Assembly: GCA_963402885.1 (NCBI GenBank)
Contig: OY727099.1
Coordinates: 6,250,001 to 6,314,000, forward strand
DNA from: Antedon bifida
Taxonomy: Eukaryota; Echinodermata; Crinoidea; Comatulida; Antedonidae
Direction: 5' to 3'
Length of the DNA stretch: 64,000 bases
Shown here: in pieces, positions 1 to 64,000 of the stretch
Layout of the letters: each line of letters starts with the position of its first letter
Position numbering within the stretch: position 1 is the stretch's first letter
Position numbers and translations under genes: made by a program
Notes under the pieces: model-generated
Databases searched by the model: none
Told to the model about the DNA's origin: nothing
What the model saw: the letters and a program-made list of their open reading frames with translations, nothing else

Positions 1-662
1 CAATTTAAGATAGCAAAGTAATCATAAGCCAGCATCGCCTTAATAACACACAGGAGTTCATCAGCTAATGGATTGGCGATCGATCAATAATCTAGCCTAC
101 ATTTTATAGGAATTGGTAATAGGAATGGTAGTTATTAGGTGGACGAAGACGGTGGACGAAAATGATGATGAAACTGCTTAGACGAGCATTATTTTTATTG
201 GACATGATGATGATGGTGGCATGATGATATCAATAATGCAACGAAGACGATGATGACAACAATGATACGGTAATGATGAAAAAGAATAAATATTATAATG
301 ATGATGATAATATTATGATCAGCTTTTATATAATGCTATCTGGCACTAAACATTTTTAATTTCATTTTTTAAAACATAGCTGACCATTTTGTTCCACTCT
401 TATGTATGGGTGCTGTGGTGAATGAGGACAATGAATGCCCACACGGGCCGTTATAAGTACTCGTTTTGCCCAGCCGGGAGGAGAGATTTAAATATCTGAG
501 ATAATTTGTCCTTTTTTTCCTACTCAGAAAGTCAATGAGAAATGCAATTTCCATTTTGGTGGAAAATAAAGGAATGTTGTATTGCATTGTATTTTAAAAA
601 AACGAAAATGAGTATTACGACAAAAAGAAATTGTTGAAATGAACTTGAAGAATTCATCTTAC
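1..662. other. left edge, non-coding, GAT-rich microsatellite
   Basis: No coding exon is supported here. Positions about 140-320 are an imperfect GAT/ATG trinucleotide-rich tract (repeated gatgatgatg runs). The rest is AT-rich. It lies just downstream, on the minus strand, of the small exon ending at 663, so it is probably intron of that gene. Confidence 0.5.
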
Positions 663-770
663 TTGTGGATTTGAAATATATTCAACAAATCGTTGAGCCT
701 CTGCTTGGAATGTGTGGTTTTCTGACGCCCATCTCTGCATGTGTAACATCGCCTTCGGTGCATTTTCCGT
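663..770 (-). CDS. internal exon (36 codons) of an unidentified protein
   Basis: On the minus strand a 108 nt open block runs from a good acceptor (TTCACAG before 770) to a good donor (GTAAGATG after 663), phase 0 at both ends. It encodes about 36 residues starting TENAPKAMLHMQRWASENHT and continuing through FQAEAQRFVEYIS. The composition is protein-like, with one N-glycosylation sequon (NHT). I do not recognise the family. The upstream exon at 10225-10554 on the same strand also ends in phase 0, so the two could join into one secreted or Golgi-type membrane protein, but they are 9.4 kb apart and other exons could lie between. The downstream exon would lie beyond the window edge. Confidence 0.5.
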
Positions 771-990
771 CTGTGAACATACAGGTTGACAATACTAAAT
801 TAAGTCATAATTAGACGCATAATAAAAAATACCATGGGCGTCCTCAACATTACCGTGAACCAGGGTTACGTGACATATGGCTTTTTATATATTCAATTGC
901 TGTGTTGTAAGTGATAACACACATTCATCACACCCGATTCTCATATCGCGTCATGTGTACCGACAATACACAGCCACGCAGTTTCTTGTA

Positions 991-1138
991 AAGCTCTGTC
1001 TACACTGACAAAAAAGTGTGATGTGCACAAATATGGTAGTAATATGCCCAAATATGCTAGTGATATGACATCATCATGTTCATATATCGGCACATCACGT
1101 TTTTTGTCACATAATGTTTGATAGTGTTACAGAGCTTT
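991..1138. mobile_element. family A MITE
   Basis: Inverted ends AAAGCTCTGTCTACACT and AGTGTTACAGAGCTTT flank a palindromic core with 'cacaaatatgg', 'cccaaatatg' and 'catgttcatatatcgg'. About 150 bp, no coding capacity. This is the first of about 20 copies of the same family in the window; the CArG-like cores are discussed under findings. Confidence 0.85.
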
Positions 1139-4100
1139 AGACATGACGGTGACACATGCCCGGACACATCAACAACAATGCCAAGTAAAAACAATACACC
1201 TGCTAGAATAAGGCTTATTTTAAAAACATTTCAAGCCTTGCAAGTAAAAAAAAGGAAACATTATTCCAACTTTTAATCGATATTCTGCGACATCTACTTT
1301 AATCATAAGTCACATATGTACATACTAGACAGACATGAACAGATCAATTATTTAAACCTAGTATAAATCAATTAAAATAAAGTGAAAGTTGTCAATAACG
1401 ATTTTTGACAGTAATGATCTGACTGCTTCTATCTCCGTGACAGCTGTATCGATCTTGTATAAGGTAACTGAGTATTATGATACGGTAAATAGCAATTTAG
1501 CCTCTATAATTAAAGAATGTAGTGACTGTAATTACATTTAATGGCCCCTAGTGCATGGATTACAAGCGTGACGCGCACAACCCAATAATGTGCGGGTTTT
1601 TTTTCAGACTCAGAATAGCACAAGACGATTTTCGACAACTCGATTGTTGCACGTTTCGTTGTGTTGGCGTATGAATTTACCATGATTATTTTCGTAATTA
1701 CTGTAATAAATGGTTCAGTTTTCAGTACCTTATTTGGTGTGTGATATTTGTCTCAAACAATAAATTCTAACTGTAAATAGGAAAACACATATACTGACGA
1801 ATACCCGTGTCTTCATCAGTATAGAAACATGATGATGAAGAGATTATGTACGGTACTGTAATATTAGAAATATGAGTAGTAAGTAGGCATATCTTGAAAT
1901 ATTCGATACAGACGAGATCATAAAGCCTGAGGAAGGTTTCATAATGAATATTCACAATGTCATAACCCAATTCATAAACTTCCTTTTTAATAATTCTTTT
2001 GTAAAATTTGTTCTCTAAATACGGTACATTTTTATTTTGAATATTGAATATTATTGTGTTTTATATTCTGTATACTATAGGTCACTCTAGGTATGACATT
2101 ATACAGTAGTAGACTGTTAATGCGCTAGAGAGCCAAACGAATAAAAAACGCATGACGTTCGGTCTCTGTTTCACGCTGTGACGTCATGCTTCCAGTCAAT
2201 CGCGTGCTGAGCGGGCAATTTGGGCACACAGTGTTCGTAAGTTTTCTCATGGCCTGTGCTATTGAAAAATCACACTTTCAGGTAATAGAAAATGCTACAC
2301 AAGATGGCAAAGAGCTATTACACATAGCCTTATATTAAAAATATAAGTTATTATATTGAGTCAGGCGGCGCGCCATATTATGAACAACATTTTAATCAAC
2401 TGCTTACGAATTAGTGGTCTACCCTCATGTTACCTACTGCTTGACAGCAATGCCAACCTGACAACTAGGCCTATTGTGGGCTGATTATCTCACTATTTTT
2501 CACTACTATCATCATCATTATCTTTTACAAATAAATTAAATATAACCGTGACTAATTGCTGCATAAACATGTGTGTTTTGACTAGGTAATTGAAAATATA
2601 GCTATATCAGTGGGTTGTTGGACATTATACTGGACGCACATCTGCTTAACACATGTTAAATTATTTCGGCACCTTCATACCCCAGGCTACCATTATTCTT
2701 AATAGCTTTCATGACAAATACTCCCCCAAAGGTTATTAACAAGTACCCTTTTAATTAACCCTATCCCCGCGGTAAAAGCTTTAAAAGTAAAACACATTAA
2801 TTTTAGTTTTCGAACGTACAGTATCGTGTTGTTGTAGGCCTAATCGTTGAGTTTGTTATTTTGATGGAATAGATTTTAGTATTAGTAGCGGTGCATATTC
2901 AACTTATTATAGATATTAATATATTAACAGGCTTAAAATGGTTTCGTGTATGCATTAATATTATATAACCAATAGGCCTACAGGAAATGTGGGCAGACAG
3001 GCAGGTTAAAGTAGGGAAGTGGTAAACCACTCTTGAAATTTACACCTGTTTAGCATATGGGTTTCTAAAAAAAACAAAACAAAAAAAATCCCAAAACACA
3101 CACAAAAAAAAACGGTATGAGGGCCACTACACGACAACCTATACAAAGTATTTTTTTCTCCCCATGGAGAACAAAAAAAAGAAATCGAGAAGCTTGAAAC
3201 TGGAAAATCGATGAGGACAGGGTCGGTACAGGATAATACATAAATAAATACAATGTTACGGCATGTAGCAGAATAACAAAGAGCAATTATTACATCATCA
3301 TCCACGATTTTAAATAATATGGTTCACACACTGTAAGCCCATTCCATTAAATGTAAAAAGACCGGTGTTATTATGAAATTGAACGCATTAGACCTAAATG
3401 TTTGGCACCTCCAAATGAGATTTTATCAAATGTGAGAAAAATAAATTAGCGACGAAATGGGCTAGAACTAACTTGAAAGAAAAGCAGAAAAAAATCATTT
3501 CAACCCTATATCACAAGGACAATGAACTGTAGTTTCAATATTCCGAATCACATTCCATTTGCACCAACTGGCGACAATTGCCACGGTCACGTGCGTACGC
3601 TGTGCCAAGGTTAAGGAAAAGTTGTAATTGAGAGGCATTCTATTTTCTTTCGGATATTGTCGGCATGTTATTCTTAGCGTATGCCTCGGGGCGTTCCATA
3701 CCGAATATAATAGTAAGCATAGTGACCGCTTATTATAGCACGTTATGGGTGTTACATTGTTGCTAATTTCTACCAAAGGCCCTAAAATGAATAAGCTTTT
3801 ATAACAATGGTTATTATACGCGCGAATTATTAAATAGATTATTGTTAAGACAATCGTGTTATTAGTATGGTAATCAACGACAATACGATAAACGAGTAGG
3901 CCTAGACACTATACCCAACGTTGATTTTATTTTGGTGTGAGAGAGCTTAAGTTTCCACTTTGATTTTTTTTTTCAGCACTTATCTACTACTAAGGCTACA
4001 CAACGTTGCTATTATTATCCTCTTTGATTTTTTCCAGCACTAAGGCTAGAATTTGAATAACCAAATACCCTCAAATCGTAATAATGAATACGATAATGAA

Positions 4101-4379
4101 AATTGGACAGACATTATTTTATTCATCATAGCAAACTGCTGATTTTTGCTTTTGGCATATTGAACCAATGAACTCAGGTGACAAACACAAAATCGTTTAT
4201 CTATATCGAATATTACTTCCTTTAACAATTAACAGTTTCCTAAATCACATAACGTCCAGACAAGTAGTCAATAAATAAAGAGAAAGCCAATGTTAACATG
4301 TCTTTAAACATTAATAAGGGTGGATCTAGGATTTGTCGAAAAGGAGGATACTTAGAACACTGTGTAAACACGTCAGATT

Positions 4380-4585
4380 ACGCCACGGGAAACACTACGT
4401 GTTAAAGCGAACGCGACGCATTGACGCACAATATGCTGTATTGTGCGTACACAAGTGGGAACCGACGACGCAACAGTGCTGCAACATCGCAGGTTTTGAT
4501 TTCACGTAGGCGGGGGCAAACACAATTACCGGAAAGGCATTTTCTTACGTTGCGTAGGTTGCGTCGCTAGTGGGAACCACGCTGA
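4380..4585. mobile_element. family C MITE
   Basis: The right end reads GCGTCGCTAGTGGGAACCAC; the left end (about 4380) is degraded. Internal sequence contains 'aagtgggaaccgacgacgca' and 'cgcaggttttgatttcacg', shared with the copies at 12757 and 62525. GC-rich relative to surroundings, no ORF. Confidence 0.75.
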
Positions 4586-4627
4586 AGGAAGCAAGAGTAT
4601 TATTCGTATGAGCCTCTGCCCCCTCCT

Positions 4628-4765
4628 AAAGCCTGGTTCCCACTAGGACGCAACGCAAGCGAGTTGACCAATGACAAGTGACAGTTCAAATAACGTATCG
4701 CTTGTGATTGGTCAAATCCCTTACGTTGCGTCGCTGTGTTGCGTCTCTAGTGGGAACCAAGCTTT
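4628..4765. mobile_element. family C MITE, short variant
   Basis: Near-perfect inverted ends: AAAGCCTGGTTCCCACTAG on the left and CTAGTGGGAACCAAGCTTT on the right. The core includes 'gttgaccaatgacaagtgac' and its near inverse 'cttgtgattggtca'. The same short variant recurs at 63114-63262. Confidence 0.85.
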
Positions 4766-6559
4766 AGATTCTATGTGTGAGTCGTATGTTCGTTTGAACT
4801 CGTTGGACTTTGGTAACGTGGCAAGGTAAGACGAATATCATAAGAAGGATCTGCTATTGAGACGAGACTTGCAAAACTTAACATTAGTCAACTTTAATAA
4901 AAACATTCTCCACCTAACGGACACAAACTCTATTGCACGCTCTAACCATACGGTACCGTACTCTTCATACCGATACAGTGGGCTAATACAAATCCTAACG
5001 TAACAACGAAAAACAGGAAATTCGGAGTTGTCACATAATATTAAAATAAGAAATGAATAAAATGTAGCTTAATTTAAAAGTGCATGGTAAGCACAGCAAA
5101 CGTCATGGCTAAATTTAAGTACATGTCTATGGTGTCAGGAATGAAAGTGATAGATGCGGATCCTCCCATCAGGGGGCAGCTTCTAATTGTGCGGTATGAA
5201 TTCAACTTTGTGCGATGAACTACAGTTGACACGCCTTGGTGTTTGTAATTACACGAAAAGGAATGATGATCAGGCTGTACTTGTGTGAATGATAATATGC
5301 CAGACATTTTGTTATGAATATATTGAGTTACAGTTTTGGAATTAACTCAGCTAGCGTAACTGATCCCCTGATCCTTTGTGATAAAAAATTCAAAATTACA
5401 ATGGAGATTGTTAGGAGATTGACTAAAACATCGTCTACAAATTGCAGTTGCAAACGTATATTTGATTTAAGTTATCACCTTGATATTTATTAAAATCTTA
5501 ATATTGTTTAAAATTCATATAACCGTAATCACCACGACATAATTCGTAGTCATAGGCAACGAGTGCAGCACATACAATTTGTATTCTTTTTTTTTTATTT
5601 CGGAAATATTTCATCATATCAAAAACTCTACTAAGAAAAAATCGTATCACTTAAAAAACTCTAATGAGCTTGTGAATGTATAACACAATCGGTACGGTAC
5701 TTAATTCTCCACCTATAATATTGTACATTTTGGAGTCAAGAAGCATATTTACCAACACCTGAAGGAAACCAGAATAGTACAACTATTCAACATTCGTTGC
5801 ATAAAACTATAAATATTATCTCAATTTACAAAGAATAATAATAAAATAGAAAATAAATACAGTAGAACCTCTCCGTTGGGACAGCCTGGAACAAACGAGA
5901 GGCAGTACTCTAGTCATGGTGCACCCCTAAGGGGACCCTTTGTTGCGTCCATGTGAATAGATAGAGTGAGAGAGATGAGGTGCCAGTGCACTTTCGACTG
6001 AATTGTACTGTAAGGTACTGAAATCAACAATGATCGATGTATTCGGCCTCCTAAAACACAAACGGTATAATTAAATAACCTAATTAAGTTTTAAAGCAGG
6101 AAAGTATAATAACTCTGCTTTAAGTATGAGAACTACTATAATATGGATATTGTATATTGGTGTTAAAACGCTTAGCACAGGTCTGTCGTCATGAAAGTTA
6201 AAGACATTCTTCCCCAAAAAAGCATCCATGCGATTTTCTATGACGATAAATCAATTTAACCGTTGATGGATTTTGAGGTCGACCTTCGTATTAATAGGAT
6301 ATGAATTATGGTAATACACTATACAGGTAATAACCTGTAACTGACAAGACAGGTCCAAAACGGTTATGATAATAAAGACCCGTATTCATAGTAAATCACC
6401 AATCATCCGTTAACACAATACGATTAATCGACACTATTTCACAATAATAAGGATAACAAAACTCTGCGAAAGGAAATTTGTCAAATTACCATTTAACAGA
6501 ATATAACTATACCAGGGAGCAACTCCCTGACTATACAGGACCACAACGTAATCAAATCC

Positions 6560-6895
6560 AAATTTGCAAAAAGAATTTCATAAATAATATACCTAACAAA
6601 ACGTGGTATTGAAATTTAAGTTTGCAAAATGCATTTATTTATAAATAATAAACCGTGCATAGCGTGGTATTGAAATCAAATTCAAGTTTGCAATATGTAT
6701 TTCATAAATAATATACCGAAGAAAACGTGGTATTGAAATCTACATTTGCAAAATGCATGTTTGATAAAATAAACCGTGCATAACGTGGTATTGAAATCAA
6801 ATTTAAGTTTGCAAAATGTATTTTTATAAATAATATATCGAACATAATGTGGTAATTCAAATTCAAATTCGCAAAATTCATGTTTTCACAAATAA
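6560..6895. repeat. minisatellite, about 60 bp unit, about five copies
   Basis: The motif 'cgtggtattgaaat' recurs at about 6602, 6663, 6726 and 6784, and in diverged form near 6848. Each is followed by 'ttgcaaaatgcattt', 'ataaataata' and 'accg'. Units alternate slightly, suggesting a two-step amplification. No coding potential. Confidence 0.8.
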
Positions 6896-9640
6896 TTAAT
6901 ACCGTTATTCAATAATCGTGACCTATCTCTTGAAATCGTTTGCGGATCTTTAATAGAGGTAGGCCTACACTGAGGTAGGCCTTTCAATTTTCATATACCG
7001 GTTAGGCTACTTGCTTGAAAATGGTATGCTATTCTTTCTCTATCTATTATCAAATCGGTTCCGGTTCGCAAACACAGTCTTCTTGTTGTAAGTGTGTTGA
7101 AGTCAATAGGAAACTAAAGCCGCAATTGTTGCAACTGATCTTTCTGGTCTTTGACTATTAAATGCCTTTATCACCTGGTAAACTATAGTTGTATGATTGT
7201 TCATTTTGATGTATAAGTCCTTTCATTCAAATTAATGAACAATCATCGTATACTTTACAACACTTAACGGCTTTAGTTGTTCCATACATACATTAACAAC
7301 ACATACTTATTAACTCAATTCACTAACCCCAGGTAACAAACATACAATCTGGCCTCATAACATTTGGTACTGGTGGTGTGTAGGCCTACTTGCTTGGTGT
7401 GCTCAAGTCGTGTAATGCACACCCATGCACCTAGTCTAGGCTTTAGACGGGAGTTTTGACTTTATATTAATAAAAAGATAAATATTTTGGCATATATGGC
7501 GTTTCATACATACTTGTGTGTGTAAGTTCGTAAACTTTTTCAGAGAAAAAATCGAAAAGCCGACTCAGTGGTGGACTAATATAAAAGACAATAACTACAA
7601 ACTTAGGGCAAGTCTACCATGCACCAATATATACGGTACTTTTCATGGTTTTTCTACGACCCCATTAGAGTCTATTACGTCCCACACGTATCTCTTTCTA
7701 CACCTGCTGTTCCGACGGGCACCTGTACACGTCACTCTCCATTTAAATAAAAAAAACAACATTTACGAACAGAAGATACATTTGAGGTCAGTCAGGTCAG
7801 CCTTCCCAAACATCAGCTTCAATAAATATATTTACGCAGCATGGATATTATAACATTTTGTTTCTGTAGAAAGTATAAATAGACAATCCTTATAAGTGTG
7901 TTATAGTAATTGTGTCTCAAAAAATATATCGACAATTAGGATCGTATACTGGTTAAAGCATTGATAAAAATAAGAAATGCATGCTTTGATGGAAATAACT
8001 CGAGGCCGCAATAACCTCGTCTGAACAGCCATACAATATGACCGATGTACTATATATAATTCTGTAATGGAATAAAATATGTTTTAACGACAAGTCTACC
8101 TTTAGAATTGGTAAGTTTGACAATACATTCTGCCAACACAATTAAGTCATGTAGACATGTCTCAATAGATACGTAAACAAACCTGAATTGGTATTATTTA
8201 CTTAAATTTAATTTATTTACACAAAGTCAGATATGCCAAACAGTGATGCAGTAATATTAATAAACATTACATTGAAATTAATATAGCGGACAAAATATAT
8301 GAATCATAGCTGCTAATCACGTATATGCACTCTGTTGGTTCGCTAACCCTGGTTAATCTAACTTAAACTAATTAATCCAAGAGTTAACGGCAAAAATAGA
8401 GCCTCAATAAATTGTTAACGTTTAAAATAAATCTGTAAAGATCATCGCGTTCTTTATCAAATACGGATACTGTAAAATAATTTGTGTTGTTTTTAATACA
8501 CGTGGCTTTGATGGTTTTCAAACTTCATTTTATGATTATAAAATCATCATGTAAGCCTATAACCTCTCCGTTGCGACACCCTTATTCAGGGGACACTTGT
8601 CTGGTAAAAGGAATAAGGGGAAATATACGGGTATGTCCAAACACTGTATGTTGTGATGTCCCCGTAATAGATGGTGTAATGTATATTATTACTTGGGGTG
8701 TTCCCGTAGAAGTTGTATTATTATGTAATGTACTAGTGTTAGGTTTGTAGATATTCTACAATTCATCTGTTTTGTATGCAAAAAGTGCTTCGAGACACAG
8801 CCATGGGCAGAATATTGTACTGCTAAAGGATAGGAACATGTATAATTTAATTTAATAGCCAGATCTACACATACACCCATATGACAGCAGACAGGGATTT
8901 CACAACGTCTTAAAAATTAGATCATTAATTAATGTGTTTCCGTATGTAGCGGACGTGCCGTTTCTGTAAGTTACAGATACTCTGTACAACAACAACATAA
9001 CACCGACTATGTTTTTTAGTGCAGAACATAGGCCTACGGTAACATGTATATTGTATAGGCCTACTGCACGTTTTTTTTATGAATAACAAATTATATACGA
9101 TAAACACTGTCTATCTATCTAAGTAAGTTTTTATGTGGCGCCTTACAAAGAACAGAGCGCCTAACAATACTAGGTCTAACATTATTAATTAAAAAGAAAA
9201 GTTTTAAGTTGACGTTTAAATAGAGGTGCCTTGCATAACAACACATGGTAACACTATACTGCAGAACATACCAATAATGTTTTAACTTTTTTTTCAAAAC
9301 TTGTATATCGGTATATGTATGACAAGTCCTCTGCAGTGTTCATGTTTTTTAAAAATCAGTATAAACAAGATTTAATATAATTATGAAAATATGATATTTT
9401 GTGCACGTAAATACAGATATTAAAGGGAAACTTTCAGGACTTAAAAAAGTGTCCCCTTTTATTAGTGTAAAACATTTCCCCTGTTCGTTTCACATGAAAG
9501 TGACCCCTGAATAGAGATGTCCTGAAGGAGCTGCTGCTGTTCGATTTTCTGCAAGACGTTTATATATCTGTTATGCGCGGTTGGGACAATTCAATTTGAA
9601 ATTGCGCAAGCATTTTCTTGCGCAAATTAAAATTGAGCAT

Positions 9641-9798
9641 AAAGCTCTGTCTACACTATCAAACTACTTTGACAAAAAAAGTGTGATGTGCCCAAATACG
9701 GTAGTGATATTCCCAAATATGGTAGTGATATGACACCATCATGTCCATATGGGCACATCACATTTCTTTGTCATATAAAGTTTGATAGTGTAGACAGT
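9641..9798. mobile_element. family A MITE
   Basis: Starts AAAGCTCTGTCTACACTATC and ends GATAGTGTAGACAG; the last bases of the right end are lost. Core has 'cccaaatatggtagtgatat' and 'gtccatatgggcacatcac'. Confidence 0.85.
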
Positions 9799-10224
9799 CA
9801 TATTTATCAAACGGAGCAACAGGTTGTTTAATAGAGATATCATGGTTCAGGCGTTGATTCCTGACCTTTGTAGGTCATTAATGCACATTAATACCTCATC
9901 ATTACCGGTATTGTACATATCCATAACAACCGGTAGTTATCGACCGTGAACAACCGTACTTTGGGTACCGCCTTTTACAAAATATCAATCAAACATGACG
10001 GTCAAAATGTCAACACTATCTTATATGGAAATTATTACCATATTGTTATTACAAGATAAAAAATGAATTTAACCATTATTTGTTATCTATGTATTGTTAA
10101 CTGTACAATACATAACTTCGATGTACGGCGCTTTTGATAATGTAATGGTTTCATTCTAAGAGGGCTATATCAAATTTGTAATGTATACATGTCTGAATAG
10201 GCCTAAATATGACAATGAACTCAC

Positions 10225-10554
10225 TTTTAACTGCTGCCTCCCAAGTCGAGCGTAAACAGGTTTCATCATTTTCGTAAGCATAATAACATTGTTTTTGTTT
10301 GTTTTCCACTCTTCGTCATCCTCAACATCAATATACAATATATCCCTAGCCGGGTCTTTAACGTGCTCCTCTTTTGTTCGTATATCAATATTGATGTACG
10401 GTCGTTGAGAATAAGTCCATGGTTGCTTTAATTTCTCCACAGAGCCAAGAAACTGGAGCTGAATAATTCCAAAGATAGACAAGATGAAGACACTTATAAG
10501 ACGAATCAGTTTGGGTAACTTCAAAGAAGTGGAACCCAGATGTAACAGAGACAT
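10225..10554 (-). CDS. first coding exon of an unidentified type II membrane protein
   Basis: A 110-codon open block from ATG at 10554 to a donor (AAA|GTGAGT) at 10225, phase 0. Residues about 12-34 are a hydrophobic segment (LPKLIRLISVFILSIFGII) preceded by few charges and followed by a soluble stem with a KLKQPWTYSQRP stretch and an acidic patch (IDVEDDEEW). This layout is typical of Golgi glycosyl- or sulfotransferases and other signal-anchor proteins, but no catalytic motif is present in this exon and I cannot name the family. It may continue into the exon at 663-770. ATG at 10554 was chosen because it is the first in frame and precedes the membrane segment by a short basic N-terminus. 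Confidence 0.5.
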
Positions 10555-12756
10555 TGCCAGCGGACGTACGCGATTAAGGATTCAATTTCTAAACACAAGA
10601 GTAGGCTACATTGCACCGCGTTTGAATGAATCATGCGACTGGCCGACGTGGTCACTCATGTATGTCTGGAGTGGACACTGCAGGACCTCAAGTGAGGAGT
10701 GAAATATCCAATCGAAATATTCCGTGTCCAACGAGGTGACAAAACGTCATCATAAATCTCCAAGTTTAACACTTACAATGTAATTATACTTTATCACAAA
10801 TGCGATCACAAGTAGGTGTCAGGAGCTGCTCATATGTTACAATACTTCCTATACATAATTCCCCATGCGAACTCTTCATATGAATGATATACTATAATAC
10901 CATCATTATCGCATGTTTGCCCAAAGACTGGTAATGTAAATACTTGTGTAAAGTAATATCAAAGCATATACAAGTAGTGCACAGCAATATGCCTACGTCA
11001 TAATACAACACAGACAGCTGACGTCACCTGCAGTTATTCCGTCCGCTGGCTCCCCGTCAAAACGTCCATGACATTTTCACCAACGACACCGCGCGTCGAT
11101 TACAGCGTTCAACACGACGTCAACGATCTACGCGTCTACCTCTATACTGAGTTTTTTTTAGTACAGACTCACCAGTGTACATAGCATTACTGGATCGTTG
11201 TCAGTTCGGATGTCTTTAATTTACGCTTCATTTAGTAACACAGTAACTGACAACAGTTATGGGTTGTGGGTCACAGATGGCGCTAACCATAAAACAAATA
11301 TTTTGACTAGTAATGATTCACTGCTTCGCCGAATTCCTCTAGCTGTGGGTTACACACGTATGAACGAGTGTCGTACTTAAATTGTATGTTTTATTTTGAC
11401 TTCACCCAAATTGAATAGGCCTACTACTGCACTGTCATTTGTTAATAATAATAACTTTATTGAACAGACGCTTTTAGAACAGCGGCACACGTTTTATGAC
11501 GGTGCGTTCATAAGTTTAAAGAAAAAAAAGGAAATGAATTATACAATAGTGAAAAAGTACAACACTTAACTTTTGATGGAGTATTTATAAATAAATGTCG
11601 TAAAGTTATGTTGATATAAATAGAATTCAGCATAGTTTTAAAAGTACTATAATCCAGTATCAATCATTGGTTTCTCATAAAGGCTTATTTATACGTCTTA
11701 TTATGTATCCTGTCTCTAACAAAAGTAATAATTTATAAATCTTTAACATATTATACCTTTTTGAAAACAGAACCAGACAGCACAGGGAGCCCAGTTGCAA
11801 CACAACCTTGCTCTAAACGCACCCATATAAATCAAATGCAAATTGTCTGTAAACGCACGGCTAATACACTTTTAAGAACAAAGCTTGTTGATTTGTGAAA
11901 ATGTATAGGTCTGTAGAGGTTCATTCACATTTAGGGGTCAAGTGAGAAAACTTGACCTCATCGCACTATGTCGGTTGGTTGGTCGGTCGGTGGGTAAACA
12001 CTAACTTAAAACTAACTGCAGCCATGTATATGTATATGGCCATGTTATATATAGAGAAAGGAGGTCTTTTTTTGTTTTTTGTTTTTATGGAGGTGGAAGG
12101 GGGGTGGGGGTTGTGTGATCGCAGTTCCTTACATACATTAGACACACAGTAGTATCATCCGGATTAACTTTATGATTACCGATATACTTTCAGAAAATCA
12201 TTTTAATGGAGGAGAAGGAGTAGAGTAAGCATGGCCCTAAACTTTACTTTTTAATAATAACTTTATAGTCAATTTGTCAGGGATTGTAGATTCCTCCACG
12301 AATAATGTTACCGTTCGTAAAATATTTTTATTGGAGAAAATTCCATCTAAATTTAACGAATTATGGAGTACCAACAAACTAAGGTGTGAATCTATAGTGA
12401 CATTCGAGTCTGAAAAAGTTTTACAAGCTGTAAACATTAAAGAGGGCGCTGTTTAGAATTTTAACTAATTCCTAATCATTCACTGTATTTTTATTGATCT
12501 CAATGGTTTTCTCTCAAAATGTTGCTAATGCGCCCTCTCTTTTGAACATGTTACAATAATCTCAATTCATTTGAGGAATAGGTGTGTTTTGTACATGCAT
12601 GTTTATTTTACTAATTGATAAACTGCTACGTCCTGGGTAATAATTTAAATTAATAAATATAAATCAATTGACGAATTTACGAAAACAAATTTATATTCAC
12701 ACAGGAAACAAGAACATTGCGACTATACTATACGTTGCGTAAATAGATTTTCGCAT

Positions 12757-12974
12757 ACTTGGTTCCCCACTGCGACGCAACGTAACGCAACCGACGCAAC
12801 GTAAGAAAATGCCCTTTCAATGATTGTGTTTTCCCCCGCCTGCGTAAAATCAAACCTGCGATGTTTGCAGCACCGTTGCGTCGTTGGTTCCCACTTATGA
12901 TTACGTAATACAGCACTTTGCGTCAATACGTCGTTATGTTGCGTTACGTTACGTCGCTAGTGGGAACCACGCTT
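12757..12974. mobile_element. family C MITE
   Basis: Left end ACTTGGTTCCCCACTGCGAC and right end GTCGCTAGTGGGAACCACGC are inverted repeats; the body shows 'gcgatgtttgcagcaccgtt'. Its right end directly abuts the family B element starting at 12975. Confidence 0.85.
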
Positions 12975-13204
12975 AAAGGCCAATTTACAGACGACCGGTA
13001 ACGGTAAAAGTTAAACGGAAGATCGGTAAATGTAAACGGAAAACATCAATATAGAATCTATGTAATTTCTGAACATTTACACACAACGGGGAGAAGACGG
13101 GCGGTGAGCGGAAACCCGCTCAGGGCCCGTCTATACAGATTTTACGTGAGACAAGCACGCGGTTTTCCGCGTACCGTTACCACTCGTCTGTGTAAATTGA
13201 CCTT
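12975..13204. mobile_element. family B MITE
   Basis: Ends AAAGGCCAATTTACAGACGA and CTCGTCTGTGTAAATTGACC are inverted repeats. The body has 'acggaaaacatcaatataga', 'ggcggtgagcggaaac' and 'cgcggttttccgcgtaccgt'. About 230 bp, non-coding. Confidence 0.85.
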
Positions 13205-14475
13205 AATACTGTACTCATGAAGGGACCCCATTTAATAAACACACTGGCACTGCTTCTACAGTAGGTCTAGTAGAGAATTAATAAACACGGTACAGATCAT
13301 TTAAGTACCAAGTGTACCTGTATCAATAGTGGGCTAGTAAAATAGTTTATGGGCTAGTAAAATCTACAGGGGCTAGTATGAAAAAGATAAATCGAGCCCT
13401 GCAAGTAACTGAAGTACTTTCTGAACTTAATATAAAATTTAATAGCCTATGATCAATTCAAATTGCCGTATACTGCGTAAAAAAAACTGTGTGTTTTAAA
13501 ATATTATTACCGATAAAGAACGTTCACACTGAACTCGGATTTCGGTTCAGTGGTTGCATAAAAGAAATCCTGGAAATGTGTGTTAAGAACAAAATCGTTC
13601 ATACGCTGTTTCCGAAACGTACGTGTGTGAACCAGTGCTCGAAAAAAGCATAACCGGCGTTTAGTTTTTTCCGGACAACGGAGACGCATTTTTTTCCTAC
13701 CACGTTAAGGCAGAAATCATGTATAAATACCACCGGTCCGAATCCTGACACAGTCGTTAAATTAAACTCGGGCAGCCTGTTTTTTTACACAGTTTATTTC
13801 ATATTGGTGGCTGTTTATGCACGAATGGTTGATAATCATTCATCAAAAATGGTATTATTTGTATTATTCATCAGTTAATGAAGATGAAATAAACAAACAT
13901 GGGTAAACTACTAACAGATTGCGTCAAACTCCCAATGGCATCATTTAAACAAACCGTGCAAACAATACTGATAGCTAAAGTGACTGTGTTAAAGTAAAGC
14001 GGCCTCACTAACCGACGATCTTCAGTGTGTTATCCCCAGCTGGGTAGATTCCCATACGTTAAACGATGTAATTGTGTAGCACTGATTACTTAAAATGTCT
14101 GGTCTGCAATTGTTTAGCAATTCTAGGCCTATCGCTCGGTTTCAATTGCATCTATTCATTTGTCATGGCTAACTGTGTTAATTTCAACACACATTTTAAC
14201 ATGCATTCTGTCACCGGTTTAGGATGGGACGATTAAAAAAAACCAATTTAACGACTTGCCTGTGCTGTTTTGTCACGTTCGTCATAATTCATCCGGTCAT
14301 TAAATTTAATACAAATAATATATAGGACTGTATAGTTTCCTTTACATGTTCATTTTCTATGTTATTTTACTTTGGATGGCATCATAGTAACCACTAAAAA
14401 TAATGTAAATCGTAAACTCCAAACCTGTCCTATCTGAAACTTACGACGCGTTCGTTCACTCTCAAAACCCAAACT

Positions 14476-14638
14476 AAAGCTCTGTCTATACTATCAAACT
14501 AGTTTGACAAAAAAGTGTGATGTCCCCAAATATGGTAGTGATATAACCAAGTATAGTAGTGATATGACATCATCATATCCATATATGGGCACGTCACATT
14601 TTTTGTCACATAAAGTTTGATAGTGTAGAGAGAGCTTA
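14476..14638. mobile_element. family A MITE
   Basis: Starts AAAGCTCTGTCTATACTATC and ends GATAGTGTAGAGAGAGCTT. Core contains 'cccaaatatggtagtgatat' and 'catatccatatatgggcac'. Confidence 0.9.
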
Positions 14639-14684
14639 ACGCGCAATCAGTTCATCGTACGTATGTGTGATCCCTGATAGTGTT

Positions 14685-14873
14685 AAGGCCAATTTACACA
14701 GACGAGCGGTACGATAATAATAAAAATATAGAATCTATGTTATTCCTTATGACCATTTACACAAAACGCGGAGAGGACGGGCGGTTACTGCTCAGGATAG
14801 ATCCAGATTTTACGTGGGACAAGCTACGCGGTTTCCGCTTACCGTTGCCATTCGTCTGTGTAAATTGGCCTTT
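14685..14873. mobile_element. family B MITE
   Basis: Ends AAGGCCAATTTACACAGACG and TCGTCTGTGTAAATTGGCCTT are near-perfect inverted repeats; the body includes 'aaaaatatagaatctatgtt'. A 69-codon open frame inside it is a by-product of the inverted repeat. Confidence 0.9.
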
Positions 14874-15849
14874 AGACGACAAAATATAAAATGTACCTTA
14901 ACTTAATTGTTGATATTAATACAAACGAAATAGGAGTTCGAAAAAATATGCCTAGATATAGAAAATGTTCACTTATATCATTGTCTTTCTTAACTTCAAA
15001 CACTGAATGAGACTAAAGCATTGTTCAACCCATTGTTATATTTTCAATTCAAGTTTTGACACCTATATTCATTCATTCCATTAATTTCAAAGCGACGTGC
15101 AAAATAATAATCTATATAAATCCAATGCAACACTTTCATTATATTTTCATATTATTCCAGTCCCAAAGGGCATTCGCATTTGAACCCCTGAATAATGCTA
15201 GACAGAAGGCCCACTTTGTGGTAAGTGATGTGATAATTCAACGGATAAAATCGACTAAATCTAAAATTAAATAAATTTAGAAAGTTTAAATGCAGGACAA
15301 ACACACCATCCACTTGTGTGACAATTAACTCTTTCTTATAGACATACAAACGAAACATGGTAAATATAGATTATGTCCTATACGATGTATTGTTATCGAT
15401 GACGCGTGTAACCGCGCCGATTCGGGTGCAACTGCCAAAACTGGCAGTCGATTGACGTGTATTCATGCGACATATGAGCGGCACAAGTCGCCTATTGTTC
15501 ACCGTACTCTCTTCACTGATTCTTGCTAATTCACTTGTCTGTTTATAGAAATTGCGTTATTATCTAACTTGCATCATTGCTAAGTCTTTAAGACGATTTA
15601 GTACTTGGTATATGTTATATCAACACGCATGCGACTGTCTTTGTTGTTGCCTCGTGTATTCGTTTTTAACATGTGTTTTCTTTGTATAAAATTCCCACAC
15701 ATTCTTGAAAAATGTATGTTACTGCCCTCAATGACGAAAACGATTCGGAGGAAGGAAGGCCTAACTTTTATAATGTTATACCCATACCAGTGAATTATAT
15801 TGGTGATGGTTTGATAGACATAGGCCTACAATATTATTAACAAATGTCA

Positions 15850-16075
15850 ACTTTAAGATGTATTGTCCCCCAAAAACATGAACAATTAAGATTAATTTAA
15901 TCAGATTAAATAAGGTTATTTTAATCACTTCTGTAGAAAAAAAAAACGTAAAAAATAATGTCATAAATGTTTAAATTCAACGAAAACCCCATTGGCTGGC
16001 GGCCAATTTGATTATTTTTGCTTTAAATTAGTTTTTTGAGTAAAATATGTGACATTAAAATGGCATATTCAATAT
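15850..16075. mobile_element. family D MITE-like element, diverged
   Basis: Begins 'actttaagatgtattgtccc', continues with 'ccaaaaacatgaacaatt', and has 'gacattaaaatggcatattc' near its far end. The same series of blocks is found at 44202-44499 and 51187-51444. The right terminus is degraded. Confidence 0.6.
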
Positions 16076-17753
16076 GTATGCTATATATACTTTTCCGATT
16101 AAAACAAAATTATTTGAGCTTTTTCTCAACATCTGATTTAATTTTAATTTTTTTCATAATTTGGTTAAAAACGAATCACTGTGATACTAATTTTTCTGAG
16201 AATATATTTGAAATTTTATTACAAAATTTTGTTTAGTGTATACAATCCATCTATAAATGTTAAATTAATATTTAAAGAGTGTAAATACTGCAGTAGTAAA
16301 ATAGGAATTGTATAAAAAGTACAAACAGAACAATTTAATGTTGTGACGTATTAAGTTGGCAGTAGGCCTATGAGAACCCAAATCGTCCGGATTAAAAACA
16401 CGAATGTCATGATGGGATCAGGGTAAAATATTACACTCTTCCCTGGTGCGATTAATGTTTCTACATTATACTTAACTCAGTCTCGCATTGTGACCAATTA
16501 ACTCATTAATATAGCAGCCTAAATTAAGATAATTAGCGTGTTGATATCTAATCAGAAAATGCGTCTGTCACCCACTTGTTAACAATGAGTAGAATCTAAT
16601 TATGTAAGCGCAACATAAAATATACACGGACAAAACACCGAGTCAATACGCAAAATACTACAAGTAAACAAACAGAACGCAGTAAGTAAACACGAACAAC
16701 TGTTAGGCCCTAATCATACACACCTAAGCCTGGGGTTTTGTTGTCTGTGTGTGGAAAACGGTGATAGCAGTGGTGTTTCAATCGACCAATGGTAATCGGA
16801 GTTGGCTGGTTTGATTCAATGTTTAAACAGGCGCAGGATTTATAAATGAAATTTGTATTGATTTTGCGTCATTACCAGCTGGCAAACCCGGGAAAACAAG
16901 GTGATATGCCGGGTAGTTATCAACAGGTTTGCCGGTCTTCGTTTCATGCAATGCGCTGTTATTTGTTTTTATTACTTTATTTCACACTAGTCGTTCGATA
17001 TTTGCGACCTCGGTAAACGTTACCGATTTATCGAATGCCGTTTTGAAGTTATTTTGAAAATAATACTTTTTAAATGAACCGTAAGCTTAGTTACAAGTTT
17101 CGCACTGGTTGCTGAATTGTTTATTTTTAATACACTGAACGATTTATTTAGCACAGGTTTAGGATAAAATGTTCGTGTTGCGATCGTGTTGACGAAACAC
17201 TGAAATCGATACTGGGAGGGAAAATATAATTCTAATAGGCCTTCGATTATCTAGTCGTGCAAATGCAAGATTCGAACAATATTAGGTTGATAATATTAAC
17301 AGTAATTAGAAAATACTGTCGTTTTATTGAATAAAAATAATCTCCGATCACAATTATAATATTATAACCAATGAATTAAATCCTCCATGATATAACACAT
17401 AGTGCACACACCACAGTGCCATTCTAAATATTTGTTGACATGGAGCTGCTGTGATGTAAGAAACAGGATCCTTATTGATAACACAATTATACACCTACTA
17501 TTAAAAAATGTGCCATCTGTGAATACTGTTTCATAACATTGGAAGAAGGGGACAGAAAAAATATTAAATCTAAACTTACATGGAATAACAATTTCTATAG
17601 CCTTCAACATTAAACAACATGAAAGAAAATCGATAAGTACTAGTTCATATACTGGTTAATGCAAATACATAGCAAGTCAAATCAATACAAAATGTGGCTA
17701 CTATGCAAATGCACTGTATATATCACCACAGTGGGTTGAATGGGATCATTAGC

Positions 17754-17775
17754 GGGGGGGGGGGGGGGGGGGGGG
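17754..17775. repeat. poly-G run of 22
   Basis: An uninterrupted run of 22 G. Runs like this are potential G-quadruplexes and often vary in length; the stated length may reflect assembly limits. Confidence 0.9.
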
Positions 17776-17849
17776 TTGTGTGGAATAAGACGATTTACAT
17801 ACATTTAAAAGAACAAGCTCAGCTTCCTAAGCACAAATCTACAGATTTC

Positions 17850-18090
17850 GAGTGGTGTTGTGGCTTTGTGGTTATGATGCCCGGCTACCAATCCAAGGGT
17901 CCTAGGTTCAAATCCTGTCATTGTCAGCATTTTTGCTAATGATTATTTACAACTCCACTCCCAAATACTTGTAATAAAACTTTGTTTATGTAGAGTATCG
18001 TATGTATATGTTTGTCATGGGAACAGGATTGCCACCTTTAAGAAGGATAGTGAATTAATTCGCTTATGGTTATCCTTGCCAATTTTCCAA
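17850..18090 (+). mobile_element. tRNA-derived SINE
   Basis: Positions 17861-17880 resemble a Pol III A box (tggctttgtggttatgatgc), and 17905-17915 is a textbook B box, GGTTCAAATCC, about 35 bp further on. The sequence between can be laid out as a tRNA-like arm (cccggctaccaatccaaggg). After the head comes an unrelated AT-rich body with 'aaaactttgtttatgtagag'. Part of that body resembles the repeats in CUL5 intron 13. It is not a functional tRNA gene: acceptor-stem pairing is poor. Confidence 0.6.
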
Positions 18091-18668
18091 AATAAAAAGG
18101 GTGAGGGGGCATCGGGACCCAATAAACAGCAGTGTCCCGTAAATGGCGTTCTCTGAAATATGGATTGACTGTAGTAAAATATATATTGTTTTGTTGCCCC
18201 CTCGTTCGTTCACTGGAAAGTGTCCTTAATTTGGGGTGTCCCCTTAATTGGAGTGACCCAAAGGAGGACTTTAAATGTCAAGGTGAATCCAAAATCACCG
18301 AAAAGGGGAAAAAGAAAGAGATAGGATAGATAAGATAAACGTTGGAGGTTAATATACCCATGTAAGTTAAACAGAATTGTGTACATGCGCAGAAACCCGG
18401 ACGAGATTCATGTACGTAGGCCAGACGGATGTCATTATGCTCTTTGTAATGTAATAATGTGCGCACATACGTGCAACTTTACAAGTCATTGACATAATAG
18501 CAAACTTCATTCAACAAGTTATGGACTTAAACCAAACCCCTTTAGAAATAAAAGCGATAAATGACATTGGACTACTTGTCATGATTTTCTTTCACAAACA
18601 GCTGTTTATAACTTAGTTTTTTCCCACCCGCTTTCTGGTTACAAGTAGAAAAGACGAGCGGACCCACT

Positions 18669-21600
18669 ATGCCGATCATTCACCAAGGTGTTCTTACCCT
18701 GACAACAAGTCAAGAAAAAAAAATGCTTGGTGGAAATGTTCACGTCTTGCGGGGTCTGAGGGGTGATGCTGCCGGCCTAGGTAGAGATGGTGACGACACT
18801 GGCGTCTTATGTGCTTCTGAGATTCCTGGTGATTTTTTGTTAGGCTCGTTGCAGGGCGAACTGCGTATTGGTGATTGCATGAAGGATGAACGTACTAGTC
18901 CCTATATGTTACAGGTATGATGTACATTTATATTCATTAATTTTCCATGTTTAAAAAATAGGTTTCGTTGTTGTGACGTCATTTAGCAATTTTACGTGAG
19001 TCAATTCATCGATAACGTTGTCTTAACTTAATCTCGTACTTCGAAAACGGCAGATAACTTTTTTCAAATTAAGATGTAGTACAGACGCGATATCTTACGA
19101 CTTAAAAAAATGGAAACTACAAAAAAAATACACCAAATGTAATGTTTTTAAATAAAAGCATTAACTTAACAAAATCAAATTCGTTGGATTTGAAAAATGG
19201 TGACAGTCACAGTGTTTGCCCCAATACAAAAATGTTCCATATTGTTTATCAAGTATACACTTTATTTTTAAAATATGAATTTTGAGGTTTTTGTAACCAA
19301 ACAAAACAACCAATATTTTTAATTATAATTTTAAAAAGGAGACCTGTAAATAGGCCTGAATGTAAAACCATGGACCTATAAATTAGTAATATTAGTTTAT
19401 AAAACATCTGAAATGAAATTCACGACAAGCCCCAGTCAGTATAGCTTCGTGATCTTCGATTACACAATTTAGGTCCCCATATGAGCTTTTGCTGGCAATT
19501 AGGGGTTTTGAAATATAAGAGGGTGTTCCCATCTAGCACCCTTTGGATAATGAATACAAACTTCAGAGACGAACTTATAAGGATCACTCGGTGCTGGTAA
19601 ACTCTCAAGTGGTGTACAAACGTATAGCTTCAGCAGGTACTTTTATTTTACATAAAGATAAAAAACAACAAAAGCAGTCAAAATAAGCGCTTGTAATCCA
19701 GCATTGTAGCCCGCTTAAAATTAAGTTGTGAAGAGCTTTAGCTGTTGGTGTTATGCTTAACTTATTTGAGATTTAGTTACGATCACAATAACAAGGCTGA
19801 CTATAACGGTCAATCAACACCGTGAGAACATTCGCCAAGTCAATTGTAAATTAGGATTAATAAATGAATTCTTCTACATTGATAATACCATCTATTTGCT
19901 AATTCTTAACCTTACGTCATTCATTAACTAAATCCATTAATATTTACTGTCAACAACCTGATTTTTTATTTTGGTGAGCATTAAATTCCCATCGTACTAT
20001 ACTTACGTCCTTCTCGCTAAAAGTTTAACGTTAATTTAAATCGTGTTGTTATTTTCTTTTACGAGCCTTTCGTTTTCAACATTGTCCAGAAACTATTTGA
20101 AATAAAAATAATAAATAATACTCAAATATTACTAAATAATTAATTAATTTTTAATGTGAAATGTAAGTCTTATTTTCTGGTCGACCAAATGAATTTGTTT
20201 TGAATTTTACGATTTTGTCTCCATCTGTAATAGCCTAAAACAAATAAAGCTGGTACGCGGTATATTTTGCCAAGCAATAACGGGTGGGAGGGAGAAGTTC
20301 CTTACGACATTTCCGATCCCGGAAGAGCGTATCTTTGATATGTTATCGTACAAATCAAAAATTTTATTTTGTTTGCAGATTAAATGTGTAGGGGGTAAAA
20401 TAGTCGCAAGCGATGGAACACAAGGAAGCGGCGAGCGGTGGATGCGGTTTATCAGTGCCGCGCGGAACGACGATGAACAGAACACGGAGGCATCTACCAA
20501 CTCAAACGGACAAGTTATACTCCGGACAACACGACGCATACTCATCGGCGAAGAGCTACTTGTTTGGTACTCAGACAAGCTGCAACGTATAATGAACATT
20601 CTACCAGTGTTACCATCACGTGACCACACAGGTAAGTTGATTTTAATAAACAAAACTAATATACATGATTAATGAAACATGCATTGGTCCCTCCTGTTAC
20701 CGCGCGGCCCTGTTTCAATGCAAATAATTTCGAATTATATTTATTTTATTTTTTAGGCCTAATTAAAAAAAAAATGTACAAAAATTAAATCGTTCGTCAA
20801 TCAAAATCATTTCGAATTATATTTATAGTTTTAAACAAATACAACTTGGTAGCTTTTTAATTCAAAATCATTAATTCTTGAAAAATTCTTTATATATTAC
20901 GACTAATGATGATGTTTAAATATAGATTTTAAAAACAAATCATCTGTTTTTGGAAACGTATACGATTATTATTTCACAATCGGAAACGTTACAAATTATT
21001 TCTGATGAGAGCATAACAATCTAGTAAACAAATCGGGCAAATATATAATAAATAATTAATGAAGGTAGCAGAGAGCACCGTAATGGAATGTCTACTGTTA
21101 TAATCCGTAAAGATAAAAGCTATCGCTGGGCAGATCGAAATCGCAACAACAGGTGTCGTGGCAAAGTAGGCGGATTTTTGTCCAAAACAGTGTGTGTCCC
21201 CTCCCTATTTCACATATGAAAAGAATTGATATCGATCCGGGCTTATCAACGTTTATCATTATGGAATACCTGTTGTTTGTCGCATTCCAAACATACTCGA
21301 TAGGATAATCGGAAACTATGGATAGATAGTTTGCTATTGTTTCGCTCGAGTTGGGACCTCTTCATTGATTATCCAGATTATCGCTGGTATTAAAGCGATT
21401 TTATAGGATAACCAAGTTTCACATGATACATGGTGTGCTGAGACGCGGACCACCTCTTTCTCTATACATAATCAGTTAAATGAAATTGTCAAATGTAAGC
21501 AGTATATAAAACCGTAACATTGGGAAACTACGAAACTCAAAGCGGCAAAATAAGGTATGAACAATATTAATAGATACAGACTTTTAAATTTAATTCGATT

Positions 21601-23968
21601 TTTTGCTGTCATTCTAATTCTCGCATTTAGGCCTAAATGTCGAACAAAAACAAAAGGTTATCAGAGTAGTATTTGATGCATTTTTTCTAATTTTATACTT
21701 TCAACGGTAACGGTAATACAAATATAGAATCTATGTTATTCCGTTTGACCATTTACACACAACGCGGAGCGGACGGGCGGTTTCCGCTTAGGGTAGACAC
21801 AGATTCTACGTGGGACAATACGCGGTTCTCCGCTTACCGTTACCGCTCGTCTGTGTAAATTGGCCATTACGATATACATAGTTTTCCTTGAAAGTAGTAT
21901 AGTCGCAATAAGATATTGTCTATATCGTTAAGCTACACGCGCGCGGATGTCGAGAATTCATTACACTATCAAAAATGTTGAATGACACCAAAAGTTAGTT
22001 AATTCTCATATCTACTGATTTATCAATAACTTATAGTTAATTGAAGTCTGAGAATGACACATTGTTACTGTACTGTACTGTACTGTACTCCTTTTCTTTA
22101 AAAAAATATTTATCGAACTGCTTTTGTCTCCATTTTGGCACGGTGTACTTGGTTCTTTGACCAAACAATCCCAAGGGCCATAAACTCAAGCAAAGCAACC
22201 GTAAATATCCCAAATATTTGGGGGGCTTTTGCTCATCGATACTTGGAATCGATTACTACGTCCTAAATTGTTTCAGTGGTATGTCATTCCATTAATATCC
22301 GCAAAAAATGTGAGAAAAGCTTGTCGTATTGCATTACAAGTTATTCGATTTAATTGATTTGAAACCATCGGAAAATTGCACAAAGTTGTTGAACTTAACA
22401 GTCATAGTGGGAAACTATGTACGCACAACAGTGTACGCGCTAAAATGCTGGGTGCTTGGACGTGGATGGACTTTACTTTTTGCTGGACGTCTTTGCAGCT
22501 TGACCATTGGTCAAACAATACGGTTCGTGAATGAGAAGTACGTAAAATGGGAAGGTCCTACTGTCCGCAACATTGTTGTAATGTCAGTACACATCAGTAG
22601 TAACTCTATACTATATATTATGATTGTCATATCTCTACACCGCTCACAATGGTTCCCAGTTTAGTATACGTCTAATAACTGTTCATTATTTTATATCTTT
22701 TAGGTCAGTTACGCTACATTTGTCAGTTTTGTTCCAAGTCATTCCGTCATCCAAATACGCTTAAAGCGCACATACGATTTAACTGTGGCAGTGACTCTTT
22801 GAAAGCAACCACCATGCGTCTCTCTTCATGTCAGCCTGTCTCCTGTTCCAAGAACTCTTATGACTTAGGCTTGCCATTTGGATGGTCAACCAAATCAAGC
22901 CACTATTTGAATCCTATGTTTGATATTTCTTTGCTGAGGTCTCTGGCGCATCATACAATGACACAAAATGAATCATCATCGCGTGGCTTTCGCGCGTTCC
23001 AACCTGTAAGAAAATGTGAGGAAAGCCACCGAAGATCGAAAGTAAAAACAAACAAAGCAAAAGATCATATCGATAAAATATCTGGAAAACAATTCTCGCC
23101 GCTGGAATTAGAAACGAACACTTCTCCTATAGTTCCTTCGGGATTCGATGTTCCATCTCGGCTACATTCTCGATTATTTAACCCATCGTTCAATTTATCG
23201 CCTGCATCTCTCGGCGCAGTTCCATTTCATCATCTTAACGCTCCACCTCCATGCGTTTTGTACGGTTGTGCCTGCTGCACTCATAATCATATCGATATCC
23301 CACCGGCAGTTGAGTCACATCATAGGCATCCACTTGATTTTTCATTTCGAGGAGGAAGTGATCATCGACCAATGCCACCTAGGGCTGGTGTTATCCGACA
23401 TTGGCCGTTTCATACCCTACCCCCATATCCGACAGACAATTGTTCAAGCCCAAGTAATTCAAAACTCACAGAACACCAAAAGCCTCCTCAAGAACCACAA
23501 CTGTTTCTGCAGAATACGTCCCAAGCCTCAAAAAGTAAAAGAGGACATTTGTGTATTTATTGTGGAAAGTTTTACTCTCGAAAATATGGACTTAAGATCC
23601 ATCTACGAACACATACAGGTTACAAGCCGTTGAAGTGTAAAGTCTGCCTGCGTCCGTTTGGAGATCCAAGCAACCTCAACAAACACATCCGTCTGCACGC
23701 GGAAGGAGAAACACCGTACAGATGCGAGTTCTGTGGTAAGGTGCTGGTGCGTAGACGTGATTTAGAACGGCATATTAAGTCTCGTCATCCGACGAAAGCG
23801 GACACGTCATCACAGAATAAAGATGATGATGAACTTATTAATGTTGATGATATTAGCTCGTCGAGTTTAATGTGCGAGAGCGATTCTGAAGACGAACCGA
23901 TGATATCAAAAGAATCACCCGAGTCAAACACATCCAATGAATCTTGCGAAACTACAGTGACGTCATAA
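18669..23968 (+). CDS. PRDM13: PRDM13, PR/SET-domain zinc-finger transcription factor
   Basis: Three exons: 18669-18914, 20379-20631 and 22704-23968, with clean GT/AG junctions and continuous frame, giving 587 residues. Residues about 45-160 form the PR/SET domain (ends GEELLVWYSD, the conserved PRDM motif). Residues about 171-194 are the first finger, a C2HC form (YICQFCSKSF...HIRFNC), followed by a long low-complexity linker rich in His, Pro and Ser. Residues about 447-528 are three C2H2 fingers almost identical to vertebrate PRDM13 (YSRKYGLKIH, PLKCKVCLRPFGDPSN, RRRDLERHIKSRH). The acidic C-tail is also typical. In vertebrates PRDM13 is a nuclear repressor that specifies GABAergic neurons in spinal cord, retina and cerebellum. 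The ATG at 18669 is the first in frame of exon 1, but an upstream exon cannot be excluded. Candidate poly(A) signal AATAAA at 24111. Intron 2 holds a family B MITE. Confidence 0.93.
21703..21866. mobile_element. family B MITE in PRDM13 intron 2
   Basis: Body 'acggtaatacaaatatagaa' to 'taccgctcgtctgtgtaaat' ending TTGGCC. The outermost left end is missing or eroded; the right end is intact. Confidence 0.75.
22070..22091. repeat. short ACTGT pentanucleotide repeat
   Basis: About four tandem copies of ACTGT in PRDM13 intron 2. Confidence 0.8.
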
Positions 23969-24717
23969 CGGTTGATAATGTCAAAAGAACTTGTACTGTA
24001 TAACGAACTTTGTATAAATTAATATTATCTTCTTAAACAGGCAGGCAACATGATGCAATGTTTTTGAGGTTGGCAGTTTAATAAAACCAACATTGTAAAT
24101 TTTATAGGCAAATAAAAACACATAACAGAAAATGTTTTGTTATTTTGTATTGTTCTAAAGCTCTGTCAAACTAGTTGTGATGTGCCCAAAAATGGAAGCG
24201 ATACGACTTCATCGTGTCCATATGTGCATATCAATTTATTTTTTGTCAAATAAAGTTTGATAGAGTAGACAGAGCTTAAAAATCGAGCTATTGATTTTTC
24301 CACAAACTAAATGTAGGTGACCTAATAGTGTATTAGGATAACTAACCTAATCAATCCTAATACATAATCAGAAATTTCTCTCTGGTTTAAAAAAAAAACT
24401 TGTTTTTAATGCGATACTCAAAACAAAATCAATTAAAGGCAGAACATCAAGTTGACAACAAAACGTTTTATTTTTTACATTTTACATTCAGAGATGATTT
24501 TAATACACAAACTATAATTTATATTTATACAATTACATTTTATATAAACTGTATTCACAAAAATAATCCAAATACGTTCTATATTATTTATACATACACA
24601 TTTTCATTAAATTGTTTGCCAAATCAGTTTCCTTTAATGGCACCTAAAATGTTAAATGTAAGAGGTATTATTATTTTAAACAGATGGAAGGAGGTCTATT
24701 TATTTGAAATTGATTAT
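23969..24717. other. convergent 3' regions of PRDM13 and RSPH3
   Basis: The PRDM13 3' UTR runs from 23969 with AATAAA at 24111, followed almost at once by a family A MITE (24157-24278). The remainder is the AT-rich 3' flank of RSPH3, whose stop codon overlaps an AATAAA on the minus strand (24715-24720). A 147-codon plus-strand open frame across 24400-24843 is antisense to RSPH3 and unsupported. Confidence 0.6.
24157..24278. mobile_element. family A MITE, internally deleted
   Basis: Ends AAAGCTCTGTCAAACTAG and TTTGATAGAGTAGACAGAGC. The core keeps only one 'cccaaaaatgg' block and 'gtccatatgtgcatatc', shorter than other copies. Confidence 0.8.
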
Positions 24718-27700
24718 TTATTCGTCATCATCTGGTTCACCTCCCCCTTCTTCTCCTTCCCCTTCAACTGGTCCTCCTGTGTCTGCTACTGCTTCTGGTT
24801 GACTCTCTGCAGCTGGCTCAGCCTGATCAACTCCCTAATATAAAAGACAAATGTTACAACTAGAATTATTAATTCATTAAAAAATGCTACCTGGCCTTCG
24901 ATATATGGCAGTGGGTTTGTTTAATTGTTTCATCCACAATATAAAACAAATTTAATTTTCTAATTCGAGTTCCTGATCAAAACTATGAGCCTCGGTGTCT
25001 CCATAGCTAGGCTTACTATTTCGTTCTCTCAGCCCATATTTTTTTCCTACTAGTTTTAACATTCCAAAAATATTTTCACTTCTTTTATTTGGATTTTTTT
25101 AAATGAGTGTGAACATACCTCAACTGCATCTGAATTTAATTGTTGATCTAGCAATTCTTGTGCTGCCTGTGCTATTCTCTCTGCATCTCTTTGAGATTCT
25201 TCAAGTTTAAAGTATGCTGCTGCCCTCGCTTTTACAACATCTCTTATAATTGCTATGAAAAAGATAAACATTTAATTAGAGAATTATATCTTGGTTGGTA
25301 GTATACCACTGGGCATATCAAGAGTGTAAAAAAAAACCAAATAAAAATGTGTCTACACTATCAAACTAGTGTGATGTGCCCAAATATGGTAGAGATATGC
25401 CCAAGTATGGTAGTGATATGACATCATCATGTCCATATATGGGCACATCACATTTTTTTTTGTCACATAAAGTTTGATAGTGTAGACAGAGCTTTATAAA
25501 GCAAGTACACTTACCATCTATCATGGTACGTCCTAAAATAGATTTATCAATCTGCTTCTCAACTTGCTCCATAATCCATGGCATAAATCCGTTCTCAACA
25601 TCCCTCTCAACTGGATCATAGAAAAAGCCATTGTCACTAAGTGTACCAAATACAGACGGCACCAAATCGGCAAGGTAACTTTGTGCAAACGCTCTTGCAG
25701 CAATCTTGTCTGCGGTTTCACGCTCTTTCTTAAGAACTTCTCGTTGTTGCTTCATTCTCCTCTCCTAATAAATAAAAAACAAAATATTATAAATGATTTT
25801 TGCATTAATTTAATGTCTGTCTTTCATTAGTCAGTTGGCAGAGGGCAACATTTAACAGAGTAATTAATTCATTTAATTAAAAAAAAACTTTGAAAATGGT
25901 TATATCCATTGTTAGAAGCGTTTATGTTTGACAAAAAAAAGTGTGATTTGCCCAAATATGGTAGTGATATGCTTATATATGGTGGTAATATGATAAGCAA
26001 CCAAGTCATGCCCATCTTGAATATGATGTACAGGGAAGGATCAAGGAGGCTGTTGCCTTTGGGGCACTCACCCTTTTGAAGCTACTGTAAAATGAAATTA
26101 TTTGAAAAATCTTGGATCCTCCCTTGAAATATAATGGGAATAAAATGTTTCATCATCAACAACATTTAGTAAACAAAAAGATGTAGACTTACTTTCTCTT
26201 CTCTGTGTCGTCTCTCTTGCTCCTCAAGACGCTGTGTTTCTACGACCTCTGCATTACGAAGCTCCTCAAACGCTCTCTGTTGAGCTCTGAGGTTAGCAAG
26301 TTCTTCCTCTTCCATAACTTCTAGTAAAGCCTGCTCAACAGTCTTTCCAACTAGCACCTCCAAGATTGGTTTAACTTCTAAATCAAAGTCAAACAACTAG
26401 AAAAGAATAATAAAAATAATTTATACAAGTTTATTATTATTCATCAGAAATTGTTTAATAAACAAATAAAAATTTGTCATAAGCAATATCAAATAAAGTT
26501 ACAGTAAGATAAGTATTTCATATTTTAAACTTACATCTCCATCGTATATTTGTGTAGCAATATCTCTTCCCGTCTTGGCAGGTATGAAAAGTGGGGTAGG
26601 AGGTCGATCGAGGAAGGCGTCAGTTTGGCAGTCAACGTCTGCCTCCTCAACACGGTCACTCAATTCTTCGAGATATAGCTCTGTCTGAACGTCAATATGT
26701 TTGCGGCCTTCTATTGGTTCTGGAGATCGTGTTTTTAACTGATCTCTTGCTCGTTTCCGCGCCACATTTCTCCTCCTAATTTCCTGTTGTCGTTGAATTT
26801 CAATTGGATCAGGTTGTGCTGTCTAAAATAAGAATAGGACATCAATACAAAAACAAAACAACAAAAAAATCCTAATTCAATATGAATTTATCTACTCATT
26901 AAGCTGTCTACACTATCAAATTTTATGAGACAAAAAAATGTGATGTCCCCATATATGTACATGATGATGTCACATCATTCAATACCATATCTGGGCACAT
27001 CACACATTTTTGGTAAAACTAGTTTGATAGTGTAAACAGAGCGTACACCTGAATGGATTCTTTATATTGAAAGGTACACATTTAAACTAGATGGTTTTGG
27101 ACAAGTTGGTTAAGAGTTTATGTCGTATTCTTTAGGTGTTTTTTTTGTGGTATTTCTGTATATAAAATATGATTTCATCAGTTTAAGATGAATATGACTA
27201 ATAACTGAATGGTGTAATATTATAGTGTCTTACTGCTGGCAATGTATGTTGGGCATATGTGTTTCCTCTGACAATTCTTCTGTCGTACATAATATTTCCG
27301 TACAATCCATCTCTATAAAATAAGAAAACAAACATAAAAATATTATACCATTATAGACAGCTGAGCATTATTAATATTATTTATAATTTAATAAGGCTAG
27401 CCTAGCCTAGGCCTACTCTACAGTAATCGGTAGTGTTCTAGCCCTGCCTACCTTAACTTAGACTACAGCTTCTCTACATCTATGCTACGGCCAAAACTTT
27501 CTATCTAAACTAATCATCATAAGCCTAGGCCTAGATGGAAGTTAGGCCTAGGCCTAGACTAAATGGCAATCCGACTAAATTACAATCCTTCTTACTTACC
27601 CAATGTTTTGATCTGCAGCAGCCGCTGCTGCAGGTTCTCTGTATTTTTTCCGCTGTTGCGGTACCGATCGTGGTTGACTGGCAAACGTGTACGTTCCACT

Positions 27701-27724
27701 TTTCTGAGGTAATACCGTCGTCAT
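24718..27724 (-). CDS. RSPH3: RSPH3, radial spoke head protein 3 homologue
   Basis: Seven exons on the minus strand: 27600-27724, 27234-27312, 26535-26822, 26193-26396, 25515-25764, 25119-25252 and 24718-24834, totalling 398 residues with every junction in frame. Diagnostic RSP3-family blocks are NIMYDRRIVRGNTYAQ (about residues 46-61), DVQTELYLEEL, CQTDAFLDRPPTPLFIPAKTG (exon 3), LFDFDLEVKPILEVLVGKT (start of exon 4), then a Glu/Arg-rich helix (RLEEQERRHREEK). Next come ARAFAQSYLADLVPSVFGTL and a Glu-rich tail (EGEGEEGGGEPDDDE). RSPH3 is a stalk protein of ciliary and flagellar radial spokes and, in vertebrates and Chlamydomonas, a PKA anchoring protein. Introns 2, 4 and 5 hold family A MITE sequence. 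It is shorter than human RSPH3 because it lacks a long N-terminal extension. Codon and splice quality are good. Confidence 0.95.
25351..25495. mobile_element. family A MITE in RSPH3 intron 5
   Basis: Starts GTCTACACTATCAAACTAGT and ends GATAGTGTAGACAGAGCTTT. Contains 'cccaaatatggtagagatat', 'cccaagtatgg' and 'gtccatatatgggcacatc'. Confidence 0.9.
25927..25995. mobile_element. partial family A MITE in RSPH3 intron 4
   Basis: Only the left half remains: 'tttgacaaaaaaaagtgtga' then 'cccaaatatggtagtgatat'. No matching right end. Confidence 0.7.
26901..27043. mobile_element. family A MITE in RSPH3 intron 2
   Basis: Inserted in the opposite orientation to most copies: AAGCTGTCTACACTATCAAA, then the 'ttatgagacaaaaaaatgtg' side, ending GTTTGATAGTGTAAACAGAGC. 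One CArG-like core is present (cccatatatgta diverged). Confidence 0.85.
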
Positions 27725-28334
27725 TTTACCTCTTATTTATTAATGTTAATAAATAGACTTTATCTAAAATATATTCAGTCGATGTCAGACAACTAATGTA
27801 TACAAAAACGTTTATATTGTACAAAAGAATCTACAACTCACGTCCTCCATCTACGAAGAAAAATGGCCGAATGAACCGAATTACTTTGTTGTTGATACGG
27901 TAAACAAATAATTTATTTGAAAAATTTAAATTAATATACATTCAATTTGCGTTACATTTATTCAATTAAAAAACATTTATATTATATTATTTAAATTGTC
28001 ATCATCTAGGATGGCGTTTACTTGAAATTTAAAATTGATATTAAAAACAGTAAAGTAGTTCCTGTGGATGAATTCATAATAACAGTAATTAAGCATAAAT
28101 AATTCGGTATCCATGGATACAATTCGCGGTTTAGAGGGGGCGCTACACATTATCTATACTGTCCTCTAGCGGTTGGTGGTCTTCAGCTTTTCTCCGATCC
28201 TGTCCACACGTGACACACATATATAATTTATTCGGAAAACGTTTTTTGAACAGCGGCACACATAATAATGGTGCATCCTTAAAACAATTAAACATACAAT
28301 ATAAAAATATATGAGTATAAAAATAAAGGTAGAC

Positions 28335-28457
28335 TAGTCATAATAAAAGTGCCGTATTGTCATTTACAAAAAGAAAATTATAGATTCAGTGATTTAATCA
28401 GGGCAGGTATGTTGTTCATTCATTGCGCAAAAACTCATGATTAATCATAAATCATAG
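28335..28457 (+). repeat. 123 bp direct repeat, copy 1
   Basis: Near-identical to 28983-29105 (only a few differences, for example 'catttacaaa' against 'catttaaaaa'). The two copies are 648 bp apart, in the same orientation, and bracket a GC-rich segment. Confidence 0.9.
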
Positions 28458-28982
28458 TACACAATAAAGTTAGAACTTCCCCTTTCGTTTTTATTTCGCA
28501 GACACTGGTTAGTTTATTCTACAACACTAGTTTATTCTATGTAACATCGGAATTCAAATGTCAAACAAAACAAGTTAAAGATTTGAAGAGATAGAATAAA
28601 AATACAGCTTTCAAAAAATAATAAGTAAGCTTATTTTGTCTTGAAATGAATCAATAAAAATTGTTGTATTCATTTAAAATTCTGATTAAACTTATTGTTG
28701 AAATTTCACTTGAAAATGACAGTTTAAAAAAAAATTAAGTATTCTATTGAAATTAATTAGCTGCAGCATACAGCGCAGTCCTTTTTTTTTTTCGAAAAAG
28801 AGTGGTGGGGGTTCACGGTCTCCCGGTGAGGCTGCCAAATTCACCAGAATGACCTCACCACCGGAAACAAACGTGGGCTATCCTGGGTGTGTAACACCAA
28901 AAATAACAACAACAATTTAATACCAATTATCATAATATTTATTCCTAAAAATGTGCTTATTAATACTGTACTTAATCGCGGT

Positions 28983-29105
28983 TAGTCATAATAAAAGTGC
29001 CGTATTGTCATTTAAAAAAAGAAAATTATAGATTCAGTGATTTAATCAGGGCAGGTATGTTGTTCAGTCATTGCGCAAAAACTCATGATTAATCATAAAT
29101 CATAG
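28983..29105 (+). repeat. 123 bp direct repeat, copy 2
   Basis: Second copy of the repeat at 28335-28457. High identity implies a recent duplication, or the long repeats of an unrecognised element. Confidence 0.9.
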
Positions 29106-29446
29106 GTAGAGTACTAATAGAAACGGATTTACGATACGTCAACAATAATAATTGCCACACTGAATATCCAACAGAAATAGTTTCGAATACGTAATTCGTT
29201 GATTTATGACGTCAAAAAGCCAGTGGATGACGTTTCTTTCTCTACTTTTTCCCGTGAGAGGGCGTTTTTCTGTGAAATTTTGACACAAAAAAACACTCAC
29301 AACAGCGAGAATAATCGGTATTTTAATTTGATTGTTTTACGTCAAAAACAAAATTGTTTATGCTGTAAATTCAGTTTAGTTATTCTTGTGTTTTTCCCAA
29401 GGCATTCAAATAGAAAGTGCGAAATTCTGTGTTTCTGCGAGAAACA

Positions 29447-31590
<2,144 letters not shown>

Positions 31591-34547
31591 AAATCAATTT
31601 TACAGGCACGATAATATGATGCAAGTTTCGAACTTAAGGAGTATGGCAAATAATATCTTGGATAACAAATGTATTGGTTCTTCCATAGTTTGAGCTACTG
31701 ACGGGGAGCTGGGTGCTATTGTTTGTCATGAATTTAACATTGTTGTTTCTTCAGATACAGGCTGGAATTTACGAATCCTCTTAATGTGATCTGGTTACTA
31801 TAAAACGGCATCATCACAATTCAGATTTTCTAATTTTCTTCTGAACCAAATCAATATTTCCCTTTCTACAATGATTTCACTGTTCCATTAAAATATTCAC
31901 TCCTACATTAGTCCTTAATTTAAGCAATTGTATTTTGTCATGGTATAAGGTTGTGGTTTTTTTCTCATTAGGATACCATGTTGGCTGATTTAAAGCTTTT
32001 ACAAAGATTTTTTTTACAATATTAATGCTGCTTTCTTATGTATAATATTGCTTTTCTTTTGTACATAATTTTTAATCTATAGACAATCACTATTTATTTG
32101 GTATAGTTTGTTCTAATGACACTAAAGGAAACTAGGATTGTATTAAATACTTTAGGTCTTTTTTGTTATTAATGTATTTAATGTAATTTAATTGTAAATT
32201 TTACCTTTGAATACTGCAGGTACTGTATTTAAATATAGATTTTAACTAAATGTTGCCCTCAACTACAGTAAATAGTCCAGGAAATTTTGTTTTTTATTTA
32301 AAGCATATTTAAACTAATCAAAAATCATTATATTATATACAAATAATTATGCTGTGCATTGATTGAAATGCATCATATTACCATTTCCATTGTTTAGAAA
32401 GTACCTTGTACTATATTTAGACCTAGAGTAGTAACAATAATATACAGTACAAAAATACAATGTAAATAATTAGAGTTAGACTGCAGGAGACTAGGCCTAT
32501 TTTTAGACATAGGTTCAATGGATTACAGTATGTTTTTTGTTTTACAAGCAAACTTTGTATTATGAACCTGCAGTGAGTATATATAAGATTTTGTATTTTA
32601 TTGATTGAACTATTAAACAAAATGGCGTACCTTTAAGTATGTGAAAGCATTGGTACACCGTAACAGGTCTCCCAACAAAGACCACATTGCCAATTTTCAT
32701 TTCAATTAATATTAATAACTAAAATACTGTATTGTCTTTAACTGGAGGAACATTTGGGAACTTGATTTTATAAGAAAGTAAAGTAAATACTACTTTCTTT
32801 ACTGTATAGACATTTACTACACAAGCACAAATAAATGAGCTGTACCATAGACCATTATATAATTATAAAATGTGTTGTTTTGATCTTGTTTGCTCATACA
32901 CATAATGTAGAAATGTTTGTTAGTTTAATTAATAAATATCTGTATAAAACTATATAAACATCACATAAAATATGCGAGTTTTGAGATCTTTAGTTAATAA
33001 TAGTCTCGGACCTCTTTATAAAATGCACACTCTCACCCCCACCACCACACAGCCTGTCTCAAGCCTTCTTTTTTGTCAAGTTCTTTATTTTTCACCATAA
33101 CATTACATAGGCCTAGGCCCCTACTAGAGTATTTGTGGCCTCACTCTACTCTCTACTACACATGCGTGCCCATCACGTGTATGTACTTCTTTATTTAGAT
33201 ATTAAATATAATATTTCAAGCGTTTAATAAAAAAATTAAAATGCCAACTGGTGGGCAAACATAAAAACAAATACCTGTACAAACTTGGGGCATATCTAAG
33301 CCCTAGCCTAGCTAGTCATCACTGATTCAGCAGAGACGGAGCTAGGCCTGTGCTCCTACTACTTACTACTAGCTGACTCACTCATTGAGGAGAGATTGAG
33401 GCTACTGTAGCCTGCTGGGGATGGGTGAGCCTGCCCTGCCTGGCCATCCATGGTCTGTGCATTACCAACTTTACTTTATTGTGAGGGCATATGCTAACCC
33501 AGATTTTATGAAAGCAATACATTATTAGTATAGGCTATTAGTATCATCGTGAAATTAGATAAATTATAATCAATTTTCGATGTATTAATGTAACTCAAAG
33601 AACTTACTTTTAAATCTTTCCGTCCCCGGCTCCATGTGCGTTTCGTCGTCTGATTGTGTTGTCACGTGCGGGGCGTGCTGAATGTGTCCTTTCGATACTG
33701 ACTGCTGATTGGTCAGTAGTTCATGATTGTCGACTTTTTTAAACCGTAGTTTCAGAATTAGTGTTCAAACAACTCAAGCTAGTTCTGAATACAGTAGAAC
33801 CACAAGAAGTGACCTAATTGTCACTAATAAATAACGTAATTAAAATAAATTTACGTATTGGTTTTGGCACTGTGCCACAGGAAAACTCGAGGATAGTAAC
33901 AAAAATTGTACATTACAAAACAAAAAAACAATCTTCTCTATTATTTTATTCCAAATTTTGGTGGAAAAACTGCAATAATGTAAACATTAATATATCTGTG
34001 ATAGTATCCCCACTGAATAACTGAAATAAAAATAAACTTTTGAACATAACCTATTGTAAAGAAACAAGCATAGGCCTTTAAGCTCAAATTGTCGCTTATT
34101 ATTTATTGGTGCCACGGTTGGTGTATACCGAAATGTCTTGTCTGGTATTATGCGCATCTGAGACAAATTCAAGTGTAGGAGTTGGTGTACCTATACTTAT
34201 ACTGAGAACTTGCTGTAAATATGCATCATACCAATCAAATAAAATGTCATGTAATGTTCAATGATTCACACACAGAGTACTGTAAAAATATGAAAATAAT
34301 TTTTTTTTGCTATTCAAAATTGGATTTTTTACCCAAACGGGAAAATTTGTTTAAAATCTTAAAATTGCAAAAAAATAAATGTCAAGAGTGTAACTGTATT
34401 CTTAAGAGGAAAATAATGTAAATACAAATATTGCAAATGCTCTTGAACATTTAGCTTCAACCTAGACATATATTATGCTTTGTTATACAGAGTAGAACCC
34501 CTTCTTTGGGAAACAAACAAGGAGAAACCCCTATTCTGGAACACCAT
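31591..34547. other. RCAN 3' UTR and downstream intergenic DNA
   Basis: AT-rich, no supported exon. Possible RCAN poly(A) signals are AATAAA near 32831 and 32928. A pyrimidine- and GC-richer strip at about 33000-33480 contains several TAGGCCTA palindromes and an alternating 'cctagctagtc' pattern. Open frames here (60-80 codons) look random. Confidence 0.45.
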
Positions 34548-34955
34548 AAAGGCCAATTTACACAGACGAGCGGTAACTGTAAGCGGGAAACCATGTAGCT
34601 TGTCACACACAGAATCTGTATCTTTCCTGAACGGAAACCACCTGTCCGCGCCATGTTTTGTGTAAATGGTCGTACGAAATAACAAACATTCTAAATTTTT
34701 ATTACCGAAACCGCCTGTCTGCGCCATGTTTTGTGTAAATGGTCATAAGAAATAACATACATTCTAAATTTTTATTACCGAAACCGCCTGTCTGCGCCAT
34801 GTTTTGTGTAAATGGTCATAAGAAATAACATACATTCTAAATTTTTATTACCGAAACCGCCTGTCTGCGCCATGTTTTGTGTAAATGGTCATAAGAAATA
34901 ACATACATTCTAAATTTGTATTACCGTTACCGCTTGTCTGTGTAAATTGGCCTTA
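34548..34955. mobile_element. family B MITE with internal 73 bp tandem repeat
   Basis: Ends AAAGGCCAATTTACACAGACG and GTCTGTGTAAATTGGCCTT are inverted repeats. Inside, a 73 bp unit ('accgaaaccgcctgtctgcg', then 'gttttgtgtaaatggt') is repeated, with starts at 34704, 34777 and 34850; a further match to the unit start at 34923 runs into the right end. Copies are almost identical. Overlapping minus-strand open frames of 65-84 codons are by-products of the repeat. Confidence 0.9.
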
Positions 34956-35345
34956 ATTGAGAACTTTGTTGAGTCCCCAATACAAGCTCATAAACTACTT
35001 TTCATTGGCTTCACTTAGTATAACATGCTTTTACTCAATCGAATCCCTCGCTGTGTTCTTCACAAAACCAATTGAACATAAAAACTGACAGAATTTGAGC
35101 TTAAGTTGTGTACTGTTATGCACAGGCATATTATGTCAGAGGTCAGATATCTTGGTTAAGCCAATACTGGCAAAATTTAGCATGTTGAATAACTTTTTAA
35201 CATTGTACTGTCTAAATTGATTTTAAATCATTTTCTACAGTCCAGTCAACTCTCTCAAAATCAACATTCTAATAGTCACAAATTCTTCCTTTCACCTTTG
35301 AACTATAACAATACCAGTTTCTGGAAAACCAAGAAAGAGAGAGCT

Positions 35346-35726
35346 AAAGGCCCATTTACACTAGATAACGATCGACGATAAATAGACAAATATGCATTTT
35401 TCATACATAAGACAAAAGAAATACAAAAACTTTTCATTCTAGAACTATAGAATAACAATCTATGCTTCCTTTGATGAAAATTATATTTTCACACGTCCAA
35501 TCAAAATGACGTCATGATTAGTAAGAGCGACAATACAACGATTTTATTGTTTTTATTTATCATGACATCATTTGACTGGAATTTTAAAAATATTATTTTT
35601 ATCAAAAACAGCATAAATTATTATATCTATATTATATCTTTCTAATTTCTTTTGTTTGATGCAAAAAAAATGCATGCTTATATATTTATCGTCGATCGTT
35701 ATCGTCCTAGTGTAAATGGGCCTTTA
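35346..35726. mobile_element. family E inverted-repeat element
   Basis: Left end AAAGGCCCATTTACACTAGA continues 'taacgatcgacgataaata'; the right end is its inverse, 'atttatcgtcgatcgttatc' then CTAGTGTAAATGGGCCTTT. Terminal inverted repeats of about 40 bp, total about 380 bp, AT-rich non-coding core. One copy in this window. Confidence 0.9.
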
Positions 35727-35994
35727 CCCTCTTCCCTGGGAAAACCAAGTATTCATTCAGCTCAATGATGCATGTTTAATGAGAGAATTGGCTGTACAGT
35801 ATATTAATATTCTAGTACTTTCCATATTTTTCCATATAAAGTATACATTTGGCAGCCATATTTTCAAGGGTTATTCAATTAATTATTCTTCAAGTTCTTG
35901 ATCTGCCTCTTGTTTAGCTTAATTTATTCCAATGTGTAATAAAATATAATCATTTAAAACAGGAAATATATTGAGCAACACCAAATTCAAATAC

Positions 35995-36136
35995 AGTACA
36001 ACACCTCCTTGGGGACACCCCTATTAAGGAGACACTTACACTTTCCAGTGAAACGAACAAGGAGAAATATTTGTTTTAATACCGCAGCCAACCCTTATTA
36101 AGGAGACACATGGTTGGGTCCAGAAGGTGTACTGTA
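35995..36136. mobile_element. MITE of the CAGTAGAACC type
   Basis: Left end TACAGTACAACACCTCCTTG, right end 'ccagaaggtgtactgta'. Internal repeats of 'cctattaaggagacac' and 'cttattaaggagacacatgg'. Fragments of related elements are at about 5862, 8560, 34490 and 50260. Confidence 0.65.
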
Positions 36137-36261
36137 TTGGAATAACACGTAGTGAAATGAAAAAAAATTGAATGAAATAGAAGCAGGCAATGGAGCTGTA
36201 TACGGTCACATAATTTTTTTCTAAATTGTGTGATGAATCAGCAAGCAAAAATATGAATGTA

Positions 36262-36958
36262 CAGTAAAAACTGGTTTTTACATGGAAACAATAAAAAGGG
36301 AATCTTCAGGGAACAACTCCTTTTAATTTGTCACCGACAAAATTATAGGTAACCAAATAAGACAGAAAGGAATGCCTAAAAACAGACAGGGAGAGATACA
36401 AACTGACCATGAAGGAAAGGAGAAATGTGTGTTGGCAAGGGGATCGACAAATAGAAGATCATTATTGATACAAATAATTCCAAGATATTTAGTGGCATAA
36501 CACAGGGAGCAAAGACCGCTGGTTATTCTTTCCTAAAGGGCCCTCCAATGCTGGGTAGTTGCATTGGGGCTGCTCATGCTCTGGGCCCCTTGGTTTAGCC
36601 AGTGAGAGTTCCTAGCTGTTACACCACTGAAGATATTGTTACATGAAAAATCAATCGTTATCATTGTTATTAGATCACAGCCACAAAATGACAAGATTAA
36701 AGGAGGTATATTCATGAAGGAAATCCTCCATGGTATACTCAAGTTGATAATTGCATGCCAAATAGGTGGTATGCCCGAGAAAGACGATAACACTCAATTT
36801 AATGATACATGTGACAGGCATGTGGCTATCCCAAAAAATTATTCAGTCAAACAAAGAGGTACACCCAAATATATATTATACAAATATTGGGATTGATACA
36901 CGAGTTAGCCTAACATACAATAACACATCTGTAAATATGCAAAAACCAGTTTTTACTG
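36262..36958. mobile_element. non-autonomous Tc1/mariner-like element, about 700 bp
   Basis: Terminal inverted repeats CAGTAAAAACTGGTTTTT (36262-36279) and AAAAACCAGTTTTTACTG (36941-36958) are exact complements, and each end is flanked by TA, the target duplication used by Tc1/mariner elements. No transposase frame is intact; inside are only random open frames of up to 86 codons. Confidence 0.85.
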
Positions 36959-37303
36959 TACTGCTGTTGAAATAAAATTAACATAAAAAGTAAAAATAAG
37001 AAAAGTTCAATTTTGTTTATACAGAAATTGACAAGATTTTTTTACACTTATTAAGAACATCCCCATATCTTACAAATGCATGATGTTCTGTCCAAATTTA
37101 GGTTACAGTAGCAGTAGATACTGTGTAAAATCATACCGGACAAACCACCATACTCATCAGAAATGGAACAAAATGCTAGAAAAAATATCTGTTCTAAAAT
37201 TGTCTGAGTACGAACATCACAGAATAAACAGTAAAAACTACTATGATATTATTACACAATTACGATTCCTATCAGAATGTCTATTCCCGACGAATGATGG
37301 AAT

Positions 37304-40300
37304 TTAGTCAGTGTCCATACATTCGTCTTCTATCCCGTCTGAGAGTTTATGGAGGCCATTTTGTTCATAACTAGTGGCCTTTGAGGTGGTGGTAGATAGT
37401 TCTATTGAGCCACCACCATCATCACTTGAGTAACCATCCACAAGTGAGATTTTAGCGTCTAAAGCAGGGAGTGTAAGAGTATTATGTTCTAAAGCTCTGC
37501 CATTAACTGGCGAGTCAGTTCTCATCCCCTTGTTAATATTATCATCTTCATCACTTTCAATGGGGAGGGATTTTTGGATGGGGTCAACAGTCAAAATATT
37601 GTTGGGTTTATAAGTCGATTCAAATTTACAGACAAGTTGTTCCGTGCCTGTAAGCTTATTATCAGTTTGTTCTGTATCACTCAGCTCACCGTATGAGGGC
37701 GTTTCATTACCTGTATCATCGTCATTGTCGTCAGCAATAAGTCTGACATCACTGACAGAGTCAGTTCTTAATTGGTGGTGTTCTACATCTGCTGGCTTTT
37801 CTTCAACGGTTTTACTGTCGTTTACAGGAATATCTTCTGTATATTTGGCATCTTTTTCTTCACTGTTTCTTAACTCTTGGTTTTCATCTTCCCAGCCATA
37901 CTTTTCTTCATCTTCATCTGCGTTTTCGTCTTCTATATACTGCTGCGGAAAAAAATCTGATTGCTGGTTTTCATCAGGTTCAATTTCATTGATCTTTGCG
38001 GACAATTTCTGTTCCGTAACGTCAACTGGGGTGCCAGTGTTGGCACATTCAGTGTGTGTAGTCCTATAACCTTCATCGTCGTGCTCATCAATATCTTCTT
38101 CTACGGTAAGCTTTGACGCACTGATTGTAAATGGTCCTGATTCTGTTCGTTCAGGGGAATTGTACTGCTCTGCCTTTATTGCAGTCTGTTTGTATGATTC
38201 ATCTGATGCATTTTCCAGCAGTATATTGTGTTGTCCATTAGTATTTTCCAGATTATTCTGGTTTTTGTACTTATTCAATTCTTCTGTAGTCTCTTTTAGT
38301 TGCTGTTGCAGTGTGCATATAGTACTCTGCATTCCTTCCACCTCCTCGTCTAGTTCAATTACAAATTCATTCAATTCTAAATAAGGAAAAAATAACATTT
38401 CAATAATATAAGGCAACAAGGAAACAAGCACAGCCAGTCTTGTATGAGCAAGCCTAGTCATATGACATTATAGGAAGGATATTCAGCTGACATGGGACAC
38501 ACTCATCATTCTTCTGCTTGGTTTTAACCAAGGTAAACAACAGGATGCTGAGCTTCGGAGATCAAAGGGTTTAACTGTGGCTGCGACATGATATGCCACT
38601 GAGAATATGTACTATGTTAGTATTTTGACTAAAGGACTGTTATGAGTTCCTATGAGCTCAGTGTCCTGTTGTTAGATTGCTTTGGTTTGATTTTTGTATG
38701 TCAACACAATCACCACATAAATTAGGTATTTCCCTTTTCAATGCTTTTTATTATTTTATTTTAAAATATTTAAGGAATGGTGTGCATGCATGGAAGTGTG
38801 TGTGCATGGTGAATACAGCTATTCCTTGAAATTCTGCATTGTGTATCCTGAATCATACAATGGAAAGTGTTTAGAGAGTAGAGTTTTAAATTACTATGAG
38901 CCAGGAAAACATAAGAAACATTTTACTATTGAGTATTTTTATTATACGGCAAGATTTTGTACTTTTTTTTAATCAACTTGCACTCACCATCCTGACTTGT
39001 TTTAAGCTCTTCACTGTATTTCTTTTGCAACGCCAGCTCAGCCTCTAACTGGGCCGTTTTTCCAGATGATATCTGTTTTCCTAGCTCCTGGTTCTCCAAA
39101 AATAAGGCACGGCACTTGGACATCAATCGTTTGCCAGTTTGGCTAAAAGAAATAATGTTGAATATAAACGAATTTGGTTGGGATTTTTTATTACATGGGT
39201 TACTTGCAACTCTTGTCCTCATAATGACAATGCCAAAAGATACCAATAAGGCGTACAGGCAAAAACATTATACTCACATTTTTAATTTGAAGGACTGTTT
39301 TTGTGAGCATATTGAAATATATATCTTATACAGAAACACAAGAGAAGAAAGACATAGGAATGTTTCAAGACTTTTATAGTTATTTATGAACAGAAACAAA
39401 TCACTGGTCTTTTCCTAAATTCAAGCCTCTCTTATTTGGAACTCATTACCATTTTCTGTTCGTAATTCACCAAATCTACTTTCCTTTAAAGCCAACTTAA
39501 AAACACACCTTTTTCAGAATTTTTACTAACCTTACTTTATTCTCACAATTGGAGCTATATAAATGTATTATTTTAAATAACAGTCATACCTGTCTGGGGT
39601 GAACTTCCAGGCAGCCATGTCATCATTAGCCTGTTGTAACTTCGTCTTACTGTCCCCAGTTTCTTTTCTCATTTTTTGAAACAGAAGGTTAATAGCTGGA
39701 TCCAGCAGGGAATTGCGAAGCTGTGACGTGCTTGGGTTCTGTGCCTTTGCCAAGTCTGCCTATAATGAATATATTTTTATTTCATTTCATTTATTTCATC
39801 AATTAAAAACATAATAAAATACAAATAAACATAACAGAACCCATGACGGTGACAGAATTAAACAAAAGCAAACTTAGTTGCTGTATAAATTTCCTCCGCC
39901 ATCACGGGTGAAATATAAAAGACAATTAAAATCATTAGAGTCATTTAAATATAAAAATATTATCACAGAAAAATTACAAGGATATATAATAAGAAGATAG
40001 TAAATGTGTAAATAAAATATAATAAAATGTTAAAAACATTAAACCGTTTTTAATTAAGCACACACAGTTCTGGCTCTCACCGTGACCAGCCAATCAGCCC
40101 TGTCTGGCATTCAGAATTTCTGACCAGCACAAACAGGCTCAGGGGATTGGTTGCTGATCATGACTCCTGACAAGCTGGTGAAAACCCTGTACTGAATTAT
40201 TATCAAATGCGCCAAAGCTAGACGTTCCTTGTGTTATATACACATAATAACTAGCATTACACTTTTCCTTCAGTTAAGACTTTTTGTAATGTAATAATTA

Positions 40301-41614
40301 TTTGAAAGCATGATATTTATTAATGTTAGTCTTGCATGTAGCAAATTGTCACTTACTAGCCCAATGAGCTAAAAAGAATTTCATTTTTCGAAGTATATTC
40401 GTAGTACATTATAAATACTTACTGCAAGTTCTTGAACCTCCTGTTCTTTAGTGGTGAGTCTCATTACCAACACTTTCTCTTTTCTTGAATTTTCTATCTG
40501 CTGCTGCTTCCACTTCTCTTCTGCACTTGTGTCGCCTGGAAAAAATAAACACATCATTTTTTGAAAATCACCAATAATATGAAACAATGGGACACATCCA
40601 CATGGGAGGTGCATCCAGAAACGAATTGTTAAAACAATAGTAGGCCACATAATAAAACAAAATTGAACACTTAAACACCAGAAAATAAAAATACAAATCA
40701 AACAAAAATCAGGGGGAAAATATTAGAAGAAATATTGTTGTATTTTGAAAATTTGTCAATTTAAAAGTTCTCCTATAAATGTTCAACCACCAAGTTTTTA
40801 TCTATCGACACCAATGTAGAGTATTACATTTTCTAAATACTTTAACACTATGTATGTACAATAAGTTTGTTATTTTAAAGGAATCATCCTATACTCTCTA
40901 TACAAACCTGCACAATAAGTTTCTGACTGCTTTTTCTCAACTTCATTTGCATACATTTCTAACTCTAAACACTTTGCGATTAACTCCTCCTTAGAAAGTA
41001 GTGACATATCTTCATTGCTAAGACGCACCTGTAAATAAAACATGTGTAAAGTTAGGGACCATGTCAAAATTATTCGACTGCAGTTACTGCAGTAACTACA
41101 TTTTAATAATAATATGAAATGTGTAGGACACACAATTTAAGGAAAATTAGGAATCCCAGCTGCATGAATGCGTGACTCAAATGAGGTTCTCAAATGAGGT
41201 TATGCACAGTATAGGAAGGTGATGATGATAATTCCTGTACTCTTTAAAACCTCTTTATGCAATCATTTAGCAAGATGTTTTTTTTTTTGTGGAACAAACT
41301 AAAGTCATATTTTATTGCAGTAAAACAATTTCTTGGTTCTAAGAAGAGTGCTCATGTTTCAGTGGTAAGGTGGGCTGTACAGTAAGGAAGATCATCATCA
41401 ACAGTATCATCAGGAAATGCTCAGAAATTGAATTACCTTTGTCTGCATTTTTCAGATTTCAGATCCTGGTACTAAATATTCTATTATTATTAAATATTAA
41501 TTATTCACAACTATCTAGACAAGATTGATGTATAGTTGAATTAAAATGACATTATTGTAAATAGTAGTAGCTACTAGAAATTACCCTTTTCGGTGCTGGA
41601 CATTCTTCCGACAT
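37304..41614 (-). CDS. WTAP: WTAP, m6A methyltransferase complex regulatory subunit
   Basis: Six coding exons on the minus strand: 41585-41614, 40908-41028, 40423-40535, 39590-39759, 38988-39142 and 37304-38376, giving 553 residues. Exon 1 (MSEECPAPKR) and the start of exon 2 carry the conserved basic PKRVRLS nuclear signal. The core is coiled coil and contains WTAP-specific blocks: ENSRKEKVLVMRLTTKEQEV, NSLLDPAINLLFQKM, AAWKFTPD, KRLMSKCRALFLENQELGKQ, AQLEAELALQKKYSEELK and NEFVIELDEEVEGMQSTIC. WTAP brings METTL3-METTL14 to nuclear speckles for mRNA m6A methylation and affects splicing. The C-terminal 320 residues are acidic, Asp/Glu/Ser/Thr-rich and low in complexity, longer than in human WTAP (396 residues total). 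A probable 5' UTR exon ends with a donor at 42125 (AC|GTAAGT) and splices to the acceptor just before 41615. Confidence 0.94.
38537..38674. mobile_element. family H MITE, copy 1 (WTAP intron 5)
   Basis: Left end AACAACAGGATGCTGAGCTT, right end GAGCTCAGTGTCCTGTTGTT, imperfect inverted repeats. Body 'ggagatcaaagggtttaact' and 'gtggctgcgaca' matches the copy at 60968-61150. Confidence 0.85.
39431..39580 (+). mobile_element. LINE 3' fragment (reverse transcriptase C-terminus)
   Basis: On the plus strand, antisense to WTAP and inside its intron 4, 39431-39529 reads LIWNSLPFSVRNSPNLLSFK then ANLKTHLF and a stop. This 'WNSLP..VR....FK..LKTHLF' pattern is the well-known C-terminal end of non-LTR retrotransposon polymerases (CR1/L2-like). 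It is followed by 'ggagctatataaatgtatta', the type of short 3' tail these elements carry. Strongly 5' truncated. Confidence 0.8.
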
Positions 41615-41615
41615 T

Positions 41616-43605
41616 CTGAAAAAGTAAGCAAATTTAAAAACTAAAAATTAATAACCAAAATGTCTTGGTAGGTACAGAATGTTATTAACCAAAACTAGAT
41701 TAGGCCAGTCCAACAATAAATACATTGTCTAGGCCTCGCCTATATATCCAGCCCAGCTATTCTTTCTGATTCTCAATCTCATGAATGATGTGTTTAATTT
41801 GAAATTAAATATTAATTATCAATCTATATTTGTCAATAAATAATATGAATGATCTCTTCAATCAATCTAGGCCTAGCCAAGCTGGGTTATTATATCATTT
41901 AAGCAGTGATTGAATAAAATATATCAGTGTAGGCCTAGGCTAAGCCTACATTATTAATTGATTGGCCTTGTTTGGGTGCCACTCGAATCATTCAGAGCAG
42001 TTGCTTTGCGGGCAAAACAAATCAAACATGGCGGTAATGAGAAGAGCCCAGCCTAGCTCTATCAATTGCAGTGTTAACTTAATAGTAACTAACTAAATAA
42101 TAAATAGCATCTTTATAAACTTACGTATTAAGAAAATATACTACCAATTTCAAAAACTAGTCGCTTCAGCGACAAATTAGCTTTCGAATTTCCTCCTACT
42201 CATTATTTTTAGCGAGAAACATGGACGCCACCATGTGCATGTTTGAGTGAGAAAATATTTCCTCCACGGCAATAGGTGGCGCAGTATAATTATTTTGTTT
42301 TTAATTTAAAAAAAAAATTAATAAATAAATCGCGTTATTACAGTTAATATAAAAGGAAAACTAATAAAAAATATGTATATGACACGTGATGAGTCACATA
42401 AGCCGAAAGTTTTTAACGACCCAGCATCATCACTTGACAAGTAATCAAGCAAATAAAATAAGAATTTGGTTAATTATTGAAAAATTTTTTTTTCACATTA
42501 TTTCCCAGTGTGATCCGTAACTTGTTAAAAGCCGTCCATATTTTTTTGCAGACCATAATTTTTTTTTATTTAGAAAATTACCCACAAATAATTTTCTTTT
42601 TCAATCTTGTGGACAACGGTACGAAAGTTGATAAAGTGGCAATTTCAATTCCATTCAAACAAAAACAAACAAGTAGAATGTTAGAAAACAATTAGTGTAA
42701 ATTTTATTTACATTTCATACATTTGTTACAAGTCTAAACCTTACGAAATCAACTTTTGTTAGATCTACATTTCATAAACTGACCTTGTATAGAAATTATT
42801 TTATTTATACATGTAAGTATGTAATATTAATTTTGACTATTCAATTCTAGGTTTGTTAAAGAGGCTATGAGTGTCTCCTGATAATCTTGGAATAAAGTGA
42901 GAAAAATTTCTAGGAAATGCACCAATATGATTTACTATAGTGTCAACTGTTGTCTCAAAAATAATACAATCACGACACACACTAATAGTTTACACCTCTA
43001 CCTTTCACCAGTTTAAAATTTCTCCAAGTTGTTTTAAAGTTTAATTTAATTTCAAAAAGTTCATATAAAAAAATTAAAGACAACAGTTTAAAAAAAAACC
43101 TATACCATTTAAAACACTTAATGTAATTAATATAGTATATCTTTGATATAAATGGTTTGATATTTCATTCAAATTTCCCTGTAAACTAAAATCTTAAAAA
43201 TGTTTAATCAGAATACAGTACTATATTATATATACTCTCTGTTAAAAAAAAACACCAAACTAATATTTAAGAATGGAGAAATTATTTAAATAAATAATTC
43301 ATCTATGATTTAAAGCAACTATAGTATGTAATATGTTATACAGTGTGTTCTTATGCTTTATAAAGCTGTTGTGGAAACTTAAAGAAATATTTAATGGTAA
43401 ATTGCATAAAAAATTTGGTTTGAATTTAAGGCAAAATAAGCATTAAACTGGAGCATCTATAGGTAGATACAGCTCCAGAAAAATCTCCACCTAATTCTAG
43501 TGGAAATACACAGGCCAAGTGCAATGTGTATTTTAGACATAGTATTACAGTATTTTATGTTATTACAGATAGCGTTGGGTTTAATGACCTGCACCAAAGC
43601 AATTT
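41616..43605. promoter_or_regulatory. WTAP promoter region and WTAP-CUL5 spacer
   Basis: After the probable WTAP 5' UTR exon (from 42125 upwards) two YY1-like motifs occur: AAACATGGCGG (42024-42034, inside the 5' UTR intron) and 'aaacatggacgccaccatg' (about 42217-42235). From 42300 to 43600 the DNA is very AT-rich with no supported exon, and forms the 3' flank of CUL5. Confidence 0.5.
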
Positions 43606-43753
43606 AAAGCTCTCTCTACAAACTAGTTTGACAAAAAAGTGCCCAAACATGGTAGTGATATGCTTAAATATGGTAGTGATATGACATCATGTCCATATAT
43701 GGGCACATCACATTTTGTTGTCACATAAAGGTTGATAGTGTAGACAGAGCTTA
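43606..43753. mobile_element. family A MITE
   Basis: Starts AAAGCTCTCTCTACAAACTA and ends GATAGTGTAGACAGAGCTTA. Core 'cccaaacatggtagtgatat', 'ttaaatatggtagtgatatg' and 'gtccatatatgggcacatc'. Confidence 0.9.
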
Positions 43754-44617
43754 ATAGTGGTTATTTGCACATTAACAATAGGGAGCTTGCGTTGTGTGAC
43801 CTAGGATTTATGTATTGATATGACGTAGGTCGTCTAGACATAAGAGAGCTTTTAATTTTGGACGAATGAGGAACGATGATCAATCTAGGTCAGGTCAATC
43901 GATGTGTTGGTCATCGTCTGGACCCAGAAACCATCACAACTATGTTGAGAAATAGAGTAAGGAAGCACTTCTCGATTTCCTTGCATGCGCACAATAAATT
44001 AACATGACGTATTCCTAGGTTGTTGCAAATTGACCAACATATGATCGAACCATGACTTTCCAGATGGTATATCGTGTTGGGACAATGCTGTCTTAAATTT
44101 TAGTTCTATGCACTGCAAGGCACAGCACATGATATAGTGGCCATATTAACCAATTCACAATATAAAATTCTTAAATATCTATTGACTTTAGTGAAATACT
44201 ATTTAAAGATATATTGTCCCCCTAAAAAATGAAAAATGAAGATTAATAAAATCAAACTTTGAAAAGGCAATTTTGAATTTGAATAAGTCATTTCTGTAAA
44301 AAAAAACCCAATATTTTCACTTATAAAAAAACAAAATAAAAGGTTAAATTCAACCAAAACCCATTGACAATTTTTTGCTTTAATTACAGTTTTTTCAGGT
44401 AAATAATTTGTTTTGATCCAATTTTTGGTCAAAGTGAATAACTAGTATGTGACATATGGCATATTCAACCAAAAAATGGAAAACAATATATCTTTAAAGG
44501 AAATATCTCACTTATGTGTGATTAGTGAATATGGCCATTGGGACTAATCTAGCTTGATTTATTTTATATATTGCAAAGTTGTATATACGTGGTTACACAT
44601 AGTATGTGCACATAGAT
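43754..44617. other. downstream flank of CUL5
   Basis: No coding exon. 43754-44200 is ordinary AT-rich sequence; 44202-44499 is a family D element. CUL5 transcription (minus) ends somewhere in this interval; a minus-strand AATAAA (44562 region) is a candidate poly(A) signal. Confidence 0.45.
44202..44499. mobile_element. family D MITE
   Basis: Ends TTTAAAGATATATTGTCCCC and 'caatatatctttaaa' are inverted repeats. The inner blocks 'aaaaaatgaaaaatgaagat' and 'gtgacatatggcatattcaa' match the copies at 15850 and 51187. Confidence 0.85.
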
Positions 44618-47600
44618 CTAAGCAAGGTATATGAATGTATTAATGTTATTATCATCTCTCTTCATGTATTTATGTTCTATGAGCCATTCAATCTGCTCTT
44701 TGATCATTTTCTTTTGAGGTAAGAACATGTTCTTTAGTATCTCCACTAACTCTGTCTGTAGTTGTGCATTACTTATCGTCTTTCGCATCTTCATTATCTT
44801 TACTATTGCTTCCTGTGACAAAAAGAAATGATCATATCAATATCAGTTTTATATTCTATAAAAATGACAAAAAACAATGTTATGCAACTGGAGACAGAAC
44901 AAGGGGTTTTGGTCCTCTATTAAGGGTCTTTCACACATGTTCCATCCAGTCCAGCACCAGTAAATCAAATCGAACATAAATGTTTCGTTTTCACAACGCT
45001 CCACGCAGCTATGCGCCAATAGATATGCTCGTGAAAACGAAACATTGACGTTCGATTTGATTTTCTGGCGCTGGACCGGAACCGTGAACAGGTGTGAAAG
45101 ACCCTTAAACAATGTTCAAAATAGAAAGTTACTTCATGTTGGTCAATATCCAGGACAAAGCTATATATATATATATTGTCAGGTGCTCATAAGTTTCTTG
45201 GGTTATAATATAATATTTATTCGGCAGGACATAATTTGGCAGGAGTATAGGCATAAGATCAAACAAAATAACTGCTCTGGGTGTTATATTGAAGTTAAAC
45301 TTAAAGACATATGTTTTAGACTGGATGAAGGGCTTTGAATGTGGGTATACTGTACCCGCCCACCTTCACCAGTACAGACATGGCTTGAAGCAATTGGTAA
45401 TTTCTCTATAGTATGAAAGGTTACAACAGTTTACCTGTGTTCGTAGGATTCTGAGTTGCACTATACTCTCCTTTTCTTCCTCGCCACTTCGTTCTGATGA
45501 CAACTGAAGTCGACCAATCAGATTGATCTTCCCTCGTTTTTGCACTTTACCATTCTTTCTGTTTTAAAAATAAAATTACCAATTTATAATAATATAATAA
45601 AAGCAGAGAAAACTTATACAGTTGAAAAAGTTTAAGCCATCAGTACATGTATAACTAACCAGTTCAACATTATTTTTGGTTACAAACAACACAATTTATA
45701 TTGTTTGAAGGTTTGCATGGCGAAATCATTATGTTGATATTGTATATTTAGTTCTGAAAAGATCTTGACATTTCAATCAATATACTTTGATCATCTTCAG
45801 GAGTGGACTTCCTGCATTCTCACTCCTAAGGACGATCAAGGTATATTGATCAGAACTAAATATATGTGGTGTACCACAAACTTTATATCAACAACAAAAT
45901 GTATCTACTCACATAACTGCAAATTCCTGATTGACCCAAAACAGTGTGCTTTCAGAGAAGTCCTTAGGTGACTTGGCTTCAGGTTGACATTGTACTACTT
46001 GTCGCCTAAGCTTTGCAAATGCAATTAATGACTAAAAAGAAACGTAATAAAATTATTTTTTAATCAAAGTTTTTTAATATCAGATCTAGTTACATTTATG
46101 TGAAAGTTTGAGAGGCCAAGAGTTGAACCATTATATGTCACTACATGGTTCTGGAGGTTAAAAAAAGTCTTCTTGGCCATAAGTTCAGTGTACAAAAAAT
46201 GTGTGCATTTAAAAAGAACTAGTACATCTTACATGTGGTTCCTCTGCTTCTTCATTTTTTTGGTTATCTTAGGATATTTAATGGATCATTTTTGTGTGTA
46301 AAGCACCTAGAATTGTGTTATGCGCTATATAAGACTACCATTATTATTATTTTGAGATGAGTAGGGGTTACACCAGTGTACAAGTTCATAAACAACCACT
46401 GTCACACAGCCTGGAGAGGAATGGACTCTGCCAGGTGATTTTGGCCATGTCAACAAATTAATAAATGCAGAAAGTAAAAGACAAATACATTATAAAGCAA
46501 TAATACAAGATGATGCCTACCCATAGCGTCTTTCTGAGCTCACTCTCTGGCAGTTCAGTGGCTAGTTTCAAATTCTCAAATGATATTCGTTCCAATGGAC
46601 GTTGATTCCAGGCAAATAATACAGCCATTTGAAAAGTGGTTACCTCTAAATCAAAGATTCCTACTTGATTCCGAAACGTAATCTTAAAAAAATATAACAT
46701 TGCAATTTAAAGAACCTATCTTTCGAGACGAGTAGGGGGTTACCCCGTGTACTAGCTCACACAGCCACTGTGGAGGACAGATGAAACAGCGTCATACTAG
46801 TTGATAGTGCCGTAGTTGGCAGCACCAACTTGATGTGACCCTTAGGGAAGAGGCATGTAGTTGAAAAGTGAAATACCTCCACAGCGCATTTAGACGACAA
46901 TCACTATGTAAATACATTAACATTTGATGAAACACATACTTTCTCAAATGTAGAGGGGAATAGCCAGAATGAAAACAAATAAATCTTCACTTACAGATCC
47001 ATTTGACATTAGATGGTGCCATTGCAGTTTCCTTCCGTTGTGTGTATTGCGGTAGAACTCCTCTACTTCTGGAATAAAGTCTTCTAGTTCGATTGGAAGC
47101 GATACCGGCACACGTTCGCTACTTCTCATCCACGCCCCTGCATTTAGGATCTTGATATTGATGTTATCTAAACCGAAATGACACAAATATAATAATTAAT
47201 ATCAAATATAATATTGTCTATATATAAATTGACATGCATAAGAAATTCTAAACTGCCTGTGATATTTTGAAAATTAATTAATTGTGATGAGAAAGTCTGT
47301 GAGAATGAGAAAAATCAGCTCCAACTGAGTAGTATTTAGTAACTTTAAGACTTTGTTTGTGTAGAGAAACTCATGTATAATAATGTTTGTCCTATGAACA
47401 GGCTATATGTACACAGGACCAACAGCTTTACATCCCATCTGAAAAACTAACCAGACTTAATTGTGATGAGAAAGTTTGTGAGAATGAGAAAAATCAGCTC
47501 CAACTGAACAGTATTTAGTAAGACTTTGTTTGTGTAGAGAAACTCATGTATAATGATGTTTGTCCTATGAACAAGCTATATGTACAGAGAACACATGACC

Positions 47601-50600
47601 AACAGCTTTACATCCCATCCAAAAACTAACCAGACTTAATTGTGATGAGAAAGTTTGTGAGAATGAGAAAAATCAGCTCCAACTGAGTAGTATTTAGGAA
47701 GACTTTGTCTGTGTATAGAAAATCATGTATACTAATGTTTGTCCTATGAACAGGCTATATGTACACATGACCAACAGCTTCACATCCTATACGAAAAACT
47801 AACCAGACACATTTCCTGTATTGTTCCTATGCATCTCCTTGAACGATTGGTTCATATCCTCGCTCACTTTAATATCTTGAAACATTCTGGCCAGCTTGTT
47901 TACATAATCGGCTGGCATGCCAACCTCCCTTAACCACTCAACCATGTTCTCTTCTTTCTCACTATCAGCTGACGTGTCTAGGATTAGCCTTCTTGTGAGA
48001 TGTGCCTTGTGATACCGCATAAACACATCTTTGTTCTGTACGTATTTCAGCACCAGTAGCTGAAGAAACAAAAAACACACACAAAAAAACTAGTAAGCCA
48101 TTCTGGAAAAAAACCCTGATTTTATATTCAGAAAGAAAAAAAAAAATTCTAATATAATGAACTTACAACATTCTTTAGTTTGGATTCAATTTCATCGGAG
48201 GTAAGTTTTTTGCTAACTTGGGTCTTCCTTAAAAGCATATCACAGTAGTTAGCGAGTAGTTCTGGACACTTAGACTCGGGTTGTGTTTTACTGCTAACAC
48301 TTAATAAAAAATAAGAAATAAACACTATTAATATCTTGCTCTCTATAAAATGATAAAACAAAAAATGTACAACCTATTCCATTCATCTCCAGAACACGGT
48401 TTAGTAACATAACAACCGACACATTGAGAGAGTCTAAAGCTCTGTCTACACTATCAAACTAGTTTGACAAAAAAAGTGTGATGTGCCCAAATATGGTGGT
48501 GATATGCCCAAATATGGTTGTGATATGACATCATTGTGTTCATATATGGGCACATCATATTTCATAAAGTTCTATAGTGTAGACAGAGCTTAAGAATTGT
48601 TGGTGCTGTACACCTGATTTTGCAAAAGTTTGATTTTGGCAAATTTCTGGGCAGATATGTTCAATAATAATAAGTTATGTTAACATAATACTGGATTAAG
48701 AATAACGTTTCCAAACTTACGTCTTAGTCTTAGTTGGTAATTCTAATCGAAAAACTCTGGTGTCATTTACAACCTGTTTGTAAGCCTGTGAACAATTAAA
48801 CACAATAATTTAACAAAGAATCAACATTCATAACTACTTTTAAGTTCTTTCTACACTATCAAACTAGTTTGACACAAAATGTGTGATGCGCCCAAATATG
48901 GTAGTGATATGCCAAAATATGGTAGTGATATGATATCATCATGTCCATATATGGGCACACCACATTTTTTGGTAACATAAAATTTGATAGTCTAGACAGA
49001 GCTTTACATCTATGAGTATTTGCATATATGTTTGTATTGTGTAAATTTCTAAAGATTTCCAAAAATTAAAATTGTAAAAAGCTATTTATTTTGCAACACC
49101 AAAAGAAAAAAAAGAAAAAAATAGACTTTTATTGACAAATTTTGACTTACTTTATCCCTAGCTGTAAGGAATCGTGGATCATCATTAAATGCTTCTTTCA
49201 CCAGCGCACTAAACCGATTAAATAGCACCAATAGTTGCTCCACATACTTCTCAGAATCCTAAAAGGATACAAATAACTATTGGAATAATAATAATAATAA
49301 TAGTTCTTTCTTATATAGCGCATATAAGCAAGCTCTCAATGCACTGCACATTAATACCCTGGTCAATTTTTGGATCAAACATGTATGGAAACAATACTCC
49401 CATAATAATGTAGCTAGTAATCAGCGCAAAGTTGTGTCTTGATCTATTTCAGTAATTTTGTTTATTTGGTTGGTTGGTAAGTTGGTAAATTATTATAAAA
49501 ATTATTATTATAAAAAGATATAAATAAAAGCATTTCAGCTTGACTTTGGGACAAATTCAATCAACTCTAGTCGAAGCTCGTATTCTGATGGCTCGAGCAG
49601 GGCCTCTAGAAATTAGTTCAATTATGTAAACTCGGAGCAATGTTGTTATGACCTTAAATGCCGACCTGATACCGCACTCTCTGAGACGCACACATTAAGT
49701 TTAGAGTGGATAGAGGTATGTTTAGTTGAAGTGCGTGGAGGGGATTTATTTATAATCGTCATGGCCCGATTTTGCAGTTTCTGTATTTTGTCGCCGTTGT
49801 GCAGGCTGCTTGTACCCCACACAAGGGCACCGTATGAAAACACTCAGAAACGACGTGGTTCAAATTCTGTTGGGGTTTGTAATTTTTGATTTATATTATT
49901 ATTATTATATTTTTTATTTATATTAATATTCGTACAAATATTCTTTGCCAAGCAACAAACAAACAGACAAACACAGACACGCGGTTGAATACATAACCTC
50001 CTTGTTGGAGGTAATAAAAGTGCAGTACGAGTGTCAATAAATTGTCTTATTCTGGCTAAAATGTGAATTTTCTGTGCAAATTTAGAGCTAAAAGCTTTCT
50101 GACATGTGAATGCCAGTGTGCAAGGTAACTTAATTAATTTGCTTACCCGAAAAAAACATGTCAATTTCTTTGAAAAATATATACAAGATATAACATCATT
50201 ACAGTAACAGTAAAGTGTATTCTTAATTGGGAAAACATATTGCCGTTTTTCCTCTTCATTGGAAAGTGTCCACTTAATAGCAATGTCCTAAAGGATGGGT
50301 TCTACTGTATAAAAAGGCGGCTATTTCATTTCATCTTTTATTTCAGAAAAAAATAATAAAGAGTACCAAATTCTCCATAGCTCAAAAGCAAATTAGTGTC
50401 TACATTATTATAAATATAAAGGATATTGCCTAATGTGTTTATATATATACTTATATATATATAAACAGACAGACTATTAACAATAGTAAAAGCCACTATC
50501 TATGTAACCAGATGCAATCACACATATGTTTAACAGTGATTATATTATAAGAGTACAGAATGCATTTTGCACTTACCGTAGTGATGACATCAGCGGCGGC

Positions 50601-53600
50601 TACCATGTCAGCCAGGCCTGAGTGGATAATGTGCTGCTCTAGGTCTTGTAGCATTGGATTTATACCATTGCTTACTCTATCCATTAACCGAAACATTAGG
50701 TTTAATTCTATACAAAGAGTAAACATACAAACAAACAATTAACTGGTGATTATAGAATGAAATAGTCGAAAGTATGTTTTCTATAAAGCTCTGTCTAGAC
50801 TACCAAACATTTTATGTGACAAAAAATGTGATATGCCCATATATGGACACGATGACATCATATCACTACCATATTTGGGCACATCACACTTTTTTTGTCA
50901 AACAAGTTTGTTTGATAGTGTAGACAAGGCTTAAGAACTTGTTGATAATTAGTTTGTAATCTAACTGTAGTTGTGTATTTCTATGTTGATGATAAAAAGA
51001 CCATGTGTACAGTACTTACTGACTGTTTCATTTGTTTTAATCATAGGTGCACACTCTCTGAGAATTTCCTCACGGAATGATGTCACTAACACAAGTACAC
51101 AACATTCTATAAGCTGCAAGTGAACGAAAAGCACTAAATGATCCAAAAAGTTCTAAAACAGGTACAGTTGACTGTGCATGTAAATGTTAAAGATGTGTTG
51201 TCCCCCAAAAACATGAAAAATGAAGGTTAATAGAAAAAGACATTCAATAGGTCATTTTGCTTTTTAAAAAAGTTAATATCTTTCGTAGAAAAAACCTCAT
51301 TGACTTCCAGTCAATATTTTGGTTTAAATTACAGTTTTTTCAGGAAAATATTATTTTTTTCGATCCAATTTTTTGTCACTATTATTTGACATTAAAATGG
51401 CATATTCAAGAAAAAAATGTTTTTTAGGGGGACGATATATCTATATATATCTCGGTTAGGGGGGAATTTTTCTCACTCTCACAGATTTACTCATCTTTAT
51501 CATTTCAAATTAATTAATTAAATTTCAGTATATCACCAGGCAGTTTAGAATTTATTCTGTGCCTGTGATGTTTATATATATAGATATATATCAAATAGAG
51601 TAGAAAACCATGGGACATTTTGTAAAAAAGTGTATGTAGGGTTCCAAGTATAGTCTTGAAGAAGTGTATGGATGCTTAACCAGACAAGGCACTTAAAATC
51701 AATTAATTGGAAAAAAACAACTTACATTTTGTACAGATGCACTACCCTTACATGTTTCTAGGTAACGCAATGCTCTATTTTCTTCTTCCTTTAATTTACA
51801 ATCAGCCTAAGAAAAATCAAAATAGTTCGGTGTCTCTAACCAAAACTCAAAATATTAAACTGTTACTGTTATACATACTGTACTCAGGAATATGATTTGC
51901 TAGGCCATGATATATACATATCTAAAGTATCAACTTACATATTTCATATAGTTCTGAACACCATTGTCCGCAAGGTAAGCGTGAGCATGACTTTTGTAAA
52001 ATGCCTCCGTTGCTTCAATATAAGCACGCTCAAAATTATCTCTATATATTTGCAAACGATCATCCGGATTTGAACATAAATTAACTATGGAAAAATTAGA
52101 AACAAGTTTAAAAAATAAAATAAGTAACTCTCCAATTACTCTCTCAAAATCAGAAAATCTTCCACAAAAACTGGTTTAAAAGGTCTCAAATTACCAGATC
52201 AGAATACCAGATATATTACTGTAGACCAGCTCAATGGTGTATGGGAGAGAGTAGTAGTATATTATTCTCCTATAACTAACAATAAATGTTTATGTTATAT
52301 AGCTCATCAGGGACAGTATCACCATATAAATATAAAATGAATTTGGTACATTCATTGAATAGAACAATCAATCTTTCAACTCTTTAAAATATTCTACCAA
52401 TTCAACTCATAAACATTCATTATTTACTATAAAGCTGTCTACACTATCAAACTACAGTATATGTGACTATGGACATGATGATGTCGTATCACTACCATAT
52501 TTGGGCACATCACACTTTTTTTGTCAAACTAGTTTGATAGTGTAGACAGAGCTTAACATAGAGCATTTGATAAAACTGTTTACCATATGATTCTCTAACT
52601 CCTATGACAAGTTGCTTGTCAAAAGCTTCACCATTTCGTTCAGCAACCACAAGCTTCATAGCGCTACTCTGTAACCTCTGCTTGATTATGGAAAATATAT
52701 GGCAATTCCAGCTATCTAACATTAGCTGAAAACAACAAGAATTTGTAAATGTCATATGGCCAGGTTCATTTCCACTCCGGACCTTAACCAAGCAGATTGT
52801 TATCTAAAGGGTAGCTCTAAAGCTTTGTCTACACTATAAAACTTTATGTGACAAAAAAATGTGATGTGCCCATATATGGACATGATGATGTCATATCAAT
52901 ACCATATTTGGGTATATCACTACCATATTTGGGCATATCACATTCATTTTTTGTTTGGTTTGTGTAGACAGAGATTAAGAATTTTATCTCTTCCTTTTTA
53001 CCAATGCTACCAAAAATGGATTATTTCTCATATCAGCTTGTGTTGAAAAAAATAAAAAGAATACAAAAGAAAATTCCATTGACCTTTTTTTTGATAGTTA
53101 TCAATGCTTTTGTAATAAGATATGTGATATTGTTTAATAAGTTTTTATAATATTCTATATACTGTAGTTTTAAATATTTTTAATCCATTCTATTAGTGCC
53201 AAGTTTCCCCGCTGTCAAATGTGGCTGAAAATAATTTTTTTTAAAGAAATTCAAACCTTGCGAACAATACTGTCCTCTGTCTGTGATGTTTTCTTTTGAG
53301 ATGAACTATTTTTCTTGTTGCTGAGTGATGTTTCCAATTGTCCAAATGGTTTTGGTAGGTAGCCACATTGGGTGAAGAACTTAGCCCACTCCTGAATATA
53401 GGCTTTCAGTAAAGCTGAATCGTCTTGATCTTGTAACACACGCTAGACAAACAACAGTATACTTAACATTATAAATGTATTCATGAATGTGGTTAGTGAT
53501 CCAAGAATAAAGCTCTGTCTACTCTATCAAACTAGTTCGACAAAATATGGTAGTGATATACCCAAATATGATAGTGATATGACATCATCATGTCCATATA

Positions 53601-55309
53601 TGGGCACATCACCTTTTTTTGTCACATAAAGTGTGGTAGTGTAGACATAGCTTAAGATAACAACGAGATGATGCACTGAGATAATAATAAAATTGAATAT
53701 ATAGTGTAGTATAATCAATTTATTAGTATACTGGATTTGTTTCTAAACCTCTGTCTACATTATCAAACTTTATGTGACAAAAAAATGTGATGTGCCCATA
53801 ATTTGTCATATCACTACTATATTTAGGCATATCACACATTTTTTTATGGATTATAGATGACTAATGAATTTTCATGTTTATTTTGTGACGTTTCATAAGG
53901 GGTCCCCAGCTTATGCATGAAAAAAAATATCACAGCCAGGACAACAGTTGTTTATGATATGCCTAACAATTTGTGACAGCAATGATGGGAGATAGAGCAG
54001 CAGAGTAGAACTATCATTACATACTATACAGTCCATACCTGTTTAGCTTGCTTAATAAAATCTATAATATCATGTTTAAGTTCTTCATGAACTTTTTCTG
54101 GTCCCTTATCATCCCATAAACAAACAGAATGCACATCCCTAGATTAAACAATAAAGTAATTAAATTAGTTAATATCATTAGGGCCTAACAATAAATCTTC
54201 TGGTGAACTGCTCAAGGTCAAATTAGGCTGGAAAAATATTTCTATTTTTTTTTTAAATTTGACTACATATAATTTGGAGACAGTTCCGATAACTGTGTTG
54301 GATATTCTTAAATCCTAGAGAAAATTAGTTACATAATAGCTGAAGGGAAAAGAGCCAACTAAACAAAAGTAAGGTGATCATCAAATATGATCTACAATAA
54401 AGAATTTACATTTTAAAGGGCTTAAACAATTTGAGATTGGCCAGATTTGATATTTACTGGCTACTCTTTGTAACCTTCAACTTGTATTGTACTAAAGACT
54501 CTGTAAATAAAAAAAAACCTTGTCTTTAAATAAACTATTGCATTTTAACAATCACAGAAAATGGCCATGAGTTTGTATATTGTGCAATTACCAAATACTT
54601 ACTGTATTATATGCTCATTTTAATGCTCAATTATATTCTAACTTAACTTGTTATTTGATACTAAATTAAGCACAAATAACTAAACGAAATGGGGAATGGA
54701 GTAAATTTGAAATTAAATTATTAGATACTGTAGCTGAAAGAGAAAGTTCAACACATTTCATATGTGAAAGCATTAATATAAATTAATTATTGTTTCTACT
54801 TATCTTACCAAAATAAATCTTGCCATTCAGTTCGTGGCACATTTTGTTGGCGCAACAATTTCAAGACAGTAGGTCTCATTGAATCCCACTTATCTTCAAA
54901 TGTGAGATGCGCCTTGTCCTACAAATGGAGATATATATATATATTATTATTATTCTGGTTATTACTAATCTGTCACTGCTGAGCGACTGGAAACGTACGT
55001 CGCCAAGCGGGACCATACTGCCCAAGTCACTTCCTCACTACATACCTGAGACAAACCTCACTCACACCCGGCCCCTGGACCGACTGGACCTACACGCCAG
55101 CGAGACGCCTAGCCTAGAGCCTACGTTATTAAATTACCGTATACGAATGTTCTGAAATCATATTACAATGTAAAAAGTTACATAATTTAAGCATAAATAT
55201 TACGCACATATATATCACTAGTAGTTGAAAAAAAACAATTCATTATTAATATTTAAAAACATTTCGTAATGATATAAGGAACTTCCTTTACCTTCAACAT
55301 CGTCGCCAT
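44618..55309 (-). CDS. CUL5: CUL5, cullin-5 scaffold of CRL5 ubiquitin ligases
   Basis: Eighteen exons on the minus strand, 778 residues (human 780): 55292-55309, 54809-54918, 54039-54138, 53257-53442, 52584-52725, 51939-52084, 51726-51806, 51020-51113, 50577-50707, 49151-49258, 48721-48785, 48167-48293, 47804-48059, 46995-47167, 46521-46682, 45913-46031, 45435-45558 and 44618-44812. Every junction keeps frame. CUL5-specific stretches include LTFEDKWDSMRP, VCLWDDKG, KLVVAERNGEAFDKQLVIGV, QPESKCPELLANYCDMLL, VGMPADYVNKLARMFQDIKV and the C-terminus WLIEHKYMKRDDNNINTFIY. The lysine in IVKIMKMRKTISNAQL (K722) matches the NEDD8 acceptor. CUL5 binds elongin B/C with SOCS-box receptors at its N-terminus and RBX2 at its C-terminus. 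Introns carry seven family A copies, one family D and one family F element, SINE-like tails and LINE scraps. Confidence 0.97.
44922..45108. mobile_element. family F inverted-repeat element in CUL5 intron 17
   Basis: Ends TAAGGGTCTTTCACACATGT and 'acaggtgtgaaagaccctta' are inverted repeats. The whole 187 bp is nearly palindromic: 'aaatcaaatcgaacataaat' against 'gacgttcgatttgatttt'. Centre 'aacgctccacgcagctatgc'. Confidence 0.9.
45700..45905. repeat. dispersed repeat, copy 1 (CUL5 intron 16)
   Basis: 'tttgaaggtttgcatggcga' and 'aatcaatatactttgatcat', ending near 'gtggtgtaccacaaacttta'. The same blocks are at 60079-60205 in partly different order. Note the internal inverted part 'ttgatcatcttcagg ... 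gatcaaggtatattgatca'. Confidence 0.7.
46240..46445. mobile_element. SINE-like tail plus repeat, CUL5 intron 15
   Basis: 46290-46355 reads 'tgtgtaaagcacctagaatt', then 'gcgctatataagactaccat' and (ATT)n, a common LINE/SINE 3' tail in invertebrates. It is followed by 'gatgagtaggggttacacca', which is repeated in diverged form at 46727 in intron 14. Confidence 0.6.
46720..46800. repeat. second copy of the gatgagtagg repeat, CUL5 intron 14
   Basis: 'gacgagtagggggttacccc' followed by 'gtgtactagctcacacagcc' parallels 46355-46410. Probably the same short element inserted twice. Confidence 0.6.
47281..47816. repeat. threefold 175-180 bp tandem repeat spanning the CUL5 exon 13 donor
   Basis: Copies start at 47281, 47460 and 47639 ('attgtgatgagaaag'). 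Each ends in 'aaaactaaccagac'. In the last copy this is the exon 13 end and its minus-strand 5' splice site (donor after 47804), so the earlier copies carry donor-like duplicates after 47631 and 47452. The body shares 'gactttgtttgtgtagagaa' and 'tgtttgtcctatgaacagg' with the SINE body near 17970. Confidence 0.9.
48436..48593. mobile_element. family A MITE in CUL5 intron 11
   Basis: Starts AAAGCTCTGTCTACACTATC; right end 'tctatagtgtagacagagct'. Core has 'cccaaatatggtggtgatat' twice (second diverged) and 'ttcatatatgggcacatc'. Confidence 0.9.
48842..49005. mobile_element. family A MITE in CUL5 intron 10
   Basis: Starts AAGTTCTTTCTACACTATCA and ends TTTGATAGTCTAGACAGAGC. Core 'cccaaatatggtagtgatat', 'aaaatatgg' and 'gtccatatatgggcacacc'. 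Confidence 0.9.
49295..49375. mobile_element. SINE/LINE tail, reverse orientation, CUL5 intron 9
   Basis: (AAT)n followed by 'agttctttcttatatagcgc' is the reverse complement of a GCGCTATATAAGAA...(ATT)n tail. Confidence 0.6.
49646..49843 (-). pseudogene. LINE reverse transcriptase fragment
   Basis: The minus-strand frame reads MFSYGALVWGTSSLHNGDKI, then QKLQNRAMTIINKSPPRTST. This matches the conserved 'YG..VWG.......KIQKLQNRA.R.I...P..TS' region near the C-terminus of many non-LTR retrotransposon polymerases. Only this short stretch is left, inside CUL5 intron 9. A further repeat lies next to it at 49940-50020 ('cataacctccttgttggagg' with 'aacaaacaaacagacaaac'). Confidence 0.8.
50785..50933. 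mobile_element. family A MITE in CUL5 intron 8
   Basis: Opposite orientation: AAAGCTCTGTCTAGACTACC, 'tgcccatatatggacacgat', 'accatatttgggcacatcac', ending TTTGATAGTGTAGACAAGGC. Confidence 0.9.
51187..51444. mobile_element. family D MITE in CUL5 intron 7
   Basis: Starts 'ttaaagatgtgttgtccccc', contains 'acatgaaaaatgaaggtta' and 'gacattaaaatggcatattc', and ends 'agggggacgatatatct'. Confidence 0.8.
52431..52555. mobile_element. family A MITE, short, CUL5 intron 5
   Basis: AAAGCTGTCTACACTATCAA to TTTGATAGTGTAGACAGAGC, with 'actatggacatgatgatgtc' and 'accatatttgggcacatcac'; internally deleted. Upstream 52345-52430 resembles the 109 bp repeat in VBP1 intron 4. Confidence 0.85.
52819..52977. mobile_element. 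family A MITE in CUL5 intron 4 (proximal)
   Basis: AAAGCTTTGTCTACACTATA to 'gtgtagacagagattaa', with 'cccatatatggacatgatga' and two 'accatatttgggtatatcac' blocks. Confidence 0.85.
53509..53654. mobile_element. family A MITE in CUL5 intron 3 (proximal)
   Basis: AAAGCTCTGTCTACTCTATC to 'gtggtagtgtagacatagct', with 'aaaatatggtagtgatatac' and 'gtccatatatgggcacatca'. Confidence 0.9.
53746..53846. mobile_element. truncated family A MITE in CUL5 intron 3
   Basis: AAACCTCTGTCTACATTATC and 'ttatgtgacaaaaaaatgtg', ending at 'atcacacatttttt' without a right terminus. Confidence 0.8.
54953..55155. other. GC-rich, codon-like block in CUL5 intron 1
   Basis: A 200 bp block much richer in G+C than the intron around it. 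One plus-strand frame is open through it (LSLLSDWKRTSPSGTILPKS and on, to a stop at 55155). It has no recognisable domain and no clear splice sites. It might be a fragment of a transposon or retrocopy. Confidence 0.4.
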
Positions 55310-55509
55310 CTTGATTGTTATTGACCAAATATTTTCTATCCTAAATCATTTCACTTATTCTATGTCTGCTTATAAAAAATAAACAAGGTACTTTGTTTCT
55401 ACTACTTTATAAAGTAAATTTTATTTCAATGAATAAAGGAATTCACTGAAATTTAAAATATTTCCTTAGATTTTACTTAAATGAATTCGATTGTAAATTT
55501 TAAGAAAAC
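55310..55509. promoter_or_regulatory. bidirectional CUL5/VBP1 promoter
   Basis: Only 200 bp separate the CUL5 (minus) and VBP1 (plus) start codons, so both 5' UTRs and promoters must overlap. No TATA box is placed consistently. Both start codons lie in YY1-like sequence: AAGATGGCGACG for CUL5 (minus strand) and AACATGGCCACC for VBP1. Confidence 0.75.
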
Positions 55510-58500
55510 ATGGCCACCGACCAAGAAAGTTCAGTCATGCTTGGTCCACGACCAAATTCAGGAATTCCCCAAGCCGTTTTCGTAGTAAGTTTATATTTCT
55601 TGTTGCATATCAATTTATTCTGTAGTAGCTAATAGATATATTAGTATCAATATGGAGGAGGCCTAGAAATGGAGCGTAGTGGGCATAAACTAGCATCTAG
55701 GCTAGGCCTCAGTTCATTCAGAGTAGTAGATAGCCTAGATAGATAGGCTATACTAGAGGGGTCTGCTGCACATGCTGTGTAGCTAGCTGGCATGTAGACT
55801 AGGGCCTAGCGTCTCTATGTACGTAGGACCGGAGGTAGTTATTTGTCGCCCTGTCTGCATCGATCATGGCCTCATCGTCGGAACGTTTGGCTAGCTGAGT
55901 GGGGGTTCAGTTTATGAAACGAAATTGCTGACACTTTTTTTTGGCTGCTGTGTGAGTGTTGATGACTGTGAGACTGTGTTTTATTTTTAAAAAATGAAAT
56001 ACCAGATTTTGCCACTTATTGTGTGAGTACATTAATAATAATTAATAGATTTATTTAAAGGATTTTCTTTATTTTGTTCTTGTCAGGAAGATGTAGATGA
56101 TTTTATGTCTCAAACTGAGAATGAATCTGTTGACGAAGTACTGCGTCGACTAGATGAACAACATCAGAAATACAAATTTCTAGAATTCAATCTTTTACAA
56201 AAGAAAAGAAGGTATAAATATGTTAAGTTCCATGGTTTTAAAGTTTCCCAAAAGTAAATTAATAATATACTTTTCTGATTATTAATTCAGTGAAAGTTGT
56301 TAAAAATTACAATTTTCAATCTAAAGATCTGTCTACACATGACAAAAAAATGTGATGTTCCCATATGGACATGATGATGTCATATCAGTACCATGTTTGG
56401 GTATATCACTACCATATTTGGGTACATCACACTTTTTTGTCATATAAAGTTTAATAGTGTAGACAGAGCTTTACACTTGCTAACTGTAGTTTGAACCCTG
56501 ACTCCCAGCTGTTGCGCAATATGCTTTCTGTTTCACTGAACACAATTGTTTTTGTTACTCTCAGCAAATGTGAACACTTTGAAATTATCAATCCAAAAAA
56601 AATATTGTTGTCAGGTAAGGAAGTGTACCTTCCGCATTTTGTTATTCCATGAATTTGACAAAATATTTTCATTGTTTTATTGCCGGACTGGAATTGTCAC
56701 TCTTCCTTCACAATGGTTTAATTATGATTAATAAGTTGTTACTAATTTTTTTTTTCCAAATCATTTAATTAAATATTAATGTAAATTTATTTTTGTTAAA
56801 GGTTAAAAACTCAGATGCCAGATATTAAAACAACTTTAGATATTGTGAAATATATGCAGAAGAAAAAGGTACAGTAAGAATAAAATATTATAATAATTAT
56901 GCAAGCAATCATTGGAATTGTGAAAATATATTTAAGTTATAGTTATTTCTAAGATATTTTTCAATATCACACTCATCAAACAATTCATAATTAAATCAAT
57001 AGTCTATTTAGTGCCTAGCTTACCTGGATAAACCAACAATAGCCCTTTCTCTTCGAAGAGCAAGATATAACTCGAAAAGTAGAAATAGTATTGTCCAAGT
57101 ATTAATATATCTATTACAAAAGCAAACCACTGTGCAAGCTCTCTTGAAGACATTTTACTCTATCATGTCTAGAAAAGAAATGATGATGGTGGTTTGTGAG
57201 GAGGCTCTGGCTATACCCTTTGTCGTACTAAATTCACCAATATTCATTACATTATTTTTTCTATACTTTACTTTCTTTACTTAAGGATTCTAGTGATAGT
57301 TTGCCTGCTCAGTTCTTGTTGTCAGATCAAGTGTACGCGAAGGCTACCATCCCACCAAGTGATAAAGTCTGTCTCTGGTTGGGGGTAAGTTAGTTGTGTA
57401 TGCCTGACTGGAGTTAAATAGTAAAATCCTGATTGTCTTATCAGTTCCTTGTTAAATAGAACAGTCAATTTTTCAACTCATGCAAATATTCTCTCCATTC
57501 AACTTATGAATATTCATTATTGGGATACTATTGAATTATGATTGTCTTATCAGTTCCTTGTTAAATAGAACAGTCAATTTTTCAACTTATGCAAATATTC
57601 TCCCCATTCAACTTGTGAATATTCATTATTGGGATACTATTGAATTATGATTGACCTATCAGCTCCTTGTTTAGAACAGTCAATCTTTCAAACTCATGCA
57701 AATATTCGCCCCATTCAAATTCACCTTATGAATATTCATTAATCAGATACTTTTGAATTATATAGGCAAATGTAATGTTGGAGTACTCTTTAGTAGATGC
57801 AGAAACTTTGCTAACTAAAAACCTAGACAATGCTCAAAAGACTTTGAAAGAAGCAGAACAAGATCTGGACTTTCTCAGAGACCAGTACACTACCACTGAA
57901 GTCAGTATCCTTTTTAAAACATGTGTTTATTTAGGTTTGATTACCAAAGTATCAGCATTTGGTAAAATTGCTGCTGCTTTAGATTAAGCTCTGTCTACAC
58001 TATCAAACTGTATGTGACAAAAAAGTGTGATGTGCCCATATATGGACATGATGAGTCATATCACTACCATATTTGGAAATATCACACTTTTTTTTGTCAA
58101 ACTAGTTTGATAGTTTAGACATAGCTTTAATCAGCATTTCAATTTTGAAGAATATATCTCCTGCCTTGTATATAGCTAAAATTTATGGAATTGTGTTCAA
58201 TTCTACCCTAGTAGCAGGCTTGTAACTCATTACTGTTTTCACACCACTCCTCACTAAGCATCAATTAAGACCTAAGCTCTGTGTACACTATCAAACTAGT
58301 TTGACAAAAAAAAAGTGTGATGTGCCCAAATATGGTAGTGATATGACATCATCATGTCCATATTATATGGGCACATCAGATTTTTTTGTCACATAAAATT
58401 TTATAGTGTAGGCAGAGCTTTAGTTAATGAGCATGATATAATCTATTCATCCTGTAATTGGTGAATTAGTTGATGTTGGATGTGTAGAAAACAATTCTTT

Positions 58501-58595
58501 CAATAAAACACTGCTTTCCTTAACATCGTTTTTCTTTAGATATCGCCAGAGTCTATAACTGGAATGTCAAGAAGAACAAAAAACCAGACACATGA
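55510..58595 (+). CDS. VBP1: VBP1, prefoldin subunit 3
   Basis: Six exons: 55510-55584, 56087-56211, 56802-56868, 57286-57384, 57766-57904 and 58540-58595, giving 186 residues in continuous frame (human 197). Family blocks in order: GIPQAVFVEDVDDFMS, LRRLDEQHQKYKFLEFNL, MPDIKTTLDIVKYMQKKK, FLLSDQVYAKATIPPSDKVC, LWLGANVMLEYSL, DLDFLRDQYTTTEVNIARVY and a short basic tail NWNVKKNKK. The two long helices form the coiled-coil arms of an alpha-type prefoldin subunit around a small beta region. Prefoldin is a cytosolic hexamer that captures nascent actin and tubulin and passes them to the TRiC/CCT chaperonin; VBP1 also binds VHL. Introns contain several MITEs, and a MITE array begins 12 bp after the stop. 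Confidence 0.96.
56323..56472. mobile_element. family A MITE in VBP1 intron 2
   Basis: AAAGATCTGTCTACACATGA to 'aatagtgtagacagagcttt', with 'cccatatggacatgatgatg' and 'accatatttgggtacatcac'. Confidence 0.9.
57431..57757. repeat. three tandem 109 bp repeats in VBP1 intron 4
   Basis: Copies begin at 57431, 57540 and 57649 ('gattgtcttatcagttcctt' or a variant). Each contains 'agaacagtcaatttttcaac' and ends 'atgaatattcattattggga'. The last copy abuts the branch/acceptor region of exon 5. A related single copy is at 52345-52430. Confidence 0.9.
57986..58128. mobile_element. family A MITE in VBP1 intron 5
   Basis: AAGCTCTGTCTACACTATCA to TTTGATAGTTTAGACATAGC, with 'cccatatatggacatgatga' and 'accatatttggaaatatcac'. 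Confidence 0.9.
58274..58421. mobile_element. family A MITE in VBP1 intron 5 (second)
   Basis: AAGCTCTGTGTACACTATCA to 'ttatagtgtaggcagagctt', in opposite orientation to the neighbour at 57986. Core 'cccaaatatggtagtgatat'. Confidence 0.9.
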
Positions 58596-58606
58596 TTTAA
58601 CTATCT

Positions 58607-59155
58607 TAAGCTCTGTCTGTACCATCAAACCTTATGTGAAACAAGAATGTGATGTGCCCATATATGGACACGATAATGTCATATCACTACCATATTTGGG
58701 CATATCACACTTTTTTGTCAAACTAATTTGATAGTGTAGGTTTAAGCTCTGTCTACACCATCAAACTTTTTGTGAAAAAAGAATGTGATGTGCCCATATA
58801 TGGACACGATAATGTCATATCACTACCATATTTGGGCATATCACACTTTTTTGTCAAACTAATTTGATAGTGTAGGTTTAAGCTCTGTCTACACCATCAA
58901 ATTTTTTGTGAAAAAAGAATGTGATGTGCCCATATATGGACACAATAATGTCATATCACTACCATATTTAGGCATATCACACTTTTTTGTCAAACTAATT
59001 TGATAGTGTAGGTTTAAGCTCTGTCTACACCATCAAACATTTTGTGAAAAAAGAATGTGATGTGCCAATATATGGACACGATAATGTCATATCACTACCA
59101 TATTTGGGCGTATTACACTTTTTTGTCACTAGTTTGATAGTGTAGACAGAGCTTT
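58607..59155. repeat. head-to-tail array of four family A MITEs after VBP1
   Basis: Units start at 58607, 58744, 58880 and 59016 (period 136-137 bp). Each has AAGCTCTGTCTACACCATC, 'cccatatatggacacgataa' and 'accatatttgggcatatcac'. At the inner joints the right end of one unit is fused to the left end of the next ('gatagtgtaggtttaagctc'). Only the last unit has the full right end GTGTAGACAGAGCTTT. Confidence 0.95.
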
Positions 59156-59815
59156 AAATTCATAGTAGTAACTTTTAGTGTCTTTTAGAGTGTGTAATGT
59201 AACCATTTAATTTTGATGGTGGTGGTGAAATCTTATTTTGAATTTCGTATTTGCTGTTAGCGAAGAGTTGTGAAGAAAGGCTGCTATTGGTTTATTACTT
59301 AGGTACTGCTTAAACAAAAACATAATTGTTCACACATTTTTAAAAAATTAACCAATATTAACTTCGAAGTAAACTCTACATATTAACCAATATACAATGC
59401 TGCAAACACTAAACAAAGAATATGATTTTAAATCAAAATATGTTGTTTTTTTTTTTTGGTGAACTGACTTGCATGAATAAATAATTGACCAAGCACATCA
59501 TTACATTTTACGACAATTAATAGAGGTTGTTATCCTGGCCTATTTCTTCCAGATCATTGGTCAATTAAGATATATCATATTTGCTAATATTTTTTTTTTA
59601 ATCTAATATATGCTCATTTGAGAAAATTCTTTATTAATGACCATACTTCCTTAATATAGGCCTACTGTAATTATAAAGTTTCTTCATGATGTTCTTTTCC
59701 ATAAAAAGTCTGTTCAATTAGCTGCTTTAAGCATATAGTAAATGTAAAAAAAACCAATAAAAACATCATAATCTATTGTGAAGATGTCTGTAATGTGTAT
59801 TATTGTGTAGTTTTA

Positions 59816-59862
59816 TCATGGACCTATAAATTAGATTCTACCTCTAATTTATAGGTCCATGA
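59816..59862. repeat. perfect 20 bp hairpin
   Basis: Left arm TCATGGACCTATAAATTAGA (59816-59835), 7 nt loop, right arm TCTAATTTATAGGTCCATGA (59843-59862). Part of the arm recurs at 19369-19386. Probably a minimal relic of an inverted-repeat transposon. Confidence 0.85.
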
Positions 59863-60078
59863 TTTTATTATGTAAGAATTTTAAATGATGTTTGCTAAAT
59901 GCCAATTGTGATGCTCTGGATTGGAGAAAACTTGCATAAACGTCTGTGCATTGATTGATTGTTAAAGGCAAAGGTGCGGGCAAAAAATTTCTATTGATCA
60001 TATATTCCAATAATTATCGATCTATAGTTTGCCATATGTTTCAGAATTTTTTGAATTTTATTTGTGTTACATGATCTT

Positions 60079-60205
60079 ATATTGTTTGAAGGTTTGCATG
60101 GCGAAATCAAATGTTGATATAAAATTTGCGGTACACCACGTGTATTAGTTCTGAAAAGAACTGTTGAGTTTCTCGACGTTTCGATCAATATGCTTTGATC
60201 TTGTT
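60079..60205. repeat. dispersed repeat, copy 2
   Basis: 'tttgaaggtttgcatggcga', 'aaatgttgatataaaatttg' and 'cgatcaatatgctttgatct' match blocks at 45700-45905. Confidence 0.7.
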
Positions 60206-60967
60206 GAAAAAAAGCACTTTCTTATCAGTGGGGGATAGTTCAAATTACATTGTAAAATCTCTATTCTTTTGTACACAAAAATGTTGTAAATAGAGAGGCA
60301 TTTTTAAAATACTATGAAAAATAAACATTGTGGTAAAATATGTAATCAGATGACTTAATATAGGTAATATAACTTGAATTTTACATTTCTGGTGTTTTTA
60401 TTCAATTTCAGGTTTTTATTTTCGTGCTATAGCAAAAAGTATCCACTGTATACCCACCATCTTTTTTTCACTTGCTAGTGAGTCACCAGACATAAACTAC
60501 CTAATTACTGAAAAAAAGTCTGTCTGAATTTTTCCAAATTTTGTATTTTACCATTTTAAGGGAAATTCATGTTTTTTTTGTCATGATGTATGTTGAACAT
60601 ATTTATGTACAATTAACCAAATATGTTATTTTTAAAATTCATGCCTGTACCTGAGCTTTAAGTAAAAGTTGATAAGCATTAATATGACATTAAACGCAAT
60701 ACTTATGTTGGTCATGCGTGAACGATATCATGCACATAGCCTGGAAGTCGTAACGGCGCGTTGTGGGTGTTTTTAAAATTACCTAAATTTTCTCTTAAAT
60801 AATTTCCGGTTTTTTAGTCACGTGCCATCACGACTCTTATACAGCTGCTCACTATGTCGGTAAACACTAACTCAAATTTGGGCACGCGACTGCAGCCATG
60901 TATATGGCCTTGTTTATACAATAAAACACCACCGTGGTGACCTATACTAGTGGGAGAAATACAATCT

Positions 60968-61150
60968 AATAACAGGATGCTGAGCTCCGGAGATCAAAGG
61001 GTTTATCTGTGGCTGCGACACGATCAGTTCTACGCCGCGCAGAATATGTACATAGCACCAAACTGTTGGTATTTGTCGTAACCAGACATATGATCAAACG
61101 ATTGGTACGAGTTTCTATATTGGCAAGGTGAGCTCAGTGTCCTGTTGTTA
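60968..61150. mobile_element. family H MITE, copy 2
   Basis: 'taacaggatgctgagctccg' to 'gagctcagtgtcctgttgtt', with 'agatcaaagggtttatctgt' in common with 38537-38674. It is longer than copy 1 by about 45 bp. Confidence 0.85.
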
Positions 61151-61632
61151 GATTGCCTTGGTTTGTCATTACAATAAAACATATATAGCGGTGCTCTAGA
61201 GAAATACGGATTGCGAACTCAAATAGAATCGTGTGCTTTATTAGCATAAATATCTTAGTATTGAATTCTTCATCGTAATATCATGGAGAAATAAGTTAGT
61301 CCTCCATGGTAATATAAACAACCGTCTAGTCTACAAACAACGTTTGATTATGAAAACAATGTCGTATTTAGAGTTTGTTTCTAAATTTATCACTGTTTTC
61401 ATACACAATACAAAATGGCAAAGATGTCTTTAAATAATTATCAAAATACTATTTATTCACTCCAAATAATATAATAATTATACATTAGAAAGATGAGTTA
61501 CACATATTTTCAGCATGTTAATTCTTATTATATAACAATTGTTTTTAGTATTTGAATACAGATAAGCTTTATTCTTCCTTCTATGGCGTGCCGACGATGA
61601 CCGGAGTCATCGCTCCGTTGGTTCAATAACGA

Positions 61633-62495
61633 GACAATAACGGTAATTTTTTTTCTCTTTCGTGGGGCCAACCCACTTTTATTTCATTCTTCATATTACA
61701 CATTGTAGTTATATATAGAAATTGTATAAAATGTCATTAAAATAAAGTTTTAAATATAGGCCTATATATATATAAATAAAAATTAAAATAATAATGAAAC
61801 AATTAAAAATTAATACATGTAATTTTAAGAAATACAAGTTAATAATTTCCTTTTTACGTTACCCCATTTCTTTTTTGCCTTGTTTATGTTACAAGCATAT
61901 TGATTCTGTATAAGATTTTTTAGTTCAAATCGGAACAAGTTCCAGACGACTTTTGATCTCATTTTGAATGCTTTTCTAATGATTTAATAAAATTTGTTTT
62001 ATAAATACAAAAAGTAAACAATGATAATAATTCATTGACATTTTCACTTTTTGTTCCAATAACAATGTCTAGCCAATCATGTACAGTTTCTTCAAGTGTA
62101 TAGCATTTTATAATCATGTTGTTAAATTTTGTCCATACTTTTTGGATACTTTTACATTTCAAAAGCATGTGCTTGTCTGTCTCAATTTCGTTTTGGCAGT
62201 GTTCGCACATTTCTTCCGGAGATATTTTCCATATCTTCATTCGTTGTTTACATGCCAGAATCTGATGTAGCAGTTTAAAATTAAATTGTGCTACTTTTGT
62301 TACATGTTTCATGCTATAGACTTTTTTTAACCATATTTCATTCCACTTAAAGTTCACATTTCTAAATTCTGTTTCCCATTTCGATTGACAAAATGGAGTA
62401 ATAGATATATTGTTTATAATGTGTTTATAATAAAAAGAATTTTTATACTTTTTACAATATATTGTTTGTATTTCTTGTTTGACAATAACGGTAAT
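61633..62495 (-). mobile_element. 5'-truncated LINE with 15 bp target-site duplication
   Basis: The duplicated target GACAATAACGGTAAT is at 61633-61647 and 62481-62495. Between them is a minus-strand non-LTR element whose poly(A) appears as a T-run at the low-coordinate end. Its C-terminal ORF runs from about 62470 to the stop at 61959. It contains KWETEFRNVNFKWNEIWLKK and WKISPEEMCEHCQNEIETDK, then HMLLKC: a CX2CX8HX4C zinc knuckle typical of the domain after reverse transcriptase. There is no upstream catalytic domain (YxDD), so it is a dead copy. The frame is intact over about 170 codons. Confidence 0.9.
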
Positions 62496-62752
62496 AAAAA
62501 ATATAGAATCTGCGTTATTCTTAATGCTTGGTTCCCACTAGCGACGCAACGTAACGCAACGCTACGACGTGTTGACGCAAAGTGCTGTATTGCGTAATCA
62601 CAAGTGGGAACCGACGACGCAACAGTGCTGCAAACATCGCAGGTTTGATTTCACGCAGGCGGGGGCAAACGCAAAAGTACGCGGGGTGAACCAGGTCAAA
62701 GTCTACGGCATGCTAAAAGGGTGAAATTTAGCTATTTCCACTAGCAATACGA
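62496..62752. mobile_element. family B relic, then truncated family C MITE
   Basis: 62496-62522 ('aaaaaatatagaatctgcgt') matches the body of family B elements. At about 62525 it is interrupted by 'gcttggttcccactagcgac', a family C end. That copy continues with 'aagtgggaaccgacgacgca' and 'aaacatcgcaggtttgattt' and stops near 62690 without its right end. Confidence 0.75.
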
Positions 62753-63736
62753 CTAAACAACAGTTACTTTTTCCTCCACATAAGTGTTGCCAATTAAATG
62801 ATTGTTTTTGCATTCACTAGTGTCTTTATTATGCTTATAATCCACCATGTAGCGATCCGGTGCAAAATACTTTTGGTAAAGTGGAGCCAACAACAACGTT
62901 ACTGACGAAACTAAGTACAGGCCAGTACATAGGTATAGTGCGGGGTTGTAGGAACCCGTCGAGTCATATAAAGAACCTGTTAAGAAACAAATCAAATGGC
63001 AGTTATAAATCATTTATATTTACTTTTCTCAATATATTGTCAACATTGCACTCGTTGTCCAGAGTACCATCCGCGATCATGTACGTATAATCTCTCCATG
63101 TCAATGCCGTTTAAACTAGAACATAACGCAAGGACGTAAACGCAACACATGCGTGTTGACCAATGACAGGCGACAGTTCGAATACTCCATCGCTTGTGAT
63201 TGGTCAACTCACTTACGTTGCGTTACGTCCTTGTATTGCGTCTCTAGTGGGAACTGGGCATTAATCAATTTATTTATTTTTTCTAAATTGTTATCATTGT
63301 CTTTCTACAGAGGCATAGACCTACATACACAAAATGAGGCCTACATTTTATTCCGATTGAGGAATCTACTAGGTAACCCTTTTCTACGTCACTCTGCAGC
63401 TGCTCATGTTTAATTCAATAGCATCCAATAAGAAGAAAGTCATATTATTTCGCTTGATTCGAGCCCAAACTAAATTTACAAATGGTTTAAAAATGGATAA
63501 ATAAATAAATAAATAATTAATACCAATCTTTTATGGTAACACAGAGGGTTAAAAAGGCAAAATGTTAATGAAGCGTAAACTCAAGTTATTACCTTGTATG
63601 AACGGGCCTATAAGATTCCCAACTCCACTCCATACCAAAACAATATTTGCTGATGTTTTACTTCTTCTCGCACCGAATATTTCCAAACCAGTGGGCAACT
63701 GAAGTCCATTATATACTCCTCTTGGAAGACCGTAAC
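62753..63736 (-). CDS. MFS transporter, SLC16-like, last two exons (partial)
   Basis: Two minus-strand exons: 63593-63736 (acceptor AATAG, donor CAAG|GTAATA) and 62753-62976 (acceptor TTAACAG, stop TAG). Joined in frame they give about 122 residues. The first reads YGLPRGVYNGLQLPTGLEIF and VLVWSGVGNLIGPFIQG. The second reads SLYDSTGSYNPALYLCTGLY, LVSSVTLLLAPLYQKYF and a polar tail. The sequence G-LYD-TGSY after a 'G..IGP...G' helix is characteristic of transmembrane helices 10-12 in monocarboxylate transporter (SLC16) family MFS proteins. The gene continues past the right edge, so the member and substrate are unknown. A family C MITE sits in the intron (63114-63262). Confidence 0.82.
63114..63262. 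mobile_element. family C MITE, short variant, in the transporter intron
   Basis: 'aaactagaacataacgcaag' to CTCTAGTGGGAACTGGGC, with 'gttgaccaatgacaggcgac' and 'cttgtgattggtcaactcac' as in 4628-4765. Confidence 0.8.
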
Positions 63737-64000
63737 CTATTGTAAAAACAATTACAATACACCACCTTAAGTTTCACACTAAGCCCGCCGACGACGGATA
63801 TTTCTCTTGATCACACAGTAAGCCTACATACGTCACGTACGTTCGTGCAAACACCCCTTTGATTTCGTATCGGCCACCATTTCGTTTCATTCATTTATTT
63901 ATTTGATCAGCATAAAATCAATACAATGACATACAATCTTAAACAAGAGATAAATAAGCTGGGCAGGGGAGCATATAGCCGCGTTGAGCGTCGTGAAAAC
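63737..64000. other. right edge, probable transporter intron
   Basis: No exon seen. The upstream exons of the SLC16-like gene must lie beyond 64000. Confidence 0.5.

Follow-up and report, generated by a model that had tools for sequence, protein, structure and literature searches.

The 64-kb window analysed here (the whole stretch of DNA under study) carries 16 mapped exon segments, including those of CUL5 and RSPH3, together with many copies of a short inverted-repeat element. A profile search of the window recovered 23 MITE copies at 20 places, 3,222 bp in total (5.0%), in line with the original count of about 20 copies in the region. The places are as follows, with the start of each intact CArG box in brackets.

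992..1136, plus strand: two-unit MITE copy; no intact CArG
9643..9797, plus strand: two-unit MITE copy, truncated at the right end; 1 intact CArG (9713)
14478..14636, plus strand: MITE copy, TSD TAA/TAA; 2 intact CArG (14526, 14579)
24159..24276, plus strand: one-unit MITE copy, TSD TAA/TAA; 1 intact CArG (24186)
25345..25493, plus strand: MITE copy, 19 bp beyond an RSPH3 exon end; 2 intact CArG (25380, 25433)
25928..26015, plus strand: partial MITE copy between two RSPH3 exons; 1 intact CArG (25952)
26902..27042, minus strand: MITE copy, RSPH3 exon at 82 bp; no intact CArG
31008..31173, minus strand: three-unit MITE copy (21-bp units), TSD TTA/TTA; 2 intact CArG (31101, 31122)
43608..43751, plus strand: MITE copy, TSD TAA/TAA; 1 intact CArG (43693)
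48438..48590, plus strand: MITE copy in a CUL5 intron, TSD TAA/TAA, hairpin z -6.8; 2 intact CArG (48487, 48508)
48843..49003, plus strand: MITE copy in the same CUL5 intron as 48438..48590, TSD TTA/TTA; 2 intact CArG (48892, 48945)
50787..50931, minus strand: MITE copy in a CUL5 intron, TSD TAA/TAA; 2 intact CArG (50837, 50869)
52433..52553, minus strand: MITE copy in a CUL5 intron, exon at 31 bp, TSD TAA/TAA; 1 intact CArG (52495)
52821..52975, minus strand: MITE copy in a CUL5 intron, TSD TAA/TAA; 3 intact CArG (52870, 52902, 52923)
53511..53652, plus strand: MITE copy in a CUL5 intron, TSD TAA/TAA; 1 intact CArG (53594)
53747..53850, minus strand: partial MITE copy in the same CUL5 intron as 53511..53652; no intact CArG
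56325..56470, minus strand: MITE copy; 1 intact CArG (56412)
57987..58126, minus strand: MITE copy, TSD TTA/TTA; 2 intact CArG (58036, 58067)
58275..58419, plus strand: MITE copy; 1 intact CArG (58326)
58609..59153 (also given as 58606-59145), minus strand: head-to-tail array of four MITE copies, period 136 bp, outer flanks TTA/TTA; 6 intact CArG (58658, 58690, 58794, 58826, 58930, 59098)

Eight of the 20 places lie between mapped exons (seven in CUL5, one in RSPH3), two further ones are close to an RSPH3 exon (at 19 and 82 bp), and none overlaps any of the 16 mapped segments. The copies had been described as mostly intronic, which is shown for these eight places; the remaining ten have no gene assigned. 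An identity search with a small exon-like ORF at 31070-31345 gave no match.

The copies belong to one inverted-repeat family, as had been proposed. At up to three mismatches the TIR word matches the window 32 times against 0.01 expected, and the element consists of a short middle flanked by two imperfect inverted 59-bp arms that are identical at 49 of 59 positions. Complete dispersed copies are about 118-166 bp long; the copies at 25928-26015 and 53747-53850 are partial, and the one at 9643 is missing the final bases on its right side. Within one arm the innermost 21 bp (GTGATRTGCCCAAATATGGTA-like) occur in tandem, and this unit is subterminal in both arms; among 120 aligned genome copies, one unit is present in 47, two in 70 and three in 3. 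This length, the inverted arms, a high copy number and matching TWA flanks (40 of 58 pairs) are features of a MITE, and one copy (48438..48590) has a hairpin z of -6.8. The exact family words had no match in collections of viral contigs and genome contigs or in the literature searched, and no MITE carrying a CArG or SRF site was evident by title among the literature matches listed.

The window contains 36 CArG boxes where 4.96 are expected, which rules out chance clustering. Thirty-one of them fall inside MITE copies, confirming that the copies hold exact CC(A/T)6GG words, and the five outside correspond to the chance level. In each arm the innermost 10 bp form the box. Additional boxes within copies are tandem duplicates of the arm's inner 21 bp, and thus the CArG sites are one ancestral word repeated. 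The caveat that the boxes might reflect AT-rich symmetry comes close to the truth, since the box sits at the inner end of a long inverted repeat, whose symmetry doubles it. In the 23 window copies, 31 of 59 CArG slots are intact; three copies have no intact box, ten have one, nine have two and one has three. The two or three sites anticipated per full copy are therefore found in 10 of 23 copies, but not in the others.

A CRE-like TGACATCA was correctly noticed in the copies (11 of its 15 window occurrences), but it is one base off the true CRE, TGACGTCA, none of whose six window occurrences lies in a copy. Only one of 46 MEF2-type sites (YTAWWWWTAR) and one of eight AP-1 sites in the window are in copies. 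True CRE and MEF2 content of the element is ruled out by these counts, and the suggestion that MEF2 binds the family is not upheld.

The claim that the family spreads CArG boxes holds far outside the window. Two family words make up 36,497 of the 65,912 CArG boxes (55%) in the whole 315.6-Mb genome, which has 27,867 TIR matches at up to one mismatch (0 for the reversed-word control). Because very many copies each carry the word, the MITE is the source of about half of the genome's CArG words, and its burst would have raised the CArG count of this animal's genome more than twofold. In 100 kb from other places, 12 of 20 CArG boxes are in MITE copies; this sample comprises ten stretches at round coordinates, with six of its nine copies in one stretch, and the count used a list of family-word places lacking its last few entries.

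Target sites were examined in the window and in genome copies located on one chromosome through an exact match to the left TIR (88 of 100 TIR places fetched). The central base of the TSD agrees between sides in 14 of 17 window copies (p 0.006 by shuffling). Of the 88 fetched genome copies, 21 were dropped for want of a recognised right end; of 83 copies with both ends recognised, 25 were set aside for a non-TWA flank. Among the 58 pairs used, 40 have the same TWA left and right against 27.7 expected (p 0.00045). Target preference over 156 flank ends is confined to the three bases outside the TWA (chi2 29, 42 and 112; at most 8.7 further out), with G/A, T and C enriched at -6, -5 and -4 from the element, C preceding the TWA in 47 of 95 and G following it in 28 of 61. 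Tourist-like MITEs are described as having a 3-bp TTA/TAA duplication and a target preference that extends 3 bp beyond the TSD on either side (PMC2836001, PMC6327408). The TWA duplications and the 9-bp target preference found here suggest mobilisation of the PIF/Harbinger type. Most likely, the element is moved in trans by such proteins, a kind of transposase that we infer from the target sites.

This family resembles the Tourist-like PIF/Harbinger MITEs mPing and mPIF in being short and non-coding, with inverted ends and similar subterminal sequences. Unlike them, it has a TIR that begins with AGC (AGCTCTGTC) and not GG, and 59-bp arms with internal 21-bp tandem units; it also resides in an animal genome, has one asymmetric class of flanks, and has no autonomous partner in the flanks searched. 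The GG start is that of the seven plant PIF/Harbinger elements tabulated in PMC6327408, and is not a universal criterion. The same genome has 150 matches to DDE_Tnp_4, a Harbinger-type transposase. The partner search covered short flanks of 20 of these, and no transposase bounded by the AGCTCTGTC TIR was seen in 20 downstream (1.5 kb) or 10 upstream (0.9 kb) flanks.

The asymmetric flanks are not explained by plain TWA duplication: in 18 of the 58 TWA pairs the two flanks do not match, 16 of them reading TAA...TTA. Such flanks could equally be two-base TA duplications around an element that starts with AA, as expected if the mover were a Tc1/mariner-like transposase and the element ends were AAGCTC. 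We regard this as unlikely, since 40 of 58 pairs have the same TTA or TAA left and right, the preference pattern is that of the TSD plus 3 bp, and T precedes TA in 28 of 31 NTA|AGCT copies, which a TA duplication does not predict.

A regulatory role would predict that CArG boxes outlast the rest of the element. For this comparison one of the four tandem-array units was kept and three were dropped, eight of the 120 genome copies with alignment scores of 60 or less were removed to leave 112, and the TIR columns were left out because copies had been picked by exact left TIR. Once inserted, CArG boxes decay neutrally, at the element's own pace. In window copies 28 of 506 CArG bases are off consensus against 142 of 2,269 others (Fisher p 0.61), and private changes number 20 of 506 against 95 of 2,269; in the 112 copies the figures are 179 of 2,751 (6.5%) against 395 of 6,321 other interior bases (6.2%). 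CArG-destroying changes show no excess conservation within copies (153 observed against 155.6 expected; bootstrap over copies 0.76-1.20), and intact CArG windows (136 of 298, 45.6%) are about as frequent as those of 41 other 10-mer windows of equal G+C (47.0%). The word and the remainder of the element decay at the same pace, so there is no sign of its upkeep for gene control, and the proposed regulatory use fails this sequence test, with the very outcome that had been named beforehand as counting against it. The second 21-bp unit often has TT for CC, with C to T in 20 of 74 and 17 of 74 at two positions. Excluding tandem second units, 89 destroying changes are observed against 109.0 expected; because this ratio is 0.82 (0.66-1.00), mild constraint on the box may exist, either in source elements or in the host. 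Taken by itself, the first-unit box ranks with the better-preserved windows; 7 of the 41 others reach its level.

These results bear on the view that the family constitutes dispersed SRF-responsive elements, with copies near genes kept through SRF binding (with MEF2 or CREB partners) as PHERES1 binds at RC/Helitron copies. Each of the two family words is an exact CArG box, 55% of the boxes in the genome come from the family, the ratio of 0.82 leans the same way, and there is a precedent: Arabidopsis RC/Helitron elements are reported to carry PHERES1 CArG-like motifs, with ChIP binding and gene effects (PMC6914339). In both cases a transposon consensus holds a CArG-type motif and spreads it. 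Unlike the Arabidopsis case, with its ChIP binding and gene effects, ours concerns another transposon class and host and is read from sequence, with no extra conservation. Conservation equals that of base-matched sites in both sets (20 window copies, the array counted once, and 112 copies), which speaks against SRF-driven conservation of the boxes; 21 of the 112 copies have no intact box, and the family carries no MEF2 or true CRE sites. We thus consider this view highly improbable. The chances are about even, in our judgement, that the CArG-holding 21-bp repeat is selected for transposition and bound by the element's own protein, with SRF irrelevant and with constraint acting on source elements and not on inserted copies. 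The unit is subterminal in both arms and repeated one to three times, and, as reported in PMC9710019, the Myb-like protein of zebrafish Harbinger3_DR recognises a subterminal motif of 9 bp; the motif of Harbinger3_DR and Harbinger3N_DR is our model for the 21-bp unit by its description there, not by sequence. However, the unit's flanks are at least as variable as the box (7.7% against 6.5%). Selection for transposition is compatible with our preferred explanation and partly contained in it.

That preferred explanation, to which we give a probability of roughly three in four, is that the family is a non-autonomous inverted-repeat DNA transposon whose arm holds a CArG word by chance and which was spread by copying. 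The element would be mobilised in trans into TWA targets, most likely by PIF/Harbinger-type proteins. The word, presumably a chance inner end of one ancestral arm, would have gained a second copy through the inverted symmetry and more through tandem 21-bp repeats, and would have been carried across the genome as the element copied itself, and after insertion the boxes would decay neutrally with the element. The subterminal 21-bp repeat may serve transposition and would then probably be bound by the element's own DNA-binding protein, and most copies are probably without host use.

Spreading transcription-factor sites is a role often ascribed to transposons, and here one family accounts for about half of a genome's CArG boxes. 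To judge by their sequence decay, the boxes in the sampled copies are held by nothing, a clear warning that motif enrichment in transposon copies is not evidence of regulation. There is a slim chance that, even if single copies are not under selection, the many SRF-grade sites jointly act as a sink that titrates SRF, or are raw material from which a gene-near minority has been recruited. If so, the lineage would be a natural experiment in which a genome was flooded with the sites of one transcription factor. Given occupancy data, the family would be a clean test case for how an animal responds when an unrelated element multiplies the sites of one factor.

The terminal word of the family has 32 matches in the window at up to three mismatches versus 0.01 expected, and a search with a profile made from nine copies recovers 23 copies at 20 places, amounting to 5.0% of the window. 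There are 36 CArG boxes (CC(A/T)6GG, the SRF consensus) in the window versus 4.96 expected; 31 of them lie inside copies, and the five outside equal the chance level. In these figures the original prediction was correct in outline. The two or three sites it gave for a full copy are intact in 10 of the 23 copies, with one in another 10 and none in three.

In the genome (315.6 Mb, 27 contigs), the 20-bp word of the terminal inverted repeat (TIR) has 27,867 matches at up to one mismatch and its reversed control has none. Ten 10-kb stretches contain nine copies in total, which extrapolates roughly to a copy number of the order of 28,000, and 12 of the 20 CArG boxes in these stretches are inside copies. 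Genome-wide, there are 65,912 instances of CC(A/T)6GG against 17,178 of its reversed pattern, 23,761 of CCAAATATGG counting either strand (reversed word, 450) and 12,736 of CCATATATGG (reversed word, 312); the two family words make up 55.4% of the genome's CArG boxes. Among the matches listed, their spacing matches that of the family (32 bp in 15 pairs, 53 bp in 10).

Aligned to a common model, a copy consists of a left arm with one to three tandem units of its inner 21 bp, then a middle of 22 bp and a right arm. The arms are 59 bp each and identical at 49 of 59 positions, and a copy folds back into a hairpin (z = -6.8). The left arm ends in CCAAATATGG (final 10 bp) and the right arm, read inward, in CCATATATGG; therefore, the two boxes are counterparts at the same position in the two halves of a single inverted repeat. 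The third box is the left box duplicated in tandem. The CRE-like TGACATCA reported from the cores is present as the middle's own sequence, but none of the six true CREs in the window is in a copy. MEF2 binding had also been proposed; the family does not carry MEF2-type sites (1 of 46 window occurrences in copies). The 161-bp copy consensus has no CpG versus 5.2 expected from base content; observed/expected CpG for the window is 0.77. At one place the MITE has turned into a short satellite array, and all three of its inner junctions lack the same end bases:

58606-59145, tandem array of four head-to-tail copies, period 136 bp, 95% alike

Exon ORFs joined along the minus strand give cullin-5 as the top match (1,070 bits, versus 272 bits for cullin-1, the next family) and also match RSPH3 (250 bits); the host is accordingly an animal carrying genes for cilia. 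Copies lie between mapped CUL5 exons at seven places and between RSPH3 exons at one, two further places are no more than 82 bp away from an RSPH3 exon, and none overlaps the 16 mapped exon segments. An intronic location is thus shown for eight of the 20 places, 10 places in all being assigned to a gene. Features around the copies are as follows:

6550-6896, tandem array, period 124 bp
20-24 kb, PRDM-type gene with PR domain and zinc fingers
25345-25493, copy 19 bp behind a mapped RSPH3 exon end, near the splice donor
34634-34940, tandem array, period 73 bp, 96% alike; further matches to its unit region are scattered at 14718, 21705 and 13048
47278-47808, tandem array, period 179 bp
52433-52553, copy 31 bp behind a mapped CUL5 exon end, near the splice donor
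57430-57761, tandem array, period 109 bp
61959-62537, ORF with zf-RVT (zinc-binding domain of reverse transcriptases), a LINE-type element remnant

With the four-copy array entered once, bases off consensus in the window number 28/506 in CArG boxes versus 142/2,269 elsewhere (p = 0.61), and private changes 20/506 versus 95/2,269. CArG-destroying changes number 24 versus 28.3 expected (ratio 0.85, 0.54-1.26), and a mask slid along the copies gives an equally low value in 30% of placements. Conservation of CArG cores within copies, which regulatory use would predict, is not borne out by 112 copies sampled from the genome, where 6.5% of CArG bases (179/2,751) and 6.2% of others (395/6,321) differ, and 153 destroying changes compare with 155.6 expected (bootstrap 0.76-1.20). 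At the C/G positions needed by SRF, the direction is towards more loss (120/1,097 versus 238/2,561, p = 0.13). Intact CArG windows make up 45.6% (136/298), versus 47.0% for 41 other windows of equal G+C. The first-unit box is among the more intact windows (only 7 of the 41 reach its level); second-unit and right-arm boxes fall below the middle (reached by 30 and 32). C to T is frequent at the two positions of the second-unit CC (20/74 and 17/74), and nine of the 112 copies have the GCTTAAATATGG form of the unit. When second units are excluded, there are 89 destroying changes versus 109.0 expected (ratio 0.82, 0.66-1.00); thus, strong constraint on the box is excluded, and mild constraint is compatible with these counts.

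Copies are flanked by TWA (TAA or TTA, the target site duplication, TSD), whose central base is equal on both sides in 14 of 17 window copies (p = 0.006), two copies being scored despite a change at another flank base. When 88 copies from elsewhere in the genome are added (right end recognised in 67), a total of 58 copies have TWA on both sides, identical in 40 versus 27.7 expected (p = 0.00045). Flank preference is confined to the three positions immediately beyond TWA, reading R, T, C ahead of the element and the mirror image behind it, with nothing comparable further out. A 3-bp duplication and a preference spanning the TSD plus 3 bp per side are likewise reported for PIF/Harbinger (PMC2836001, PMC6327408), although the family TIR starts with AGC, not GG. 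The 18 unequal TWA pairs comprise 16 TAA...TTA and two TTA...TAA, an asymmetry that neither mutation nor exchange between copies explains; together with the AGC start, this counts against the assignment. DDE_Tnp_4 has 150 scored matches across the genome, and no family terminus was found in the short flanks searched (20 downstream, 10 upstream); one flank holds an ordinary copy without its right end. The PIF/Harbinger assignment is therefore provisional. Near-identical Harbinger-type transposase matches, most with one internal stop codon, cluster on one contig (C8) at ~21.5-22.2 Mb.

A CArG word is expected by chance in ~0.2-0.4% of 59-bp stretches: it occurs in 0.21% of 20,000 shuffles of an arm and in 235 of 59,559 59-bp windows outside copies. 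Given the many known motifs, an exact match to some factor motif in an arm would be unremarkable. For dispersal of SRF-type regulatory sites by the family there is a real precedent: the RC/Helitrons of Arabidopsis, which are reported to spread CArG-like motifs to which PHERES1 binds (PMC6914339); nothing in our analysis shows such a role here, and we consider it very improbable. Instead, the CArG word probably arose by chance in an ancestral arm, after which the inverted symmetry of the element, duplication of the unit in tandem and transposition multiplied it. Because it is subterminal, like the 9-bp motif that the Myb-like protein of Harbinger3_DR is reported to recognise (PMC9710019), the 21-bp unit is a putative site for the element's own protein.
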